Shown here in pieces: positions 1 to 64,000 of a DNA stretch of 64,000 nt. The notes beneath the pieces were generated by a model. It worked only from the letters and a program-made list of their open reading frames with translations. It was not told the DNA's origin and searched no databases. This DNA comes from Brevundimonas pondensis (GTDB lineage Bacteria > Pseudomonadota > Alphaproteobacteria > Caulobacterales > Caulobacteraceae). Both the position numbers and the translations under genes were made by a program. The stretch's first letter is position 1; each line of letters opens with the position of its first letter. Location of the stretch: contig NZ_CP062006.1 in assembly GCF_017487345.1 (NCBI RefSeq), positions 750,001-814,000 of the forward strand. The letters are read 5' to 3'.

Positions 1-1690
<1,690 letters not shown>

Positions 1691-1756
1691 CAAAACTCAT
1701 TCGGTTCTACTTGCCGATAATAAAACGCGACGATGTCTTCTTCTTCTTATGTGTCT

Positions 1757-1883
1757 GGTTGACCCCGTGGCTATGTCGGAGGTTCCACACCCGATCCCAT
1801 TCCGAACTCGGTCGTTAAGCCCTCCAGAGCCAATGGTACTTCGTCTCAAGGCGCGGGAGAGTAGGTCGCCGCGGGGTCTACCA
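1757..1883 (+). rRNA. rrf: 5S ribosomal RNA
   Basis: The stretch has the conserved 5S core CCGATCCCATTCCGAACTCG and ends in a helix-I strand (GGTCTACC) that pairs with its start (GGTTGACC). It lies about 65 bases after the 23S end and before tRNA-fMet, the usual order in alphaproteobacterial rRNA operons. Exact ends are approximate. Confidence 0.93.
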
Positions 1884-1929
1884 GATACATAAGAACTCGA
1901 ACCCATTCTTCCTTCGCACACCGCCTTGC

Positions 1930-2006
<77 letters not shown>

Positions 2007-2010
2007 AACA

Positions 2011-2240
2011 TCAAAAGCCCCGCTGCCACTCGCCGCGGGGCTTTTTGTCGTCTGCCGCTCCACCCAGCGCCTGCTGCGCCGCCAGGCTGCCGTGAACCTC
2101 CAGCTGGAACTTGCCCAGGCGTTCCAACGGGATCAAGTCCACACTGTCGATCAACTGGTGCAGTTCGGCGCGTAGATCTTCGCCAGTGTCGCCCTCCAGG
2201 GCTTGCTGCAGGTCGCTCGCCAGCCGCCAATAGGCCCCGG
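2011..2240 (-). pseudogene. Possible C-terminal remnant of a large serine recombinase
   Basis: Read leftwards, one frame with no start or upstream domains gives AYWRLASDLQQALEGD and then LIDSVDLIPLERLGKFQLEV, ending LAAQQALGGAADDKKPRGEW before a stop at 2011. The pattern of a short helix, LIDxVxLxP, a beta strand and HGxLAA resembles the extreme C-terminus of large serine recombinases. No catalytic domain or zinc ribbon is visible upstream, and the frame overlaps the rRNA-operon terminator. The family assignment rests on remembered motif shape only. Confidence 0.3.
2013..2046 (+). terminator. Rho-independent terminator of the rRNA operon
   Basis: AAAAGCCCCGC and GCGGGGCTTTTT form a perfect GC-rich stem ending in a T run, seven bases after the tRNA. 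It terminates the rRNA-tRNA transcript. Being nearly symmetric, it could also work leftwards. Confidence 0.9.
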
Positions 2241-2700
2241 CTGGTCGTGGCCGGCGCAGTGCAGGCTCGAGGCGTGCGGCTGGCAGGACTCGTATCCGTG
2301 GCTGTGGCCGGGCAGGCCGTATTCGCTGCGCTGTTCCGTATAGGCGGCGCTCAGATAGCCGCCTTCCTGCCTTTCGACCTGATCAGGGGCCAGGGCTTCA
2401 GCGCCGCGATGGCGGGGGCGGCCATGCAGACGTGGCATGTGAGCCGCACCGAAAGTCGCCCCCTCGCTTAGACTCCAATTGCTGCGCCTGGCGGTCACTT
2501 CGGGACGTTGAGAATATCACCGGAATCTCGCTGTGACGGCGGCGCGCGGTCGCCCGACGACGCCGCAGGCCGCTGAAGGCGTCGTGGGGAGCCGTTCGCG
2601 ACAGAAGGCTGGGCGAGAGCTAGTTCATTGCGAGTTGCAAGGCTGGCGAGGGTCTCGCTGCGAGCGGGGGGGCATTGCGCGGTCAAGTCGATGGTGCGTG
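2241..2700. other. Stretch with no recognisable gene
   Basis: Only short frames occur on either strand. None has a credible start plus ribosome-binding site or a familiar motif. It probably contains further decayed sequence of the remnant to its left, and the upstream region of the AraC-family gene to its right. Confidence 0.5.
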
Positions 2701-2710
2701 TCATTCGCAT
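2701..2710 (+). promoter_or_regulatory. Fur-box-like half site upstream of the AraC-family gene
   Basis: TCATTCGCAT lies 23 bases before the regulator start. The same ten bases recur within the Fur-like site before the TonB receptor at 3682-3691. Iron-dependent repression of both units is inferred. Confidence 0.4.
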
Positions 2711-2732
2711 GTTGACGTGCTAGGCCTTGGTC

Positions 2733-3617
2733 ATGGGTTCCGTTCCCGATCATCAGGCAAGAGTTCCGGCGCAGTGGTCCGCAAGGCCCTTGGCCGCATT
2801 CGACATGAATGGCGGTGAAGCGGCCTTCATTCAGCCGACGCATGATTGCGAAACCCTGGATGCGGGTCTGAAGATCGCCCTGGTGCTCGAGGGTGACTTG
2901 ATCGTGCGGGTGGATGAAGGCGCGCCGGCCCGGCTCAATGGCGCTTCGCTGTGCCTATTCGTGGGGCGCGAACCCTGGCGACTGGATCATGAATATGCCG
3001 CCGGAAGGAGCCTGCGCTACGTCACGCTGAACCTCGACGCCTCTCTTTTGGAGGCGGAGGCCCTGGATTCGGGGGCGGCTCTGGCGGCCGCGGCCGAAGA
3101 CGGACCGGTTTCGGCTTTCAGAAGCTCGCCGCCGTCCTCCATCGCCGCCATCGGAGAGCAAATTCTGAGTTGCCCGATGCAGGGGGCGGCCCGGACTCTC
3201 TATCTGGGCGGAAAGGGGCTGGAGCTGACGGCCATGGCCCTCGATCATTTCGTCCGGGGCGAGGCGAGGGCGGGGGCGACCTCGCTCGGTGCGGCCGAAC
3301 TGCGCCGGGTGGTGGTTGCGCGTGAAATGCTGGATGCGGCGCCGGGACGGGCGCCGTCGCTGTCGGAGCTGGCGCGCGGCGCGGGACTGAACGTGCGTAA
3401 GCTCACGGCGGGATTTCGCGCTCTCTACGGCATGAGCGTTGCGGAGTATCTGAGAGAGCGACGAATGGTCGAAGCGTGGCGGAGTCTGTCCAGCGGCGCT
3501 TGCGACGTGACCCGGGCGGCGGAAGACGCCGGCTATGCGCTGCCGCATTTCTCGGCCGCCTTCCTGCGACGTTTCGGCGTCCTGCCCAGCGCCATGCGAA
3601 GTCGTTCCTCGATCTGA
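2733..3617 (+). CDS. PchR-like AraC-family transcriptional regulator
   Basis: A 294-residue protein with a divergent N-terminal sensing half and a C-terminal AraC DNA-binding domain in the last ~100 residues. Two helix-turn-helix units are visible, around LSELARGAGLNVRKLTAGF and AAEDAGYALPHFSAAFLRRF. Regulators of this PchR-like type typically sense a ferric siderophore and activate the neighbouring receptor gene, which here follows 88 bases downstream on the same strand. I chose the ATG at 2733; a TTG two codons earlier is also open. The target is inferred from position. Confidence 0.85.
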   Translation: MGSVPDHQARVPAQWSARPLAAFDMNGGEAAFIQPTHDCETLDAGLKIALVLEGDLIVRVDEGAPARLNGASLCLFVGREPWRLDHEYAAGRSLRYVTLNLDASLLEAEALDSGAALAAAAEDGPVSAFRSSPPSSIAAIGEQILSCPMQGAARTLYLGGKGLELTAMALDHFVRGEARAGATSLGAAELRRVVVAREMLDAAPGRAPSLSELARGAGLNVRKLTAGFRALYGMSVAEYLRERRMVEAWRSLSSGACDVTRAAEDAGYALPHFSAAFLRRFGVLPSAMRSRSSI

Positions 3618-3676
3618 AAACATAGTCCGGCGATCTGAAAGACACTGCGGCGACGAGTGCTTATTAGGCTCCAACT

Positions 3677-3691
3677 GATAATCATTCGCAT
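3677..3691 (+). promoter_or_regulatory. Fur-box-like operator before the TonB receptor
   Basis: GATAATCATTCGCAT, 15 bases before the receptor ATG, resembles Fur boxes (GATAATNATTATC type, tolerant of CATTCGCAT). Together with the siderophore-uptake genes it suggests iron repression. Confidence 0.5.
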
Positions 3692-3705
3692 AACGAGTCG
3701 CCGTC

Positions 3706-5895
3706 ATGTCTCTCCCCGTTCAGATTTTCTCCTCCCGTCGGGGGTTGCGCGCCGCTGTGTCGATGGCCGCATTGGGGGCGGGGGTGGGGCTGGCTTCTGC
3801 CTCGTCGGCCCAGTCGACGCAGGACGCTGAACACGCGACGACCGTCGCAGATGTCGTGGTCACGGCGGCCTTGGCGCCCGCCGCTGGCGCGGCTCTGAAG
3901 ATGCCGCTGAAGCTGAGCGAAATTCCACAGACCGTCAGCATCATCGATCATGAGCGAATCGAGCAGCAGGCGTTGGTTTCGCTGGATGATGTGATGAGCA
4001 ATGCGCCCGGCGTCACGGTTCAGCCGGGCACGCGGCTGCGCACCGCCTATTATTCGCGCGGCTTCTCCATCGACACCCTGAACTTCGACGGCATTCCGAC
4101 CTCGGGCTGGAACGAGGCGGTCAATACCGAGGACATGGCCATCTATCAGCGCGTGGAACTGCTGCGCGGCGCCAGCGGCCTTTTGCAGGGGTCCGGCAAT
4201 CCATCGGGCACGATCAATCTCGTGCGCAAGCGCCCGGGACGGGACTTCGCCGCCCAGGGCGCCGTCAGCGGCGGACGCTGGAACAACTGGCGCGTAGAGG
4301 GCGATGTCGGCGGCCCGCTGGCGGCGGACGGCGATCTGCGCGGGCGGCTGGTGGCGGTCTATGAAGACCGCGACTTCTTCTATGACACGGCCCATCGGCA
4401 GAAGGGTCTGATCTATGGGACGGCCGAGTGGAACGTGACGCCGCGCACCGTCCTGGCCGCGACCGTCAAATGGCAGGACGTCCAGGACGACGGCGCCTAC
4501 ATGGGCGTGCCGCGCTACAGCGACGGGGGCGTCATCGACCTGCCGCGTCGTTTCTATCCGGGGACGGGGTGGGATCGGCGGAACTGGAACAACACCCAGT
4601 CCTTCCTGGAGCTGCGCCACAGTTTCGCCGGCGATTGGGAAGGTAAGATCTCGATCAGCCGCATCGACGGCGACAGCGACCTGACCTACGCCAGCGCCCT
4701 GGGCGCGGTGAACCGGGCGACCGGCAAGGGGCCGATCCTCTATGGCGGCGCCTACGACTTCACCAATGAAGAGACGGACCTGGACGCCTATCTGTCCGGC
4801 ACGGTCGGGGCCTTCGGACGGCGGCACGAGATTGTGCTGGGCGCCAACTACTGGGACGGCAAGACCCACCAGACGGCCTATAATCTGGCGGGGCTGATGG
4901 GGCCGGTCGATGTCTTTACCTGGAACCCGGCCGCCGCGCCGCGCGCGACCGGCAAGACCTATTCCGGCGAGCAGACGACCACCACCGAGCAGTATGGCGG
5001 TTATGGCGTGGCGCGGCTGCACCTGACCGATCCGCTGACCCTGGTGCTGGGCGGGCGGCTCAGCTGGTGGGAGACGACGACCGATCGGCGTGCGACCATC
5101 GGCGGCCCGCTGACGCCGACGGGCGGCTACAAGATCGACGGCCAGTTCACCCCCTACGTCGGCCTGGTCTGGGCGGTGGATGAGGTCTTTTCGCTGTACG
5201 CCAGCTACACCTCGATCTTTACGCCGCAGAACAGCCTGACCTGGGACGGCAAGGTCATCGACCCGATGACGGGCGCGAACATTGAGGCCGGGGTCAAGGG
5301 CGAGTGGTTCGGCGGGCGGCTGAACGGTTCGCTGGCGGCCTTCCGCATCCTTCAGGAAAACCGCGCCCAGCTGGACCCGGACCATCCGTGCGCGCCGGGC
5401 ATGACGTGCGCCTATGTGGCCGAGGGCGAGGTTGAAAGCCTGGGGCTGGACGCTGAACTGGCCGGGCGGATCAGGCCCGACTGGACGGTGCAGGCGGGCT
5501 ACACCTACGTCGAGACGGAGTACAAACGCGACCGCACGGCCGCCGGGACGCCCAGCGGCAACGAGGGCCGGCCCTTCTCGCGCTTCACTCCGCGTCATCA
5601 GTTCAAGCTGTGGACCCATTACACAGGCCTGATGGACGGTCGGCTGTCCGTGGGCGGCGGCGTCATCGCCCAGAGCAAGGCTCAGGCCGTCGCTGGCGCC
5701 GTGGTGATGGAGCAGGGCGCATATGCGGTGGTCAATGCGCGCGCCGCCTGGCGTCTGAACCCGCGTGCAGAACTGTCGCTCAACGTCAACAACTTGTTCG
5801 ACAAGAGCTATTTCACAACCTTGGGCGGCGTCAGTTGGAACAACTGGTACGGCGAGCCGCGCAACGTCCTGATCACCCTCAGGGCGTCCTATTGA
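3706..5895 (+). CDS. TonB-dependent siderophore receptor (FhuE/FpvA type)
   Basis: A 729-residue outer-membrane receptor of the usual length for the family. Residues 1-35 form a signal peptide ending near ASSAQ. The plug domain follows, with LSEIPQTVSIIDHERIEQQ, RGFSIDTLNFDGIPT and VELLRGASGLLQGSGNPSGT, the signature of TonB-dependent siderophore receptors. The rest is a 22-strand-type barrel ending in an aromatic residue (LITLRASY). It imports a ferric siderophore; the exact ligand cannot be read. It follows the PchR-like regulator and leads an operon with a cupin, a PepSY protein and an RhtX/FptX permease. Confidence 0.93.
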   Translation: MSLPVQIFSSRRGLRAAVSMAALGAGVGLASASSAQSTQDAEHATTVADVVVTAALAPAAGAALKMPLKLSEIPQTVSIIDHERIEQQALVSLDDVMSNAPGVTVQPGTRLRTAYYSRGFSIDTLNFDGIPTSGWNEAVNTEDMAIYQRVELLRGASGLLQGSGNPSGTINLVRKRPGRDFAAQGAVSGGRWNNWRVEGDVGGPLAADGDLRGRLVAVYEDRDFFYDTAHRQKGLIYGTAEWNVTPRTVLAATVKWQDVQDDGAYMGVPRYSDGGVIDLPRRFYPGTGWDRRNWNNTQSFLELRHSFAGDWEGKISISRIDGDSDLTYASALGAVNRATGKGPILYGGAYDFTNEETDLDAYLSGTVGAFGRRHEIVLGANYWDGKTHQTAYNLAGLMGPVDVFTWNPAAAPRATGKTYSGEQTTTTEQYGGYGVARLHLTDPLTLVLGGRLSWWETTTDRRATIGGPLTPTGGYKIDGQFTPYVGLVWAVDEVFSLYASYTSIFTPQNSLTWDGKVIDPMTGANIEAGVKGEWFGGRLNGSLAAFRILQENRAQLDPDHPCAPGMTCAYVAEGEVESLGLDAELAGRIRPDWTVQAGYTYVETEYKRDRTAAGTPSGNEGRPFSRFTPRHQFKLWTHYTGLMDGRLSVGGGVIAQSKAQAVAGAVVMEQGAYAVVNARAAWRLNPRAELSLNVNNLFDKSYFTTLGGVSWNNWYGEPRNVLITLRASY

Positions 5896-5896
5896 G

Positions 5897-6304
5897 ATGC
5901 CGGGCCGAATAGAGCCGTTCGTCGCGCAAGATCATCTGATCCTGCTTGACGCTGAAGGCGCGGCGGCGCCCCTGCTGCGGTCGGTCGATGCCTGGCGTCG
6001 CGTCAACCGCAGTTCTGACGGGCGCGTCATCGGCTTCAGCCGGCCGCAGATCGCCGAGGATCTCCACCCCGACAAATGGGAGATGCATCCCTCCGGGGAC
6101 GAATTCCTGCACCTGATCGAGGGCGAACTGGAGGTGGTGCTGGATCGGCCGGGCGAGGATGCGCGTCTGACCCTGACGCAGGGCGGGGCGGTGGTGGTGC
6201 CGCGCGGCGTCTGGCACCGACTGCTGCTCAGACAGCCGTCCGCCCTGATGTTCGTGACGCCGGGCGGCGGCACCCGGATGCGTCCCGTGGATGCCGACGC
6301 GTGA
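5897..6304 (+). CDS. Cupin-domain protein of the siderophore operon
   Basis: A 135-residue single-domain cupin. Conserved elements are HPSGDEFLHLIEGELEVVL (motif 1) and VVVPRGVWHRLLL (motif 2), giving a small beta-barrel with possible metal ligands. It starts one base after the receptor stop and overlaps the next gene by four bases (GTGA), so it is translationally coupled to siderophore uptake. No signal peptide is visible, so it is probably cytoplasmic. It might bind or modify the imported chelate or sense iron; no specific activity can be claimed. Confidence 0.8.
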   Translation: MPGRIEPFVAQDHLILLDAEGAAAPLLRSVDAWRRVNRSSDGRVIGFSRPQIAEDLHPDKWEMHPSGDEFLHLIEGELEVVLDRPGEDARLTLTQGGAVVVPRGVWHRLLLRQPSALMFVTPGGGTRMRPVDADA

Positions 6305-7404
6305 ACTGGCGAGCCCTGTTCTGGCGGCTCCATCGTTGGGTCGGCCTGGCTTGCGCCGCCGTCTTCCTGGTCGTGGCCTTGACGGGAACAGCCTTGTTGA
6401 TCGAGCCGCAGATCAACCTGAAGGGCGCGGTGCGCCTGGATGATCCGGCGACGTCTCTGGCGGGGGTCGAGACAGCGCTGGGGCGCCTGGCCGTGGATTA
6501 TCCGCATCACCAACCGGGTCTGATCCTGCCGGGCTCGACGTCGCAGCGCAGCTGGCAGGTCGGCCTGCGACCCGCATCGGGTGAAGGCCCGGCCCTGAGC
6601 GCCGAGTTCGACCCCGGCAGCGGCCGCGTGCTGCGCGTCGACAAGGCCGAGACGTCGCTGCGGGACGTGCTGCTGAAACTGCACAACAGCCTGTTCCTGG
6701 GCGTGACCGGCAAGCTGGTGGTGCTGGCGATGGCGCTGGGCGTCATTTGCTTGACGATCACGGGCGTCGCCATGATGCGGCGGCGTTGGAAGGCCCTGAC
6801 ATCCTCGCCCTTGGCGCCGCCGCTGCGGGCGCGATCGCTGCATCACTGGACGGGGCTGGTCGGCGGCCTGTTCATCGTGCTGTGGGCCTCCACCGGCTTC
6901 ATGTTGCTGGTCTACAAGAGCCTGCCCGAGTTCGGCGTCGGCTCGACAGTGAAGGCCCGGTCAGCGCCCGCGTCAGAGGCCGCGCCCGAGACTCAGGCCG
7001 TGCAACCGACGGCGCCTCAGGCTTCCCTGTCGCAGATGGTCGAGGCGGCGCTGGCGCTTCATCCGGGCGGCGAGGTGCAGGCCCTGAGCCGCAGTCCCCA
7101 TGGCGTCATGGTGATCGTATTGAACCGCGACGCGGCGCCGTGGCGCAAGTCGACGACGGTGGCCTTCGACGCGGCGGGCGCGCACGTGCCCGCGCGCGAA
7201 CCGCCGGGCTTCATGAAGGTGATGATCGCCGCCAAGGCCCTGCATACGGGCCTGTGGGAGCGATCATGGCTGCACGCCGTCTATGTCCTGTTCAGTCTGA
7301 CGCCTATCGCCGTGGTGGTGACCGGCCCCTGGCTATGGCTGCGCCGCCGCAGGCCCGCCCGCAACAAGGCGGAGCGTTCGACGCGCCGCATCCCCTCTGC
7401 ATGA
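6301..7404 (+). CDS. PepSY-associated TM protein (siderophore uptake)
   Basis: A 367-residue inner-membrane protein starting at GTG 6301 (VNWRALFWRLHRWVGLACA), inside a GTGA overlap with the cupin gene. TM segments lie near residues 15-38, around VLAMALGVICLTITGVAMM, around GLVGGLFIVLWASTGFMLL and near the C-terminus. Histidines at the membrane edges (LHRWVG, LHNSLF, LHHWTG, LHTGLW) are typical of PepSY_TM proteins and could coordinate haem. Homologues beside TonB receptors are thought to act in reduction or release of siderophore iron. An open frame reaches upstream to 6076, but the family begins at the GTG. Confidence 0.88.
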   Translation: MNWRALFWRLHRWVGLACAAVFLVVALTGTALLIEPQINLKGAVRLDDPATSLAGVETALGRLAVDYPHHQPGLILPGSTSQRSWQVGLRPASGEGPALSAEFDPGSGRVLRVDKAETSLRDVLLKLHNSLFLGVTGKLVVLAMALGVICLTITGVAMMRRRWKALTSSPLAPPLRARSLHHWTGLVGGLFIVLWASTGFMLLVYKSLPEFGVGSTVKARSAPASEAAPETQAVQPTAPQASLSQMVEAALALHPGGEVQALSRSPHGVMVIVLNRDAAPWRKSTTVAFDAAGAHVPAREPPGFMKVMIAAKALHTGLWERSWLHAVYVLFSLTPIAVVVTGPWLWLRRRRPARNKAERSTRRIPSA

Positions 7405-7417
7405 TCCCGAGTTGGCC

Positions 7418-8668
7418 ATGAAAAAGCACGATCGTCTGACGCCTGAATCCGCACGTCTGCTGTTGACGGTGGCGACGCTGTATCTGGCGCAGGGCATTCC
7501 GTTCGGCGTGGCGATGGAGGCCCTGCCGACCCTGTTGCGCAAGGACGGCGCCTCGCTGGCGGCGCTGGCCTGGCTGCCACTGGTCGGCCTGCCGTGGGTG
7601 CTGAAGGTGCTTTGGGCGCCGTGGGTCGATAATCTGTGGTCGCCGCGACTGGGGCGGCGGCGTAGCTGGATCCTGCCCATGCAGGCGATCGTCATCCTGT
7701 GCCTGCTCGGCGCGGCGTTGGTCGGCCTGACCGAGAAGACGGCGCCGGTCGTCGTCGGTCCGTGCGTGCTGGCGTCGCTGGCCAGCGCCACCCAGGACAC
7801 GGCCACCGACGGTCTGACGGCCGAGCGTTTCGGCGGCGTCATGCTGGCGCGGGCCAATGCGCTGCAGGTGGCCTGCACCATGATCGGCTTCTTCGTAGGC
7901 GGCTCCGGCGCATTGATCCTGAGCGGCCTGGTCGGACGTTCGGCGGCGCTGCTTGCGTTGGCGATGGTCGTGGCGGTCGGCTTTGCTTTGGCCTTGATGA
8001 TGCAAGAGGCGCCGCACGCCGCGCCGGTGCGTGGACAGCGGGCCAGCCTGCGTCGGCTGCTGCGTCGACCTGGGGCGGGCTCTATCCTGGCGACGGCCCT
8101 GTTCACGGCGCTGACGGCGGCGTCCGGTTTCGGTCTGGCCAAGCTGTGGCTGGTGGACGCAGGCTGGCCGGTCGAGCAGATCGGTCTTTACGGCATGGTC
8201 GCGGGCGCCACGACCATCATCGTCGGCTGCGGCGGCGCGGCATGGCTGATCGGGCGGGTTGGTCTGTTCCGCGTGTTGACCGCCGGGGTGGTGTTGTGCG
8301 CGGCAGGGCTGGCTCTATGGTTGGGCGTGGCGTCTGGCGCGATCCCGGCGGCGCATCCGGTCATTCTGGCGGCCATGATGATCGGCGCTGCGGGAAGCGG
8401 TTCAGCCTCGGTCGGCGCCATGACCCTGGCCATGCAGTTCGCGGCCCGCGATGATCAGGCGGGCACGGACATGACCGCCGTCCAGAGTTCGCGTGATCTG
8501 GGCGAGATCGGCGCCTCCTCCGTCATGACCGGGGTGGCTGCGGCGGGGGGATACACGCTCGCGTTCATCATCGGCCTGCTTCTGGGGGGCTCGGCGCTTG
8601 GCGCCGTTGCGAGCGCGCGCAGGACGCTGGCGATGAAGAGGGACCAAGGTGCTCGCAAGGATGTTTAA
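7418..8668 (+). CDS. RhtX/FptX-family siderophore permease (MFS)
   Basis: A 416-residue, twelve-helix transporter. The start YLAQGIPFGVAMEALPTLL, then LPLVGLPWVLKVLWAPWVDN and LGRRRSWILPMQ are characteristic of the AmpG-like RhtX/FptX group, single-protein importers that carry a ferric siderophore across the inner membrane without an ABC transporter. It closes the operon that begins with the TonB receptor. I use ATG 7418; TTG at 7412 is in frame. Its stop overlaps that of the convergent LysR gene by four bases. Confidence 0.88.
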   Translation: MKKHDRLTPESARLLLTVATLYLAQGIPFGVAMEALPTLLRKDGASLAALAWLPLVGLPWVLKVLWAPWVDNLWSPRLGRRRSWILPMQAIVILCLLGAALVGLTEKTAPVVVGPCVLASLASATQDTATDGLTAERFGGVMLARANALQVACTMIGFFVGGSGALILSGLVGRSAALLALAMVVAVGFALALMMQEAPHAAPVRGQRASLRRLLRRPGAGSILATALFTALTAASGFGLAKLWLVDAGWPVEQIGLYGMVAGATTIIVGCGGAAWLIGRVGLFRVLTAGVVLCAAGLALWLGVASGAIPAAHPVILAAMMIGAAGSGSASVGAMTLAMQFAARDDQAGTDMTAVQSSRDLGEIGASSVMTGVAAAGGYTLAFIIGLLLGGSALGAVASARRTLAMKRDQGARKDV

Positions 8669-9576
8669 GCGTCTGCTTCGGGGACGACCAACCAATCCGC
8701 GGCCTCTTCGCGCACGGCCTTGGTCAGGTCTTCGATCAGGCGAGTGGTGATGCGTAGGTGCTGCCAGAAGAGCGGAACGTCGATGGTGACGCCAGGGACG
8801 AGATCGACCAGTCGTCCAGACGCGATCAGCGGCGCGGCGAGGCGTTCCGGAGTCAGTGACCAACAGACGCTGGCCAGGGTGAAATCAAGGAAGCCCTGAG
8901 TGGACGGCACCCAGTGGGTCGGCCCCTTGATTGCTTGGCCTGCGACCTTTTCCGTCCATTTCAATTGCAGCCGGTCGCGAGGGCTGAACCTGAGGACCGG
9001 CGCCTCGGCGAGGCGCTCAGCTGTCACGCCCTCTGGAAAGTAGCGATCACGGAAGTCAGGCGTGGCTGCGGCCACGTAACGCAGCGAACCCAGCGACAGG
9101 GTGCGACAGCCTGCTACCGCTTTTCCCGCTGTCGTCACGGCGGCGATGACCTCGCCAGAGCGTAGTCGTTCGGCGGTGTCGGCCTCGTCGTCCAGGACCA
9201 GAGACAGGGTGTTCGGTTTAACGGCGGCGAAGCGGGCCGCCGCGCCCGGAAACCAGGTGCCGAGGCTGTCGGCGTTGAGCGCGATCTTCAGCGTCGGGCG
9301 CGCACCGCCGAAGGCGGCGGCCCAGACCGGATCGCCCGCCAGCATGTCGTGCTCGAGCAAGGTCACCTGGTCGAGGTGTGCGGCCAATCGTGCGCCCGCT
9401 TCGGTTGGTCGGCAGGGCGTGCCCCGAATGACTAGCGGCAGGCCCAGACGTTCCTCCAGACCTTTCACGCGCTGGGAGACGGCCGAAGGCGTGACCGACA
9501 GGGTTTCAGCGGCCGCGTCGAAGGAGCCGGTGCGGATGACGGCGGCCAAGGCTGCGAGAGCGGGATAGTCGAGCAT
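8665..9576 (-). CDS. ArgP/IciA-type LysR regulator of the LysE exporter
   Basis: A 303-residue LysR protein. The N-terminal winged helix (FDAAAETLSVTPSAVSQRVKGLEERLGLPLVIRG) is followed by an effector-binding domain of normal size. HTH sequence and divergent placement 68 bases from a LysE gene match ArgP/LysG regulators, which sense lysine or arginine and activate export. The intergenic region carries inverted repeats suited to a LysR site. Amino-acid specificity is inferred. Confidence 0.9.
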   Translation of the reverse strand: MLDYPALAALAAVIRTGSFDAAAETLSVTPSAVSQRVKGLEERLGLPLVIRGTPCRPTEAGARLAAHLDQVTLLEHDMLAGDPVWAAAFGGARPTLKIALNADSLGTWFPGAAARFAAVKPNTLSLVLDDEADTAERLRSGEVIAAVTTAGKAVAGCRTLSLGSLRYVAAATPDFRDRYFPEGVTAERLAEAPVLRFSPRDRLQLKWTEKVAGQAIKGPTHWVPSTQGFLDFTLASVCWSLTPERLAAPLIASGRLVDLVPGVTIDVPLFWQHLRITTRLIEDLTKAVREEAADWLVVPEADA

Positions 9577-9584
9577 TAGGATGG

Positions 9585-9608
9585 CTAATCTACCCTAAGA
9601 AGGATTAG
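9585..9608. promoter_or_regulatory. Inverted repeat, probable LysR operator
   Basis: CTAATC and GATTAG are separated by 12 bases between the divergent regulator and exporter genes, the size expected for a LysR-type binding site. Confidence 0.45.
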
Positions 9609-9617
9609 TTCGGCTAC

Positions 9618-9640
9618 GGCTGATCGACGTGCGATCAGCC
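9618..9640 (+). promoter_or_regulatory. Perfect inverted repeat just before the LysE start
   Basis: GGCTGATCG and CGATCAGCC flank a five-base centre (ACGTG) and end four bases before the ATG. In RNA it would be a strong hairpin covering the ribosome-binding region; in DNA it could be a second operator. Confidence 0.5.
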
Positions 9641-9644
9641 GCTT

Positions 9645-10268
9645 ATGTTCCTCTCCGTTCTTCCTCCCCTGGCGAAGGGCTTCGCCCTGTCGGCCAGTCT
9701 GATCGTGTCCATCGGCGCGCAGAACATGTTCGTGCTGCGGCAGGGGCTGAAGCGCGAACACGTCCTGCCGGTGGTGCTGTTTTGCGCCGCCGCGGATTCG
9801 GTTCTGGTGATCGCGGGCGTGAACGGTCTTGGTCGCCTGCTGGCGGCGGTTCCCGGTTTGTCGATGGCGCTCAGCCTCGGCGGCGCAGCCTTCCTGTCCT
9901 GGTATGCCATCGGCGCCTTTCGACGCGCCGTGCGGCCAGCGACCTTGGTGGTGGAAGGCGATAGCCGGCTCTCGCTGGCTGCCGCCCTGGCGGCCACGGC
10001 CGCCTTCACCTTGCTGAACCCCCACGTCTATATCGACACCGTCATGCTGATGGGCGCGGTCGGGTCGAGCCTTCCGGAAAACCAGCGCACCTTCTTCATT
10101 ATCGGCGCCTCGAGCTTTGCGGCGATCTGGTTCGCTTCGATCGGTTTCGGCGCGCGTTTTCTGGCGCCGCTTTTCGCTCGGTCTGCCGCCTGGCGTGTTC
10201 TGGATGTCGTCACTGGCCTGATGATGACCGCCATCGCGCTGATCCTGGTGCGCGGCGCCTTCGCCTGA
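9645..10268 (+). CDS. LysE/ArgO-family amino-acid exporter
   Basis: A 207-residue inner-membrane protein of normal LysE length with about six hydrophobic segments. The N-terminal LSASLIVSIGAQNMFVLRQG and the mid-protein FTLLNPHVYIDTVMLMG are hallmark motifs of LysE/ArgO. It would export lysine, arginine or toxic analogues such as canavanine, controlled by the divergent ArgP-like regulator. B3/4-domain and DapA-family genes follow on the same strand. Confidence 0.93.
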   Translation: MFLSVLPPLAKGFALSASLIVSIGAQNMFVLRQGLKREHVLPVVLFCAAADSVLVIAGVNGLGRLLAAVPGLSMALSLGGAAFLSWYAIGAFRRAVRPATLVVEGDSRLSLAAALAATAAFTLLNPHVYIDTVMLMGAVGSSLPENQRTFFIIGASSFAAIWFASIGFGARFLAPLFARSAAWRVLDVVTGLMMTAIALILVRGAFA

Positions 10269-10293
10269 CCTGGCCCATCTCATCGAGGTTCAG

Positions 10294-10974
10294 ATGCATT
10301 CACCCGTCATCTCGCCTCAAATCTACGCCATGCGACCCGATTTCGCGGCGCTCAGCATCAGCGTCGTCGGTGCGCAAAATGCGGCGAGCGATCCCTGGTG
10401 CACGGAACAGCTTCGACTGGCCTGTGCAGACGAGGGGCCGGAATGGCTGGAGGCTCATTTGGAAGCCTGGCGTGACGCCTATCGGGCTTTCGGCGCCAAG
10501 CCCCAGCGGACGCCGTGCTCGGTCGAGGCCTTGCGCAAGCGAGCGCTGCGGGACGGTATTCTGCCGCCCATGAACGCTGTCGTCGACCTCTACAATGCGA
10601 TCAGTCTTCGCTACGGCCTGCCGATCGGTGGTGAGGACGCTCATGCTTATTCCGGGACGCCACGGCTGGTTGTTGCGGGCGGCATGGAGCCCTTTGATAC
10701 GACCCGGAGCGGCGAATCTGAGGTGGAGACCGTGGAGGCCGGCGAGGTTGTCTGGTGTGATGACCGCGGCGTCACCTGCCGGCGCTGGAACTGGCGCCAG
10801 GGCGTCCGCACCCGCATCACCGATGAAAGCACAGCCATGTGGTTCGTCCTCGAGCGACTGGAGTCCATGCCGATCTCTGCGCTGCTTCAGGCCGGGGAAG
10901 ACCTGATCGCAGGATTGAAGCGTCTGGCTCCCTCCCTGGAAGCGACGATGCAGTTGCTCCGGCGCCCTGATTGA
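10294..10974 (+). CDS. B3/4-domain protein (PheRS beta-like editing fold)
   Basis: A 226-residue soluble protein with the free-standing B3/4 domain otherwise found in the phenylalanyl-tRNA synthetase beta subunit. Visible elements are FGAKPQRTPCSVEALRKRAL, PPMNAVVDLYNAISLRYGLP and ESTAMWFVLERLE. Stand-alone members are suspected to act on mischarged tRNAs or amino-acid derivatives. It starts 25 bases after the LysE stop behind a GAGG ribosome-binding site, so it is probably co-transcribed with the exporter. A link to non-canonical amino acids is inference. Confidence 0.82.
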   Translation: MHSPVISPQIYAMRPDFAALSISVVGAQNAASDPWCTEQLRLACADEGPEWLEAHLEAWRDAYRAFGAKPQRTPCSVEALRKRALRDGILPPMNAVVDLYNAISLRYGLPIGGEDAHAYSGTPRLVVAGGMEPFDTTRSGESEVETVEAGEVVWCDDRGVTCRRWNWRQGVRTRITDESTAMWFVLERLESMPISALLQAGEDLIAGLKRLAPSLEATMQLLRRPD

Positions 10975-11053
10975 TCGTCACAAAGCGAAGCCAAGCCTGA
11001 TTTGAACCGAGCGCCGAACCTGACCTCATGGGCGTGGATTGTGGAGATTTTGC

Positions 11054-11932
11054 ATGGCGCTGTTTTCGGGCCTCTCGGCCTTTCCCATTACCCCGATGAC
11101 GTCCGGAGGCGAGGTGATCGCGCCTGATCTTCAGCGGCTCGTGCGCAGGATCGAGGCGGGCGGCGCCGATTCCGTCGGTCTGCTGGGCAGCACCGGGACC
11201 TATATGTTCCTTAGCCGTGATGAGCGGCGGCGCGCGGTGGCGGCCGCCGTAGAGGTCGCGGTTTCCATTCCGATCATCGTCGGCGTCGGGGCAATGCGGA
11301 CGGATGAAGCCCAGGCCCTGGCGCATGACGCGGCGACAGAGGGGGCGGCCGGCTTGCTGCTCGCGCCGGTCAGCTATACCCCGTTGACCGAGGAAGAGGT
11401 CTTCCGCCATTTCCTTGCGGTCGCGTCCGCCACTGACCTGCCGCTCTGCATCTACAGCAATCCGGGCACGACGAACTTCACCTTCAGTCCGGACCTGGTT
11501 GCACGCCTGACTGCGATCCCGAGCATAGCCGCGATCAAGCTGCCGCTGCCTGCGAACGGGAGCATTGCATCCGACCTGGCGGCTTTCCGGGCGGCGGCGC
11601 CCGACCTGTCCATCGGCTACAGCGGCGATTGGGGTTGCAAGGAGGCGCTGCTGGCGGGGGCCGATTGCTGGTACAGCGTGGCGGGCGGACTGTTTCCAGA
11701 ACAGGCCGCCGCCCTGACGACGGCGGCCATGAAGAATGATCGGGAGACGGCGGGCCATTGTGATGACGTTTTCGCCGACTTGTGGAAGCTGTTCCGCGAG
11801 CAGGGCAGTCTTCGATTGATGTACGCGGCTGCGAACTTGATGGGGCTGACGCAGGCACAACCGCCAAAGCCGCTGCAACCGCTGGAAGAGACGTTGCAAG
11901 CTCGGCTCGCCCGCGTGTTGCCAAACTCCTGA
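11054..11932 (+). CDS. Dihydrodipicolinate synthase family (DapA-like) lyase
   Basis: A 292-residue TIM-barrel protein. The family's Schiff-base lysine is K162 (AAIKLPLP) and the catalytic tyrosine Y134 (CIYSNPGTTN). The substrate loop reads GSTGTYMFLS where true DapA has GTTGE, so this is more likely a paralogue using another keto-acid than the housekeeping enzyme. The ATG at 11054 has GGAG ten bases upstream; an earlier TTG is open. It follows the LysE and B3/4 genes. Confidence 0.82.
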   Translation: MALFSGLSAFPITPMTSGGEVIAPDLQRLVRRIEAGGADSVGLLGSTGTYMFLSRDERRRAVAAAVEVAVSIPIIVGVGAMRTDEAQALAHDAATEGAAGLLLAPVSYTPLTEEEVFRHFLAVASATDLPLCIYSNPGTTNFTFSPDLVARLTAIPSIAAIKLPLPANGSIASDLAAFRAAAPDLSIGYSGDWGCKEALLAGADCWYSVAGGLFPEQAAALTTAAMKNDRETAGHCDDVFADLWKLFREQGSLRLMYAAANLMGLTQAQPPKPLQPLEETLQARLARVLPNS

Positions 11933-12096
11933 GCCAGCGGATGGCGGGGATCGATCGTGCTCTCAATGCTCAGTGGTTGATCTGTTCGCGATGAGGAACA
12001 TGGCCGCACGACGTCAGTATCAACTCCGTCCCGCCTGCGCCGGCACATGACCCACCCGCCCCCAGCGCTCAAGCTGGAGGCGGATGAGGTGAGAAG

Positions 12097-12258
12097 TCAG
12101 GCGCTCAGCCTGGCCGTGAAGAAGGGCGCCAGGACGGAGACGGCCTCGGCGACGTATTTCTCGCCGTCGTAGAGGTCCATGTGGTTGGCGCCTTCGACGA
12201 CGTGCAGGCTCTTGTCCGTGCTGGCGGCGCGGGTGCGCGAGGCGGTGGCGGACAGCAT
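12097..12258 (-). pseudogene. Alpha/beta-hydrolase, C-terminal remnant
   Basis: The leftward frame encodes only the last ~50 residues of a hydrolase, including KSLHVVEGANHMDLYDG with the catalytic-histidine loop, then VSVLAPFF. The same region of the intact hydrolase at 33974-35053 reads KELMIIPGASHVDLYD. The first ~250 residues, including the nucleophile, are missing. Homology stops near 12256, exactly where rightward LysR homology begins. Confidence 0.7.
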
Positions 12259-12706
12259 GATCGCCGTGCCGATAAGTCCGCCCATGCGCCTGGCGGTGGT
12301 CGGCTCGCCCGCCTACCTGGCCGTTCGTCCGGCGCCGCAGACACCCCATGACCTCGACAGCCACGAATGCGTCGCCTTCCGGCCCGGCGTCCAGGGGCCG
12401 ATCATGAAGTGGGAATTCAGCGACCCTGAGACCGGCCGGGATTTCACGATCGAACCGCCGACGGTCTTCATCACCAATGCGGATGAAACCATGCTCAGCG
12501 CCGGCCTCCAGGGGCTGGGCCTGGTTCAGCACATGGAGTGTGTGGTGCGCGAGCATGTCGCCGCCGGCGCCCTGATCCCGGTGCTGGACGCCTGGTGCCC
12601 GCCCTTCGACGGCTTCGATCTCTACCTGCCCTCCCGCGAGCAGATGGCGCCCAAGATGAGGGCCCTGGTGGACTTCCTCATCGAGAAGCGGCGCGCGCTC
12701 GAATAG
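12257..12706 (+). pseudogene. LysR-family regulator, C-terminal remnant
   Basis: About 150 residues of a LysR effector-binding domain are present: MRLAVVGSPAYLAVRP, then HECVAFRPG, LQGLGLVQHMECVV and a C-terminal FDGFDLYLPSREQMAPKM. The HTH and the first half of the effector domain are missing. Codon use and reading frame are otherwise intact to the stop. It faces away from the hydrolase remnant, as expected if both came from a divergent pair that lost its middle. Confidence 0.75.
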
Positions 12707-12784
12707 GCGGGCGGCAATGACTGGCAGATCGATTGTCGTGTTTAAGGAACGATGCCAATGACAGCTGTTCGCGCATTCCGGGTG

Positions 12785-14725
12785 CTAGCGTTCCGATCTG
12801 GACGGTGAGCCTACATAGCGATTCAGGAACTTCAGATAGGCTTCCTGAGCCGTCACCCGGTTTTCGCGTCGGCGAAAGCCATGCCCTTCGTCGGGAAAGA
12901 CCACATATTCCACCGGCGTGCCGTTGGCCCTGACGGCAGCGACCATTTCATCACTTTCGATCTTGAGGACGCGAGGGTCGTTGGCGCCCTGAACGACCAG
13001 AAGCGGTTTGACGATGTTCGCGGCGTGGAACAGGGGCGAGATGCGGCGGTGGCGCTCGGCGTCGGTCGCGGGGTCGCCCATCTCGTCGTAGAGGGCGGTG
13101 CGGCGCGATTCAGGCAGGCGCGCGGCCTCCTCCAGGGTGCGGGTCCAGTTGGTGACGCCGAAGATGTCGATGGCGGCCTCAAAGGCCTGGGGATGGAAGG
13201 CCTGTGCGGCCAGGGCCAGGTAGCCGCCGTAGGAGGCGCCCATCACCGCCACCTGGTTGTCGGCGACCCAGTCCTGATCGCGCAGCCATTGGCCGCCAGC
13301 GACCACGTCGCGCAGGTCGGCCTCACCGTGGGCGCGATTATCCATGCGGAAGAAGGTCTTGCCGTAGCCCGACGAGCCGCGATTATTGACCGCCAGGACG
13401 GCGTAGCCGTGATTGACCAGATGCTGGATGATCGGCGAATAGTCCCGGCGCGCCTGACCGCCCGGTCCGCCGTGAACCATGACCACGCCCGGCGTCGGCG
13501 CGTCGGCCGAGGCTCCCTTGGGGCGATAGAGGTTGGCCGGGATCGTCACTCCGCCTTCGCCCTGGAAGTGAACGACCACGGCCTCGACGAGGTCTTCCTC
13601 CTTCATCGCCGGGTTCAGGGCATGGGTCAGCCTTCGGGTCTCGCCCGTCGTCAGGTCGGCGACGAAGACGTCCGCGGGCGAGGTGGAGGAGGACACGGTG
13701 AAGACGATTTGTCCTTCGTCCTGGCGGAAGCGCACCGCGCCGATGTCGCCCGCCGGGACGCCCTTCAGGGCGATGGGCGCGCCGGTGGTCATGTCCGTGA
13801 CGGTCATCTCCGTCCGAGCGTCGGCGTTGAAGGCGGACACTCGGTATCGGCCGGACGGAGAGAAGTGGGCGGCGATGACGTCCCAGTCGCCTTTCAGCTC
13901 CTCGGTGATCGCGCCGTCGGCCAGGGCGTAGCGATAGGCCCGACCGAACTCGCCCACGCCGTCAGAGCCGAAAATCAGGGCGGAAGAATCGGGCGTGAAG
14001 TCAAAGACATGATGGCGGACCATCTCGACATGAGGGGTGATCAGGCGAGGCTCGCCCCCCTGGGCCAGGTCCGCGAGATAGAGGTCGCTGTCGGCCGAGC
14101 CGGACTGTCGGCGCAGGGCGATCCAGCGTCCGTCTGGCGAGATCGCCTCGATCAGCATGCCGGGGTTCTGAAACAGCAGGCGGCTTTCGTAGGTGATGGG
14201 ATCGAGCGCCAGGATGTCCGGGGCGCGGCGATCCGGCGCCGTGGACGTGATCCAGATCGTGGACCGATCGCCGCTCCAGCCCAGCAGGTCCGACGTCACC
14301 CGCCCCTCGGGCGTCAGGTCGCGCAAGCCTCCGTCGCGTTCGCGCACATAGAGACGAGTGCGTTCGTCGCCGCCCTTGTCCGAGATCACCAGGGTCCGCT
14401 CGTCCCCAGGAAACCAGCTCAGGGCCTGTATGGCGTTGGTGGTCGAAGTCGTCAGGGCTACGGGGTCTCCGCCGTCCACCGGAACGGCGTAGGCGTTGAA
14501 CACGCCCGATCGGTCGCTGGTCATCAGGACGAACCGGCCGTCGGGAGAAAAGGCGAGGCCTGAGCCGCCGGCCAGTCGGTGGTCGATCGTCTCATAGAAC
14601 TGCGCGGCGCTGTAGGCGGCGGGCCTGGAGGCCGAGGCTTCGGCGACGGCGGCGGTTCCTGCGGCCAGAGCCAGAACGAGGCTAGACGCCAGGCATGCGA
14701 AAAGGCGCGCTTGTGAGCGGGTCAT
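12785..14725 (-). CDS. S9-family prolyl-oligopeptidase-type serine peptidase, exported
   Basis: A 646-residue protein. Residues 1-30 form a signal peptide, followed by a beta-propeller of WD40/PD40-like repeats (LAFSPDGRFVLMTSDRSGVF, ISPDGRWIALRR) and a C-terminal alpha/beta-hydrolase. Ser498 sits in GASYGGYLAL, the acid is probably in GANDPRVL and the histidine in DEGHGFRR. It would cleave short peptides or acylaminoacyl peptides in the periplasm. It lies 34 bases downstream of the small membrane ORF at the end of the GntR-ABC-DedA operon and may be read with it. Confidence 0.93.
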   Translation of the reverse strand: MTRSQARLFACLASSLVLALAAGTAAVAEASASRPAAYSAAQFYETIDHRLAGGSGLAFSPDGRFVLMTSDRSGVFNAYAVPVDGGDPVALTTSTTNAIQALSWFPGDERTLVISDKGGDERTRLYVRERDGGLRDLTPEGRVTSDLLGWSGDRSTIWITSTAPDRRAPDILALDPITYESRLLFQNPGMLIEAISPDGRWIALRRQSGSADSDLYLADLAQGGEPRLITPHVEMVRHHVFDFTPDSSALIFGSDGVGEFGRAYRYALADGAITEELKGDWDVIAAHFSPSGRYRVSAFNADARTEMTVTDMTTGAPIALKGVPAGDIGAVRFRQDEGQIVFTVSSSTSPADVFVADLTTGETRRLTHALNPAMKEEDLVEAVVVHFQGEGGVTIPANLYRPKGASADAPTPGVVMVHGGPGGQARRDYSPIIQHLVNHGYAVLAVNNRGSSGYGKTFFRMDNRAHGEADLRDVVAGGQWLRDQDWVADNQVAVMGASYGGYLALAAQAFHPQAFEAAIDIFGVTNWTRTLEEAARLPESRRTALYDEMGDPATDAERHRRISPLFHAANIVKPLLVVQGANDPRVLKIESDEMVAAVRANGTPVEYVVFPDEGHGFRRRENRVTAQEAYLKFLNRYVGSPSRSER

Positions 14726-14759
14726 GGAAGGTCTCTGTGATGGAGGGATAGGAAGGCGG

Positions 14760-14873
14760 TCAGGACCGCGAGCGTGGCCGGCTCAAGGCGACGGCGCAGC
14801 AGATCAGGAGCCAGAGGCTTGTGCCGAGAAGCAGTTCAGGAACCTCGACAGACAGAAGAAGGGGCGCGGTCAT
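14760..14873 (-). CDS. Small hydrophobic protein, 37 residues, end of DedA operon
   Basis: The ATG at 14873 overlaps the DedA stop in ATGA, the arrangement used between other genes of this operon. The translation starts MTAPLLLSVEVPELLLG, runs through a single TM segment (LLLGTSLWLLICCAVAL) and ends in an arginine-rich tail (SRPRSRS). Length, overlap, hydrophobicity and positive tail suit a one-pass membrane protein. No family is recognised. Confidence 0.45.
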   Translation of the reverse strand: MTAPLLLSVEVPELLLGTSLWLLICCAVALSRPRSRS

Positions 14874-15493
14874 GTCGGGCGCGGAATTTCGCCTGATTGA
14901 TCATCGAGCAGGGGCTGGAGGATCAGCAGGCAGCCCAGGCTCATGACGGCGACGGCCGCAATCCAGGGGCCAGGATTCCACCCGTTCAGGCCGCCGGCTG
15001 CGACATACCCCGGCGCCAGCATGGCGGGCGTCCAGATCAGGGCCGACAGTACATTGGCGACATGGAAACGGCCCTTGCCCATGCCGGTCGCGCCGGCGAT
15101 CAGGGGGACGACGGCCTGGAGGGGACCCAGGAAGCGCCCCATGAAGATGGACGCCGCGCCGTAACGCCGGAAATAGAGGCGGGCGCGGGCCACCGACTTG
15201 CGCTGAGACCGCAGACGCCTGTGGCGCCAGATCGCCGGTCCCGCGCGCCGCCCCAGATGATAGGACAGGGCCTCGCCCAGGACGGCGCCGACGCATCCCC
15301 AGAACAGCACCGGCCCCAGCGGCAGGAGCTCGGTCGCCACGAGGACGCCCGTCGCCGCCATCAAGGCGGTGGCCGGCACGAAGGCGCCGACCAGCACCAG
15401 GGATTCTCCGAAGGTCATCAGGCCCAGCAGAGGTCCGGCCCAGGCGGCGTTTCGTGCGATGAAGGCGGCGGCGTCGTGAATGAAGCCTTCCAT
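14870..15493 (-). CDS. DedA-family membrane protein
   Basis: A 207-residue inner-membrane protein. Family motifs are FGESLVLVGAFVPATALM near the N-terminus, GAVLGEALSYHLGRRAG, and FRRYGAASIFMGRFLGPLQA with the conserved arginine. DedA proteins are implicated in undecaprenyl-phosphate or other lipid flipping and in membrane homeostasis. The start MEGFIHD at 15493 is two bases from the permease stop; the frame is open upstream but the family begins here. Confidence 0.9.
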   Translation of the reverse strand: MEGFIHDAAAFIARNAAWAGPLLGLMTFGESLVLVGAFVPATALMAATGVLVATELLPLGPVLFWGCVGAVLGEALSYHLGRRAGPAIWRHRRLRSQRKSVARARLYFRRYGAASIFMGRFLGPLQAVVPLIAGATGMGKGRFHVANVLSALIWTPAMLAPGYVAAGGLNGWNPGPWIAAVAVMSLGCLLILQPLLDDQSGEIPRPT

Positions 15494-15495
15494 CC

Positions 15496-16215
15496 TCAGC
15501 CCTCCCTGTGACGCAGGGAGACCAGGGCGACAGCGGTCAGGCTCAACCCGAACCAGAACAGCAGGGCGACGGCCCAGTTCATGCTCGACGCGCCGCCGCT
15601 CAAAACGCGCTCCAGCCCCAGATCGCCGTGGAGGATGACCTGGATCGAGGGCTCCAGAGGGGCGCTGAGGTCGAAGGCCGAGAGCAGGGCGAAAGCCAGG
15701 ACCAGGCCGAGGCTCCAGCGCAGCGGATGACGCAGGGCCAGAACCAGGGCGCTGCCCAGCAGGTAGGCCGTCGCCACGGACCCCAGCGGAACCAGCCACC
15801 GCCAGGCCGCCCCGATGGTCGGTGAACCCGCCGCCAGCGCCAGAAGGTTGAAGAGGATAACGACGGCCGCCGCCAGACCCAGGGCCCAGACCGCGCCGGC
15901 GCAAACCCTGATCAGGATGTGCTTGCGGCGCTCGACGGGCATGAACAGGAAGTCGCCGCGATCGAACAGCCGCTCCTTGCTCCAGAGCCTGAAGGGCAGA
16001 AGGAAGGCGGCGGCCGGCAGCAGGAAGTTCAGCTCAGTGGGGTAGTCCAGGGCCGCGTCGCGCTGCATCAGCAGGCCCAGGGCCATGATCGCCGTGGGGC
16101 TGAGGATCAGGGCCAGGCCGATCAGCTCGGGGCGCAGGATCCGGCCCATCTTCCTGAGCTGCAGTTGAAAGACGGCGGCCGCGCGCGGCGGCTCGTGCTG
16201 AAGGCTGGAATTCAT
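15496..16215 (-). CDS. ABC transporter permease subunit (ABC-2-like)
   Basis: A 239-residue protein with about six hydrophobic segments and a soluble N-terminus (MNSSLQHEPPRAAAVFQLQL). WSKERLFDRGDFLFMPVERR lies between the second and third helices. It overlaps the ATPase gene by four bases and is followed by DedA. With a YtrA-like GntR regulator and a solo ATPase this resembles YtrABC-type exporters responding to cell-envelope stress. Substrate is unknown. Confidence 0.8.
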   Translation of the reverse strand: MNSSLQHEPPRAAAVFQLQLRKMGRILRPELIGLALILSPTAIMALGLLMQRDAALDYPTELNFLLPAAAFLLPFRLWSKERLFDRGDFLFMPVERRKHILIRVCAGAVWALGLAAAVVILFNLLALAAGSPTIGAAWRWLVPLGSVATAYLLGSALVLALRHPLRWSLGLVLAFALLSAFDLSAPLEPSIQVILHGDLGLERVLSGGASSMNWAVALLFWFGLSLTAVALVSLRHREG

Positions 16216-17135
16216 GACGCCGCTCCCTGGCGCATCAGATGGACGACGGCGTCGTGGAGGGTGAGGGAGGCGATATCCCGAACCTCGCCGCCGGATGCGG
16301 CGATGCGTGCGGCGACCTCTGTCTCGTCGCCGCGGATGACCCAGCTGTGCTCGCGGCCGAACCGGCTGCGATGCAGGACATTGGAAATGTCGGGCGCGGT
16401 CTCCCATCCCTCGGGTGCGCGGATGCGATAGGCCTTCACGGTGTCCCGCAAGGCGTCGCGGGGCGCTTGTGTCGTCAGGCGACCGTGGGACAGGACCCCG
16501 ACCTGATCGACCAGGGCGTCCAGTTCATAGATCAGGTGAGTGGAGACCAGGATGGTGCAGCCGGTCTGGGACAGATGATCAGAGACTAGCTCCAGCACCG
16601 TGTCGCGCGCCGCCGGGTCCAGACCGTCGCTGGGCTCGTCCAGCAGCAGCAGGGGCGGGCGGTGCGCCAGGGCGGCCACGATCTGCGCGCGCCGCGTCTG
16701 TCCCTTGGACAACTGGCCGATCCGCCGAGAGACGTCGATGTCCAGACGACGACACAGGGCGTCGGCGTACCCGGCGTCCCAGGCCGGGTAATAGACGGTG
16801 CGTTCGGCGAGCCAGCGCTCCACCGTCATCCAGCGCGGCCCCATGCCGAAGCCTTCGGGCACATAGCCGACGCGGGCGCGGACGCGCGCGCCGTGCCGGT
16901 CCGTCGCCAGACCCGTGACCTCGGCCCGGCCGCTCGTCGGCTGTTCCAGATTCAGGAGAAGGCGCAACAGGGTGGACTTCCCGGCCCCGTTCTCGCCCGC
17001 CAGCATATAGACGGCGCCTTCGGGAACCCGGAGGTCGACAGCCTCCAAGGCGGTGGATCGCCCATAGAGCTTGGACAGGGCGTGGGTCGCGACGGCGAGG
17101 CTGGCTTCGTCGATGGAAGGGGAGGGCGTGGTCAT
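16212..17135 (-). CDS. ABC transporter ATP-binding protein
   Basis: A 307-residue ATPase with Walker A GENGAGKST, signature QLSKGQTRR (the LSGGQ position) and Walker B LLLLDEPSDGLDP. The C-terminal ~80 residues form an extra domain common in exporter ATPases of the YtrB/CcmA class. It overlaps GntR upstream and the permease downstream, each by four bases. It powers the neighbouring permease. Confidence 0.95.
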   Translation of the reverse strand: MTTPSPSIDEASLAVATHALSKLYGRSTALEAVDLRVPEGAVYMLAGENGAGKSTLLRLLLNLEQPTSGRAEVTGLATDRHGARVRARVGYVPEGFGMGPRWMTVERWLAERTVYYPAWDAGYADALCRRLDIDVSRRIGQLSKGQTRRAQIVAALAHRPPLLLLDEPSDGLDPAARDTVLELVSDHLSQTGCTILVSTHLIYELDALVDQVGVLSHGRLTTQAPRDALRDTVKAYRIRAPEGWETAPDISNVLHRSRFGREHSWVIRGDETEVAARIAASGGEVRDIASLTLHDAVVHLMRQGAAS

Positions 17136-17512
17136 TTGAGCGGGGCTTTCGAGGAGTCGACCGAGCGGATCGCCTGAATGAACTGTTCCGTGTTCAGGCC
17201 CAGGCGCGCGGCCTCGACCAGCGACCGTTGCGCCAGTTCATGGGCCAGGGCGGTACGGTCGTCGTCGATCTGGCGCGCGGAGCCGACGAAGGTTCCCTGT
17301 CCGCGCTGGACATAGGCCAGGCCCTCCCGCTCCAGTTCGCGATAGGCCTGGGCCACCGTGTTGGGGTTGACCTTCAGGCTGGCGGCCAACTGGCGGACGG
17401 AAGGCAGGGGATCGCCGCTGACGAGCGCGCCGGCGGCCATGCCGCGCCGGACCTCGTCCATGATCTGGACGTAGATGGGGCGACTGTCCGATGGGTTGAT
17501 AGAGAAGCTCAA
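17132..17512 (-). CDS. YtrA-type GntR regulator
   Basis: A 126-residue short GntR protein. The winged helix (IYVQIMDEVRRGMAAGALVSGD, LPSVRQLAASLKVNPNTVAQ) is followed by a ~50-residue dimerisation tail, the YtrA architecture. Such proteins repress their own ABC-transporter operon and respond to envelope-active compounds. A perfect 11-base inverted repeat lies 12 bases before the start. Confidence 0.92.
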   Translation of the reverse strand: MSFSINPSDSRPIYVQIMDEVRRGMAAGALVSGDPLPSVRQLAASLKVNPNTVAQAYRELEREGLAYVQRGQGTFVGSARQIDDDRTALAHELAQRSLVEAARLGLNTEQFIQAIRSVDSSKAPLK

Positions 17513-17524
17513 TGCGGGATGTCC

Positions 17525-17556
17525 GATTGGTGTATCGGTGAACTAATACACCAATC
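17525..17556. promoter_or_regulatory. GntR (YtrA) operator
   Basis: GATTGGTGTAT and ATACACCAATC are perfect reverse complements separated by ten bases, immediately upstream of the GntR start. A further half site (AATACACCG) follows at 17568-17576. YtrA-type operators commonly have a GTGTA...TACAC core, so autoregulation is likely. Confidence 0.75.
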
Positions 17557-17620
17557 TGAGGTCGTCAATACACCGACTGCCTGCAAGGAACTGGGAGACG
17601 GACGGTTCACTAACCGGTCG

Positions 17621-17794
17621 TCAGTCCCCGACGTGAACTCGGATATCGTAACTCAGTGAACGCAAGGACTTGCTGGTCCGGCCATTTCGAGGCGGGGAGG
17701 CGACAGCTGCGTCCACGCGTTCGACCCGGTCGCCTGCATTCTCCAGGATTTCACGGAGATAGAGGCCGTTCACGCCCCCCAAAACAAACCTCAA
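17621..17794 (-). pseudogene. Possible N-terminal fragment of a PLD-like (HKD) protein
   Basis: The frame from TTG 17794 reads LRFVLGGVNGLYLREILE and then NAGDRVERVDAAVA before losing similarity and stopping at 17621. The pattern GGxxGxYLRxILExA...RVxAAVA is remembered from the start of PLD-like nuclease-family proteins of ~400 residues, where the text continues AYAT. Here it becomes SPPRNGRT, so only ~30 residues look conserved. Confidence 0.3.
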
Positions 17795-18005
17795 ACTCGC
17801 CCCCTCAGCTGCACCATGCGCCCTGCCACCATCAAGGGTGGTGCAACTCGGGTCTAGTTTGTTTGCGATTTGGCGGTGCGGTTCCCGGCCCCTCTGTCTG
17901 CACAGGTTCTGCATGGCTTCTGCTGTGAAGCTCGACCGTCCAATCATCGCGGCTTGATGCCGCGTGGCGACAAGGGCGTCTCTGAAAAGGAGGCGCCGTC
18001 CGCCC
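17795..18005. other. Intergenic stretch before the DUF4153 gene
   Basis: No gene is recognised. It should contain the promoter of the rightward DUF4153/two-component operon. AAGGAGG at 17987-17993 is a strong ribosome-binding site that supports the GTG start at 18006 instead of the upstream GTG at 17964. Confidence 0.5.
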
Positions 18006-19580
18006 GTGTCCATCTCATCCCTTCGATCCTCTTTCTGGCTGAAGGTCGCCATAGGGTTGCCGCTTGTCGCTGCAGCTGACGCCCTGTTCTTCATGCATCG
18101 GCCCGGCGCGACCCTGGGTTTCTTCGCCCTGGTGTGGCTGGCGGCTTCGGCCCTGTTTCGGAAGGGCTGGGTCAGGGACCGGCGGGGGCTGGCCGCAGCG
18201 GGCGCGGCGGCGGCTCTGGCCATGGTGATGATCGACCGGCCGGGCCTTCTGGCCTGGGTGCTGTTCGGCCTCGCCCTGATGATCGCGGTGCAGTCGGTGC
18301 GGGTCCGGGATGGCGAAGAGGCCTGGCGCTGGGCCCAGAGGCTGGTCGTTTACGCCGTCGTGGCCGTGGCTGGGCCGTGGATCGACCTGTTTCGCCTGAA
18401 CCGGAACAGCCGGAAGCGCGGGCGCACGCTGAAACTGTCGGGGGCGGTCCGCCTGCTGCTGCTTCCGGTTGTGGGCGGGGCGGTGTTCCTGGGCCTGTTC
18501 GCCAGCGCCAATCCCTTGATCGGCGAGCTCCTGAGCCGGCTGCGGTTGCCGCCGCTGACCGGGGATACGGTGGCGCGCGTCACCTTCTGGCTGGCGACGC
18601 TGATCGCGATCTGGGGTGTTCTTCGCCCGCGCTGGCGGCGTCGACTGATCGCACTGCCGTCGTTGCAGGGACGCGCCGTCCCTGGCGGCGCGGCGGCCTC
18701 GGTCACCCTGTCGTTGGTGGTGTTCAACCTGCTGTTCGCCGTGCAGAACGGCCTGGACCTGGCCTTCCTGTGGAGCGGCGCGCCTCTGCCCGAGGGTGTG
18801 AGCCTGGCCGAATACGCCCATCGCGGCGCCTATCCGCTGATCGTCACGGCCCTGTTGGCGGGCCTGTTCGTCCTGGTCTTCCTGAGGCCGGGGTCGGAGA
18901 CGGCGGCGCGTCCTCTGGTTCGCGGGCTGGTCATGCTTTGGGTCGGGCAGAACCTGCTGCTGGTGGCCTCCAGCCTGCTGCGCACGGCGGACTATATCGA
19001 GGTCTATTCCCTGACCCGGTTCCGCATCGCGGCCATGATCTGGATGGTGCTGGTCGGCGTCGGTCTGGCCCTGATCTGCTGGCGTCTGCTGACGAACAAG
19101 AGCGCCGACTGGCTGATTAACGCCAACGTTGTCGCCGCATTGCTGGTGCTGACGATCGTCAGCGCCGTCGACCTGGGGGCGGTGGCGGCGTCCTGGAACG
19201 TGCGCCATGCGCGTGAGATCGACGGCCAGGGGGCGCAACTCGACCTCTGCTACCTCGACAGCCTGAACGGCGCGGCCCTGGTTTCCCTTGTTGAACTGGA
19301 GCAGCGCGCGGCGGACCCGGTGTTAAAGGATCGTGTCGCCGCAGTCCGCGCCCGCCAGATGGCGACGATGCAAGCGCATCAGGCCGACTGGCGGGCGTGG
19401 CGCTGGCGGGATGCACGAAGGCTGGAGCGCGTGGCGCGGCTGGCTGCGTCTCAGCCGCTGACGACGCCGGTTCCGGGGCGGCGTGACTGCGACGGATGGA
19501 TCATGCCAGCGGCCGTGGCCGTCCCCACGATCGCGCCGGCGCCTGTCGCTCCCCCGTTGACCTCTGAAGCCGGAGCCTGA
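18006..19580 (+). CDS. DUF4153-family polytopic membrane protein
   Basis: A 524-residue inner-membrane protein with about 11-12 hydrophobic segments. Typical patches are WIDLFRLNRNSRKRG, LLSRLRLPPLTGDTV, EYAHRGAYPLIVTALL and EVYSLTRFRIAAMIWM. The ~130-residue C-terminal tail is soluble and has a CYLDSLNGAALVSL motif. The family has no settled function. It is followed two bases later by a response regulator and then a histidine kinase, so it may be part of, or controlled by, that signalling unit. GTG 18006 is chosen for its Shine-Dalgarno sequence. Confidence 0.82.
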   Translation: MSISSLRSSFWLKVAIGLPLVAAADALFFMHRPGATLGFFALVWLAASALFRKGWVRDRRGLAAAGAAAALAMVMIDRPGLLAWVLFGLALMIAVQSVRVRDGEEAWRWAQRLVVYAVVAVAGPWIDLFRLNRNSRKRGRTLKLSGAVRLLLLPVVGGAVFLGLFASANPLIGELLSRLRLPPLTGDTVARVTFWLATLIAIWGVLRPRWRRRLIALPSLQGRAVPGGAAASVTLSLVVFNLLFAVQNGLDLAFLWSGAPLPEGVSLAEYAHRGAYPLIVTALLAGLFVLVFLRPGSETAARPLVRGLVMLWVGQNLLLVASSLLRTADYIEVYSLTRFRIAAMIWMVLVGVGLALICWRLLTNKSADWLINANVVAALLVLTIVSAVDLGAVAASWNVRHAREIDGQGAQLDLCYLDSLNGAALVSLVELEQRAADPVLKDRVAAVRARQMATMQAHQADWRAWRWRDARRLERVARLAASQPLTTPVPGRRDCDGWIMPAAVAVPTIAPAPVAPPLTSEAGA

Positions 19581-19582
19581 AC

Positions 19583-20293
19583 ATGGCGATCATGCAGCGC
19601 ACAGTCCTGGTCGTCGACGACGACCCGCATATCCGCGACCTCCTGACCTTCGCTCTCGGCAAGGCGGGGCTGGCCACGCGCGAGGCCGGGGACGGCGAGG
19701 CGGCGCTGGCCGCCATCGCAGAGCGGGTCCCGGACCTGGTCATCTTGGACATCAACATGCCGCGCATGGACGGGATCGAGGTCTGCCGACGTATCCGCGC
19801 GCAAGGGCAGCTTCCGGTCCTGTTCCTGTCGTCGCGCGACGACGAGATCGACCGTATTCTGGGGATCGAGCTGGGCGCTGACGACTACGTGGTCAAACCG
19901 TTCAGCCCGCGAGAAGTGGTGGCCCGCGTCGCCGCCATCCTGCGCCGGGTGAACCTGTCGCCGCCGCCCCCGCCGCCGGGCGCGGTGCGGATCGGCCGTC
20001 TGTCGCTGGACACGGATGGCTGGCGTTCGCGTTGGGATGATCGGGAGGTGGCGCTGACCATCACCGAGTTCGGAATCCTGAAGGCTCTGGCGGCGACCCC
20101 CCAGATGGTCTTCACGCGCGACGCCATCATCGACCGCATCCATGGACCGGGTTTCGCCCTGACCGACCGGACCATCGACAGCCACGTGCGCAATCTGAGG
20201 GCCAAGTTCGCGGCCTTCGGCGCCTCTGACGTCATCGAGACTCGTGCGGGGGTCGGGTATCAGATGGGGCCCTGTCGCGGTCAGGCGGCGTGA
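19583..20293 (+). CDS. OmpR-family response regulator
   Basis: A 236-residue protein with an N-terminal receiver (acidic pocket VVDDDP, phospho-acceptor D56 in VILDINMPRMDG, lysine in VVKPFSP) and a C-terminal winged helix from about residue 135 (LTITEFGILKAL, IDRIHGPGFALTDRTIDSHV). It overlaps the kinase gene by four bases and is two bases from the DUF4153 gene, so the three form one operon. Targets are unknown. Confidence 0.93.
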   Translation: MAIMQRTVLVVDDDPHIRDLLTFALGKAGLATREAGDGEAALAAIAERVPDLVILDINMPRMDGIEVCRRIRAQGQLPVLFLSSRDDEIDRILGIELGADDYVVKPFSPREVVARVAAILRRVNLSPPPPPPGAVRIGRLSLDTDGWRSRWDDREVALTITEFGILKALAATPQMVFTRDAIIDRIHGPGFALTDRTIDSHVRNLRAKFAAFGASDVIETRAGVGYQMGPCRGQAA

Positions 20294-21885
20294 TCGGCGG
20301 CGCCGTCCAACAGGCGCGGGCCTTCGTACGAGCGCATTGGCCCGCCTTGCGTCTGCGCACCATCCTGCTGTCGGTCCTGTTTTTCGCAGCTGTCCTGCCA
20401 GGCGCCGGGGCCATTTTTCTGCGGGTCTACGAAAACACACTGGTCCGCCAGACCGAGGCGGAACTGATCGCCCAGACGGCGGCCCTGTCGGCGGCGGCCG
20501 AAACCCTGTGGCCCGGTGCGCGCGTCATCACCCCGACCGAGGCCCAGCGGGCGGCGCCGGACTATTTTCGACCAGAGCCGGCGGCCATCGACCTGCGCTC
20601 TGATCCCATACTAGCGCCGCGCCCACCGGCGCGTGTCGCATCGACGCCGCCGGACCCCGAGGCCCTGGCCGCTGCAGCGATCCTGACGCCGATCCTGGAC
20701 GAGACCAGTCGAACCACCCTGGCCTCCATCGTCCTGATGGATCGCAACGGCGTCGTGGTGCGCGGCCTGGGCCGAGGCGGAACCTGGCGCGATCTGCCGG
20801 AGGTCAAGGCGGCCCTGTCCGGTTCGCCTTCAACGGTCCTGCGCCGCAACGCGGCCTACCAGCCGCGATATCAGATGGAATGGCTCAGCCGCGCCTCGGG
20901 ACTGCGCATCCATCACGCCCGGCCTGTGGTGGTGAACGGTCGGGTCGAGGGCGTTATCCTGACCTCGCGGTCGCCGCGCGCCCTGTTCAAGGGCGTCTAT
21001 CAGGACCGCGGCAAGATCCTGTTCGGAATTGTCGCCGTTCTTGGCTTGCTCAGTGTTCTGGCGGTCGTGGTTTCGCGCGGCATCGCCCGCCCGATCGAGG
21101 CCCTGCGTCGGGTCGCCCGCGACGTCACCAACGGCGGGGGGAAGGTGCCGCCGCCGCCCGCGACAGCGGCCGTCGAGATCCGCGACCTCTACGAAGACTT
21201 CGGCCGGATGGCCGAGGCCGTGGACCGCCGTTCCCGCTATCTGCGCGACTTCGCCGCCGCTGTCAGTCATGAGTTCAAGACGCCGTTGGCGGGTATCCAG
21301 GGCGCTGTCGAACTCCTGCAGGACCACGGCGACGACATGGAAGCGGAGCAACGCAGTCGTTTCCTCGGCAACATCGATTCCGATGCGCGGCGGCTTTCCG
21401 ATCTGGTCACGCGTTTGCTGGACCTGGTGCGCGCCGACATGGCGCGCCCTGAGGCGGGCGCGGCGGTCGCCCTCCAGCCCGTCGCGGCCCGCGTCGCCGA
21501 CGCCCTGAAGGGCGATCTGGCGATCACAGTCGATCTGCCCGCCGACCTGCCCCAGGTCGCCGTGCCTGGGGCCAGCCTCGAGATGGCCCTGACCATCCTG
21601 CTGGAGAACAGCCGCCAGGTGGGGGCGAGCGAGGTGGTGATCACAACCCGTATTGAGGCCGACCAGGTGCGCTTGTTCGTGACGGATAATGGGCCGGGCG
21701 TGGCCGCAGGTGACGTCGAGCGGATCTTTGAGCCGTTCTTTACGACCCGTCGCAGCGAGGGCGGCGCTGGTCTGGGCCTGTCGATCGCGCGTTCGCTGCT
21801 GCGGGCAAACCGCGCCGATCTAGAGTTGGTGACGTCGGCGACCGGAGCGATATTCCAGATCGTCTTGCCGCGCGTACAGGCCTAA
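20290..21885 (+). CDS. Membrane sensor histidine kinase
   Basis: A 531-residue kinase beginning at GTG 20290. TM1 is near residues 24-46, a periplasmic sensor of ~195 residues follows, and TM2 is near 243-262. After a HAMP-like linker come the H-box with His327 (VSHEFKTPL), the N-box LLENSRQVGA and the G-boxes DNGPGVAAGD and GGAGLGLSIA. It phosphorylates the co-encoded OmpR-type regulator. The periplasmic part (RASGLRIHHARPVVVNGRVE) resembles dCACHE/CreC-like sensors, but the signal is unknown. Confidence 0.92.
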   Translation: MIGGAVQQARAFVRAHWPALRLRTILLSVLFFAAVLPGAGAIFLRVYENTLVRQTEAELIAQTAALSAAAETLWPGARVITPTEAQRAAPDYFRPEPAAIDLRSDPILAPRPPARVASTPPDPEALAAAAILTPILDETSRTTLASIVLMDRNGVVVRGLGRGGTWRDLPEVKAALSGSPSTVLRRNAAYQPRYQMEWLSRASGLRIHHARPVVVNGRVEGVILTSRSPRALFKGVYQDRGKILFGIVAVLGLLSVLAVVVSRGIARPIEALRRVARDVTNGGGKVPPPPATAAVEIRDLYEDFGRMAEAVDRRSRYLRDFAAAVSHEFKTPLAGIQGAVELLQDHGDDMEAEQRSRFLGNIDSDARRLSDLVTRLLDLVRADMARPEAGAAVALQPVAARVADALKGDLAITVDLPADLPQVAVPGASLEMALTILLENSRQVGASEVVITTRIEADQVRLFVTDNGPGVAAGDVERIFEPFFTTRRSEGGAGLGLSIARSLLRANRADLELVTSATGAIFQIVLPRVQA

Positions 21886-22046
21886 GCCCATGACGGGTTG
21901 GCTGGACGGGCAGGTCGGGTCGAGCGCGGGCAGGTGGTCCGGATCGCGCAGGTCGCGAAGGCGGAAGAGCGCTCTGTGAGAGAAGCCGCCGTGTTCAGCC
22001 TGCTCCTTTGACCCCGCACATGATTGCGTGGCTTCCGTCCTGAGAC

Positions 22047-22074
22047 CAATCCACCAGGGCCATGTGGGCGTATC
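22047..22074 (+). promoter_or_regulatory. Predicted RpoE (ECF) promoter of the DUF2177 gene
   Basis: CAATCC, a 16-base spacer, then CGTATC. The -10 matches and the -35 is 4/6 against the TGATCC-N16-CGTAT pattern in front of the rpoE gene of this locus. It lies 26 bases before the DUF2177 start, which places that gene in the RpoE regulon. Confidence 0.6.
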
Positions 22075-22100
22075 TGTCCGCAAGCTGACGGGACTGCGCC

Positions 22101-22508
22101 ATGAACATAGCCATCGCCTATCTTCTCACCCTGGTCGTTTTCGCCGTGATTGACACGGCCTGGCTGGGCGCCATGGGAGACCGACTCTACCGTCCGCTGA
22201 TCGGGTCCATGCTGGCGGAGAACTTCCGGTTGGCGCCCGCCGTCGCCTTTTACGCCCTCTACGCCGCGGGTATTACGATCTTCGCCGTCCTGCCGGGTCT
22301 TGCCGAAGGCGGTTGGAAGAAGGCGCTGTTATGGGGCGGGTTGTTCGGCCTCTTCGCCTACGGAACCTATGACCTGACCAATCTGGCCACGCTCAAGACC
22401 TGGAGCCTGAAGCTGTCGCTGATCGATATGGCCTGGGGCGTCTGCGTCAGCGCGGGGTCGTCGTCGATCGCCTGCGCCCTCGCCATACGCCTGCTTCGCG
22501 CGGCCTAG
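22101..22508 (+). CDS. DUF2177-family membrane protein
   Basis: A 135-residue protein with four predicted helices. Family features are LVVFAVIDTAWLGAMGDRLY at the N-terminus and GLFGLFAYGTYDLTNLATLK in the third segment. Function is unknown, but the family is often found beside ChrR/RpoE, CFA-synthase-like and DUF1365 genes, as here. Its upstream region carries an ECF promoter matching the rpoE promoter. Its stop overlaps the convergent DUF1295 gene by four bases. Confidence 0.88.
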   Translation: MNIAIAYLLTLVVFAVIDTAWLGAMGDRLYRPLIGSMLAENFRLAPAVAFYALYAAGITIFAVLPGLAEGGWKKALLWGGLFGLFAYGTYDLTNLATLKTWSLKLSLIDMAWGVCVSAGSSSIACALAIRLLRAA

Positions 22509-23308
22509 CGCTTCGGGGGACGGGGAAAGAAGCGACTGGTGCGCCGGGCGTAGGCCGCGAATGCCTCGGGGCGCGACCGGCGCATGTGGGCCTCCAGCAG
22601 GGGGACGCCCGATACCGCGGTCAGCAGCCAATAGATGTAGGCGGGACCGGTCAGGGCCAGCCAGCCCAAGGGCCAGGAACCGCGGAGGTCGATAGCGAAG
22701 ATCGGCCAGGCGCACCACCCCAGCCATTCGAAGAAGTAGTTGGGATGCCTTGACCAGGCCCAGAGGCCGACATCGCAGACGCCGCCCCGATGGGCGGGGT
22801 CGGCCTTGTAGGCGGCGAGCTGACGATCGGCGACGGTTTCTCCGATCAGGGCCGATATGAAGAGCAGGGCGGCGGCGCCGTCCTGAAACCCCAGTCCCGG
22901 CGTGGGATTGCGCGCCGCCGCCAGCACGCTGAGCGACAGGAAGGCGGCGGCTCCGGCCTGAAGCATAAGGAAGCCGAACATCTTCGACTGGAAGCCTGGG
23001 CCCCATTCGATACGAAGCCGAGCGTAGCGCGCGTCCTCGGTTTCGCGGGCGGCCCGGCGGGCGATGTGAAGACCCAGCCTCAGACCCCACAATCCGATCA
23101 GAACGGCGGCCAGCCATTGCCGCGCGGAGGGCGGCGATCCGTCCAACGGGAACAGGGCGACGCCGACGCCGGCCAGGCCTAGTCCGAAGGACCAGAAAAC
23201 GTCGGCCCAGCCACCCTGTCCGGTGCGGCGCTGAACCAGCCAGGCCGCGCTCATGACAGCGACGAGAAAGAGCGCCGCCGCACCCCAGAGCGGCAGCAGG
23301 GGGATCAC
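22505..23308 (-). CDS. DUF1295-family membrane enzyme (steroid 5-alpha-reductase fold)
   Basis: A 267-residue membrane protein with about seven helices. The C-terminal half has the family signature: DRQLAAYKADPAHRGGVCDV, LWAWSRHPNYFFEWLGW, and a tail with RSRPEAFAAYARRTSRFFP. The fold is shared by steroid 5-alpha reductases and isoprenylcysteine methyltransferases, suggesting chemistry on a lipid. It is the last gene of rpoE-chrR-DUF1295, overlapping chrR by four bases, so it should be induced with the stress sigma factor. Confidence 0.88.
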   Translation of the reverse strand: MIPLLPLWGAAALFLVAVMSAAWLVQRRTGQGGWADVFWSFGLGLAGVGVALFPLDGSPPSARQWLAAVLIGLWGLRLGLHIARRAARETEDARYARLRIEWGPGFQSKMFGFLMLQAGAAAFLSLSVLAAARNPTPGLGFQDGAAALLFISALIGETVADRQLAAYKADPAHRGGVCDVGLWAWSRHPNYFFEWLGWCAWPIFAIDLRGSWPLGWLALTGPAYIYWLLTAVSGVPLLEAHMRRSRPEAFAAYARRTSRFFPRPPKR

Positions 23309-23943
23309 AGCCGCACGAAGGGCTGCATCAGCCGCCCCAGCCAGCCGTCGAGCTGAATCTCGCCGTCCAGGGCGACGACGCAGAGACAGGGGATGGCCGA
23401 CACGACCCGAGGCTGGTGCAGGACCTCATGATCGGCTTCTTCCAGATCGCCGACATCGAACCGTTCGGTCTCGGTGGCGTAGGCGCCGGACAGGACGCAG
23501 GTCAGTTCGATCCCGCCGTGGGTGTGACGCGGCGTCTCGCGGCCGGGATCGATCTTCAGCAGGATGACCCGGCAGGCGCCGTCGCGAGGGGCGTGGACGT
23601 CTCGCGCCCGAATGCCCGGGCCGATCCAGCGCCAGGGCCCGAGAGCGTATCGCCTCAGCGGCTCGGGCAGGTCGGGCATGTCATTGAGCGGAGAGGGGGC
23701 CTTCACCTCTCCGGCGTCGGTCTCGATGAGGGTCATGGCTCTGGACAGCGCGTCGGCGGACAGGGCGACGGGGGAGGCTTCTTCAAGGAATTCGCCGCCG
23801 ACCGCCTGAAGCCGGCGGACCCAGGCGTCGTTGGCCGGGCGCAGGGCCAGATGGGCGGCGACGACTACGGCTTCGGGCGGACTGAGGGTTCCGGCCGCAT
23901 AGGCGAGCAGCCGCTCTTCGGATGGGTTCCCGTTCGGGTTCAT
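23305..23943 (-). CDS. chrR: ChrR-type anti-sigma factor with altered zinc site
   Basis: A 212-residue protein with an N-terminal anti-sigma domain (1-~85) and a C-terminal cupin. In Rhodobacter ChrR the first domain binds zinc through H6, H31, C35 and C38. Here the aligned residues are N6, H31, R35 and N38, so three of four ligands are gone. The cupin keeps HTHGGIE and the later histidine of EVLHQP. The gene overlaps rpoE by four bases. It should hold RpoE inactive until singlet oxygen or another oxidant appears. Family identity is secure; how the altered domain folds is open. Confidence 0.92.
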   Translation of the reverse strand: MNPNGNPSEERLLAYAAGTLSPPEAVVVAAHLALRPANDAWVRRLQAVGGEFLEEASPVALSADALSRAMTLIETDAGEVKAPSPLNDMPDLPEPLRRYALGPWRWIGPGIRARDVHAPRDGACRVILLKIDPGRETPRHTHGGIELTCVLSGAYATETERFDVGDLEEADHEVLHQPRVVSAIPCLCVVALDGEIQLDGWLGRLMQPFVRL

Positions 23944-24518
23944 CGGAACGCCTCCCCGGATGGTTCGAGGATGAGGCGGAGCTTGATCATGGCGTTCCGG
24001 ATACGGGACTTGACTGTGCCCAGAGGCAGGTCGAGCCGCCGGGCGATTTCGGAATGGGGACTGTCCATGAAGAAGGCGAGGCGCAGCACCTCGACCTGAT
24101 CAGGTTTCAGGCGCGACAAGGCGTCGCGAATGCGTTCGGCGTCTTGTGAAGCGGACAGGATGTCGTCTGGTTGCCGCACCTCGGGGTCGGCCAGATCGAT
24201 CTCCGGCGTCGGCAGGGGACGGGCGTCACGGCGCAGCATGTCGAGCCGGCGGTTGCGGGCGATGGTGAAGATCCACGTCGCGGCCCGGGCCTTCCTGGCG
24301 TCGAACAGATCGGCCTTGCGCCAGACCGTCAGCATGGTGTCCTGGGCGAAGTCCTCGGCCGCGGCCGCGGTGGCTCCCGCTTTGATGAGCCAGGCCTTCA
24401 GGCGGGGCGCGTAATAGCTGAACAGCTCGGCGAAGGCCTGGCGATCACGTCGCAAGGCCACCGCCTCGATCAGGCGGTCGTGCGCAAAGGCGTCCGGCGC
24501 GGAGCCGTCGGCGCTCAT
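23940..24518 (-). CDS. rpoE: RpoE-type ECF sigma factor (ChrR-controlled, ECF11-like)
   Basis: A 192-residue sigma factor. Region 2 runs from AFAELFSYYAPRLKAWLIKA through AAEDFAQDTMLTVWRKA and ATWIFTIARNRRLDMLRRD; region 4 contains VLRLAFFMDSPHSEIARRL and LPLGTVKSRIRNAMIKLR. The open frame extends to 24611, but the promoter at 24576-24604 excludes that start and the family begins near MSADGS at 24518. It directs transcription of its own operon and, by promoter match, of the divergent oxidase operon and DUF2177. Such sigma factors drive the singlet-oxygen response. Confidence 0.93.
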   Translation of the reverse strand: MSADGSAPDAFAHDRLIEAVALRRDRQAFAELFSYYAPRLKAWLIKAGATAAAAEDFAQDTMLTVWRKADLFDARKARAATWIFTIARNRRLDMLRRDARPLPTPEIDLADPEVRQPDDILSASQDAERIRDALSRLKPDQVEVLRLAFFMDSPHSEIARRLDLPLGTVKSRIRNAMIKLRLILEPSGEAFR

Positions 24519-24575
24519 GCGGCGCAAGGTCCTGGCTGAAGATGCGAATGAGGCGGCCTCGACATGCATGGAGCC

Positions 24576-24604
24576 TAATACGCTTCGGGAAAAAGTCTGG
24601 ATCA
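24576..24604 (-). promoter_or_regulatory. RpoE autoregulatory promoter
   Basis: Read leftwards: TGATCC, a 16-base spacer, CGTATTA. This matches the known ECF11/RpoE form closely and lies 58 bases before the chosen rpoE start. Confidence 0.8.
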
Positions 24605-24608
24605 TTCG

Positions 24609-24636
24609 CAATCCGATCGGGATCTGGCTGCGTAAT
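24609..24636 (+). promoter_or_regulatory. Divergent RpoE promoter of the FAD-oxidase operon
   Basis: CAATCC, 16 bases, CGTAAT, 45 bases before the oxidase start. It has the same spacer length and the same -35 variant as the promoter before DUF2177, and sits five bases from the leftward rpoE promoter. Confidence 0.55.
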
Positions 24637-24680
24637 CAGGTCAGCCTGCAAAGCCCCGGCAGGCGTGTTCCGGAGCCGCC

Positions 24681-26006
24681 ATGCCACATTCCTTCGATCG
24701 CCCGTTGAAGATCGCCGTGGTCGGCTCGGGCGTCGCAGCCCTGTCGTCGGCCTGGCTTCTTTCTCAACGGCACGTGGTGACGCTCTACGAGAAGGCGGAT
24801 CGCCTCGGAGGCCATTCCCACACGGTGCGCGCCGGGACCGCGACCGGTGAGATGGCGGTGGACACTGGCTTCATCTGCTTCAACGACGCCACCTATCCCA
24901 ATCTGATCGCCCTGTTCACGCACCTGGGCGTCGAGACCCGCGCGACAGACATGTCCTTCGCCGTGTCACTGGACGATGGGCGTTTCGAATATGCGGCGCC
25001 CGGTCTGTTCGCCCAGCGCCGCAATGTCCTGCGGCCGCGCTTCTGGTCCATGCTGAGCGAGATCCTGCGCTTCTATAGGGAGGCCCCGACCGACCTCATC
25101 GGCCTGTCCGATCCCGATCTGACGCTGGGCGGCTATCTGAAGCGCCAGGGGTTCAGCGAGGCCTTCCGCGACGATCACCTGCTGCCGATGGCGGCGGCGA
25201 TCTGGTCCTCGCCCGCCCACACCCTGATGAACTATCCCGCTGAGGCCTTCATCCGCTTCTGCAGCAACCATGGCCTGCTCAAGTTGGTGGGACGGCCGCT
25301 GTGGAGGACGGTGGAGGGCGGTAGTCGTGTCTATGTCGAGCGTCTGGCGCGCGAGATCGGCGATGTGCGGTTGAACCGGGGCGTGACCGCTGTGCGCCGG
25401 GTCGAGCAGGGCGTCATGGTTCATGACAGCCGAGGCGGAGTCGAGCGCTTCGACCATGTGGTCATCGGCGCCCATGCCGATCAGGCCCTGGCCATGCTGG
25501 CCGATCCGACCGCCGGGGAAAAGGAGGTGCTGGGCGCCTTTCGTTACAGCTGCAACCTGACGGTCCTTCACACCGACGCCGGCCTGATGCCGCAACGCCG
25601 CCGGGCCTGGTCCAGCTGGAACTATATCGGCGCTGAGGACGGCCTGTGCGTCACCTACTGGATGAACAGGCTTCAGGGTCTGCCGGGCCAGGACCTGTTC
25701 GTCACTCTTAACCCGCCGCGCCCGCCGCGTCCCGATACCTTGCTGCGCAGCGAGCTTTATGAGCACCCCGTCTTCAACCCCGCCGCCATCCAGGCCCAGA
25801 AACAGCTGTGGAGTCTGCAGGGACAGGGCGGGGTCTGGTTCTGCGGGGCTCATTTCGGCGCGGGTTTCCACGAGGACGGCCTGCAGTCGGGCCTGGCCGT
25901 GGCGGAGCAACTGGGCGGCGTGCGGCGTCCCTGGTCGGTCGAGAATGAAAGCGGCCGCATCCATCTCACGCCGGCTTCCGTCCGGGCCATGGAGGCGGCG
26001 GCGTGA
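24681..26006 (+). CDS. FAD-dependent amine-oxidase-family protein of the RpoE regulon
   Basis: A 441-residue flavoprotein. The N-terminal Rossmann motif is VVGSGVAALSSAWLL, followed by EKADRLGGHSHTV and the family's VDTGFICFNDATYPNLIALF. The C-terminal FAD contact is WFCGAHFGAGFHEDGLQSGL. Orthologues lie next to CFA-synthase-like and DUF1365 genes and, in Rhodobacter, belong to the singlet-oxygen regulon acting on unsaturated fatty acids. It overlaps the DUF1365 gene by four bases. The precise reaction here is not known. Confidence 0.9.
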   Translation: MPHSFDRPLKIAVVGSGVAALSSAWLLSQRHVVTLYEKADRLGGHSHTVRAGTATGEMAVDTGFICFNDATYPNLIALFTHLGVETRATDMSFAVSLDDGRFEYAAPGLFAQRRNVLRPRFWSMLSEILRFYREAPTDLIGLSDPDLTLGGYLKRQGFSEAFRDDHLLPMAAAIWSSPAHTLMNYPAEAFIRFCSNHGLLKLVGRPLWRTVEGGSRVYVERLAREIGDVRLNRGVTAVRRVEQGVMVHDSRGGVERFDHVVIGAHADQALAMLADPTAGEKEVLGAFRYSCNLTVLHTDAGLMPQRRRAWSSWNYIGAEDGLCVTYWMNRLQGLPGQDLFVTLNPPRPPRPDTLLRSELYEHPVFNPAAIQAQKQLWSLQGQGGVWFCGAHFGAGFHEDGLQSGLAVAEQLGGVRRPWSVENESGRIHLTPASVRAMEAAA

Positions 26007-26806
26007 CCCAGGCCTCGGCCCTCTACCGCGGCGGCGTCATGCATCGGCGGCTCCGCCCCAGGGCGCATCGGTTGAACTACCGCGTCTTCTGGTTGTTGCT
26101 GGACCTGGCCGAGATCGATGGACTGGACCAGAGGCTGCGCCTGTTCTCGCGCAATCGGTTCAATCTCCTGTCCTTTCATGACCGGGATCACGGCGACGGC
26201 TCCGGGGCGCCGCTGCGACCGCAGATTGAGGCTCTTCTCGCTCGTGCAGGGATCGAGATCGGCGATGGACCGGTACGCTTGCTGACCATGCCGCGGGTGT
26301 TCGGGTACGTCTTCAACCCGATCAGCCTCTACTACTGCCATCACGGCGACGGTCGGCTCGGGGCCATGGTCTATGAGGTGACCAGCACCTTTGGCCAGCG
26401 CCACGCCTATGTCATCCCGGCGCCCGATGAGGATCAGGCGGCGGGTCTGATCCGACAGGGCGCGGCCAAGGCCCTCTATGTCTCGCCCTTCATGGGGATG
26501 GAGATGGACTACGCCTTTCGCGGTCATGCGCCGGGCGCCCGGCTGGACATGACCATCGACGGGCTGGACGCCGAGGGACTTCTGATCACCGCCGTCATGT
26601 CTGGCGAGCGACGAACACTCCAGGACCGGACGCTCTGCTCGGCAGCGCTGGCCCTGCCCCTGATGACCCTGAAGGTCACGGCCGCCATCCACTGGGAGGC
26701 GTTGAAGCTCTGGCTCAAGGGTGTCCGCCTGACCCGTCGGCCGCCGCCGGCTTCGGAACCTGTCACCATCCAGCGCCGGGCTCGTGAGAGCCGCTTCGCG
26801 CGTTGA
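26003..26806 (+). CDS. DUF1365-family protein
   Basis: A 267-residue protein starting at GTG in a GTGA overlap. Diagnostic motifs are LYRGGVMHRRLRPRAHRLNY, LLTMPRVFGYVFNPISLYYC and YVSPFMGMEMDYAFR. It is almost always found between an amine oxidase and a CFA-synthase-like gene, as here, and is assumed to work with them on membrane fatty acids. Biochemical activity is not established. Confidence 0.92.
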   Translation: MTQASALYRGGVMHRRLRPRAHRLNYRVFWLLLDLAEIDGLDQRLRLFSRNRFNLLSFHDRDHGDGSGAPLRPQIEALLARAGIEIGDGPVRLLTMPRVFGYVFNPISLYYCHHGDGRLGAMVYEVTSTFGQRHAYVIPAPDEDQAAGLIRQGAAKALYVSPFMGMEMDYAFRGHAPGARLDMTIDGLDAEGLLITAVMSGERRTLQDRTLCSAALALPLMTLKVTAAIHWEALKLWLKGVRLTRRPPPASEPVTIQRRARESRFAR

Positions 26807-26840
26807 TCCTGCGCCGCCCAGAACAAGGCCGACGGACCCC

Positions 26841-28064
26841 ATGACCACCACCTATTGTGATGCGACGAACAACGTGCGGAAGGCCTCTCCGGTCATGGGC
26901 CTGCTGCTGCGGCTTCTGTCGGCCAACTGGGCCTGGGGGCGGCTGACCCTGGTCATGCCGGATGGTGCGCGCCATCAACTCACGGGCCAGACGGCCGGCC
27001 ATGCCGCCGTCCTGACCATCCGGGATTCTCGCTTCGCCGTCCGTGTGTTGAAGAACGGGGATATCGGCTTCGCGGAAGGCTATATGGCCGGCGAGTGGGA
27101 CACGCCCGATCTGGCGGTCCTGCTGGAGACCCTGGTCAACAACTACGACCAGATCCGCCGCCTGTTCGACGGCAACCCGCTGATGAAACTGGTCAACGGG
27201 ATCGGGCATCGGCTGAACCGCAACAGCCGCCGCGGATCGCGCCGCAACATCCACGCCCACTATGACCTGGGCAACGCCTTCTATGGCGCCTGGCTGGACC
27301 CTTCGATGACCTATTCCTCGGCGCGTTACGAGGGGCCGGGACAGTCGTTGCAGGACGCCCAGCGCGCCAAATACGCCTCTCTGGCGCGGATGATGGACCT
27401 TCAGCCGGGTCATAGCGTGCTGGAGATCGGCTGCGGCTGGGGCGGATTCGCCGAGTTCGCCGCGCGCGAGACGGGGGCCGTGGTCACCGGCGTCACCATT
27501 TCGCGTGAACAGCATGACTACGCCCGTCGTCGCCTGTTCGAGGCGGGGCTGGCCGAGCGCGCCGACATCCGGCTGATCGACTATCGCGACGTGGAGGGCC
27601 GTTTCGACCGCGTCGCCTCGATCGAGATGTTCGAGGCGGTGGGGCGCGAATACTGGCCCGTCTATTTCCGGAAGCTTCACGACGCCCTGAAGCCCGGGGG
27701 GCGTGCAGGCCTGCAGGTCATCACCATCCAGGATGAACTGTTCGACGAATATGACGCGCGCACCGACTTCATCCAGAAGTACGTCTTCCCCGGAGGCTGC
27801 CTGCCGTCCGAAGCACGGATGGCGCCCGAGATCGCCGGCGCGGGCCTGGCCGAGGCGGGGATCGTGCGTTTCGGCGGAGACTACGCCGAGACCCTGGCCG
27901 AATGGGCCCGACGCTTTGAAAGCGCCTGGGGCGAGATCGTCATGATAGAAGCGAGCTTCGATGACCGCTTCCGTCGCCTCTGGCGCTTCTACCTCGCCTA
28001 TTGCGAGGCCGGCTTCCGGTCTGGTCGCACGGACGTGATCCAGATGGGCCTGATGCGCGTCTGA
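26841..28064 (+). CDS. Cyclopropane-fatty-acyl-phospholipid-synthase-like methyltransferase
   Basis: A 407-residue SAM-dependent enzyme. The N-terminal lipid-binding domain (DIGFAEGYMAGEWDTPDL) precedes the methyltransferase core with YDLGNAFYGAWLDPSMTYSS, SAM loop VLEIGCGWGGFAEFA and a C-terminal WRFYLAYCEAGFRSG. It would add a methylene or methyl group to unsaturated acyl chains in the membrane. In the RpoE regulon of other alphaproteobacteria related genes are linked to singlet-oxygen-induced lipid changes. The ATG at 26841 is used; an upstream in-frame ATG at 26784 would overlap DUF1365. Confidence 0.93.
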   Translation: MTTTYCDATNNVRKASPVMGLLLRLLSANWAWGRLTLVMPDGARHQLTGQTAGHAAVLTIRDSRFAVRVLKNGDIGFAEGYMAGEWDTPDLAVLLETLVNNYDQIRRLFDGNPLMKLVNGIGHRLNRNSRRGSRRNIHAHYDLGNAFYGAWLDPSMTYSSARYEGPGQSLQDAQRAKYASLARMMDLQPGHSVLEIGCGWGGFAEFAARETGAVVTGVTISREQHDYARRRLFEAGLAERADIRLIDYRDVEGRFDRVASIEMFEAVGREYWPVYFRKLHDALKPGGRAGLQVITIQDELFDEYDARTDFIQKYVFPGGCLPSEARMAPEIAGAGLAEAGIVRFGGDYAETLAEWARRFESAWGEIVMIEASFDDRFRRLWRFYLAYCEAGFRSGRTDVIQMGLMRV

Positions 28065-28122
28065 TCCTCAGCCACGGGGTTCTTCCCCAATGACCGTTGC
28101 TGGCGCATCCGCATCTCGAACC

Positions 28123-29553
28123 TCAGCGGCGAAGCATCACGTTCAGCACGCGATCCGCCAATCGTCCGAACGGCGCACGTACGAGGCTGGCGGCGTTCCA
28201 GCGTCCCTGGACGAAGACGCCCTTGGCATGGCTCATGGAGCGGAAGCCTTCGATCCCATGATAGGCGCCCATGCCGCTGGGGCCGACGCCGCCGAAGGGC
28301 AGATCGTCCTGTGCGACGTGCATCAGGGTGTTGTTCAAGCCGACATTGCCCGAGGTCGTCCGGCTGAGCAGGCTGACGCAATCCGCGTCCTCATCACCGA
28401 ACCAGTAGAGCGCAAGGGGGCGGGGATTGGCGTTCACATAGGCGACGACCTCGTCGATCGTCCGATAGGTCCGCACCGGCAGGATGGGGCCGAAGATCTC
28501 TTCCTGCATGACCGTCATCTCGTCATGGGCGTCGATCACGAGGGTGGGAGTGAGGGTGCGCTCGCGGGCGGCGGCGCCTTGCGGATGGGCGCCGACCTCC
28601 AGCACCTGGGCGCCCTTCGCGCGGGCGTCATCCAACAGCCCGCGCAGCCGCGCGAAGTGCCGGTCGTTGATGATGGTGCTGTAGTCGGGGCTGGTCGGCC
28701 CGGCCGGATAGGCGCGTTCGACGGCAGCACCATAGGCCTCGATGAAGGCCTGCAGATCGTCCTGATGCACCAGGGCGTAGTCCGGCGCGACGCAGGTCTG
28801 ACCGGCATTGGACAGCTTGCCGAAAACGAGGCTGGACAGGGTGCGGTCGTTGACGTGGCCCGGCGCGATAATCGCCGGGCTCTTGCCGCCGAGTTCGAGG
28901 GTGACCGGCACGAGATTCTGCGCCGCCGCCGCCATGACCTTGCGGCCGACCGCCGTGCTGCCGGTGAACAGCAGATGGTCGAACGGCAAGGCGCTGAAGC
29001 CCGCCCCGACGTCCGCTCCGCCGAGGACCACGGCGACCTCTTCGTCCGAAAAGGCCTCGGCTAGCAGCCCTTGCAGCACCTCGCTCGTGCGCGGCGTGAG
29101 TTCCGAAGGCTTGAGAAGCACGCGATTGCCGGCGGCCAGCGCCGTCGCCAGCGGCACGAGGGTCAGGGAGACCGGATAGTTCCAGGGTGCCATCACGCCA
29201 ACCACGCCCTTGGGTTGATAGGCGACATAGGCCCGCCCCGTCCGATAGGTGATCCCGACATGGCGCCGCTCCGGCCTCATGAACCGACGCAGATTGCGGA
29301 TCAGGTAGTCGATGGCCTGGATGGCGGGAACCAGTTCCATCAACTCGGTTTCATGCCGCGACCGATGGCCGAAGTCGGCGCTGACGGCCGCGCTGATCTC
29401 GGCGCGATGCGCCAGGACGGCGGCGCGGAGACGCCGAAGGCGATCCTTGCGGACCTGGCGGCTCGGCGCGCCGTCCCGAAGGAAGGCGCGCCTTTGCCGG
29501 TCCAGCACGGCCGCGCCCGCGTCTGGAGCGATCATGTGGGCGTCGTCCCTCAT
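28123..29553 (-). CDS. Coniferyl-aldehyde-dehydrogenase-like ALDH
   Basis: A 476-residue aldehyde dehydrogenase. Motifs are MAPWNYPVSLTLVPLATALA, the general base in LELGGKSP and the nucleophilic cysteine in NAGQTCVAPDY. The short form with a C-terminal PFGGVGPSGMGAYHG is typical of class-3/CalB-like enzymes oxidising aromatic or fatty aldehydes with NAD. It overlaps the upstream hydrolase gene by four bases. It converges on the CFA-like gene and could detoxify lipid aldehydes from photo-oxidation; that link is inference. Confidence 0.9.
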   Translation of the reverse strand: MRDDAHMIAPDAGAAVLDRQRRAFLRDGAPSRQVRKDRLRRLRAAVLAHRAEISAAVSADFGHRSRHETELMELVPAIQAIDYLIRNLRRFMRPERRHVGITYRTGRAYVAYQPKGVVGVMAPWNYPVSLTLVPLATALAAGNRVLLKPSELTPRTSEVLQGLLAEAFSDEEVAVVLGGADVGAGFSALPFDHLLFTGSTAVGRKVMAAAAQNLVPVTLELGGKSPAIIAPGHVNDRTLSSLVFGKLSNAGQTCVAPDYALVHQDDLQAFIEAYGAAVERAYPAGPTSPDYSTIINDRHFARLRGLLDDARAKGAQVLEVGAHPQGAAARERTLTPTLVIDAHDEMTVMQEEIFGPILPVRTYRTIDEVVAYVNANPRPLALYWFGDEDADCVSLLSRTTSGNVGLNNTLMHVAQDDLPFGGVGPSGMGAYHGIEGFRSMSHAKGVFVQGRWNAASLVRAPFGRLADRVLNVMLRR

Positions 29554-30386
29554 TTCTTGATGAAGGCCAGGATGTCCGCGTTCACCACGTCGGCGTTCAC
29601 TGTCAGCATGCCGTGCGAGAAGCCGGGATAGATGATCAGCTTGCTGTTCTGCAGCAGCTTGTCCTGCATCAGGGCGGCGGTCTTGTAGGGCACGACCTGA
29701 TCGTCATCGCCTTGCAGAACGAGGGTTGGCACGGTGATCGCCCTCAGGTCTTCGGTCTGATCGGTTTCCGAGAAGGCCTTGATGCCTTCGTAGTGGGCCT
29801 TGGCGCTGCCCATCATGCCCTGGCGCCACCAGTTGTCGATCACGCCCTGCGATACGTCTGCGCCGGGTCGATTGTAGCCGTAGAAGGGGCCGGCGGGCAC
29901 GTCGATGAAGAACTGCGTCCGGTTGGCGGCCAGGGCCGCGCGGAAGCCGTCGAACACCTCGATCGGCGTGCCGTCAGGATTGTTCTCGGTCTTGACCATC
30001 AGCGGCGGCACGGCGCTGACCAGCACGGCCTTGGCGACGCGGCCCTGGGGCTGGCCGAACCGGGCGACGTAGCGCGCCACCTGTCCGCCGCCGGTCGAGT
30101 GGCCGACATGGACGGCGTTCTTCAGGTCCAGATGCTCGGCGACAGCCGAAGCGTCGGCGGCGTAATGATCCATGTCGTGCCCGTCGCCGACCTGTTCCGA
30201 ACGCCCATGCCCGCGTCGATCGTGGGCGACGACGCGATAGCCCTGCTTGAGGAAGAAGAGCATCTGGTTGTCCCAGTCGTCCGCCGACAGCGGCCAGCCG
30301 TGGTGGAAATGGATCGGCTGAGCCTCCTTGGGCCCCCAGTCCTTGTAGAAGATGTCGACGCCGTCGGAGGTGGTCACGAAGGGCAT
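29550..30386 (-). CDS. Alpha/beta hydrolase, non-haem chloroperoxidase-like
   Basis: A 278-residue cytoplasmic hydrolase. HFHHGWPLSADDWDNQM contains the oxyanion-hole region, the nucleophile serine is in VGHSTGGGQVARY, the acid probably in LQGDDDQVVPY and the histidine in FSHGMLTV. This matches cofactor-free haloperoxidase/esterase proteins closely in length and sequence. A good AGGAGA site lies nine bases before the start. It is co-transcribed with the aldehyde dehydrogenase. Natural substrate is unknown. Confidence 0.9.
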   Translation of the reverse strand: MPFVTTSDGVDIFYKDWGPKEAQPIHFHHGWPLSADDWDNQMLFFLKQGYRVVAHDRRGHGRSEQVGDGHDMDHYAADASAVAEHLDLKNAVHVGHSTGGGQVARYVARFGQPQGRVAKAVLVSAVPPLMVKTENNPDGTPIEVFDGFRAALAANRTQFFIDVPAGPFYGYNRPGADVSQGVIDNWWRQGMMGSAKAHYEGIKAFSETDQTEDLRAITVPTLVLQGDDDQVVPYKTAALMQDKLLQNSKLIIYPGFSHGMLTVNADVVNADILAFIKK

Positions 30387-30449
30387 GGTCTGTCTCCTGT
30401 GGTTATTGGAACGAACCGGCGGCCCTGACCGGCGTCGGCATGTGAAGGA

Positions 30450-30481
30450 CCAGTTGGGCGTCTTGCGTGACGTCCAACTGG
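30450..30481. repeat. Long inverted repeat in an intergenic region
   Basis: CCAGTTGG and CCAACTGG are perfect complements. Inside them CGTC and GACG pair again around a six-base loop (TTGCGT), giving 13-base arms with one mismatch. There is no T run, so it is not a standard terminator. It lies between the chloroperoxidase start and the ABC membrane gene stop; the surrounding 30387-30625 holds no convincing gene. Confidence 0.5.
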
Positions 30482-30625
30482 ACCAGGGTTGAAGCGTCGA
30501 GGCCGTCGAGCAGTTGCGTCAACGGTCCGCCTTCTCGCTCAGTGTCCGATCTCGAACGGTGGGCACACGACGTCTTGCCGGGGACGCTCCGTCGCAAGGC
30601 GGCGGTTGAGCTGATGAACGAGCGT

Positions 30626-31543
30626 TCAGTCCGCCTCTCCTTCGAGACCGGGGTCGACCCGTTTTCCGATGTCGCCAAGGCGGGCCATCTGGTCGACCAT
30701 CACAGGCGCCTCATCGAGGCTGCTGACGAAGGTCCACAGATAGGTCATCACCGCATAGACGTGACCGGCTTCGATGGACGGCGTCGAGGCCATGAGCGTT
30801 ATGGCCAGGCCGAAGAGAACCGCCGCCACGACGCCATTGAAGAGATAGGCCGAGGCTTCTCGGTCCGACAGCCAGATCCGAAGCTTGGACAGGACCGTAT
30901 AGTGGCGCAGGAGCGTTCGCGGGCCAGCGCGCTGGACCAGGCCGATTTCCAGCTCCAACCTGTCATTGAGGCGTTCGTGGAGGGTCTGGTTTCGGCGCGC
31001 GAACCTTGGCAGCCAGCCGAGGCAGAGCATGAGCACGACAAGACTGGCTACGCCGATCCATGGCTCGATGATGACGAGCATGATCGCAGCCCCGAACAGG
31101 GAAGCGATTGCCGTCGCCATGATCGGGAGGTGCTTTTCGAAAAAGTCGATGAACTCGCGGGCCAGCACCGCCCGGGCGGCAGAAGCAGAGGTGCTCTGGC
31201 CTTGAAGGCGCTCGTTGACCACCACGCCGACGGCCAGGTCCGCATAGATGCGCGTGAAGGTGCGCGTGTCGACCGAGCGCCGCAGAGCGCCCACCAGCCA
31301 GAACGACAGTACGACCCCGGCGTACCAGACAGCCTTTGTCGTATCACCACGCAGGATGGCGTTCACGGCGAAGCCGGCGAACAGCGGGTATGCCAGAAGA
31401 AGGATGTTCTCCGCCGCCACCAGCGACAGGGTGAGGCTCAGCTTCCCTGCATAGGCTCGAGCAATGCCCTTGAGGGTTTTCGCAGCCGATTGCCGTCCGA
31501 TCTGTGAAAGCGGAGCGGCGTGCGTGGAGCAGTGGGCGGTCAT
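30626..31543 (-). CDS. ABC transporter six-TM domain protein without ATPase domain
   Basis: A 305-residue protein with an ABC-exporter-type transmembrane domain. Segments lie near LSLVAAENILLLAYPLFAGF, AVWYAGVVLSFWLVGALR, ASLFGAAIMLVIIEPWIGVA and FNGVVAAVLFGLAITLMAS. The chain ends shortly after the sixth helix, with no Walker motifs following and no ATPase gene beside it. Stand-alone proteins of this kind (ABC_membrane_3 type) are known. It is divergent from a TetR regulator with two palindromic operators between them. MTAHCS at 31543 is chosen because the operators lie upstream. Confidence 0.8.
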   Translation of the reverse strand: MTAHCSTHAAPLSQIGRQSAAKTLKGIARAYAGKLSLTLSLVAAENILLLAYPLFAGFAVNAILRGDTTKAVWYAGVVLSFWLVGALRRSVDTRTFTRIYADLAVGVVVNERLQGQSTSASAARAVLAREFIDFFEKHLPIMATAIASLFGAAIMLVIIEPWIGVASLVVLMLCLGWLPRFARRNQTLHERLNDRLELEIGLVQRAGPRTLLRHYTVLSKLRIWLSDREASAYLFNGVVAAVLFGLAITLMASTPSIEAGHVYAVMTYLWTFVSSLDEAPVMVDQMARLGDIGKRVDPGLEGEAD

Positions 31544-31568
31544 TGAGGCGGCGATGGGATTGCTGTAA

Positions 31569-31605
31569 TTGAGCGAGTGCTCAATATACTTGAGCGATCG
31601 CTCAA
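31569..31605. promoter_or_regulatory. Two TetR-type palindromic operators
   Basis: TTGAGCGAGTGCTCAA (31569-31584) and the perfect palindrome TTGAGCGATCGCTCAA (31590-31605) are 21 bases apart centre to centre, two helical turns, between the divergent ABC-membrane and TetR genes. They probably bind two TetR dimers on one face of the DNA. Confidence 0.8.
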
Positions 31606-31654
31606 AATGCAAGGCGCGATCTCTTGCGTCGTCTGGCGCGTGCGAGGTGAGTTG

Positions 31655-32245
31655 ATGGCGAACGCCAACCGAAAGGCTGCGATCATTACGGCGGCTATCG
31701 ATCTGTTTCGGCAAAGGGGGTTCGCGTCGGTCTCGACCCGCGATCTGGCGGACCATGCCGGCCTTTCCCGAAGCCACATCTACCACTACTTCAACGACTG
31801 GGAGCAGCTTCGGCGAGAGGCCTTCTACGCCTTCACGCGCGACCAACTGGCGGAGATATCAGCAGGGCTGGACGACACCCCCCCGCTGGAGGCTCTTGAG
31901 CGCTATCTGAAAGACTGCCTGCCGCTGTCAGCCAATGGAAGTTGGGCGCTCTGGCTCGACGCCTGGGACGAGGCTTTGCACGATCCCGAACTGGCGCAGA
32001 CCTATCTTCAGGTGAACGCCCAGTGGCGCGCCATGATGGCCGGCATCATCGAACGTGGCGTCTTCTCGGGTGATTTTCGCTGCCGGTCACCCGATCGAGC
32101 GGCTCGGCAGTTGTTCGCCATGGTGATGGGCCAGTCCAATGATCTCTTGCTGGCGCCGTCGCAGGAAGCAGCGGATGAAGCGTTGAACGAAGCAATGGAA
32201 GTCGCCGGGTTGCTGCTGGGGTTCGCGGCGCGACGCGAGCTTTGA
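31655..32245 (+). CDS. TetR-family repressor
   Basis: A 196-residue regulator. The N-terminal HTH reads AAIDLFRQRGFASVSTRDLA and LSRSHIYHYFNDWEQL; the remaining ~140 residues form a ligand-binding helical domain with a C-terminal BetI-like region (FAMVMGQSNDLLL). The frame is open from 31577, but ATG 31655 has a GAGGTGA site and lies downstream of the operators. It likely represses itself and the divergent ABC membrane gene. Confidence 0.92.
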   Translation: MANANRKAAIITAAIDLFRQRGFASVSTRDLADHAGLSRSHIYHYFNDWEQLRREAFYAFTRDQLAEISAGLDDTPPLEALERYLKDCLPLSANGSWALWLDAWDEALHDPELAQTYLQVNAQWRAMMAGIIERGVFSGDFRCRSPDRAARQLFAMVMGQSNDLLLAPSQEAADEALNEAMEVAGLLLGFAARREL

Positions 32246-32401
32246 ACTTCGCCAGTGTCGCGAGGTGATGAAGCGGATCGTAGCTCGATAGCCGCGGGGC
32301 CTTGTGCTGTTTCGAGCGCACAGGTGGAGAGCCGCCGCTGCCGCATCGGGGGCAGGGTTCAGGGACAGCGGCGGGTGTTTGGCGGGCGTGTCGAGCTGGT
32401 C

Positions 32402-33460
32402 TCAGGTCGTCGCCAGGCTCGCGCTGTCGATGACGAAGCGGTATTTCACGTCGCTCCTGGTCATGCGGGCATAGGCGTCCTCGATCTGCTGGATTGGGAT
32501 CATCTCGATGTCGGCGACGATGCCGTGCTCGGCGCAGAAGTCGAGCATCTCCTGGGTTTCGGCGATGCCGCCGATCATCGAACCGGCGATGGACTTGCGG
32601 CGGAAGATCAGCGAGGCGAACTGGGGCGAGGGGTGGTTGTGTTCGGGCACGCCGACAAGAACCAGGGAGCCGTCGCGGCGCAGCAGGCTGGTGTAGGCGT
32701 CCAGATCATGGCTGGCGGCGACCGTGTTGATGATCAGGTCGAAGCTGCCGCGGTGCGCCTTCATCTCGTCGGCGTTGCGCGAAACGACCACCTGATGGGC
32801 GCCCAGGGCCTTGGCGTCTTCACGCTTGTTTTCCGAGGTGGTGAAGGCCACGACCTCGGCGCCCAGGGCGCGGGCGAGCTTGACCCCCATGTGGCCGAGG
32901 CCGCCGATGCCGACGACGCCGACCTTCTTGCCAGGACCGGCGTTCCAGTGCCGCAACGGCGACCAGGTGGTGATGCCGGCGCACAGCAGAGGGGCGACGG
33001 CGGCCAGCTGATCCTCGGGGTGGCTGACCTTCACCACGAACTTGTCGTTGACGACGATGCGTTGTGAATAGCCGCCCAGGGTGTGGCCGGGGGCATCCGG
33101 CGTGGGGCCGTTGTAGGTTCCGACCATGCCCGTGCCTTCGCAGTATTGCTCCAGGCCTTCGTCGCAGGCGGCGCAGGCCTGGCAGCTGTCGACCATGCAG
33201 CCGACGCCGACCAGATCGCCTTCCTTGAAGCGGCTGACGTGGGCGCCGACCGCCGAGACGCGACCGACGATCTCGTGGCCTGGCACGCAAGGATAGAGGG
33301 TGCCGGCCCATTCGCCGCGCACCGTGTGCAGGTCGGAATGGCAGACGCCGCAATAGGCGATCTCGATCTGGACATCGTGGTCGCCGGGCGCGCGACGGAA
33401 GATGTAGAGCGCCTCGAGCGGCTTGTCGGCGGCGTGCGCGCCATAGGCTTTGACGGTCAT
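32402..33460 (-). CDS. Zinc-dependent NADP alcohol dehydrogenase (YahK/Ahr-like)
   Basis: A 352-residue medium-chain dehydrogenase. Catalytic zinc ligands are C37 (YCGVCHSD) and H62 (VPGHE); a structural zinc cluster lies in SCQACAACDEGLEQYC. The nucleotide-binding fold has GIGGLGHMGVKLA. Homologues reduce a broad range of aldehydes to alcohols with NADPH. It follows the cupin gene by 31 bases in a leftward set with the secreted hydrolase and MFS transporter. Confidence 0.93.
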   Translation of the reverse strand: MTVKAYGAHAADKPLEALYIFRRAPGDHDVQIEIAYCGVCHSDLHTVRGEWAGTLYPCVPGHEIVGRVSAVGAHVSRFKEGDLVGVGCMVDSCQACAACDEGLEQYCEGTGMVGTYNGPTPDAPGHTLGGYSQRIVVNDKFVVKVSHPEDQLAAVAPLLCAGITTWSPLRHWNAGPGKKVGVVGIGGLGHMGVKLARALGAEVVAFTTSENKREDAKALGAHQVVVSRNADEMKAHRGSFDLIINTVAASHDLDAYTSLLRRDGSLVLVGVPEHNHPSPQFASLIFRRKSIAGSMIGGIAETQEMLDFCAEHGIVADIEMIPIQQIEDAYARMTRSDVKYRFVIDSASLATT

Positions 33461-33491
33461 GGTGTTTTCCTCGGAGTCGCGGATGGCGGGG

Positions 33492-33977
33492 TCAATCGGT
33501 CTGGGCGGGAGCAAGATATTCCGCCTCGGTCACATGTTCCATCCAGGTGACGGGCGTGCCGTTCAGGCCTTCCTGAATGGCGATGTGGCTCATGGCCTCA
33601 TGCGGTGTCGCGCCGTGCCAGTGCCTGTGCTCGGCGGGACACCACAGGATGTCGCCAGCATGGAACTCCAGCTTCGGCCCGCCTTCGATCTGGGTCCAGC
33701 CCACGCCCTCGGTGATGATCAGGGTCTGGCCCAGCGGGTGGGTGTGCCAGGCCGTGCGGGCGCCGGGCTCGAACCGCACCAGGGCGCCGCTGACGCGGGA
33801 CGGCGCCTCGCGCTGGAACTGTCCGGTGATCGTGACGCGGCCGGTGAAGTAGTCGGCCGACCCCTCGGTGGTCTTCTGGTCAGCCTTGCGCATGATGTCC
33901 ATGATCGGGGCTCCTTCCTGAGCCTGAACGGGTAGGGCGAGTGCGGCGAGCGCCAGGGCGGCGGCGGCGGTCTTCAT
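33492..33977 (-). CDS. Exported cupin-domain protein
   Basis: A 161-residue protein. Residues 1-19 form a signal peptide (AAAALALAALALPVQAQ). The cupin core has TAWHTHPLGQTLIITEGVG and ILWCPAEHRHWHGATP, supplying several histidines for a metal site. The family is annotated as quercetin-dioxygenase-like or carboxymuconolactone-decarboxylase-linked, usually without known substrate. It overlaps the hydrolase gene by four bases. Confidence 0.87.
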   Translation of the reverse strand: MKTAAAALALAALALPVQAQEGAPIMDIMRKADQKTTEGSADYFTGRVTITGQFQREAPSRVSGALVRFEPGARTAWHTHPLGQTLIITEGVGWTQIEGGPKLEFHAGDILWCPAEHRHWHGATPHEAMSHIAIQEGLNGTPVTWMEHVTEAEYLAPAQTD

Positions 33978-35053
33978 TGGGACAATGCCTGACCGAAGAA
34001 ATCGCCCAGTCGGTCGAACGGGATGACATCCAGGCGGTCGTAGAGATCGACATGGCTGGCGCCCGGGATGATCATCAGTTCCTTCGGTTCGGCCGCCGCC
34101 GCATAGGCGGTCTCGCTGAAGTAGAGCGAATGAGCCTTCTCGCCGTGGATCAGCAGGATCGGGCGCGGCGCGATCTCCTGGATGTAGGTCAGCAGCGGCA
34201 TGTTCATGAAGGACAGCGGGTTGGTCTGCGTCCAGGCGTTGCCGGAGTTGACGGCGCGGGGATGATAGCCGCGCGGGGTCATGTAGTAGTCGGCGTAGTC
34301 CGTCATGAACTGCGGTTCGCCGCCCTTGAGGACAAGCGAAGCCGGGCCATAGGCCGGAGCGCCGTTTTTCATGTCTTCCCAGCGCTGGCGGCTGAGTTGC
34401 TCCAGCGTCTGTGTGCGCTGCTCCGGCGTGACGCTGTCGTTGTAGCCCCGCGATATGACGCGGGTCATGTCATACATGGTCACGGCGACGACGGCCTTGA
34501 CGCGCTTGTCCACGGCGGCGGCGTTCAGGGCCATGCCGCCCCAGCCGCAGATGCCGATCATGCCGATGCGCTCGCGATCAACCGACGGATGCAGGCCGAG
34601 GAAGTCGACCGCCGCGCTGAAGTCCTCGGTGTTGATATCGGGCGAGGCGAGGTTGCGGGGCTCGCCGCCGCTCTCGCCGGTGAAGGACGGGTCGAAGGCC
34701 AGGGTCGCGAAGCCGCGCTCGGCCATGGTCTGGGCGTAGAGGCCTGAGGATTGCTCCTTCACCGCGCCGAACGGCCCGCTTACGACCAGTGCGGCCAGGG
34801 GACCCTTGCGGGTCTTGGGCAGGTAGAGATCGCCCGCCAGGGTCAGGCCATAGCGGTTCCTGAACGTGACCTTCTCGTGATCGACGTTCGGGCTTTGGGG
34901 AAAGGTCTTGTCCCACTCGGCGGTCATGGTCGGGGGATCCTTGAACTGGGCCTTGGCGGGGGCGGCGATCCCGGCGGTCAGGGCGACGGCGCCGACGCCG
35001 GTCAGCTTCATCAGGTCGCGGCGCGCCAGATAGCGGGTGTCAGAGCGGGTCAT
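33974..35053 (-). CDS. Exported alpha/beta hydrolase with Cys-type motif
   Basis: A 359-residue protein with an N-terminal Tat-like leader (ARRDLMKLTGVGAVALTAG). The expected nucleophile elbow reads IGICGWGGMAL, so the reactive residue is probably cysteine, as in dienelactone-hydrolase relatives. The acid and histidine regions are ILLIHGEKAHS and GASHVDLYD. ATG 35053 has AAGAG at good spacing; ATG 35059 is an alternative. It sits between MFS and cupin genes of a LysR-linked set. A broken relative lies at 12097-12258. Confidence 0.86.
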   Translation of the reverse strand: MTRSDTRYLARRDLMKLTGVGAVALTAGIAAPAKAQFKDPPTMTAEWDKTFPQSPNVDHEKVTFRNRYGLTLAGDLYLPKTRKGPLAALVVSGPFGAVKEQSSGLYAQTMAERGFATLAFDPSFTGESGGEPRNLASPDINTEDFSAAVDFLGLHPSVDRERIGMIGICGWGGMALNAAAVDKRVKAVVAVTMYDMTRVISRGYNDSVTPEQRTQTLEQLSRQRWEDMKNGAPAYGPASLVLKGGEPQFMTDYADYYMTPRGYHPRAVNSGNAWTQTNPLSFMNMPLLTYIQEIAPRPILLIHGEKAHSLYFSETAYAAAAEPKELMIIPGASHVDLYDRLDVIPFDRLGDFFGQALSQ

Positions 35054-35076
35054 GATCATCTCTTCGGTCGTGTCGG

Positions 35077-36267
35077 TTATTGGGGTTTCAGAAGCTTCTG
35101 ACCGTTACCGACCAGGATGACGGCGGCCCCGGCCAGGATCGCGCTGCCGATGAAGGTCGCCTGGATCGAAATGCCGTCCAGCAGCCAGCCGTCGACCACC
35201 GCGCCCAGAAGGATGGAGGCCTGGATCGCGGCGACCATCAGGCTGCCGGCAGCCTCGGGCGCGTCATCGGCGTTCTGGGCCATCCAGGTCATCCAGATCA
35301 CCGACATGGCGGTGTTCATCGCGCCCCACAGCATCAGGATCAGGCCCGCTGCGATCGGCGAGGCGCCGAGGACCAGCAGACCCAGGGGGCAGGAGCCCAT
35401 CACCAGGGCGGGTAGTTTCAGCAGGCGAGCGACCTCGCCCTTGACGAAGCGGCCCGAGGCCCAGGTGCCGACGAAGCCCGCGCAGCCCAGCGCCAGCAGC
35501 AGGATGGACAGCAGGGTCACGTTCACCCCCGTCACCCGCTCCAGGAAGGGGCGCAGGTAGGTGAACATGGTGAAGGCCGAGCCCCAGGACAGCATGGAGG
35601 CGATCAGACCCATCAGGAAATAGGGGCGCTTCAGCAGGCTGAACATGGCGCGGAAGTCCTGCTGCTGACGGGCGGGCAGCGAGGGCAGGGCCACGACGTG
35701 CCAGATCAGGTTCAGCGCCACGAGCGGCGTCAGCGCCCAGAAGACTTCGCGCCAGCCCAGCAGACCACCGAGGTAGCTGCCGGCGGGCGCAGCGAAGGCC
35801 GCAGCGATGGGCTGACCGCCGAACATCAGAGCCAGGGCGCGCGGCACCTCGGCCTCGGGAACCAGACGCATGATGACGGCGGTGGCCAGGGCCCAGAAGC
35901 CGCCGACGCAGACGCCCAGCAGGGCGCGGCCGATCATCAGCACGTCGAAGCTGGGCGCCGCCGCAACCAGCACCAGCGACAGCAGCATCAGGGCGGTCAT
36001 GGCGGCCAGAACCCATTTGCGGTTCACCCGTCCGGCCGAGGTCGTGACCAGCAGGCTGGCGGCGATGGCGAACAGGCCGCTGATCGAGATGGCTTGCCCG
36101 GTCTGGCCCTCGGTGGCGCCCAGGCCTTGCGCCATCGGCGTCAGCAGGCTGATGGGCATGAACTCCGAGGCGATCAGCAGGGCCACGCACAGGGTCATGG
36201 ACAGGACGGCGCCCCAGGCGGCGACGGGACGGATGGTCGTATCGGCAGAGAGTGTGGCTTGGGTCAT
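35077..36267 (-). CDS. MFS transporter (DHA1/arabinose-efflux type)
   Basis: A 396-residue twelve-helix transporter. Motif A-like TSAGRVNRKWVLAAM follows the second helix, and FWALATAVIMRLVPEAEVPRA is typical of the AraJ/YdhP group. It probably exports a small organic molecule. The gene is divergent from a LysR regulator and followed by the hydrolase, cupin and alcohol dehydrogenase genes, a combination common in proteobacteria and linked to reactive-aldehyde or xenobiotic responses. Confidence 0.88.
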   Translation of the reverse strand: MTQATLSADTTIRPVAAWGAVLSMTLCVALLIASEFMPISLLTPMAQGLGATEGQTGQAISISGLFAIAASLLVTTSAGRVNRKWVLAAMTALMLLSLVLVAAAPSFDVLMIGRALLGVCVGGFWALATAVIMRLVPEAEVPRALALMFGGQPIAAAFAAPAGSYLGGLLGWREVFWALTPLVALNLIWHVVALPSLPARQQQDFRAMFSLLKRPYFLMGLIASMLSWGSAFTMFTYLRPFLERVTGVNVTLLSILLLALGCAGFVGTWASGRFVKGEVARLLKLPALVMGSCPLGLLVLGASPIAAGLILMLWGAMNTAMSVIWMTWMAQNADDAPEAAGSLMVAAIQASILLGAVVDGWLLDGISIQATFIGSAILAGAAVILVGNGQKLLKPQ

Positions 36268-36297
36268 GGCCCGCCTTCTAACGGCGGCGATACAAAG

Positions 36298-36330
36298 CGA
36301 TTAGTCGGCTCAATTGGCATGAACTAATCG
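36298..36330. promoter_or_regulatory. LysR operator between MFS and LysR genes
   Basis: CGATTAGT and ACTAATCG, perfect reverse complements 17 bases apart, lie in the 104-base divergent intergenic region. Confidence 0.6.
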
Positions 36331-36371
36331 ATCAGATCGAATAATATGTCGCTCCACGACGGGAAGGCGCC

Positions 36372-37289
36372 ATGGAACGGACCGACTTCAATCAACTGAC
36401 CTGGTTCCAGGCGGTGGCCGAGGAGCGCAGCTTCACCAAGGCGGCGGCGCGGCTGGGCGTGGCGCAATCGACGCTCAGCCATGCCATCAAGCAGTTGGAG
36501 GCCCGTATGGGCATCCGTCTTCTGACCCGGACCACGCGCAACGTCGCCACGACCGTCGCGGGCGAACGTCTGCTGCAGACTATCGCCCCACGCATGACCG
36601 AAATCGAGGCCGAGATCGCCGCCCTCACGGCGTTTCGCGACAAGCCCTCAGGCTCGATCCGGCTGACCCTGTCCGATCACGCCCTGGAAACGGTGGTCTG
36701 GCCCAAGCTGAAGCCCGTTCTGGCCGCCTATCCGGACATCAGCGTCGAACTGCTGCTGGACAACACTTTCCGCAACATCGTCGAGGAGGGCTACGACGCC
36801 GGCGTCCGTCTGGGGGAAAGCGTGGAAAAGGACATGATCGCGGTTCGTATCGGGCCGGACTGGCGGCTCGTGGCCGTGGCCTCGCCCGACTACCTCGCCG
36901 CGCATGGAAGGCCCCGCCATCCGCAGGACCTGGTGGGACACCGCTGCATCAACACGCGCCAGGAAACCTCAGGCGGCCTCTACGCCTGGGAGTTTGAAAA
37001 GGACGGCAAGGAACTGAGGGTCCGCGTGAGCGGCCAGCTGACTTTCAACAATTCCTACGCCATGGTCGACGCGGCGGTCAGCGGCTTCGGCATCGCCTAT
37101 GTGCCCGACAGCATGGTGGAAACGGCTGTCGCTTCGGGCGCGCTTGAGGTGGTGCTGGGCGACTGGTCACCGCCCTTTGAAGGTTATTTTCTCTATTATC
37201 CCAGCCGCCGCCAGAACCTGCTGGCCTTCCAGATCATCGTCGACGCCCTGCGGCATCGCGGGCCTGTTGGAAGCGCGCCAGCGATCTGA
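36372..37289 (+). CDS. LysR-family regulator of the divergent MFS operon
   Basis: A 305-residue LysR protein. The HTH is FTKAAARLGVAQSTLSHAIK with the linker helix RMGIRLLTRTTRNV; the effector domain has VASPDYLAAHG and PPFEGYFLYYPSRRQNL. It belongs to the common AaeR/DmlR-like group. Divergent position and the inverted repeat upstream suggest control of 32402-36267. A truncated paralogue is present at 12257-12706. Confidence 0.92.
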   Translation: MERTDFNQLTWFQAVAEERSFTKAAARLGVAQSTLSHAIKQLEARMGIRLLTRTTRNVATTVAGERLLQTIAPRMTEIEAEIAALTAFRDKPSGSIRLTLSDHALETVVWPKLKPVLAAYPDISVELLLDNTFRNIVEEGYDAGVRLGESVEKDMIAVRIGPDWRLVAVASPDYLAAHGRPRHPQDLVGHRCINTRQETSGGLYAWEFEKDGKELRVRVSGQLTFNNSYAMVDAAVSGFGIAYVPDSMVETAVASGALEVVLGDWSPPFEGYFLYYPSRRQNLLAFQIIVDALRHRGPVGSAPAI

Positions 37290-37311
37290 CTGTCCCGGAG
37301 AAGGTCCGTCA

Positions 37312-38523
37312 TCAGCTGCGATATGCGCTCTTGATGGCGAGGTTCTGGCTCAGCGCCTGCCGCTTCACGGCCTTGGCCAGGCTCCAGCGGTGAACCTCGC
37401 TGGGGCCGTCATAGATGCGGAAGGCGCGGACTTCGCGGAAGATCTGCTCGACCACGGTGTCGCCCGAGACGCCGGTTCCGCCCATGACCTGGACGCAGCG
37501 GTCGGCCACGCCGAACAGGGCTTCGGACACCGCGACCTTGGTCATGGAGCTTTCGGTCGTGCCGAGTGCGCCGGTGTCCAGAACGCCCGCGCACCAGTCG
37601 ATCATCAGCTCGGCCTGCTTCAGCGCGATCATGTTGTCCGCCAGCATGAAGCCGACGCCTTCGTGGTCGATCAATGGTTTGCCGAAGGCGTGACGCCTTA
37701 TGGCGTAGGCGGAGGCGATCTCATGGGCGCGGCGGCAGGCGCCCAGCCAGCGCATGCAGTGGCTGAGCCGGGCCGGGCTGAGTCGGACCTGAGCATAGCG
37801 GAAGCCTTCGTGGGGTGCGCCGAGGATCTGATCCGAAGCGACGGCGAGGTTGTCCAGAACCACGACCGAATGGCCGCCGGGCATGGAGGAATCGATCGTC
37901 TCCATCACGCGCTCGATCCGCACGGCGGGATCGGGCAGGTCGATCAGGAACATGGTGGCGGCGACCTTGCCGTCGCCGCTGTCGGTGCGGGCCATGACGA
38001 TGCCGACGGCGGCGCCGACCGCGCCGGTGATGAAGGCCTTGCGGCCGTTGATGATCCAGCGGTCGCCGTCCTGAACGGCGACGGTCTTGAGCATGGAGGG
38101 ATCGGCTCCGGCCCCGCCGTCTTCGGCCGGTTCTGTCATGAAGAAGGCCGAGCGCGTCTCGCCTCTGACCAGCGGGTTCAGGAAGTGGCGTTTCTGGGCC
38201 GCGCTGGCGACCTGGCCCAGCAGGTACATATTGCCCTCGTCCGGGGCCATGACGTTGAGGGCGACCGGGCCGAGTGGCGACAGGCCCGAGGCCTGCAGCA
38301 CCAGGGCCGTCGCGCGCTGCGACAGGTGCGAGCCGTCCGCGTCGATGTGGGGCGTCAACAGTCCGGCCTCGCGCGCCAGCCCTCGCAGTTCGGCGACGAG
38401 CTCGTCCGTGGGGCCGTGCGATGTGGCGCGGGGGTCCTTTTCATAGGAAATGACGACATCGCGGACGAAACGTTCGACGCGTTCGGCGATGGCGCGGCCG
38501 TGTTCGAGATCGTTCTGGCTCAC
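37312..38523 (-). CDS. Acyl-CoA dehydrogenase (ACAD11/LvaC-like)
   Basis: A 403-residue flavin enzyme starting at GTG in a GTGA overlap with the kinase gene. Motifs are FFMTEPAEDGGAGADPSML, WIINGRKAFITGA, YAIRRHAFGKPLIDHEGVGF, VMGGTGVSGDTVVEQIFREV and FRIYDGPSEVHRWSLAK. Its partner is an APH-type kinase. Human ACAD10/11 fuse these two domains, and bacterial levulinate operons encode them as LvaA and LvaC for 4-hydroxyacyl-CoA breakdown. I infer a similar 4-hydroxyacyl or related CoA step here; ordinary alpha,beta-dehydrogenation remains possible. Confidence 0.9.
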   Translation of the reverse strand: MSQNDLEHGRAIAERVERFVRDVVISYEKDPRATSHGPTDELVAELRGLAREAGLLTPHIDADGSHLSQRATALVLQASGLSPLGPVALNVMAPDEGNMYLLGQVASAAQKRHFLNPLVRGETRSAFFMTEPAEDGGAGADPSMLKTVAVQDGDRWIINGRKAFITGAVGAAVGIVMARTDSGDGKVAATMFLIDLPDPAVRIERVMETIDSSMPGGHSVVVLDNLAVASDQILGAPHEGFRYAQVRLSPARLSHCMRWLGACRRAHEIASAYAIRRHAFGKPLIDHEGVGFMLADNMIALKQAELMIDWCAGVLDTGALGTTESSMTKVAVSEALFGVADRCVQVMGGTGVSGDTVVEQIFREVRAFRIYDGPSEVHRWSLAKAVKRQALSQNLAIKSAYRS

Positions 38524-39590
38524 GAGGTCGTCTCCGTCTGGGCCCAGGCGAGGGCGGCGAGTTCGGCCAGGTTGTCGGCCATGGTCTGGGCGTGGACGGA
38601 CGAGGCGGTGCCGCGCGCGATCCGCCCCTTGATGCCGTGGAAGATGGCCGCCAGCCGGAACATGTTGAACGCCATGTAGAAGCGCAGTTCCTGGGGCGTG
38701 GGCGGCGTCCGCCCGACACGCTCGCAGTAGGCGGCCAGATAGTCAGCCTCGGTCGGGATGCCCAGGGCCGTCAGGTCGGCGCCGGCGAAGCCGCCGATCA
38801 TGTGCGGCGGCAGACGATACATCATCAGATGATAGGTGAAGTCGCCCATGGGGTGGCCGAGGGTCGACAGCTCCCAGTCGAGCACGGCGCGCACCTCGGC
38901 CCGATCCGGCGCGAAGACGGCGTTGTCGGCGCGGAAGTCGCCATGGACCACGGCGACGGAGCCGTCGTCCGGCGGGGCGTGTTCGGGCAGCCAGGCGACG
39001 AGGCGGTCCATGTTCGGATCGCGGCCTGCCAAGTCGTCCTCCAGATACTGTCGCGACCAGCGCGCGATCTGGCGGGCGAAGAAGTTCCCCGGCCGGCCGT
39101 AGTCGTCGAGGCCGATAGCGGCGACATCCAGAGCGTGCAGTCGAGCGATCGTGGCGTTCAAGGTCTCGAAATGGGCGCTACGCTGGGCCGGCGTCAGGCT
39201 GGGCAGGGTGGGGGTCCAGAAGATGCGGCCCTCAACCATCTCCATCAGATAAAAGGGCGAGCCTATGACGGCCTCGTCCTCGCACAGGGCCAGGGGCGCG
39301 GGCACGGGGAAGTCCGCCTGGCGCAGCGCCGAAATCACCTTGAACTCGCGCTCGACCGCGTGGGCGCCCTTCAGCACGACGCCGGTTGGCTTGCGACGCA
39401 GGACACAGGCGCCCGTGGCCGTATCCAGACGATAGGTCGGATTGGACTGACCGCCGTTGAACTGGCTGACCTTCTGGAGCTCTCCAAGGTTCGGCGCGTG
39501 CCGCCGCAGCCAGTCGGTCAGCTGATCCAGCGGCAGTTCGTGACCGGCGCGGATCGGACCGGCGCCCTCGAAAGCGGCTTGTTGGGACAT
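38520..39590 (-). CDS. APH-family phosphotransferase (LvaA/ACAD-partner type)
   Basis: A 356-residue kinase of the aminoglycoside/choline-kinase fold. SQFNGGQSNPTYRLDTATG is the nucleotide loop, the catalytic motif is VVHGDFRADNAVF and the metal-binding motif VLDWELSTLGHPMGD. Such proteins next to acyl-CoA dehydrogenases phosphorylate hydroxyacyl-CoAs rather than antibiotics. The start MSQQAAFEGAG at 39590 is chosen because longer openings would cross the divergent promoter region. Confidence 0.9.
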   Translation of the reverse strand: MSQQAAFEGAGPIRAGHELPLDQLTDWLRRHAPNLGELQKVSQFNGGQSNPTYRLDTATGACVLRRKPTGVVLKGAHAVEREFKVISALRQADFPVPAPLALCEDEAVIGSPFYLMEMVEGRIFWTPTLPSLTPAQRSAHFETLNATIARLHALDVAAIGLDDYGRPGNFFARQIARWSRQYLEDDLAGRDPNMDRLVAWLPEHAPPDDGSVAVVHGDFRADNAVFAPDRAEVRAVLDWELSTLGHPMGDFTYHLMMYRLPPHMIGGFAGADLTALGIPTEADYLAAYCERVGRTPPTPQELRFYMAFNMFRLAAIFHGIKGRIARGTASSVHAQTMADNLAELAALAWAQTETTS

Positions 39591-39621
39591 GGCGGATGCT
39601 CGGTTTGGGCGGACGGAAGGA

Positions 39622-39639
39622 GCGTATTGAAAAATACGC
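39622..39639. promoter_or_regulatory. Palindrome between APH and carotenoid-oxygenase genes
   Basis: GCGTATT and AATACGC flank GAAA, a perfect seven-base inverted repeat eight bases from the shared cluster element. It is probably an operator or part of the leftward promoter. Confidence 0.5.
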
Positions 39640-39646
39640 GCCCCTA

Positions 39647-39666
39647 ACTTGCGTAAATAGACCAAA
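39647..39666 (+). promoter_or_regulatory. Shared catabolic-cluster element, copy A
   Basis: ACTTGCGTAAATAGACCAAA lies 35 bases before the carotenoid-oxygenase start in a divergent promoter region. It is 17/20 identical to copy B before the second oxygenase, and its first 16 bases match copy C before the TonB receptor at 14 positions. Confidence 0.7.
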
Positions 39667-39701
39667 AGCGCGAGGGTTCGTCCAGAGCCAGGAGACGAGC
39701 C

Positions 39702-41183
39702 ATGAAGATCGAGCGTTTGTCGCCCATCGTCGCGACCCTCAAGCCCAGCAATCATCCCTATTTGAGCGGGCCGTGGACGCCCCAGCATGAGGAGGTGAAC
39801 GCCTTTGATCTGCAGGTGATCGAGGGGGCCATCCCGGCTGACATCGACGGCGTCTACATCCGCAACACCGAGAACCAGGTGCACACGCCGCTGGGCCGCC
39901 ACCACCCGTTCGACGGCGATGGGATGCTGCACCAGATCAGCTTCCGGAACGGCAAGGCCGACTATCGCAACCGCTTCGTGAGGGGCCGCTGCTTTCAGGC
40001 GGAGCAGCAGGCGGGCGAAAGCCTATGGGGCGGCATGATGGACGGGCCGAACGTGTCGAAACGTCCTGGCTTCGGCGCCCACGGGGGCATCAAGGATTCA
40101 GCCAGCACCGACGTTGTGGTCCATGCGGGCAAGGCGCTGGCGACCTTCTATCAGTGCGGCGAGGCCTATCAGCTGGACCCCAACACCCTGGACGATGAAG
40201 GCGTGGCGTCGTGGGCGCCGCTGGACGGGGTGTCGGCCCATGCGCGGGTGGATGAACGGACCGGCGAGCTGCTGTTCTTCAACTACTCCAAGCACGCGCC
40301 CTACATGTATTACGGCGTGGTCGCGCCGGACGGGCGGCGGACGCACTACACGCCGATCCCCTTGCCGGGCGCGCGTCTGCCGCACGACATGATCTTCAGC
40401 GAGAACTACACCATCCTGAACGACTTCCCGTTGTTCTGGGACGAGAAGGCGCTGAAGGCGGGATATCACGCCGTGCGCTATCGCCCCGACATGCCGTCGC
40501 GCTTTGCTGTCATTCCTCGCTATGGGACGACCGAGGACGTCCGCTGGTTCGAGGCGGCGCCGACCTATGTCCTGCACTTCCTCAACGCCTATGAGGAAGG
40601 CGACGAGATCATCATGGACGGCTATTTCCAGGAAAAGCCGATGCCGGATCCCTTGGGCGATCTGCCCGAGATCTACGCCGAACACGCCCACATGATGGCC
40701 TTCGTCGATGAGAACAGCTTCAGGCCCAAACTGCACCGCTGGCGCTTCAACCTGAAGGACGGCACGACCAGGGAAGAACGGCTGGACGACCGCCTGGTCG
40801 AGTTCGGCACCATCAATCAGCAGTACGCAGGCCAAGCCTATCGCTACGCCTATAGCACCACGACCAAGCCAGGCTGGTTCCTGTTCAACGGCTTCATCAA
40901 GCACGATCTGAAGTCCGGCGAGTCCTGGACAGTGAACCTGCCTGAGGGACGTTACGCCAGCGAGGCGCCCTTCGCGCCGCGCATCGGCGCCAAGGATGAA
41001 GACGACGGCTATCTGGTCAGCTTCATCATCGACGAGAACGCGGGCCGGTCGGAGTGCATCCTGATCGATTGCAAGCGGTTCGAGGACGGCCCCGTTTGCC
41101 GCATCGCCCTGCCGCACAAGATCAGTTCAGGCACCCACGCCTGCTGGGCCGATCGCCGCTTCCTGCCGGACGAGGCGGCTTGA
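39702..41183 (+). CDS. Carotenoid-oxygenase-family dioxygenase 1 (lignostilbene-dioxygenase-like)
   Basis: A 493-residue seven-bladed-propeller enzyme of the RPE65/CCO/LSD superfamily. The four iron-binding histidines are visible as H180 (GVSAHARVD), H228 (RLPHDMIF), H292 (YVLHFLNAYEEGDE) and H479 (SSGTHACWA). The family splits a carbon-carbon double bond with O2 to give two carbonyls, acting on carotenoids, stilbenes or phenylpropenes; substrate cannot be read from sequence. It leads a unit with a feruloyl-CoA-synthase-like gene and a thiolase and carries regulatory copy A upstream. Confidence 0.92.
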   Translation: MKIERLSPIVATLKPSNHPYLSGPWTPQHEEVNAFDLQVIEGAIPADIDGVYIRNTENQVHTPLGRHHPFDGDGMLHQISFRNGKADYRNRFVRGRCFQAEQQAGESLWGGMMDGPNVSKRPGFGAHGGIKDSASTDVVVHAGKALATFYQCGEAYQLDPNTLDDEGVASWAPLDGVSAHARVDERTGELLFFNYSKHAPYMYYGVVAPDGRRTHYTPIPLPGARLPHDMIFSENYTILNDFPLFWDEKALKAGYHAVRYRPDMPSRFAVIPRYGTTEDVRWFEAAPTYVLHFLNAYEEGDEIIMDGYFQEKPMPDPLGDLPEIYAEHAHMMAFVDENSFRPKLHRWRFNLKDGTTREERLDDRLVEFGTINQQYAGQAYRYAYSTTTKPGWFLFNGFIKHDLKSGESWTVNLPEGRYASEAPFAPRIGAKDEDDGYLVSFIIDENAGRSECILIDCKRFEDGPVCRIALPHKISSGTHACWADRRFLPDEAA

Positions 41184-41250
41184 CCGGCCAGGGCTCCTTC
41201 ACCATGCTTTCATTAGCAGACCTTGTTGAAGCGGCGATCGGGAGGGGGCG

Positions 41251-43134
41251 ATGACGGCTTTGGGACAGGCGACGGTGGACGCAGCTTCGGAAACGGCGTC
41301 GTGGCGAGCGGCGCCGTTCCGTGACGCCGGCCTGATGCCGGTTGATTTGGAGGTGCGGCGCGAGGCGGACGGGGCCATGGTGATGCGCTCGCGCATTCCC
41401 TTGGCCGCGCATGACTGGAACCTGCCGCGCGCCTTCGCCGCGGTGGCGGCGCGTGAAGGGGCAAAGACCGCCCTGGCCCGTCGCGAGCCGGCCCAGGGCG
41501 GCGCCTGGGGTTTGCAGAGCTATGCTGAACTGAAGGCCAGTATGGACGCCGTGACCCAGTGGCTGCTGGATCATCCGCGGCACACGGGCGGGCCGCTGAT
41601 GGTTATGGGCGCCAACAGCCCGGTCATGGCGGCCTTCCTGTTCGGAGCCCTGGCGGCGGGCGTGCCGACGGCCCCGGTCAGCGCCCATTACGCCCTGCTG
41701 GGCGGCGACCTGGGGCGACTGAATCACGTCATCCGCAGCTTGAAGCCGTCGATCCTGCTGATCGAGGACGCCCGCATGGCCGCCGCCGCGATCGACGCCT
41801 TGGACCTGGGCGAAGCCGTGGTTATCACCGCCACGCCCGAGGCGCTGACGCGGACGAGCCTGCCCTTGACGGAGGTCATGGCCACGCGCCCCGGTCCCGG
41901 CGTGGCCGCGAGCATCGAGGGTCTGAAGCCGGAACAGGTCGCCCAGTTCATGATGACCTCCGGCTCGACAGGCCTGCCCAAAGTCGTGCCGCTGAGCCTG
42001 CGCTCCATCGCCGCCAATACGGCCCAGGCGGCCCAGGTGATCGGCGAGGACTACGCCTGGTCCGGCGACCTGCTGGGCTGGATGCCGTGGAACCATGTGG
42101 CCGGGGCGGCGGTGCTGAGGGCCGTGCTGCTGGCGGGCGGCGCCTTCCATATCGATGACGGCAAGCCCATGCCGGGCCTGTTCGAGGCGTCTATTCGCAA
42201 CCTGCGCGAGCGGCCTGTGCGCTACTACGTCAACGTGCCCACCGGCTACGCCATGCTGGCCGACGCGCTGGAGGCGGACGCCGAACTGCGCCGGACCTTC
42301 TTCTCCGACCTGCGGGTCATGGTGTTCGGCGGCGCGGCTCTGAACCAGTCGGTCAGCGACCGGATACAGGCCATGGCGGTGGCGGAGACGGGCCATCGCA
42401 TCATGCTGACCTCGGCCTATGGCGCGACCGAAACCACGGCGGGCTTCATGGTGGTGCACCAATATACCGACCGTCTGGGGCTGGGCCTGCCCGTGCCGGG
42501 GGTCGAGGTGAAGCTGGTCCCGTACGACGCCGACAGGTTCGAGGTGCGAGTGCGCGGCCCGAACGTCATGGGCGGCTACCATGAGGATGCGGCGCGGACG
42601 GCCGAGGCGTTCGACGCCGAGGGCTATTACCGCATGGGCGACCTGGCGACCCTGACGGATCGAGACGACCCGACCCAGGGCGTCTTCTTCGCCGGGCGGC
42701 TGGCGGATCAGTTCAAGCTGTCGACGGGCTCCTGGGTGTTTGGGGCGCAGATGCGCGAAACGGTCTTTCAGGCCCTGGCGCCGCTCGTCGCCGAGGTGGT
42801 GCTGTGCGACGACAACCGGCCGTGGCTTGGGGTTCTGGCCTGGCCGTCGCCCGTCGGGATCAAGGCTGTGCTGGGCATGGAGGCCGGCGAGGCCCTGACG
42901 TCGGGCGCCCTGGCGCAGGCGGTGCGCGAACGGCTGACCGCCCACAACGCCTCGGCTCACGGCGCCAGCGCCCGTATCGCGCGTCTGGCCTTCCTGACGA
43001 CGCCGCCCGACCCGAACGCGCACGAAGTCTCCGATAAGGCGACGATCAACCGCCGCGCCGTCATCGACAACCGCGGGGCCCAGGTCGAGGCCCTCTACGC
43101 CGAGCCTGCCGGGCCGGGCGTCATCGTCGCCTGA
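41251..43134 (+). CDS. Feruloyl-CoA-synthase-like acyl-CoA ligase
   Basis: A 627-residue adenylate-forming enzyme. AMP-binding loop MMTSGSTGLPKVVPLSL, WMPWNHVAGA, the AYGATETTAG motif, GRLADQFKLSTGSWV and the catalytic lysine in SDKATINRRAV place it with feruloyl-CoA synthases, which are longer than ordinary ligases. It would activate an aromatic or alpha,beta-unsaturated acid to its CoA thioester. No feruloyl-CoA hydratase-lyase gene is in the window, so classical ferulate to vanillin conversion is not supported. A strong GGGAGGGGG site precedes the ATG. Confidence 0.92.
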   Translation: MTALGQATVDAASETASWRAAPFRDAGLMPVDLEVRREADGAMVMRSRIPLAAHDWNLPRAFAAVAAREGAKTALARREPAQGGAWGLQSYAELKASMDAVTQWLLDHPRHTGGPLMVMGANSPVMAAFLFGALAAGVPTAPVSAHYALLGGDLGRLNHVIRSLKPSILLIEDARMAAAAIDALDLGEAVVITATPEALTRTSLPLTEVMATRPGPGVAASIEGLKPEQVAQFMMTSGSTGLPKVVPLSLRSIAANTAQAAQVIGEDYAWSGDLLGWMPWNHVAGAAVLRAVLLAGGAFHIDDGKPMPGLFEASIRNLRERPVRYYVNVPTGYAMLADALEADAELRRTFFSDLRVMVFGGAALNQSVSDRIQAMAVAETGHRIMLTSAYGATETTAGFMVVHQYTDRLGLGLPVPGVEVKLVPYDADRFEVRVRGPNVMGGYHEDAARTAEAFDAEGYYRMGDLATLTDRDDPTQGVFFAGRLADQFKLSTGSWVFGAQMRETVFQALAPLVAEVVLCDDNRPWLGVLAWPSPVGIKAVLGMEAGEALTSGALAQAVRERLTAHNASAHGASARIARLAFLTTPPDPNAHEVSDKATINRRAVIDNRGAQVEALYAEPAGPGVIVA

Positions 43135-43152
43135 AACAGAGGAAGATATCCG

Positions 43153-44373
43153 ATGGTCTATATCCTGGGCGGCTGGCAGTCCGACTTCAAACGCAACTGG
43201 GCCCGCGAGGGACTGGAGATCGGTGATGGCTTCGCCGAGGCTCTGCGCGGGGGTCTCGACGCCGTGGACATGGCGCCGGACGAAATCGAGGTCGGCCATG
43301 TCGGCAATTTCGTCGGTGACCTGTTCTCGGGCCAAGGGCAGCTGGGCGGCTTCTTCGCCATGGCCGAGCCGGCCTTCGACGGCCTGCCGACCTCGCGGCA
43401 CGAAGCGGCCTGCGCCTCGGGCAGCATCGCCCTGCTGGCGGCGATGGCGGACATCGAGTCCGGGCGCTACGGAACCGCCGCCGTCCTGGGGCTGGAGATG
43501 ATGCGCAACGTGCCGGGCGAGACGGGGGCCGCCTATCTGGGGGCCGCCGCCTGGGTGGGGCATGAGTATCAGGACGCGCGCTACGTCTGGCCGCGCGCCT
43601 TTTCCGAACTGACCGACGAATACGACCGCCGCTATGGCATCGACGAGGCGCATCTGCGCCGCATCTCGCAGATCAACTTCGCCAACGCCAGGCTGAACCC
43701 CAGGGCCCAGACGCGCGACTACGTCTTCAATGACGCCAGCTTTTCGGCCGACGATGAAGCCAATCCGGTGATCGAGGGGCGGGTGCGCAAGAGCGACTGC
43801 GGCCAGGTGACGGACGGCGCGGCCATGGTGGTTCTGGCCTCAGCCGAACGGGCGGCGGACTATGCCCGGCGACGCGGCGTGCCTCTGGAAAACCTGCCGC
43901 GCATCAAGGGCTGGGGCCATCGCTCGGGCCCGCTCAGCTATCAGCGCAAGGTCGAGGCCAGCGCCGGGGGCGACTACGTTTTCCCGCAGGTCAAACGCGC
44001 CATTGACGAGGCGCGGGCGCGGGCGGGTCTGTCGCTGGACGGGATCGACGCGGTCGAGACGCACGACTGCTTCGCCATGACCGAATACATGGCCATCGAC
44101 CATCTGGGGCTGACCGCGCCGGGCGAGAGCTGGAAGGCGGTCGAGGCGGGCGACATCGAGATCGGCGGACGTCTGCCGATCAATCCGTCGGGCGGGCTGA
44201 TCGGCTGCGGCCACCCGGTCGGCGCGACTGGGGTGCGGATGGCGCTGGACGCCTTTCGCCAGACGACCGGAACGGCGGGCGGCTGTCAGGTCGAGGGGGC
44301 GAAGAACGTCCAGACGCTGAATATCGGCGGCTCGACCACCACGACCGTCAGCCTGGTGATCGGCCGGGATTGA
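43153..44373 (+). CDS. Thiolase-family protein (SCP-x/acetyltransferase type)
   Basis: A 406-residue thiolase. The nucleophilic cysteine is in HEAACASGSIALLA and the C-terminal active loop is NPSGGLIGCGHPVGATG. The final active-site loop reads LNIGGSTTTT, so the second cysteine of FadA-type thiolases is absent, as usual for SCP-x-like members. It begins 18 bases after the ligase stop with GAGGAAG upstream. It probably performs the terminal cleavage of a branched or aromatic 3-oxoacyl-CoA. Confidence 0.9.
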   Translation: MVYILGGWQSDFKRNWAREGLEIGDGFAEALRGGLDAVDMAPDEIEVGHVGNFVGDLFSGQGQLGGFFAMAEPAFDGLPTSRHEAACASGSIALLAAMADIESGRYGTAAVLGLEMMRNVPGETGAAYLGAAAWVGHEYQDARYVWPRAFSELTDEYDRRYGIDEAHLRRISQINFANARLNPRAQTRDYVFNDASFSADDEANPVIEGRVRKSDCGQVTDGAAMVVLASAERAADYARRRGVPLENLPRIKGWGHRSGPLSYQRKVEASAGGDYVFPQVKRAIDEARARAGLSLDGIDAVETHDCFAMTEYMAIDHLGLTAPGESWKAVEAGDIEIGGRLPINPSGGLIGCGHPVGATGVRMALDAFRQTTGTAGGCQVEGAKNVQTLNIGGSTTTTVSLVIGRD

Positions 44374-44379
44374 GGCGGC

Positions 44380-44865
44380 TCAGCCGTCCTGACGACGGGT
44401 GCGGATGGCGATGGCCGCCGAGCCGTGGGCGATGGTCAGGCCGTCGGGCGTAGAGACCGTGACCTCGGCGACCACCTTGCGCGGGTCGGCGTAGACGGCG
44501 CGACCCTCGGCGATCAGTCGTCCGCAGCCGATGGGGGCGGCGTTCAGAAAGCGCATCGACAGGTCGGTGGACAGCAGGAACTCGCCCGGCTTCAGCAGGG
44601 TCATGGCCGCGCCGCCGCCGACGATATCGACCAGGGCCGCCGTCACCCCGCCATGCACCAGGCCGACGAAGTTGGAATGGCCGGGGTCGATGTCGCACTC
44701 GACCCGCATATGACCCTCGGCCACGTCCACCGGACGGGCGGCCAGACGGTTGACGAAACCGCCCGGCCAGACCGTTTCGATCCACCGCCGCGCCAGCTCC
44801 AGCCCGCTTTGCGCCGGATCGAGGGCGAAGACGGGCGGCTGAATCATCTGCGGCGATCCGCTCAT
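44380..44865 (-). CDS. PaaI-family hot-dog thioesterase
   Basis: A 161-residue hot-dog-fold protein. The family signature LVHGGVTAALVDIVGGGAAM includes the catalytic aspartate region, and a C-terminal strand reads VVAEVTVSTPDG. PaaI-like enzymes hydrolyse aromatic or stalled CoA thioesters, rescuing CoA. It is the last gene of the eight-gene leftward operon and overlaps the flavoprotein gene by four bases. Confidence 0.9.
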   Translation of the reverse strand: MSGSPQMIQPPVFALDPAQSGLELARRWIETVWPGGFVNRLAARPVDVAEGHMRVECDIDPGHSNFVGLVHGGVTAALVDIVGGGAAMTLLKPGEFLLSTDLSMRFLNAAPIGCGRLIAEGRAVYADPRKVVAEVTVSTPDGLTIAHGSAAIAIRTRRQDG

Positions 44866-45809
44866 GCGGCGACGCTCCGGGGAGCGCTCAACCTGGCGAA
44901 GCGGGCGGCGGCGGCGCGGTATTCCGCCTCCAGCCGGTCCACCACGACGGCCGTGGGCTCGACGGCGTTGATCTTCTGCAGGCCCTGGCCGGCGGCCCAG
45001 ATGTCGCGCCAGCGCTTGTGCGCCGCGTCGCCGGAATAGTCGCGGGTGATCGGGCCGCCCAGGGCGTCCGGGTCCATGCCCGCCGCGCGCAGGCTGGGCT
45101 TCAGCCAGGAGGCCGGGGTGCCGGTGATGGCCGAGGAGACGATCAGGTCGTCGGGGCCGCTGTCGACGATCATCTGCTTGTAAGGGTCCTGCGCCCGGCT
45201 CTCGGCGGCGGCCAGGAAGCGGGTGCCCATGTAGACCATGTCGGCGCCTGCCGCGATCGCGCCCGCCACGCCCGCGCCGTCGGCGATGCCGCCGCCGATG
45301 GTCAGCCAGCCGTCAAAGAACTCGCGCACCGCCGAGACGAAGGCGAAGGGCGACAGGTGGCCGGTGTGGCCGCCCGCGCCGGCGCTGATGCAGGCCAGGC
45401 CGTCGACGCCCGCGTCGGCGGCCTTCCTGGCCAGGGCCATGTTGACCACGTCGGCGAAGACCAGGCCGCCATAGCCCTTGACCGTCTCCATCACCGGCTT
45501 GGGCGAGCCCAGGGCGGTAATGACGATGGGCGGCTTGTACTGCGCCACCAGCCTCAGGTCTTCTTCGAGCCGGGCGTTGGTCGAGTGGGTGATCAGGTTG
45601 GCGACCCACGGCCCGTCGCCGGGGTTCAAGGCGTCGGTGATCTGACCCATCCAGGCGTCCAGGTCGGCGACGGTGCGGCAGTTGGGCGTGGGAAAGGCGC
45701 CGCCGATCCCGGCCTTGCAGGCGGCGATGACCAGTTCCGGCCCGCTGACCAGGAACATGGGCGCCGAAATCACGGGCAGGCGCATCGGGTGGGGGAAGGC
45801 GGTGGTCAT
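44862..45809 (-). CDS. Nitronate-monooxygenase-family flavoprotein
   Basis: A 315-residue FMN TIM-barrel protein. LPVISAPMFLVSGPELVIAA is the N-terminal substrate/FMN region, SAGAGGHTGHLSPFAF contains the conserved histidine, and IGGGIADGAGVAGAIAAGAD with GTRFLAAAES is the phosphate-binding end. Many such proteins in CoA-ester catabolic clusters do not oxidise nitronates; IpdC of steroid degradation is a known example with a different role. The start MTTAFPHP at 45809 overlaps the upstream ligase by four bases. Confidence 0.88.
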   Translation of the reverse strand: MTTAFPHPMRLPVISAPMFLVSGPELVIAACKAGIGGAFPTPNCRTVADLDAWMGQITDALNPGDGPWVANLITHSTNARLEEDLRLVAQYKPPIVITALGSPKPVMETVKGYGGLVFADVVNMALARKAADAGVDGLACISAGAGGHTGHLSPFAFVSAVREFFDGWLTIGGGIADGAGVAGAIAAGADMVYMGTRFLAAAESRAQDPYKQMIVDSGPDDLIVSSAITGTPASWLKPSLRAAGMDPDALGGPITRDYSGDAAHKRWRDIWAAGQGLQKINAVEPTAVVVDRLEAEYRAAAARFARLSAPRSVAA

Positions 45810-47533
45810 GCGGATTTCAACTGTCCAGAGTGGTCGCCGAGGGACCGGCGCAGGTCGCGTTTCAGCACCTTGCCGACGGGGTTGCGCGGCAGGATGTCGA
45901 TGACTTCCAGCCGTTCGATCTGCTTGTAGACGGCGACATGCTTGTCGCCGGTCAGGAAGCGGTTGATGTCGCCGAGGTCGGCGGTCTGACCCGGCTTGAA
46001 GACGACGAAGGCGCACAGACGCTCGCCCAGGTTGGGGTCGGGAGCGCCCACCACGGCCACATCGGCGACGGCGGCGTGGCCCATCAGATGACCCTCGATT
46101 TCCTCGGACGAGATATTCATCCCGCCCCGGATGATGACGTCCTTCAGGCGGCCGACGAAGCGGTAGAACTGTCGTTGGTCGCCCGCCAGTTCGAACAGGT
46201 CGCCGGTGCGGAACCAGCCGTCCGCGTCAAAGGCCCGGGCGTTGATTTCGGGCGAGCGCCAATAGCCCGAGAAGATGGTCGCGCCCTTGACCCGCAGCTC
46301 GCCAGACACCCCGACCGCGGTGATCTCCTGCTCCGTCTCGGGATCGACCAGGCGGGTGAAGATGCGGTCGTGCAGCAGGGCCTTCCATCGGAAACCTTCG
46401 CCCAGGCGCGGGAACAGGACGGCGCGTTCGGCCGCATCCGGCACGTCTTTCTGGGCGCTGGGGAAGGAGGCGCCTTCGTTGGAGCCGAAATAATTGACGA
46501 TCTGGACGCCGTACTTCTCGAAGAAGGTGCGGACCATCCATTCCGACAGGGGCGCCGAACCTGAGCCGATGGACCGCAGCCGGTCGAAATCGACACCTTC
46601 GAGCAGGGCCTCGTTCTGCAGCAGCAGGTTCAGCACGGCGGGCGGGGCGACAGTGTAGTCGATCTTCTCGGCGCGGACCTGTTGCAGGAAGATCTGCAGG
46701 TCGAACGGCTGATGCTGGATCAGAACACCGCCGAGCAGCAGCCAGGAGACGAAGCTGGTCGAGATGCCCGCCATATTGACCATGGGAAAGGGGTTCAGCA
46801 GCACCGCGCCGGGTTGCAGGTCGGCGGCGTCCGCCACGCCCGCGCCCATGATGATCCACTCATTGTGGCTACGCGGCACGCCCTTGGGCTGGGCCTCGGT
46901 GCCGGAGGTCCAGCAGATGGTGACGATGTCGTCGGCGCAAATGTTCGCGGCGCGGGCCGCCGCGCGTCCGGCCTCGATCTCGGTCTCGTCCAACGCCGAT
47001 GCGCGGGCGTCGAGGTCGATGGTTCCGGCGGGCGCCTCGCCGCCGGCCACCAGAACGGCTTTCAGGGTGGGGGCGTCCGCCTGGACCGACAGCATCATCG
47101 CGGCATGGGCGTGCTTGCCGATGCGGGCGGCGGTCACCACGGCCTTGGTGTCCGTCTTGGCGACGATATAGGCCAATTCGTGCTCGCGGTACTGGACCGG
47201 GGCGGGGGTGATGATGGCGCCCAGGCGGATACAGGCCAGGTAGATCAGGCCCAGCTCGATGACATTGGGCAGTTGCACCGCCACCACGTCGTCGCGTCCG
47301 ACGCCGACCGTGTGTAGAACGGCGACGTAGCGGGCGACCCGGTCCTCGACCTCGGCCCAGGTCAGGCGGGCCGGGGCGCCGCCCATGATGGCTTCGCGGT
47401 TGATGGGGTCGACCACGGATTCGGCGTCCGGCATGGCGGCGACGTGACGACGGAACAGGTCGTCCAGCGTGTCTTCGCCCCACCAGCCCCTGGCCTTGAA
47501 GTCGCGGATACGGTCCTCCGGCACGACGATCAT
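45806..47533 (-). CDS. Acyl-CoA ligase A (AMP-binding)
   Basis: A 575-residue adenylate-forming ligase. Key motifs are TICWTSGTEAQPKGVPRSH (P-loop), NYFGSNEGA, GRLKDVIIRGGMNISSEEIE and the catalytic lysine in RNPVGKVLKRDL. It belongs to the broad medium-chain/aryl acyl-CoA synthetase group. A GGGAGAAG ribosome-binding site precedes ATG 47533. With two more ligases in the cluster it suggests several acids arise and are activated separately. Confidence 0.92.
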   Translation of the reverse strand: MIVVPEDRIRDFKARGWWGEDTLDDLFRRHVAAMPDAESVVDPINREAIMGGAPARLTWAEVEDRVARYVAVLHTVGVGRDDVVAVQLPNVIELGLIYLACIRLGAIITPAPVQYREHELAYIVAKTDTKAVVTAARIGKHAHAAMMLSVQADAPTLKAVLVAGGEAPAGTIDLDARASALDETEIEAGRAAARAANICADDIVTICWTSGTEAQPKGVPRSHNEWIIMGAGVADAADLQPGAVLLNPFPMVNMAGISTSFVSWLLLGGVLIQHQPFDLQIFLQQVRAEKIDYTVAPPAVLNLLLQNEALLEGVDFDRLRSIGSGSAPLSEWMVRTFFEKYGVQIVNYFGSNEGASFPSAQKDVPDAAERAVLFPRLGEGFRWKALLHDRIFTRLVDPETEQEITAVGVSGELRVKGATIFSGYWRSPEINARAFDADGWFRTGDLFELAGDQRQFYRFVGRLKDVIIRGGMNISSEEIEGHLMGHAAVADVAVVGAPDPNLGERLCAFVVFKPGQTADLGDINRFLTGDKHVAVYKQIERLEVIDILPRNPVGKVLKRDLRRSLGDHSGQLKSA

Positions 47534-47570
47534 GTCGCTCTTCTCCCTGGTTCTCTTTTACGTCTTCCGG

Positions 47571-49049
47571 TCATTGAGGCGCCGGATAGATCAGTGACTT
47601 CACCTCGCCGCGCACCACCTTGCCCACCGGGTTGCGGGGCAGGGCGGCGACGACGTGAAGGATCTTGGGGGTGCGCACAGGGCCGACGGTCTCGCGCACG
47701 AAGGCGGTCAGGGCGTCGGCCGCGACGGCGGCGTCATCCAGGGCGACCACGGCTTCCAGCCGCTCGCCCCAGACATCATCGGCGACGCCGAAGGCGCAGG
47801 CCTCGCGCACGGCCGGGTGGGCGTTCAGCGCCGCCTCCACCTCGCCGGGATAGATGTTGTAGCCGCCGCTGATGATCAGTTCTTTCGAGCGACCCAGCAG
47901 ATACAGATAGCCGTCCGCGTCCAGCCGCCCGATGTCGCCGGTCTTCAGCCAGCCGTGGTGGCGGGCGGCGTCGGTCTGTGCGGGATCGTCCAGATAGACG
48001 GTGGCGGCCAGGTCGCCATGGACCAGGATTTCGCCTTCGGCCTCTGCTGTTCTGACCTCGCCGTCGGCGCCCAGCAGGGCGACCGGGGTGTCCGGGAACA
48101 GCCGTCCGACCGAGGTGCGCAACTCGGGCCTCGCCATCTCGGCGGGCGAGAGGCTGGCGATGGTCATGGGGGCTTCGGTCTGGCCGTAGAGGGTCGAGAG
48201 CACAGGGCCGAACCGGGCGATGGCCTCGGCGATCCGCGCGGGCGGCATGGGGGCGGCGGAATAGGTCAGGTGGCGCAGCCGGGCGAAATCGCCGGGACCG
48301 AAGCGACCTTCCTCCATCAGCAGATAGATCAGGGTCGGGGGCATGAAGACGGTGGTGATCCGCGTCTTCAGTTCGCCCAGGATGGCCTCGCGCTCGGGCC
48401 TGTCCAGCAGGACATGGGCTCCGCCCGCCGCCAGCACCGGCAGGATGTAATGCGAGGCGCCGTGCGTCAGGGGCGCGACAGCCAGGTTCACGTCGTCAGG
48501 GCCGAAGTCGTAGAAACTCTCGAGTGAACGCAGCGCCGCGGCGCCGCTGCGGACGCTCTGCAACACGCCCTTGGGCGCGCCGGTCGAGCCGCCGGTGAAC
48601 TTCAGGGCGAAAGCGAGGTCGGGATCATCCGAAATCGGGGGCAGGGTCGACGGATCGACCGGGGCCGGGCGCCAGTCGTCGAGCTCCAGAGGACGGGCCG
48701 TCTCGCCCATGGCCTCGGCGGAGGCAGCGTCGTGCAGGGTCAGCTTCAGGCGGGCGCGCTTCTGGAACAGGCTGTTCAGGCGCGGCCCGTTGCGCGGGTT
48801 CAGCGGCGTCCAGACGGCGCCTGTGCGCAGAATGGCCAGATAGGCGATGACATGGTCGGCGCTGTTGGCGGCGCACAGGCCGATCCGGTCGCCAGGCGTC
48901 ACGCCGCGCGCGATCAGATCGGCGGCGGCGGCCTCGACCTGTGTGACCAGTTCGCCGTGGCGGATGACGCGGTCGCCATCGAACAGGGCCGGGCGATCGC
49001 GCTTGTCGGGCAGGGCGTCATAGAGGGCGCGGATCGGGCTGCGGATCAT
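47571..49049 (-). CDS. Acyl-CoA ligase B (AMP-binding)
   Basis: A 492-residue ligase. FTGGSTGAPKGVLQSVRSG is the P-loop region, then TLYGQTEAPMTIA, KELIISGGYNIYPGEVEAAL and the catalytic lysine in RNPVGKVVRGEV. It shares little sequence with ligase A beyond the motifs, so it is not a recent duplicate. It overlaps the upstream thiolase by four bases (ATGA). Substrate is unknown. Confidence 0.92.
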   Translation of the reverse strand: MIRSPIRALYDALPDKRDRPALFDGDRVIRHGELVTQVEAAAADLIARGVTPGDRIGLCAANSADHVIAYLAILRTGAVWTPLNPRNGPRLNSLFQKRARLKLTLHDAASAEAMGETARPLELDDWRPAPVDPSTLPPISDDPDLAFALKFTGGSTGAPKGVLQSVRSGAAALRSLESFYDFGPDDVNLAVAPLTHGASHYILPVLAAGGAHVLLDRPEREAILGELKTRITTVFMPPTLIYLLMEEGRFGPGDFARLRHLTYSAAPMPPARIAEAIARFGPVLSTLYGQTEAPMTIASLSPAEMARPELRTSVGRLFPDTPVALLGADGEVRTAEAEGEILVHGDLAATVYLDDPAQTDAARHHGWLKTGDIGRLDADGYLYLLGRSKELIISGGYNIYPGEVEAALNAHPAVREACAFGVADDVWGERLEAVVALDDAAVAADALTAFVRETVGPVRTPKILHVVAALPRNPVGKVVRGEVKSLIYPAPQ

Positions 49050-50272
49050 GCCGCGCGCTCCAGGATGGTGACGACGGTCGCCGCCTCCTCGACGCCCAGG
49101 AAGCCGCCGCCGTTCTCGGCTGCCGCGATGCGGGCGCCCTTGACCTGACGCGCTCCGGCTTCGCCGCGTAGGTGTTGTATCAGTTCATACAGTTGGCCGA
49201 CGCCCGTGGCGCCGACCGGGTGCCCCTTGGCCACCAGACCACCGGACGGATTGACTGGAGTGCGGCCGCCGAGCGCGAAATCGCCCGCCTTCAACCGCGC
49301 CCCGACCTCGCCGGGGGCGGCCAGGCCCAGGTTCTCGATCTGCTGCAGTTCGGCATAGCTGGTGGCGTCATGGACCTCGGCCACGTCTACGGCGTCCGGT
49401 CCCAGACCGGCCTGCTCATAGGCGGCGCGGGCGGCGCGGCGGCCTATGTGATTGGCGTAGTCGTCGGGCGCGCGGTCGGCGGCGCTGACCAGGGCGCAGC
49501 CGCGCACCCGCACGGCGCGGGCGGTCGCGCCCAAGCGCGCCAGACCCTTGGCCGAACAGACGATCATGGCCGCCGCGCCGTCGCTGACGGGGGCGCACAT
49601 GGCGCGGGTGAAGGGGAAGACGATGGGTTTGTCGGCCAGGACCTGTTCCACCGTCATCGGGGTGCGGTACTGCGACTTGGGATTGCGGGCGGCGGCCGAG
49701 TGGTTCTTGGCGGCGATGCGGGCGAAGTCTTCCTGCGTCGTGCCGAAGCGGACCATGTGGGCGCGGGCCTGGGCGGCGTACAGGTCCATGAACAGGCTAC
49801 GGTTGTCGCCCGGCGCCGCGCCGCCCATGGAGGCGATGTAGGCCAGCACGCCCTCGCGGTCGTGGATGTCGGTCCCGCCCATGAAGGCGGCGGCGACGCG
49901 CTCGGGCCGGTCAGGGAAGACCATCTTTTCGGCTCCGATGATCAGGGCGATGTCGCCCGCGCCCGCGCGCAGCCACTGGATGGCCTGATAGAGGGCGGTG
50001 GAGCCGGAGGCGCAGGCGTTCTCAACATTGGTCACGGGGATGCCGGTCAGGCCCAGCGGGCGCAGGGCGATCTGGCCGCACACCGTGTTCTGGCCCTCCA
50101 GCATGGGCTGGCGGGTGTTGGAGAACCAGGCGGCCTCGATGTCGCTGATCTCAGCGCCCGCGTCGGTCAGGGCGTCGCGCACCGCCTCGGCGGTCAGGCT
50201 CTTCACCGTGTCGGCGGGGCGTTTGCCCAGGGCGGTCATCGACACGCCGGCGATGAAGACCGGCGCTGTCAT
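49046..50272 (-). CDS. Thiolase-family protein (SCP-x-like, lipid-transfer type)
   Basis: A 408-residue thiolase. The cysteine nucleophile is in NVENACASGSTALYQA, the conserved histidine in GGLVAKGHPVGATGVGQLYE, and the C-terminus has NGGGFLGVEEAATVVTILER without the second cysteine. SCP-x-type thiolases act on branched or bulky acyl-CoA side chains such as those of sterols. It overlaps PaaN and ligase B genes by four bases each. Confidence 0.9.
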   Translation of the reverse strand: MTAPVFIAGVSMTALGKRPADTVKSLTAEAVRDALTDAGAEISDIEAAWFSNTRQPMLEGQNTVCGQIALRPLGLTGIPVTNVENACASGSTALYQAIQWLRAGAGDIALIIGAEKMVFPDRPERVAAAFMGGTDIHDREGVLAYIASMGGAAPGDNRSLFMDLYAAQARAHMVRFGTTQEDFARIAAKNHSAAARNPKSQYRTPMTVEQVLADKPIVFPFTRAMCAPVSDGAAAMIVCSAKGLARLGATARAVRVRGCALVSAADRAPDDYANHIGRRAARAAYEQAGLGPDAVDVAEVHDATSYAELQQIENLGLAAPGEVGARLKAGDFALGGRTPVNPSGGLVAKGHPVGATGVGQLYELIQHLRGEAGARQVKGARIAAAENGGGFLGVEEAATVVTILERAA

Positions 50273-51951
50273 TCAGACGGCCGACGGCGCTGGACGATGC
50301 GGAAGCGCGAGGCGACGAAGGCCAGGTCGGCCAGACAGGCGTTGCCCGCCGGGTTCAGGCCGCTGACGTGATAGTCGCTATAGGCGGCGGCGAAGTTGAT
50401 CCACATCGCCCCGGTCAGATTGATCGTCAGATTGGCCCCGGCCTGCTCATAGAGGGGCGTCGAACGGTCGATGAAATCCTCGTCCGTCGAATAGAGGTAG
50501 GAGGAGATCGAGCCCTTCGTCCGGGCCAGATAGGTCGCCTCGGCCACGGCGGCGTCGGCGTCCATCGTCACCACGAACAGGACCGGGCCGAAATGCTCCT
50601 CGGCGTAGAGGTCGGGCGCGGACCCGTCGACCGCCAGAACCAGAGGCGTCAGGGTGCGGGCCTTGGGGAACTGCGGGTGGGCGTAGGGCGCGGCTTCGCG
50701 CAGGACGTGGACGCCATCGCGGCGTTCGACGGCGCCGCGCACGTCGGCCACGGCCTTCAGGCTGACCTCGCCCTGGATGGCGCCCATGATTCCGACGGCC
50801 ATGGCCGGATCGTCGGCGATGGCGTCGATCTGAGCGACCAGGGCGGCGCCGAAGGCTTCGACCAGATCGGGGGCGACATAGACGACCTGGGGGCTGGTGC
50901 ACATCTGGGCCGAGAACAGGCTGGCGGCGCGGGCCACGGCGCGGGCGGCGGCGTCCAGATCGGCGACGGAGTGGACCACCACGGTGTTGACGCCCGCCGT
51001 CTCGGTGAACAGCAGCTTGCCCGTCACCGTCCGTTCCAGATGGCCGCCGTAGCGTGGGCTGCCGGTGAAGTCGATGATCTGAACGGCCGGGTGATCGACC
51101 AGAACCTGAGCCACCGGCTGGGCCAGGGTGTCGACGGCCAGGGTGATCAGGTTGGGATCAAAACCGAAATCGGCCAGCACCCGCCGGCACTCGCGCGCCA
51201 CGATGGCCATGGGCAGGACGGCGATGGGGTGGGGCTTGAGGATGACCGGATTGCCGGTCGCCAGGCTGGCGAACAGGGCGGGATAGGCGTTCCAGGTCGG
51301 GAAGCTGGCGCAGCAGACCACCAGTCCGATGCCGCGCGGGACCAGGGCATAGGTCTTGTCCAGACTGACCGCTTCGCCCGCGAAGTCGCGCTCGTAGCGA
51401 GCGCTGCGCGTCACGTCGCGCATGGCCTTGGCGGCATAGGCCAGGGCCTCGATTCCTCTGTCCAGGGCGTTGGGGCCGGAGCCGCTGAAGGCTTGCGTAT
51501 AGCTCTGACCCGCGACGTGCATGACGGCCTGTGCCATCTCGAAGTTCACGTCATAGAGGCGGGTCGCCATCTCTGCGCACAGGGCCAGACGCAGTTCGGG
51601 ATCAGCGGCGCGCCAGTCGGGCCAGGCGGTCTGCGCCGCCTCGATCAGAGCCTCGGGATCGCAGCGCGGATAGGTGATCCCCAGCGCCTCGCCGGTGAAG
51701 GGCGAGACCTCGGCGCCGACGTGGTCAATGACGCCGGGCAGATCCAGGTCGAAGGGACGGTTCAGTTGGGCCTCGAAGGCGGCCTTGCCCGCGAGGGGCT
51801 TGTCCGGGCCGTGGATCTTGGTCGAGGGCGAGTCCTTGAACGGCGACCAGGCGGCGCGGGTGGCGACAGCGTTGATGGCGGCGTTGATCAGGTCGGCGTG
51901 GCGGTCGATCAGGGCGCGACGAGCGTCTGCGACGGGGAAGGGGGCGTTCAT
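50269..51951 (-). CDS. paaN: PaaN-type aldehyde dehydrogenase
   Basis: A 560-residue protein of the PaaN group. ALDH-fold elements are TFPTWNAYPALFASLATGNP (NAD pocket), the glutamate in LLFTETAGVNTVVV and the nucleophilic cysteine in LFSAQMCTSPQVVYV. It has a long N-terminal extension and no MaoC hydratase domain, unlike PaaZ. It probably oxidises an aldehyde, for example a product of the oxygenases encoded beside it. ATG 51951 is chosen; TTG 51960 would overlap the thiolase stop by three bases. Confidence 0.88.
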   Translation of the reverse strand: MNAPFPVADARRALIDRHADLINAAINAVATRAAWSPFKDSPSTKIHGPDKPLAGKAAFEAQLNRPFDLDLPGVIDHVGAEVSPFTGEALGITYPRCDPEALIEAAQTAWPDWRAADPELRLALCAEMATRLYDVNFEMAQAVMHVAGQSYTQAFSGSGPNALDRGIEALAYAAKAMRDVTRSARYERDFAGEAVSLDKTYALVPRGIGLVVCCASFPTWNAYPALFASLATGNPVILKPHPIAVLPMAIVARECRRVLADFGFDPNLITLAVDTLAQPVAQVLVDHPAVQIIDFTGSPRYGGHLERTVTGKLLFTETAGVNTVVVHSVADLDAAARAVARAASLFSAQMCTSPQVVYVAPDLVEAFGAALVAQIDAIADDPAMAVGIMGAIQGEVSLKAVADVRGAVERRDGVHVLREAAPYAHPQFPKARTLTPLVLAVDGSAPDLYAEEHFGPVLFVVTMDADAAVAEATYLARTKGSISSYLYSTDEDFIDRSTPLYEQAGANLTINLTGAMWINFAAAYSDYHVSGLNPAGNACLADLAFVASRFRIVQRRRPSE

Positions 51952-51956
51952 GGCGC

Positions 51957-53102
51957 TCAACCCACCCGTTCCACGATCATGGCCGAGCCGACGCCTTGCG
52001 CGCCCGCCGCCACGACAAGGCCATAGCGGCCTTCGCAGGCGTCAAGCGCGTCGAGCAGGGACGACAGCAGGATGGCGCCGGTCGCCCCCATCGGATGGCC
52101 CTTGGCCAGATGGCCGCCGCCGACATTGACCTTGTCGCTCAGGGTCGGGTGCTCCCTTGAGAATTTGGCGATGACGACGGCGAAGGCCTCCATAAACTCG
52201 ATCCGGTCCATGTCGGCCAACGTCAGTCGGGCCTTGTCCAGCACGCGCTCCATCGCGGTGAAGCCGGCGGTCAGGGAGGCGGCGGGATCGCCCCCGGCCT
52301 CGACCCAGGCGACAATGCGCGCGCGCGCGCCTTCGGCTTCGCCCGAGATCAGCGCCAGTCCGGCGCCGTCGCTCATCGGCGGGGCATGGGCGACCGTGTG
52401 GCGGTGGTCGATGGCCCGCCCCTCCAGCGCCTCGGCATAGGGCGCGGCCAGGGCGGCGAAGGCGGCGGGCATGGCGACCAGGCTCTCGGCGGTGGTTTGT
52501 GCGCGGGCGGCTTCCTCCCGTTCCAACCCGTTCAGCGGAATGCGCGAAGCGATCAGCGGGGTCCCTTCGGCGGCGGCCGTGCGCTGCTGCGAGGTCAGGG
52601 CGACGGCGTCCATTTCGGCCCGCGTCACGCCGATGTCCTCGGCCAGACGGTCGGCGGCGACGGCGACGGGGATGTAGCGGGTGCGCGGCGGGAAGCTGGC
52701 GTCTTCGTAATAGTCGGCCTTGTCGCCCATGAAGGGGACGCGCGACATCATCTCGACGCCGCCGGCCAGGGCCGAGCGCACGGCGCCGGTCTGGACCATG
52801 GCCGCCGCCTGACCCACGGCGGTCAGGCCCGAGACGCAGTAGTTGTTCAGGCTGAAGGCGAAGGCGGCGTCGTCCAGGCCCGCGTGCAGCTTGCTGACCA
52901 GGGCGACATTGGCCCCCTGGGCGCCGACCTGACCGACGCAACCCAGGATCAGGGCTTCGGCGGTGCGGGGCGCATGGCCGCGCGTCTCCATGGCGTCGAT
53001 CAGGCCCGTGACCAGTTCGTGGGGCTTCAGGGCGGCCAGGCCGCCGTCGGGTCGGGCCTTGCCGCGCGGGGTGCGGACGGCGTCGTGGATATAGGCGTTC
53101 AT
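51957..53102 (-). CDS. Acetyl-CoA acyltransferase-like thiolase with altered active site
   Basis: A 381-residue classical-type thiolase. The first cysteine is present (LNNYCVSGLTAVGQAA) and the histidine in GGGHLAKGHPMGATGA. In the C-terminal loop, where FadA-type enzymes have a cysteine before a glycine run, this one reads GLVVAAGAQGVGSAMI, with alanine at the cysteine position. The start MNAYIHDAVRTPRGK at 53102 follows the oxygenase stop by four bases. It may use a modified mechanism or substitute base. Confidence 0.88.
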   Translation of the reverse strand: MNAYIHDAVRTPRGKARPDGGLAALKPHELVTGLIDAMETRGHAPRTAEALILGCVGQVGAQGANVALVSKLHAGLDDAAFAFSLNNYCVSGLTAVGQAAAMVQTGAVRSALAGGVEMMSRVPFMGDKADYYEDASFPPRTRYIPVAVAADRLAEDIGVTRAEMDAVALTSQQRTAAAEGTPLIASRIPLNGLEREEAARAQTTAESLVAMPAAFAALAAPYAEALEGRAIDHRHTVAHAPPMSDGAGLALISGEAEGARARIVAWVEAGGDPAASLTAGFTAMERVLDKARLTLADMDRIEFMEAFAVVIAKFSREHPTLSDKVNVGGGHLAKGHPMGATGAILLSSLLDALDACEGRYGLVVAAGAQGVGSAMIVERVG

Positions 53103-53106
53103 CGGA

Positions 53107-54567
53107 TCACCCCTTCGCCATCTGGTCGCCGCGCGCCCAAGTGCCGTGGAAGCCGGCGGGCACCCGCGCGGGCAGCATGACGCGCGCCACCGGACCGGCC
53201 TCGAAATTCTTGGCGTCGATGACCTGAACCTCGGACTTGCCGGCATTCTCGTCGGTGACAAAGACGATGACGTAGCCGTCGTCCTCGCCCTTGGCGTCGA
53301 TGCGGGGGGCGAAGGCGGGTTCGGAACCGAACATCTGGGGCTCGAAATCATAGGTTCGGGCGGCGCCGCTGAGCAGATCGTACTTGATCAGACCCTTGAA
53401 GCGCTGAAGCTCGGTTTTGGACATGGCGACGTGATAGGACCAGCGCGTCGGCTGGGCCGCGTAGTCCAGATTGACCGCCGGGAACTCGCCGATGCGGTCG
53501 TCCAACTGGCGCTTCTTGACCTCGCCGGTACGCATGTTCATCCGCCACTCGACGGGCACGGCGTTCAGCGCCAGCACGTTCACCATGGGCGCATAGGGGC
53601 CGTAGTCGGGGTTCAGCGGATAGCCGTTGGGCGTCATCATGCAGGCGGTCATGACGACCTCGTCGCCGTCCTCCCAGCTGTTGACGACATGGTAGATGTA
53701 GCAGCTGTCCGTCTCGAACCAGCGGATCTGGTCGCCTCGGCCCCGGCGCGGCACGACGCCGAAACGGGCGGGCTGGTCGGCGAAGTGGATGTTCCACTGG
53801 CTCTTGCGCAGACCGGCGTCGGTGAAGACCACCGGCAAGTCGTGCAGGATGACGTAGTTTTCCGTCAGTCCCATATCGTGCGGCAGGCGCGGCCCGGGCA
53901 GTTCGACACGCTCGAAATGGGTCAGCTCGTTTTGGGCGTTGACCGTGCCGAAGGTCATCCACGGCTCGTAGAGCGAATAGTCGAAGAAGACGAACTCGCC
54001 GGTGCGCGGATCGACCTTGGAGTGGGCCGAGACGTGGCGCGGCAGCTTGCCGCCGAAGGTCTCGATCCCGATGGTCTCCAGGGTGCGCGCATCGACCCGG
54101 ACCGGATGGCCCGAGATGTACCACAGCGCCATCAGCGAGCCGTTGTGCAGGATCACGTCGGTGTTGGCTGTGTCCTTGTAGACCTTGTCCCCGCGCGTCG
54201 ATGCCGGGTTGGCCCGGCTTGAGGGATACATGACGCCGCCCGCGCCGCAGCTGCCGTTCAGGTCGGCGATGTGGTCCGCCGAGCGGACGAAGCGGTTCCG
54301 GTATTCCGCCTTGCCGTTCTCGAAATAGATGGCGTGCAGCATGCCGTCGCCATCGAACCAGTGATGCATCCCTTCGGGCGCCTGGGCCGGGTTCGGGCCG
54401 TTGCGGTAGAAGCAGCCGTAGAGGTCTTTCGGGATCTCGCCGATGACCGGAAGGTCCAGCGCCGTCGTCTCCTTGGCCACGGGCTCATAGGCGCCCTGCA
54501 GATAGGGATTCAGCGTGTTCAGCGGGCTGAGCGGACCGGTTTCGATCCGGCGGGCGTCGTCGGCCAT
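53107..54567 (-). CDS. Carotenoid-oxygenase-family dioxygenase 2
   Basis: A 486-residue enzyme of the same superfamily as the one at 39702-41183 but clearly divergent. Iron ligands are H182 (RHVSAHSKVD), H230 (RLPHDMGL), H293 (CYIYHVVNSWEDGDE) and H474 (AGFHGTWA). It leads an eight-gene operon with thiolases, PaaN, two ligases, a flavoprotein and a thioesterase. The frame is open to 54633, but MADDARR at 54567 fits the family and leaves the promoter region free. Copy B of the cluster element lies upstream. Likely reaction: O2-dependent cleavage of a C=C bond. Confidence 0.92.
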   Translation of the reverse strand: MADDARRIETGPLSPLNTLNPYLQGAYEPVAKETTALDLPVIGEIPKDLYGCFYRNGPNPAQAPEGMHHWFDGDGMLHAIYFENGKAEYRNRFVRSADHIADLNGSCGAGGVMYPSSRANPASTRGDKVYKDTANTDVILHNGSLMALWYISGHPVRVDARTLETIGIETFGGKLPRHVSAHSKVDPRTGEFVFFDYSLYEPWMTFGTVNAQNELTHFERVELPGPRLPHDMGLTENYVILHDLPVVFTDAGLRKSQWNIHFADQPARFGVVPRRGRGDQIRWFETDSCYIYHVVNSWEDGDEVVMTACMMTPNGYPLNPDYGPYAPMVNVLALNAVPVEWRMNMRTGEVKKRQLDDRIGEFPAVNLDYAAQPTRWSYHVAMSKTELQRFKGLIKYDLLSGAARTYDFEPQMFGSEPAFAPRIDAKGEDDGYVIVFVTDENAGKSEVQVIDAKNFEAGPVARVMLPARVPAGFHGTWARGDQMAKG

Positions 54568-54639
54568 GGCGGCTGTTCCTTCCCTGTGCGGGGACGCGGT
54601 TGTGCTGCGTCCATCCTTGTATAAACGAACCATGAGCAG

Positions 54640-54659
54640 TTTGGTCGTTTAACGCAAGT
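54640..54659 (-). promoter_or_regulatory. Shared catabolic-cluster element, copy B
   Basis: Read leftwards: ACTTGCGTTAAACGACCAAA, 72 bases before the second oxygenase start and directly after the SDR stop. It differs from copy A at only three of 20 positions. Confidence 0.7.
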
Positions 54660-55558
54660 CACTTCGTCGTGGTGATTTTCAAGACAGCAGACATCAACTG
54701 GTCGAAGGCGGCGTTGCCGTCGCTGAAGGTCCGCCAGCCGTTCAGATCCATCAGGGCGGCGGCCTGTTTCGTCAGGTCGTCGGGCGCGACGTCGCCGGCG
54801 AAGATCAGGCCCGGCCCTTCGATCCGGGCGGCGGGCCGCACGGCGCCCGCGCCGGCTGCCAGCGTCTGGCCGTTTAACGGACAGTCGGGCGACATCAGCC
54901 AGCTGGCGACCGGGGCGACGCGCTCAGGCCCCATGCGGGCGGCGCTGGCGTCGTCCAGATATTCGGCGGTCATGCCGGTGGCGGCGTAGGGGGCGATGGC
55001 GTTGCAGCCGACGCCGTGGGACGCCCCTTCCAGGGCGATGACCCGCATCAGGCCGATCAGCGCCGCCTTGGATGACGAATAGGCCGCCATGCCGTGAACG
55101 CCATGCAGGCCCGCCGCCGAGGTCGACATCAGGATGCGGCCCGACCCCTGGGCGCGCAGGTGGCGATAGATGGGCAGGGTCGGCGTCAGAGAGCCGAAGA
55201 AGTTGACCTCGAACACCTGTCGAAAGGCGTCGGTGGTCTGCTTGTGCAGGCTCCTGGCTTCGGGCGCGCCGGCGTTGTTCAGCAGGCCGTCGATACGGCC
55301 GAAGGCGTTCAGAGCCGCAGCCAGAAGCCGCTCGCCGGAATCGGCCTCCTCGACCGCCAGGGGCGCGGCGACGGCCCGACCGCCCAGGGCTATGATCTCG
55401 GCCACGACCGTCTCGGCCGAGCCGGGCGCGTCGGCGGCTCGAGGGCGGGTGTTGACCACGACGCGCGCCCCGCGCTGCGCCAGGTCATGCGCATAGGCCC
55501 GGCCGAGGCCGCGTCCGGCGCCGGTGACGACGATCACCTGATCCTGAAGGGGGCTCAT
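54659..55558 (-). CDS. SDR-family oxidoreductase (HSD17B4-like)
   Basis: A 299-residue short-chain dehydrogenase. The cofactor motif is VTGAGRGLGRAYAHDLA, then LLNNAGAPEA, and the catalytic serine, tyrosine and lysine in STSAAGLHGVHGMAAYSSSK. The acidic-residue-free strand end (VVVNTRPRAADAPGSAE) suits NAD(P) enzymes of the multifunctional-enzyme type 3-hydroxyacyl-CoA dehydrogenases. It overlaps the DUF1295 gene by four bases. It is the only obvious 3-hydroxyacyl dehydrogenase candidate in the cluster. Confidence 0.9.
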   Translation of the reverse strand: MSPLQDQVIVVTGAGRGLGRAYAHDLAQRGARVVVNTRPRAADAPGSAETVVAEIIALGGRAVAAPLAVEEADSGERLLAAALNAFGRIDGLLNNAGAPEARSLHKQTTDAFRQVFEVNFFGSLTPTLPIYRHLRAQGSGRILMSTSAAGLHGVHGMAAYSSSKAALIGLMRVIALEGASHGVGCNAIAPYAATGMTAEYLDDASAARMGPERVAPVASWLMSPDCPLNGQTLAAGAGAVRPAARIEGPGLIFAGDVAPDDLTKQAAALMDLNGWRTFSDGNAAFDQLMSAVLKITTTK

Positions 55559-56535
55559 GCGTCGGCGCCTTCGGTCCCGGTCGTGGCCCTGGGGCGCGGC
55601 CAGGGCAGGAAGCGCGGCGTGCGGGCGCAATAGGCGGCCCAGGCCTCGGGCCGGGAGCGCGCCATGTGCTGTTCCTTGAACGGCGCGGCCGAGGCGTAGC
55701 CCATGAACCAGCCGGTATAGAGGGGCGCGAATACTGTGATCCAACCCCAGGGATGGGCCAGGGCCAGCACGAACCAGCCCGCCCACATGACGCTTTCGCC
55801 CAGATAGTTGGGGTGGCGCACGATGGCCCAGGCGCCGGTGTCCAGCAGGCCGCCCCGGTTGGCGGGAGCGCGCTTGAAGTCGGCCAACTGGCGATCCGCC
55901 GTGCTCTGCAACGCGAAGCCCGTCAGCCAGACGGCGCCGCCCAGCAACAGCGGCAGCGCCGGGCGCGGCGCGGGCGCCGTCAGGATGAAGGCGAAGGGCG
56001 CGCACCACAGCCAGACGGTCACGCCTTGCAGCAGGTGGACCTGGAAGGCGCTCCACCACAACCACGTCGGTCCGAAGCTCTTGCGCCAGTGGGCGTAAGG
56101 CTGACGCTCGGCATGGATGTTGTGACCCCAGGTCTGGATCGCCAGTCGGATCGACCAGACGCCCAGGCTCACCAGGAACAGGCCGCTGAACAGGTCCAGC
56201 GGCAGGCCGGACAGGGCGAAGATCACCCCCGCAGCCGCCAGCGGGGCCAGCGGATAAGCCACGTCCATCAGGCCGTGATTGCGCTTCAGCGTCCCCGCCA
56301 GCCAGCCCAGGGCGACGATGGAAAGGATGGCGCCGCCGCTGGCGATCCAGATGAACAAGGTTTCATGCAGCAAGGAAGGAGGAACCGCAAAGGCGGCGGC
56401 GAAGGCGACAAGCGGCGCGGCCATCATGACGTAGTGCCATGCTTTGCCGCGTGTTTTTCCGGGCATTGCCAATAGCCAGATCGCCGCCAGAGCGACCCAG
56501 GCGAGGGCGGCCAAAGTCCATCCATCCGGTCTCAT
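55555..56535 (-). CDS. DUF1295-family membrane enzyme of the catabolic cluster
   Basis: A 326-residue protein with about nine hydrophobic segments. Motifs are RNHGLMDVAYPLAPLAAAGV, QSTADRQLADFKRAPANRGG, AWAIVRHPNYLGESVMWAGW and a C-terminal ARSRPEAWAAYCARTPRFLP. It is a paralogue of the protein at 22505-23308. The fold includes steroid 5-alpha reductases, so it may reduce an enone or other unsaturated intermediate at the membrane. ATG 56535 has AAAGGAG nine bases upstream. It is divergent from the TonB receptor. Confidence 0.88.
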   Translation of the reverse strand: MRPDGWTLAALAWVALAAIWLLAMPGKTRGKAWHYVMMAAPLVAFAAAFAVPPSLLHETLFIWIASGGAILSIVALGWLAGTLKRNHGLMDVAYPLAPLAAAGVIFALSGLPLDLFSGLFLVSLGVWSIRLAIQTWGHNIHAERQPYAHWRKSFGPTWLWWSAFQVHLLQGVTVWLWCAPFAFILTAPAPRPALPLLLGGAVWLTGFALQSTADRQLADFKRAPANRGGLLDTGAWAIVRHPNYLGESVMWAGWFVLALAHPWGWITVFAPLYTGWFMGYASAAPFKEQHMARSRPEAWAAYCARTPRFLPWPRPRATTGTEGADA

Positions 56536-56554
56536 GAGGGCGGCTCCTTTCATG

Positions 56555-56574
56555 ACTTGCATAAAAAGACTTGC
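56555..56574 (+). promoter_or_regulatory. Shared catabolic-cluster element, copy C
   Basis: ACTTGCATAAAAAGACTTGC, here with an explicit direct repeat of GACTTGCA spaced 14 bases. Its first 16 bases match copy A at 14 positions. It lies between the divergent DUF1295 and TonB-receptor genes. Confidence 0.6.
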
Positions 56575-56654
56575 AAACACGGTTCGCTAGCGCAAGCTTC
56601 TTTTCGACCGAGGAGCATCCGATCAACGGAGCCGGTGAGGTCAGGGAGCGAAAC

Positions 56655-58856
56655 ATGAGAAAGACCGCATTCAGCGCGTCGGCCGCCACGCTGTTGCTCG
56701 CCGCCGGGCTGGCCGCACCGGCCATGGCGCAATCAGCCCAGTCCGAGACCGCCGTGACGGTCGGCGACGTTGTCGTCACGGCCCAGCGCCGCGAGCAGAG
56801 CCTGCAGGACGTGCCGATCGCCATCACCGCCTTCAACGCCGAGACCCTGGAGCGGACGGCGGCCACCGGCATTCAGGACGTGGCGGGCAAGGCGCCCGGC
56901 GTGACCCTGACCCAGTTCAACATCGGCGAGCCGCAGATCTTCATTCGCGGGGTCGGCACGACCAGCGACTCCGCCGCCAGCGACCCCTCGATCGGCGTGT
57001 CGATCGATGAAGTGTCCATCGGCCGCGCGGGCGCCAGCTCCCTGGCCTTCCTGGACGTCGAGCGGGTCGAGATCCTGCGCGGCCCGCAAGGGACCCTCTA
57101 TGGACGCAACGCCTCCGGCGGCGCGCTGAACGTCTATACGAAGAAGCCGCGTTTCGAGAACTCGGCCCAATTGACCGGACGCCTCGGCAGCTTCGACGAG
57201 CGGGGCGTCGAAGCCGTGCTGAACCGCGAACTGGGCGAGGACACGGCGGGTCGTCTGGCCCTGCGCTGGAACCAGAACGACGGCTACGCCGAAAGCCTGC
57301 CCAGCGGCCGCAGCCTCGAGGGCGGCGAGCAGTTCGGCGTCCGCGCCCAGGTGCTGCACAACGCGGGGGAATGGAGCTTCCTGGGGGGCGTCGATTATTC
57401 GAAGGACGACATGCAGGGTCACGCCCGCATTCCGGTCCTGGCCTCATCGACCCCGGCGCCCTTCGTGACCCTGGTCAATTCGCTGCGCGCGGGCATGGAC
57501 GTGCGTCAGAGCTTCTCTTCGGCGGACAATTATCAGCAGCGTGAGAACTGGGGCCTGACGGGTCGGGCGGAATGGTCGGGGGCCGAGCATTTCGACGTGG
57601 TGTCGCTGACCTCCTATCGCAGCAACGACTACAACTGGCGCGACAATCTGGGCGGCTTGCCGTTCCCGGGCTTCCCCCTGTCCGTCGACGACCGGGCTGA
57701 GGAAAACGCCAAGCAGATCAGCCAGGAGTTCCGCCTGACGTCCAAGTCGGGTTCGAACATCGACTGGGTCGCCGGCCTCTACATGTTCCGCGAAGAGGTC
57801 GAGCGCTCGGAACGATTCCTGGTCCAGACGGCCCTGCCGATCGCCCCGCCGTCGCTGGGGGGTGACGTGACCTTCAACCAGGACGCGACCAACAGCAGCT
57901 ACGCCCTGTTCGGCCAGGCCACGGTCCCGTTCGCGAACATCTGGGAGCTGACGGTCGGCGCGCGCTGGACCCATGACGAGCGCGAAGTGCATCAGGTCGC
58001 CATCGACAATGAAGGCGGCGCCAATCCGCCGGCGGGCATCCCCCTGGGGCCGACCGGCAGCCCCTACAACGTCAAGGCGGACACCTCCTTCGAGGAGCCG
58101 ACCTGGAAGCTGGCGCTGGCGGTCGAGCCTCTGGACAACATGCGGTTCTACGTCAGCTACGACCGGGGCTATAAGGCAGGCGCCTATCCCAGCGCCGCGC
58201 AGACCGGTCTTCAGGCCACGACGCCGCTCCGTTCCGAGTTGCTCGACAACTACGAGATCGGCGCCAAGACGACCCTGGCGGGCGGGCGGCTTCGCCTGAA
58301 CGCGGCGGCCTTCATGCTCGATTACACGGACCTGCAGGTCTATGAGCTTCTGGGTCTGACCCTGGTGACGTCCAACGCCGAGGCCGAGGTGCGGGGCTTC
58401 GAGCTCGAAACGGCCCTTGCCGTGAACCACAACATCACCATCGGCGGCTCCTATACCCAGTTGGACGCCAAGTTCACCTCGAACGCGACGTCGGGAAGTC
58501 TGACGCTGCCCTACGATGGCAACGCCCTGCCGCGTTCGCCGGACAGTCAGTTCACGCTCTATGCCGACGGTCAGTGGGATGTGTTCGGCGGCGTCCTGTC
58601 GGCGCGAGCCGACTATCAATGGACGGACGATTTCTACTTCGATCCGTCGAACGCGCCCGAAGTCTTGGTGCCTTCCTATGGCCTGATCAGCGCCTTCGCG
58701 TCGTGGGAAGCGCCGAACGGCCTGAAGGTCTCGGTCTACGGCAAGAACCTCGGCGACGAGGAGTATCAGCAGCACATCATCAAGAACGCCAGTATCGGCT
58801 TCAGCGTTTTTGGGGCGCCGCGTTCCTTCGGCGTGGCGGTCAGCAAGACCTTCTGA
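56655..58856 (+). CDS. TonB-dependent receptor of the catabolic cluster
   Basis: A 733-residue outer-membrane receptor. Signal peptide 1-25 (ATLLLAAGLAAPAMAQ), TonB box around VTVGDVVVTAQRR, plug with IQDVAGKAPGVTLTQF and VERVEILRGPQGTLYGRNAS, and a barrel ending FGVAVSKTF. It lacks the siderophore-receptor signature and belongs to the large group importing organic nutrients in Caulobacterales and sphingomonads. Placement next to the catabolic genes suggests it imports their substrate. ATG 56655 has AGGGAG upstream; the longer open frame has no signal peptide at its start. Confidence 0.93.
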   Translation: MRKTAFSASAATLLLAAGLAAPAMAQSAQSETAVTVGDVVVTAQRREQSLQDVPIAITAFNAETLERTAATGIQDVAGKAPGVTLTQFNIGEPQIFIRGVGTTSDSAASDPSIGVSIDEVSIGRAGASSLAFLDVERVEILRGPQGTLYGRNASGGALNVYTKKPRFENSAQLTGRLGSFDERGVEAVLNRELGEDTAGRLALRWNQNDGYAESLPSGRSLEGGEQFGVRAQVLHNAGEWSFLGGVDYSKDDMQGHARIPVLASSTPAPFVTLVNSLRAGMDVRQSFSSADNYQQRENWGLTGRAEWSGAEHFDVVSLTSYRSNDYNWRDNLGGLPFPGFPLSVDDRAEENAKQISQEFRLTSKSGSNIDWVAGLYMFREEVERSERFLVQTALPIAPPSLGGDVTFNQDATNSSYALFGQATVPFANIWELTVGARWTHDEREVHQVAIDNEGGANPPAGIPLGPTGSPYNVKADTSFEEPTWKLALAVEPLDNMRFYVSYDRGYKAGAYPSAAQTGLQATTPLRSELLDNYEIGAKTTLAGGRLRLNAAAFMLDYTDLQVYELLGLTLVTSNAEAEVRGFELETALAVNHNITIGGSYTQLDAKFTSNATSGSLTLPYDGNALPRSPDSQFTLYADGQWDVFGGVLSARADYQWTDDFYFDPSNAPEVLVPSYGLISAFASWEAPNGLKVSVYGKNLGDEEYQQHIIKNASIGFSVFGAPRSFGVAVSKTF

Positions 58857-58880
58857 TCCGGCTTCTCCGGTCCTGACTCA

Positions 58881-58916
58881 CCGCCCGTCCAGCTTCGGCT
58901 CGGCGGGCGGTTTTTT
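58881..58916 (+). terminator. Rho-independent terminator of the TonB receptor
   Basis: CCGCCCG and CGGGCGG form a stem followed by six T residues, 24 bases after the receptor stop. The T run overlaps the stop codon of the convergent regulator. Confidence 0.85.
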
Positions 58917-59967
58917 ATGGGACCACGGCGTGGGGCGCGGCTTCGACTTCCCAGCGGATGCGACGCGGATCCATCGGCTCGCCGCTATCCAGATCGCAAA
59001 CGACCGGGGTGATGGCCTCGCCGCTGGCGCGATCGACCAGGGTCAAAGGCGCTTCGTCCGCCTCGACCAGCCAGCGTTGGCTCCAGCCGTGCATGGCCAG
59101 GACGATGGGGTAGAGGGCCAGACCGGCTTCGGTCAGTCGATATTCGAAGCGCACGGGAGCGGTCTGATAGGGGCGCTTCTCCAGCACGCCGTGCAGCACC
59201 AGGCGATTCAGGCGGTCAGCCAGGATGTTGGTCGCCACGCCCAGGGCGGCGTGAATCTCGTCGAAGCGACGTAGGCGGAAATAGGCGGCGGACAGCACCG
59301 CCCAACTCCAGTAGTCGCCCATGATCTCGGTCGAGCGGTCGATGATGGGACGGTCGGTCTCGATCGGGGCCGACCGGCGGCGACGCGAGGTCGGCGGAGG
59401 AATGACGATCAGGCCCGGACCGGGCTTCCAGGCGACCTTGTCGGCCTTGACCTCGACGCCATGCGCGCGGGTCAGAACCGCAGGCTTCAGCCGACGTCCG
59501 GTGTCGCGATCGAAGAAGGCGATGGCGTAGCGTTCCTGAAGCGGCGACTGGGCCCAGACCTTCTCCCACTGACCCTGCATGACGGCGACGCCGAACATGT
59601 CCAGGCCCATTTCCGTCAGGCGGTATTCCGTTCGTGCGCCCGTTTCGATCTGCGTCTGGGCCAGAAGGCCGGCGGCCACCAGCTTTTGCAGGCGGTCGGT
59701 CAGCACGCTGCGCGGCGTGCCCAGGCGATCACGCCACACGCCGAACCGGCGCACGCCGTAGAAGGCCTCGCGCATGATCAACTGGGTCCAGGCGTCGCCG
59801 GTGATGGCGAAGGCGCGCGCCACGGGATTGCCCATGATCAGGGAGCGGATGTCGAGCTCGGTCAAATCCGTAACTGGCTTGATTCTGGGTGGGCTCTCGG
59901 AGCTTGTCTCGGCAGCGCGGCGTGTGCTTGCGTTGGCAGACCTATCGGCAGACGTCGTGACAGTCAA
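58915..59967 (-). CDS. Tandem HxlR-type winged-helix regulator
   Basis: A 350-residue protein with two HxlR-like domains. Residues ~40-135 include FAITGDAWTQLIMREAFYGV, GTPRSVLTDRLQKLVAAGLL and TEYRLTEMGLDMFG; residues ~215-305 include EIMGDYWSWAVLSAAYF, VATNILADRLNRLVLHGVL and FEYRLTEAGLALYP. HxlR regulators normally carry one domain and dimerise; a fused pair could read a direct repeat. The only start fitting the frame is TTG 59967, with AGGCAGG just upstream. It is the best candidate to bind the shared ACTTGC element. Confidence 0.83.
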   Translation of the reverse strand: MTVTTSADRSANASTRRAAETSSESPPRIKPVTDLTELDIRSLIMGNPVARAFAITGDAWTQLIMREAFYGVRRFGVWRDRLGTPRSVLTDRLQKLVAAGLLAQTQIETGARTEYRLTEMGLDMFGVAVMQGQWEKVWAQSPLQERYAIAFFDRDTGRRLKPAVLTRAHGVEVKADKVAWKPGPGLIVIPPPTSRRRRSAPIETDRPIIDRSTEIMGDYWSWAVLSAAYFRLRRFDEIHAALGVATNILADRLNRLVLHGVLEKRPYQTAPVRFEYRLTEAGLALYPIVLAMHGWSQRWLVEADEAPLTLVDRASGEAITPVVCDLDSGEPMDPRRIRWEVEAAPHAVVP

Positions 59968-60029
59968 ACCTGCCTGTGGTCATGCAGGCTGAAAGCGACC
60001 GGTTGATGGTCGACCCGTTGCGACGGTCG

Positions 60030-60046
60030 CCGTCTTCGGAAGACGG
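60030..60046. promoter_or_regulatory. Palindrome between HxlR and LysR genes
   Basis: CCGTCTTC and GAAGACGG flank a single G, a 17-base perfect dyad in the 184-base divergent region. It may be an operator for either regulator. Confidence 0.4.
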
Positions 60047-60117
60047 TTCTCGAGGCGCGGGCGGCCGATTGTCTCTGCAGTTGGCTTTTTGGCGCCTTTC
60101 CCATCCATCCTGAAGCT

Positions 60118-60133
60118 ATGGGTAGGCACCCAT
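60118..60133. promoter_or_regulatory. Inverted repeat before the LysR gene
   Basis: ATGGGT and ACCCAT flank AGGC, 18 bases before the LysR start, in the position expected for autoregulation. Confidence 0.4.
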
Positions 60134-60151
60134 CGACTGAGGCGCCGCCAG

Positions 60152-60994
60152 ATGTTTGATCCCCGTCTTCTGCGTTCCTTCATCGCTGTCGTTGATGCTG
60201 GCAGTTTCACCCTGGCTGCCGAGCGGTTGCACTCGACCCAGTCGACGGTCAGTCAGCAACTGGCGCGTCTGGAAGAGGCGACGGGCGCGATCCTGATCGA
60301 GCGATCGGCGCGCCCGGTCCTGCCCACAGCTGTGGGGGAACGTCTGCTCGGCTATGCGCGCAGACTGCTGGCGCTGCAGCAGGAGGCCCAGGCCGCTCTG
60401 GGCGACACGGCGGGCGTCGCCTCCATTCGCATCGGGGTGCCCGAGGACATCATGAACCCGGCGATGGCGGCGGTGTTCGCCGATTTCGCCGCGGGGCATC
60501 CCGGCATCCGTCTGGACGTGGTCAGCGGGCTGAGCCGCGACCTGAACCGACGTTACCGCGCCGGTGATTTCGACATTGCGGTGGTCAAGGACTATGAGCC
60601 GGGCGTCGATTGCCGCGCCGCCTTCCGGGAGCCCATGGCCCGGTATGAAAGCGTCGACGCGCCGTCTGAATGGCCCAATCCCATTCCGCTGGTGACCTTC
60701 CCGCCCGGCGGCCTCTATCGAGACGTGATGTTCGAGCGGATCGAGCGCGAACAGCGTCGTTGGTATGTCGCCTTTTCGGGCAGCAGCCTCAACAATGTCC
60801 TGGTCGCCGTGGAAGCCGGCCTGGGGGTGTCGTTGTTACCGGTCGGGACGGCCCGGAAACACAGGCTGCGGCCCTATCCGCCCCTGGGAACGGAGGCCGC
60901 CATCGCCGTTTCCCTCTATGCCTGGGAAGGCGATGGGCCGGCCTCCGAGCTGGTCGCGCTGATGCAGGCGGTGTTGGCGGCCCGGTTCGTCTGA
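60152..60994 (+). CDS. LysR-family transcriptional regulator
   Basis: A 280-residue LysR protein. The HTH is FTLAAERLHSTQSTVSQQLA with linker helix ATGAILIERSARPVLPT; the effector domain has VPEDIMNPAMAAVFADF and NNVLVAVEAGLGVSLLP. The HTH (LHSTQSTVSQQL) resembles the group controlling ArgP/IclX-like transport or metabolic genes; target not evident. ATG 60152 has GAGG upstream; an upstream GTG at 60089 would cross the inverted repeat. Confidence 0.9.
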   Translation: MFDPRLLRSFIAVVDAGSFTLAAERLHSTQSTVSQQLARLEEATGAILIERSARPVLPTAVGERLLGYARRLLALQQEAQAALGDTAGVASIRIGVPEDIMNPAMAAVFADFAAGHPGIRLDVVSGLSRDLNRRYRAGDFDIAVVKDYEPGVDCRAAFREPMARYESVDAPSEWPNPIPLVTFPPGGLYRDVMFERIEREQRRWYVAFSGSSLNNVLVAVEAGLGVSLLPVGTARKHRLRPYPPLGTEAAIAVSLYAWEGDGPASELVALMQAVLAARFV

Positions 60995-61006
60995 AGCCGG
61001 GACGCC

Positions 61007-62203
61007 TCAGGGGCGCCGTGCGGCGAGGAGCACCAGGCCGAGACCGACGGCGGCCAGCAGCCCCCCGGCGACAGGCACGGCCGCATAGCCCAGGTTCAGG
61101 CTGATGACCGCCGCGCCCACGGCTGCGCCCAGGGCGTTGCCCAGGTTGAACGCGCCGACGTTGATGGATGAGGCCAGGCCTGGGGCTTCGGACGCCGCCT
61201 CCATCACGCGCATCTGGACCGGCGGGACGATGGCGAAGGCCGCGCCGCCCCACAGCAGCAGGCCGATCGCGACGCCGACGGGACTGCTGAACACGAAGGG
61301 CAGGACGAACATGATGACCGCCAGAGCGCCGAGGAAAATCCTGGTCGCGCCGTCCAGCGACCAGTCGGCCAGTCGCCCGCCTAGCCAGTTGCCGATGGTG
61401 AAGCCGACCCCGATCAGGGCCAGACCCAGGGTGACGAAGCTGTTCGACGCGCCGGTCAGGGTTTCGAGCGTCGGCGCGACATAGGTGTAGAGGGTGAACA
61501 TGGCGCCGGCCCCCATGACCGTGGTCGCCAGGGCCAGCAGCACCGGCGGGCGCGTCAGCACGTGCAGTTCGCGACGGACGTCGGGCATGACGCCGCGCTC
61601 GCCCTTGGGCAGGGCGAACCACAGGGCCGCAATGGCCAGGACGCCGATCACGGCCGTGCCGGCGAAGGCCATGCGCCAGCCGACCTGCTGGCCGATCCAG
61701 GTGGCGGCCGGCACCCCGCCGATATTGGCGATGGTCAGACCCATGAACATGGCGGCGACGGCGCTGGCCTGCTTCTCTTTCGGCACGACGCTGGCGGCCA
61801 CGACGGCGCCCAGGCCGAAGAAGGCCCCGTGGTTGAGGCTGGTGACCAGACGCGCGGCCAGCAGGGTGAAGTAGCCGGGCGCCATGGCTGACATCAGATT
61901 GCCGATGGTGAAGATAGCCATCAGCAGGATCAGGGCGGTGCGCTTGCCGAAGCGGGTGAAGGCCAGGGTCATGATCGGCGCCCCGATCATGACGCCGATT
62001 GCATAGGCGCTGATCAGCAGGCCGGCCTTGGGGATCGAGACATCGACCCCCTCGGCGATCACGGGCAGCAGGCCCATGGGCGAAAACTCGGTGGTGCCGA
62101 TGCCGAAGGCGCCCACGGCGAGCGCCAGCAGGGCCCAGCGGGCGTGGGCGGGCGTGGTGGTCGGCGCAGCGGTCATGGAGGCGGTGGTGTCCATCTGCGT
62201 CAT
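61007..62203 (-). CDS. MFS transporter (DHA1, AraJ/YdhP-like)
   Basis: A 398-residue twelve-helix transporter. FGIGTTEFSPMGLLPVIAEG is the hallmark first helix of the arabinose-efflux/purine-exporter group; TRFGKRTALILLMAIFTIGN gives motif A, and LNHGAFFGLGAVVAASVVP is the fifth segment. It likely exports a small metabolite. It begins two bases after the aldo/keto reductase stop, so the two form an operon. Confidence 0.9.
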   Translation of the reverse strand: MTQMDTTASMTAAPTTTPAHARWALLALAVGAFGIGTTEFSPMGLLPVIAEGVDVSIPKAGLLISAYAIGVMIGAPIMTLAFTRFGKRTALILLMAIFTIGNLMSAMAPGYFTLLAARLVTSLNHGAFFGLGAVVAASVVPKEKQASAVAAMFMGLTIANIGGVPAATWIGQQVGWRMAFAGTAVIGVLAIAALWFALPKGERGVMPDVRRELHVLTRPPVLLALATTVMGAGAMFTLYTYVAPTLETLTGASNSFVTLGLALIGVGFTIGNWLGGRLADWSLDGATRIFLGALAVIMFVLPFVFSSPVGVAIGLLLWGGAAFAIVPPVQMRVMEAASEAPGLASSINVGAFNLGNALGAAVGAAVISLNLGYAAVPVAGGLLAAVGLGLVLLAARRP

Positions 62204-62205
62204 CT

Positions 62206-63030
62206 TCAGGCGTCCCAGGTCGGGGCCAGGCCGGCCGGGCTGACCAGACGGCCGTCGGCGCGGGTCAGGGCGGCGATGGCGGCCATGTCGGCCTCGTCCA
62301 GGACGAAGTCGAAGACGGTGGTGTTTTCGGCCAGGCGAGCGGGGTTGGCGGTTTTGGACAGGGCGATGTGGCCCTGCTGGATCAGCCAGCGCAGGCCGAC
62401 CTGGGCGGCGCTCTTGCCGTACTTGGCGCCGATTCGCTGCAGGGTTTCGTCCCGGGGCACGGCGCCGTCGGCCATGCCGTAGTAGGCGGTGACGGCCGCG
62501 CCCGCGTCCCTGGCGGCGGCGACCAGCGCCTGTTGCGGCAGGTAGGGGTGCAGTTCGACCTGATTGGTCACGATGGGGGCGGCGGAACGCGCGATCGATT
62601 CCCTCATCTGGGCGATGTTCTGGTTGGACACGCCGATGAAGCGCGTCTTGCCCGCCGCCTGGACGGCGTTCAGCCGTTCGATCTGTTCGGCGATCGGGAC
62701 CTGATCGGCGGGCCAGTGCAGCAGCAACAGGTCGACCTGATCGACCTTCAGCCTCTCCAGGCTCTCATCGACCGAAGCGGCGAAGGCGTCGGCGCCATAG
62801 TTGTCGACCCAGACCTTGGTGGTCAGGAACAGGTCTTCGCGACGCGCGCCGGCGGCCTGCAAGGCCCGGCCGAGCGCGGCCTCGTTCTGATAGATCTGGG
62901 CGGTGTCGAAGTGGCGGAAACCAGCCTCGAGCGCGGCGGGAACGACCCGTTCGACCTCCGCGTCGGACATGCGGAAGACGCCGAAACCCAAGGCCGGAAT
63001 GGTTGCGCCGTGAACGGTGACGGTCTGCAT
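62206..63030 (-). CDS. Aldo/keto reductase (2,5-diketo-gluconate-reductase type)
   Basis: A 274-residue NADPH-dependent reductase. The catalytic tetrad is visible as D42 and Y47 (FDTAQIYQNE), K72 (LTTKVW) and H105 (LLLLHWPAD). The C-terminal half has FIGVSNQNIAQM and TNQVELHPYLPQ. It reduces aldehydes or ketones in the cytoplasm. The start MQTVTVHG at 63030 is chosen; the open frame further up crosses the divergent LysR promoter. Confidence 0.92.
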   Translation of the reverse strand: MQTVTVHGATIPALGFGVFRMSDAEVERVVPAALEAGFRHFDTAQIYQNEAALGRALQAAGARREDLFLTTKVWVDNYGADAFAASVDESLERLKVDQVDLLLLHWPADQVPIAEQIERLNAVQAAGKTRFIGVSNQNIAQMRESIARSAAPIVTNQVELHPYLPQQALVAAARDAGAAVTAYYGMADGAVPRDETLQRIGAKYGKSAAQVGLRWLIQQGHIALSKTANPARLAENTTVFDFVLDEADMAAIAALTRADGRLVSPAGLAPTWDA

Positions 63031-63108
63031 CTGAAAACTCCTCGCTGAACGCCCCTGAAGGACGCCGCGGGAAGTAGGGCTTGGCTCCAAGCTTGATAAT
63101 CGCGCCGA

Positions 63109-63129
63109 ATTTCCCATCATCTGTGAAAT
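63109..63129. promoter_or_regulatory. LysR-type operator between aldo/keto reductase and LysR genes
   Basis: ATTTC and GAAAT are separated by exactly 11 bases (T-N11-A form). A second dyad, GCTTGG-CT-CCAAGC, lies at 63079-63092 in the same divergent region. Confidence 0.5.
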
Positions 63130-63150
63130 CAAATCAAGGATGACGCGGCG

Positions 63151-64000
63151 ATGGACAATCGGGCCGGCGAGATGCAGGTCTTCCTGCGCGTGGTGGAGAC
63201 GGGCAGCTTTTCCGAGGCCGCCCGGCTGTTGCGCATGACGCCCTCGACCGTCAGCAAGCTGATCTCGAGGGTGGAGGCCCGGCTGGGCGTTCGTCTGATC
63301 GAGCGTTCGACCCGGCGCCTGTCCCTGACGGCCGAAGGCGAAACCTTTTACGAGCGCAGCCTGACCCTGCTGCAGGATCTGGATTTGATCGAGCAGGAGC
63401 TGTCCCAGGGGGCGGCGGCGACGGGCGGCAGGGTGCGGGTCAACATCTCTGTCGCGCTCGGGGTGCTGGGACTGGAGCCGCTGCTGCCGGATTTCTGGCA
63501 GGCCTATCCCAATATCGTGGTGGACCTGTCGCTGTCGGACGAGATCGTCGACCTCTATCTCGACCGCACCGACGTCGCCTTCCGGGTCGGACGCCTGCCG
63601 GATTCAGGCATGCTTGCCCGCCGCATCGGCGTGGCGCACCGCAAGATCGTCGCCTCGCCCGACTACCTCGAACGCTACGGCGTCCCTCGCACCGTCGAGG
63701 ACCTGTCGCGGCACAATTGTCTGGGCTTCAACTTTCGTCGCGCCGTGCCGGTCTGGCCGCTCAAGGAAGGCGGGCGGGTGGTGGAGCGCGTGGTTCACGG
63801 CTCCCTGCTGGGCAACAACGGCGAGACGGTCCGGCGCATGGCCCTGGCCGGCGTCGGGCTGGCGCGGATGGGCGATTACCATGTCCGCGCCGACCTGGCC
63901 GCCGGTCGCCTGGTGGAGGTGCTGGGCGACGTGATTGAGCGGGACGAGGAAGAGATTCACGCCGTCTTCCTGGGCGGCCCGCGCATGCCGGAACGGGTGC
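63151..64000 (+). CDS. LysR-family regulator, 3' end outside window
   Basis: At least 283 residues are present with no stop before the edge. The HTH is FSEAARLLRMTPSTVSKLIS with VEARLGVRLIERSTRRL; the effector domain has VASPDYLERYGVP and LGNNGETVRRMALAGVGLAR. This is the common AaeR/DmlR-like group that controls divergent reductase or transporter genes. An AAGGA site precedes ATG 63151. Probably only about 20 residues are missing. Confidence 0.9.
   Translation, partial: MDNRAGEMQVFLRVVETGSFSEAARLLRMTPSTVSKLISRVEARLGVRLIERSTRRLSLTAEGETFYERSLTLLQDLDLIEQELSQGAAATGGRVRVNISVALGVLGLEPLLPDFWQAYPNIVVDLSLSDEIVDLYLDRTDVAFRVGRLPDSGMLARRIGVAHRKIVASPDYLERYGVPRTVEDLSRHNCLGFNFRRAVPVWPLKEGGRVVERVVHGSLLGNNGETVRRMALAGVGLARMGDYHVRADLAAGRLVEVLGDVIERDEEEIHAVFLGGPRMPERV

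Follow-up and report, generated by a model that had tools for sequence, protein, structure and literature searches.

Organization of the catabolic cluster

The window analyzed here, a 64,000-nucleotide stretch of the Brevundimonas pondensis genome, contains a catabolic cluster flanked by two LysR genes (at 36372 and 60089). On its plus strand lie genes for an RPE65-family (carotenoid oxygenase-like) protein a (39702..41183), an AMP-binding acyl-CoA ligase (41251..43134), a thiolase-like protein (43153..44373) and a TonB-dependent receptor (56655..58856). The minus strand carries divergent APH (ATG probably at 39590) and ACAD genes (37312..39590), divergent DUF1295 (ATG at 56535) and SDR genes (54659..56535), and an operon that begins with RPE65-family protein b (53107..54567) and continues with thiolase, ALDH, thiolase-like, two AMP-ligase and NMO genes (44862..53351). 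Proteins a and b both contain the RPE65 domain (PF03055), with scores of 225 and 301 bits that do not reach the curated cut-off of the carotenoid equivalog model (675) and also fall below those of two lignostilbene equivalog models. Also on the minus strand is the gene for a 316-aa tandem HxlR regulator with two HxlR winged-helix domains (58915..59865); its TTG start at 59865 is inferred from relatives, and the longest open reading frame extends to 59967.

A preliminary description of this DNA had reported a near-identical 20-base element before three blocks of the cluster. All three copies were verified in position and strand; they read ACTTGCGTAAATAGACCAAA at 39647 (+), ACTTGCGTTAAACGACCAAA at 54659-54640 (minus strand) and ACTTGCATAAAAAGACTTGC at 56555 (+), and end 35, 72 and 80 bases before the start codons at 39702, 54567 and 56655, respectively. 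The 17/20 identity of the two oxygenase copies was likewise reproduced. One copy, that at 54659, overlaps a gene by a single base: it starts on the final base of the SDR stop codon and so is not entirely non-coding. In the TonB promoter, GACTTGCA is indeed present twice, 14 bases apart. This direct repeat is a peculiarity of that promoter; we rejected it as a general architecture, since only 5 of 131 non-redundant sites have a same-strand match scoring >8 at +14.

The element is highly specific to the cluster. The entire 3.55-Mb genome contains its 16-base core ACTTGCRTWAAWMGAC just three times, each time in the cluster, and the reversed core has no match genome-wide; at up to two mismatches, the core gains 2 extra sites versus 6 for the reversed control. 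A 21-base pattern allowing up to three mismatches matched three times within the window versus 0.01 expected. With a looser pattern, the whole genome yielded four sites, all in the cluster, including one at 41206 (+) before the AMP-ligase gene that the description of three blocks had overlooked. The genome scan proposed there thus found that the motif is not common at other genes of this genome.

Scored with a PWM, the candidate operator copies before RPE65a (copy 1, 39645..39666, +), RPE65b (copy 2, 54640..54661, −; the SDR stop codon forms the TGA upstream of it) and the TonB-dependent receptor gene (copy 3, 56553..56574, +) reached 30.0, 24.9 and 29.6, and the additional copy between RPE65a and the AMP-ligase gene (41204..41224, +) reached 23.1. 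Two of the three copies have weaker inverted partners: one at 54615 (54613..54633, +; 18.2), 44 bases off copy 2, and one at 56597 (56579..56599, −; 15.2), 42 bases off copy 3, the latter scoring 15.5–20.7 in 15 of 16 relatives. A marginal site (59924..59944, +; 14.5) precedes the likely HxlR start by about 60 bases and suggests possible autoregulation of the HxlR gene.

Conservation of the sites at orthologous promoters

We counted PWM sites upstream of related genes, taking in only matches of ≥55% identity with a near-complete start and leaving out three matches without upstream DNA (one each to RPE65a, ThioA and AMP2). In these counts, which are not independent of training as the PWM was built from the same promoters, a site was present upstream of all RPE65a (19/19) and TonB (16/16) relatives, of 18/18 RPE65b relatives at >14 (16/18 at >18), and, at >18, of six of the seven AMP-ligase relatives tested. 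The same per-gene count found a site upstream of none of 93 operon-internal genes. Together with genome specificity and the HxlR co-occurrence described below, these promoters strongly support the earlier proposal of one regulator for uptake and both oxygenase units.

That proposal had also included the divergent operons. APH orthologues had a site within 260 bases on either strand in four of seven cases and on the APH strand in none of seven, and no site was found at the five ACAD orthologues, so that control of the APH/ACAD operon by the same regulator appears less well supported. For DUF1295/SDR, the inverted partner at 56597 offers a plausible route of control, the conservation of that site having been read through the TonB gene only.

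Co-occurrence with the tandem HxlR regulator

Within the genus, the looser pattern was found in 22 of 23 genomes with a tandem HxlR (E ≤ 1e-40) versus 8 of 108 without (Fisher 2.4e-17), and 55 of its 63 matches fell within the 23. The reversed control outnumbers the forward pattern in the genus total (89 matches by hand count versus 63), and only the distribution sets the two apart, the reversed matches being spread evenly (16 in the 23, 73 in the 108). One genome with a tandem HxlR (G265) lacks the strict pattern and has a best site of 18.3; three others (G165, G239 and G255), whose distant tandem HxlRs were missed by the E cut-off, were tallied among the 108 and also lack the strict pattern.

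The PWM was trained on one family and refined on matches >11.5, some noise among them. At >16 it detected 245 sites in 1.06 Mb versus 2.5 with column-shuffled matrices. Its only independent tests are the reversed and shuffled controls and the distant loci, which lie outside the training genomes and include several Afipia, Bradyrhizobium and Xanthobacter records. All 34 distant tandem HxlR loci contained a site >15 (68 matches versus 8.3 shuffled and 10 reversed). Among the best 80 of 298 tandem HxlR loci, 79 had such a site, with 21 of the 80 set aside for overlap with training genomes. The 'caulo' group, which also contains L166 and one locus each of Terricaulis (L171), Sphingomonas (L172) and Blastomonas (L173), gave 95 matches in 25 loci. 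No RPE65 gene was found in 29 of the 34 distant loci bearing sites, and Pfam searches of three distant loci identified LivK-like/4HBT/ECH/ABC genes. According to crude gene calls, sites at tandem HxlR loci are mostly intergenic, and reversed-matrix control sites lie inside genes in 14/21, 7/12 and 30/45 cases. These data, from the genus and far outside it, support the earlier guess that the tandem HxlR is the regulator.

In an order-wide scan, a looser pattern matched 16 of 200 genomes (24 sites), which is weak proof beyond cluster-bearing genomes because the reversed control matched more (~46, hand count). Nor does the tandem-trained matrix respond to tandem loci alone: near single HxlR genes (204 kb) it found 16 sites >16 and five >20 (none reversed). 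Where a related cluster is intact and its tandem HxlR is close, the element persists, contrary to the loss that would have spoken against the earlier proposal; it is mostly missing from L122 and L123, whose very distant tandem HxlRs are without the helix Asn; apart from one site at 22.5 in L122, the usual sites are absent there. Since several genomes carry two tandem HxlR paralogues, one site may serve either.

A two-domain variant of the HxlR/DUF24 family

The window protein matches PF01638 in two stretches (E 2.7e-32), and its predicted structure comprises two winged-helix units (pTM 0.87). Pfam found two HxlR stretches in each of two tandem proteins checked, and both halves are present in all 39 aligned tandem sequences, which were chosen for that length. 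Each half shares the fold of the HxlR/DUF24 regulators (YodB, HypR, QsrR, HxlR), the closest solved chains being PA1607 (2f2e) and PA1374 (4gcv), followed by YodB and HypR. In contrast to the single small homodimer-forming domain typical of this family, the window protein has two domains in one chain, which makes it a structural variant within the family. The N-terminal sensing cysteine is absent, as judged by eye, from the window protein and 36 of the 39 tandem sequences, and the single-domain relatives examined have an N-terminal Cys (CPV/CSV). Members of the HxlR/DUF24 family usually bind inverted repeats; unlike their symmetric operator, that of the tandem HxlR would be asymmetric in one half. 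A comparable fusion of two winged-helix units into a pseudo-dimer is found in the staphylococcal SarS (1p4x), a SarA-type protein of two units that ranks 42nd among the Foldseek matches (E 0.053), but SarS belongs to another family, with other sites and no catabolic role.

A symmetric palindrome beside single-domain relatives

Single HxlR genes with an APN helix are preceded by the palindrome TNACTT-N9-AAGTNA in 11 of 11 cases (10 exact, one with one mismatch), 27–78 bases ahead of their own estimated start. At ≤1 mismatch, it occurred at none of 49 non-APN single HxlR genes; a fresh set within this test gave 4/4 versus 0/33. For the test, ORFs >260 aa and duplicate upstream DNA were dropped, starts were estimated and one mismatch was allowed. 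Three control patterns had no match at these single HxlR genes, and a hybrid pattern also matched 10 of 11 APN and 4 of 27 RN genes because it is one base from the palindrome. The palindrome, absent from three tandem locus sets (347, 709 and 716 kb), is a new finding.

The APN-type sites have the same 21-base frame and left half TNACTT as the tandem operator, whereas their right half reads AAGTNA instead of RACYNA; one half is kept and the other altered from AGT to ACY. Such a pattern is as expected of a fused pseudo-dimer that reads a hybrid site. A strict palindrome was considered for the tandem operator and rejected: the best self-complementary register is the site center, but two C positions break the symmetry. 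AR-type helices were predicted to read AGTT, and the counts agree with this only in part (RS 6/8, RN 5/27, RP 2/7, RT 0/6).

A proposed regulator–operator model and its alternatives

On the strength of its specificity, conservation and co-occurrence, including the 34/34 distant loci, we regard it as very likely that the element serves as operator for the tandem HxlR (58915-59865). DNA binding by this protein is predicted from features read in the sequences, namely the sites, their specificity and conservation, the regulator co-occurrence, the spacing within pairs and the symmetric sites of the single-domain cousins. The two HxlR units of one chain would act as a built-in pseudo-dimer, the C-terminal unit (helix ATNILADRL) probably reading the left half TNACTTGC and the N-terminal unit (helix PRSVLTDRL) probably reading, on the opposite strand, the right half in its altered form TNRGTY; we lean only slightly towards this assignment of domains to half-sites. 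With two units reading different halves, the site would be quasi-palindromic yet asymmetric. Several promoters have inverted site pairs spaced 42–44 or 61–62 bases apart, an arrangement that probably accommodates two protein molecules facing each other.

Many sites seem to overlap core-promoter signals. TANNNT occurs at +24 to +26 in 20 of 118 sites versus 0.7 per offset, and is little enriched over 24–38 in the window's own group (26 versus 17; 12 versus 9). In 39 distant sites, rc-TTGAC occurs 27 times at offsets 24–38 versus twice at offsets 60–74; at offsets 24–38 it was found in none of 71 Brevundimonas sites and once in 115 Caulobacter/Phenylobacterium-type sites. This apparent partial overlap favors repression, which we consider likely: the tandem HxlR would keep TonB uptake, the two RPE65-type oxygenases and the AMP-ligase repressed until it is released from the DNA by a pathway metabolite, its presumed ligand. 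That it binds the same site as an activator seems possible but rather unlikely. B. subtilis HxlR is named an activator, and its DNA affinity is described as rising with its signal (PMC7835342), but some sites overlap −35/−10-like sequences instead of lying upstream, and the single-HxlR palindromes lie close before the estimated starts of their own genes.

It is improbable that a different regulator binds the element, be it one encoded elsewhere or one of the two LysR proteins whose genes flank the cluster. In the stretches examined around the clusters of four close relatives (G097, G203, G208 and G245), neither of the LysR genes turned up, whereas every cluster-bearing genome examined has a tandem HxlR ORF, and HxlR is the sole window-cluster gene found in 9 of the 34 distant loci with sites. 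LysR sites, moreover, would be expected in the form T-N11-A. We give slightly less credence still to the element being a promoter piece made up of a −35 box and a conserved spacer, possibly one recognized by an alternative sigma factor. Although TTKYRT is followed by TANNNT 17 ± 1 bases downstream in 20 of 118 sites, G or T occupies the third −35-like position, the conserved stretch is 21 bases long, the sites include both orientations as well as inverted pairs, distant loci have a separate TTGAC on the opposite strand, and the form at APN-type single HxlR genes is palindromic. A plain −35/−10 promoter was discarded, as only some of the sites fit. The idea of a functionless repeat, arisen by chance or copied recently, can be dismissed, for despite just three or four copies in the genome, the element adjoins tandem HxlR genes in distant genera, and its sites are mostly intergenic with none before the operon-internal genes tested.

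Under the preferred reading of the element as the tandem HxlR operator, we tentatively favor an origin by duplication and fusion, in which a homodimeric HxlR repressor became a single-chain heterodimer whose helices read different half-sites, and the operator changed along with it. The TNACTT half would have been kept and read by the A[PT]N-helix domain, and the other half would have become TNRGTY, read by the ARS-helix domain. The module would then have spread in alpha-, beta- and gammaproteobacteria, attached to unrelated catabolic genes, and the residues of the HxlR helices would amount to a simple code for site recognition. In the search listings of our literature search, we found neither a description of tandem HxlR operators nor a helix-residue code for the HxlR family.

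The tandem HxlR would govern the uptake and cleavage of a food compound, joining uptake, two oxygenases and CoA-dependent breakdown in one regulon, which may aid in finding the substrate of the RPE65 pathway. The same protein–site pair recurs in distantly related bacteria, with a lopsided site in place of the symmetric one of some single-unit cousins. It would assign an operator to a widespread two-domain HxlR class, making its regulons predictable from sequence, and would offer a natural experiment in how a symmetric repressor–operator pair turns asymmetric after fusion.

Genomic distribution of the element

The preliminary description placed three copies of a 20-base element in the window, and we confirmed their positions at 39647 (+), 54659–54640 (−) and 56555 (+). 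The core occurs three times in the 3.55-Mb genome, always in this cluster (reversed pattern, 0), and allowing two mismatches added only two genome sites, versus six for the reversed control. The pattern CTTKCRTWANNNGACY has four sites in the window genome, all within the cluster; the fourth, a candidate strong operator copy at 41204–41224 (41206), lies between RPE65a and the AMP-ligase gene and is also found in the close relatives L084, L086, L089 and L092. Chance as the origin of the element and a mobile repeat as its nature were both rejected.

Across 131 genomes of the genus, the exact core was present in seven (reversed control, one match), relatives of RPE65a in 26, and the tandem HxlR protein (58915–59865, minus strand), the proposed reader of the site, in 23 (E ≤ 1e-40). 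We found CTTKCRTWANNNGACY in 30 of the 131 genomes, comprising 22 of the 23 with the tandem HxlR and 8 of the 108 others (Fisher 2.4e-17); counted from the table, the 23 account for 55 of 63 matches. Reversing the pattern gave 89 matches, more than the forward 63, and these are evenly spread (16 in the 23, 73 in the 108). Three genomes counted among the 108 (G165, G239 and G255) carry distant tandem HxlRs below the E cut-off, and the strict pattern is absent from them. At locus L090 (genome G227), adjacent HxlR, thiolase-like and RPE65a genes form a shorter version of the cluster.

Site architecture and associated promoters

Using the window together with 60 cluster stretches from a single family, we refined a position matrix (consensus TNRCTTKCRTWANNRRACYNA); it yielded 245 sites above 16 bits in 1.06 Mb, versus 2.5 for column-shuffled and 3 for reversed matrices. 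In DNA with 82–88% coding content, most sites were intergenic (91 of 125, 62 of 74 and 63 of 72 outside called genes), compared with 7 of 21, 5 of 12 and 15 of 45 for reversed-matrix matches. The site is most nearly self-complementary about the centre of its 21-base frame (T-N-A-C-T-T ... R-A-C-Y-N-A), with two C positions interrupting the symmetry. Inverted pairs of sites concentrate at distances of 42 (28 counts), 43 (4), 44 (16) and 61–62 (17) bases, and every other distance up to 120 bases has 4 counts or fewer; related promoters, and pairs with both members above 18, enter these counts more than once. In the window, such pairs are 56555/56597 and 54659/54615.

Matrix sites within 260 bases were present at RPE65a (19/19), TonB (16/16), RPE65b (16/18; 18/18 at a lower cut) and AMP-ligase (6/7), and at 0 of 93 operon-internal genes (NMO 14, AMP2 15, AMP3 14, ThioB 16, ALDH 15, ThioC 19), 0 of 16 SDR and 0 of 5 ACAD genes; since these same loci served to train the matrix, the zeros are more telling than the full scores. 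APH had a site in four of seven cases, on the other strand only, ThioA in 3 of 20, and the HxlR gene itself in 10 of 20 (above 18, either strand).

Comparison with single-domain HxlR regulators

Twenty loci around single-domain HxlR genes, our negative control, were not empty: 16 matrix sites exceeded 16 (reversed, 0), five exceeded 20 and one exceeded 22. Some of these sites are copies of the palindrome TNACTT-N9-AAGTNA (seven, spread over six loci). They lie directly in front of single HxlR genes with the recognition helix APNILTKRL or a close variant, and no copy occurs in the three tandem locus sets. Under a rule fixed beforehand, the palindrome preceded 4 of 4 APN-type genes in 40 fresh loci, versus none of 33 others. 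Combining the old and fresh loci gave 11 of 11 (10 exact, one with one mismatch) versus 0 of 49, a contrast whose p-value overstates the evidence because the APN-type genes are related. The corresponding prediction for AR-type helices was borne out less well, AGTT-type palindromes accompanying RS in 6/8, RN in 5/27, RP in 2/7 and RT in 0/6. The 21-base palindromes in the own promoters of single-domain APN-type genes (L227, L229, L234, L236, L239, L242, L245, L252, L270 and L280), some of them doubled as overlapping copies with an 18-base offset, probably reflect autoregulation. Where the helix of a single HxlR is ARNVLAARL (L224–L226, L229, L231, L232, L239, L242 and L243), the genes share another conserved upstream element, TGAGTTGC/TCAATTGC ... 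AACYTA, roughly 80 bases ahead of the estimated start.

Compared with the APN-type palindrome, the tandem operator has the same left half, TNACTT, and its right half differs mainly by G to C. In our alignment of tandem HxlRs, the C-terminal domain carries an APN/ATN-type helix and the N-terminal domain ARS/PRS. Two very distant tandem HxlRs (L122 and L123; 26% identity) have the helix PAIL, without Asn, and the usual sites are missing there (L123, none above 11.5; L122, two, at 22.5 and 11.8). These loci are related oxygenase clusters with almost no motif, where a different operator would be expected. From these sequence features, we read the tandem HxlR as a fused heterodimer that would bind a hybrid site. 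In the model, its 316 residues form two winged-helix units with a small beta part after each (mean pLDDT 87.3, pTM 0.87); among solved chains, PA1607 and PA1374 are nearest, followed by YodB and HypR. HxCG...CxxC motifs, possibly zinc ribbons, occur in both halves of Caulobacter/Phenylobacterium-type tandem HxlRs but have disappeared from the window subgroup. Neither HxlR regulators nor fused winged-helix pseudo-dimers are new as kinds; in the open-licence literature searched, we found no description of a tandem HxlR paired with a conserved hybrid operator.

Promoter overlap and probable mode of action

Around 39 non-redundant sites of the distant loci L192–L222, reverse-complement TTGAC, that is, TTGAC on the other strand, occurs 27 times at offsets 24–38 (peaks at 29, 32 and 33) versus twice at offsets 60–74. 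Many sites of L192–L222 are followed after about 12–17 bases by TGTCAA, an other-strand TTGACA at near-fixed distance. The reverse-complement TTGAC at offsets 24–38 accompanies 0 of 71 sites in the window's own group and 1 in 115 of Caulobacter/Phenylobacterium type. TANNNT lies at +24 to +26 of 20 of the 118 sites in the matrix cluster loci, versus 0.7 per offset elsewhere, an excess that is small over a wider offset range. By both signals, some of the sites overlap the core promoter, which favours repression as the probable mode of action of the tandem HxlR. That the site is itself a sigma-factor element is unlikely, as is its being a LysR site. The protein lacks the sensing cysteine usual in the family, so its signal is more likely to be a metabolite of the pathway (perhaps an acyl-CoA or a cleavage product) than redox state.

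Distant relatives

Scanning one genome per species with the tandem-HxlR alignment gave 298 loci, of which we retained the best 80; these include Phenylobacterium, Caulobacter, Sphingomonas, Blastomonas, Solimonas, Xanthobacter, Afipia, Bradyrhizobium, Tistlia, Ramlibacter, Litorivivens and others. Of these 80, 79 carry one or more sites above 15, the exception (L150) being a 5-kb contig. In 34 distant loci with hardly any overlap with the matrix training DNA, we found 68 sites, versus 8.3 for shuffled and 10 for reversed matrices, with at least one in every locus. Within the DNA stretch around each, 29 of the 34 showed no RPE65 gene, and in nine HxlR was the only window-cluster gene found; Pfam neighbours at L201, L211 and L216 include periplasmic binding proteins, thioesterase, enoyl-CoA hydratase and ABC ATPase. 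Six clusters (L127, L128, L129, L132, L141 and L143) contain a second tandem HxlR paralogue near CTTTCATAACGATACTAA-flavour sites; in those aligned (L128, L141 and L143), the helix region of the N-domain contains LLQSKL or LLQTLL. What stays constant across loci is the tandem HxlR and its site, so we read the pair as a module.
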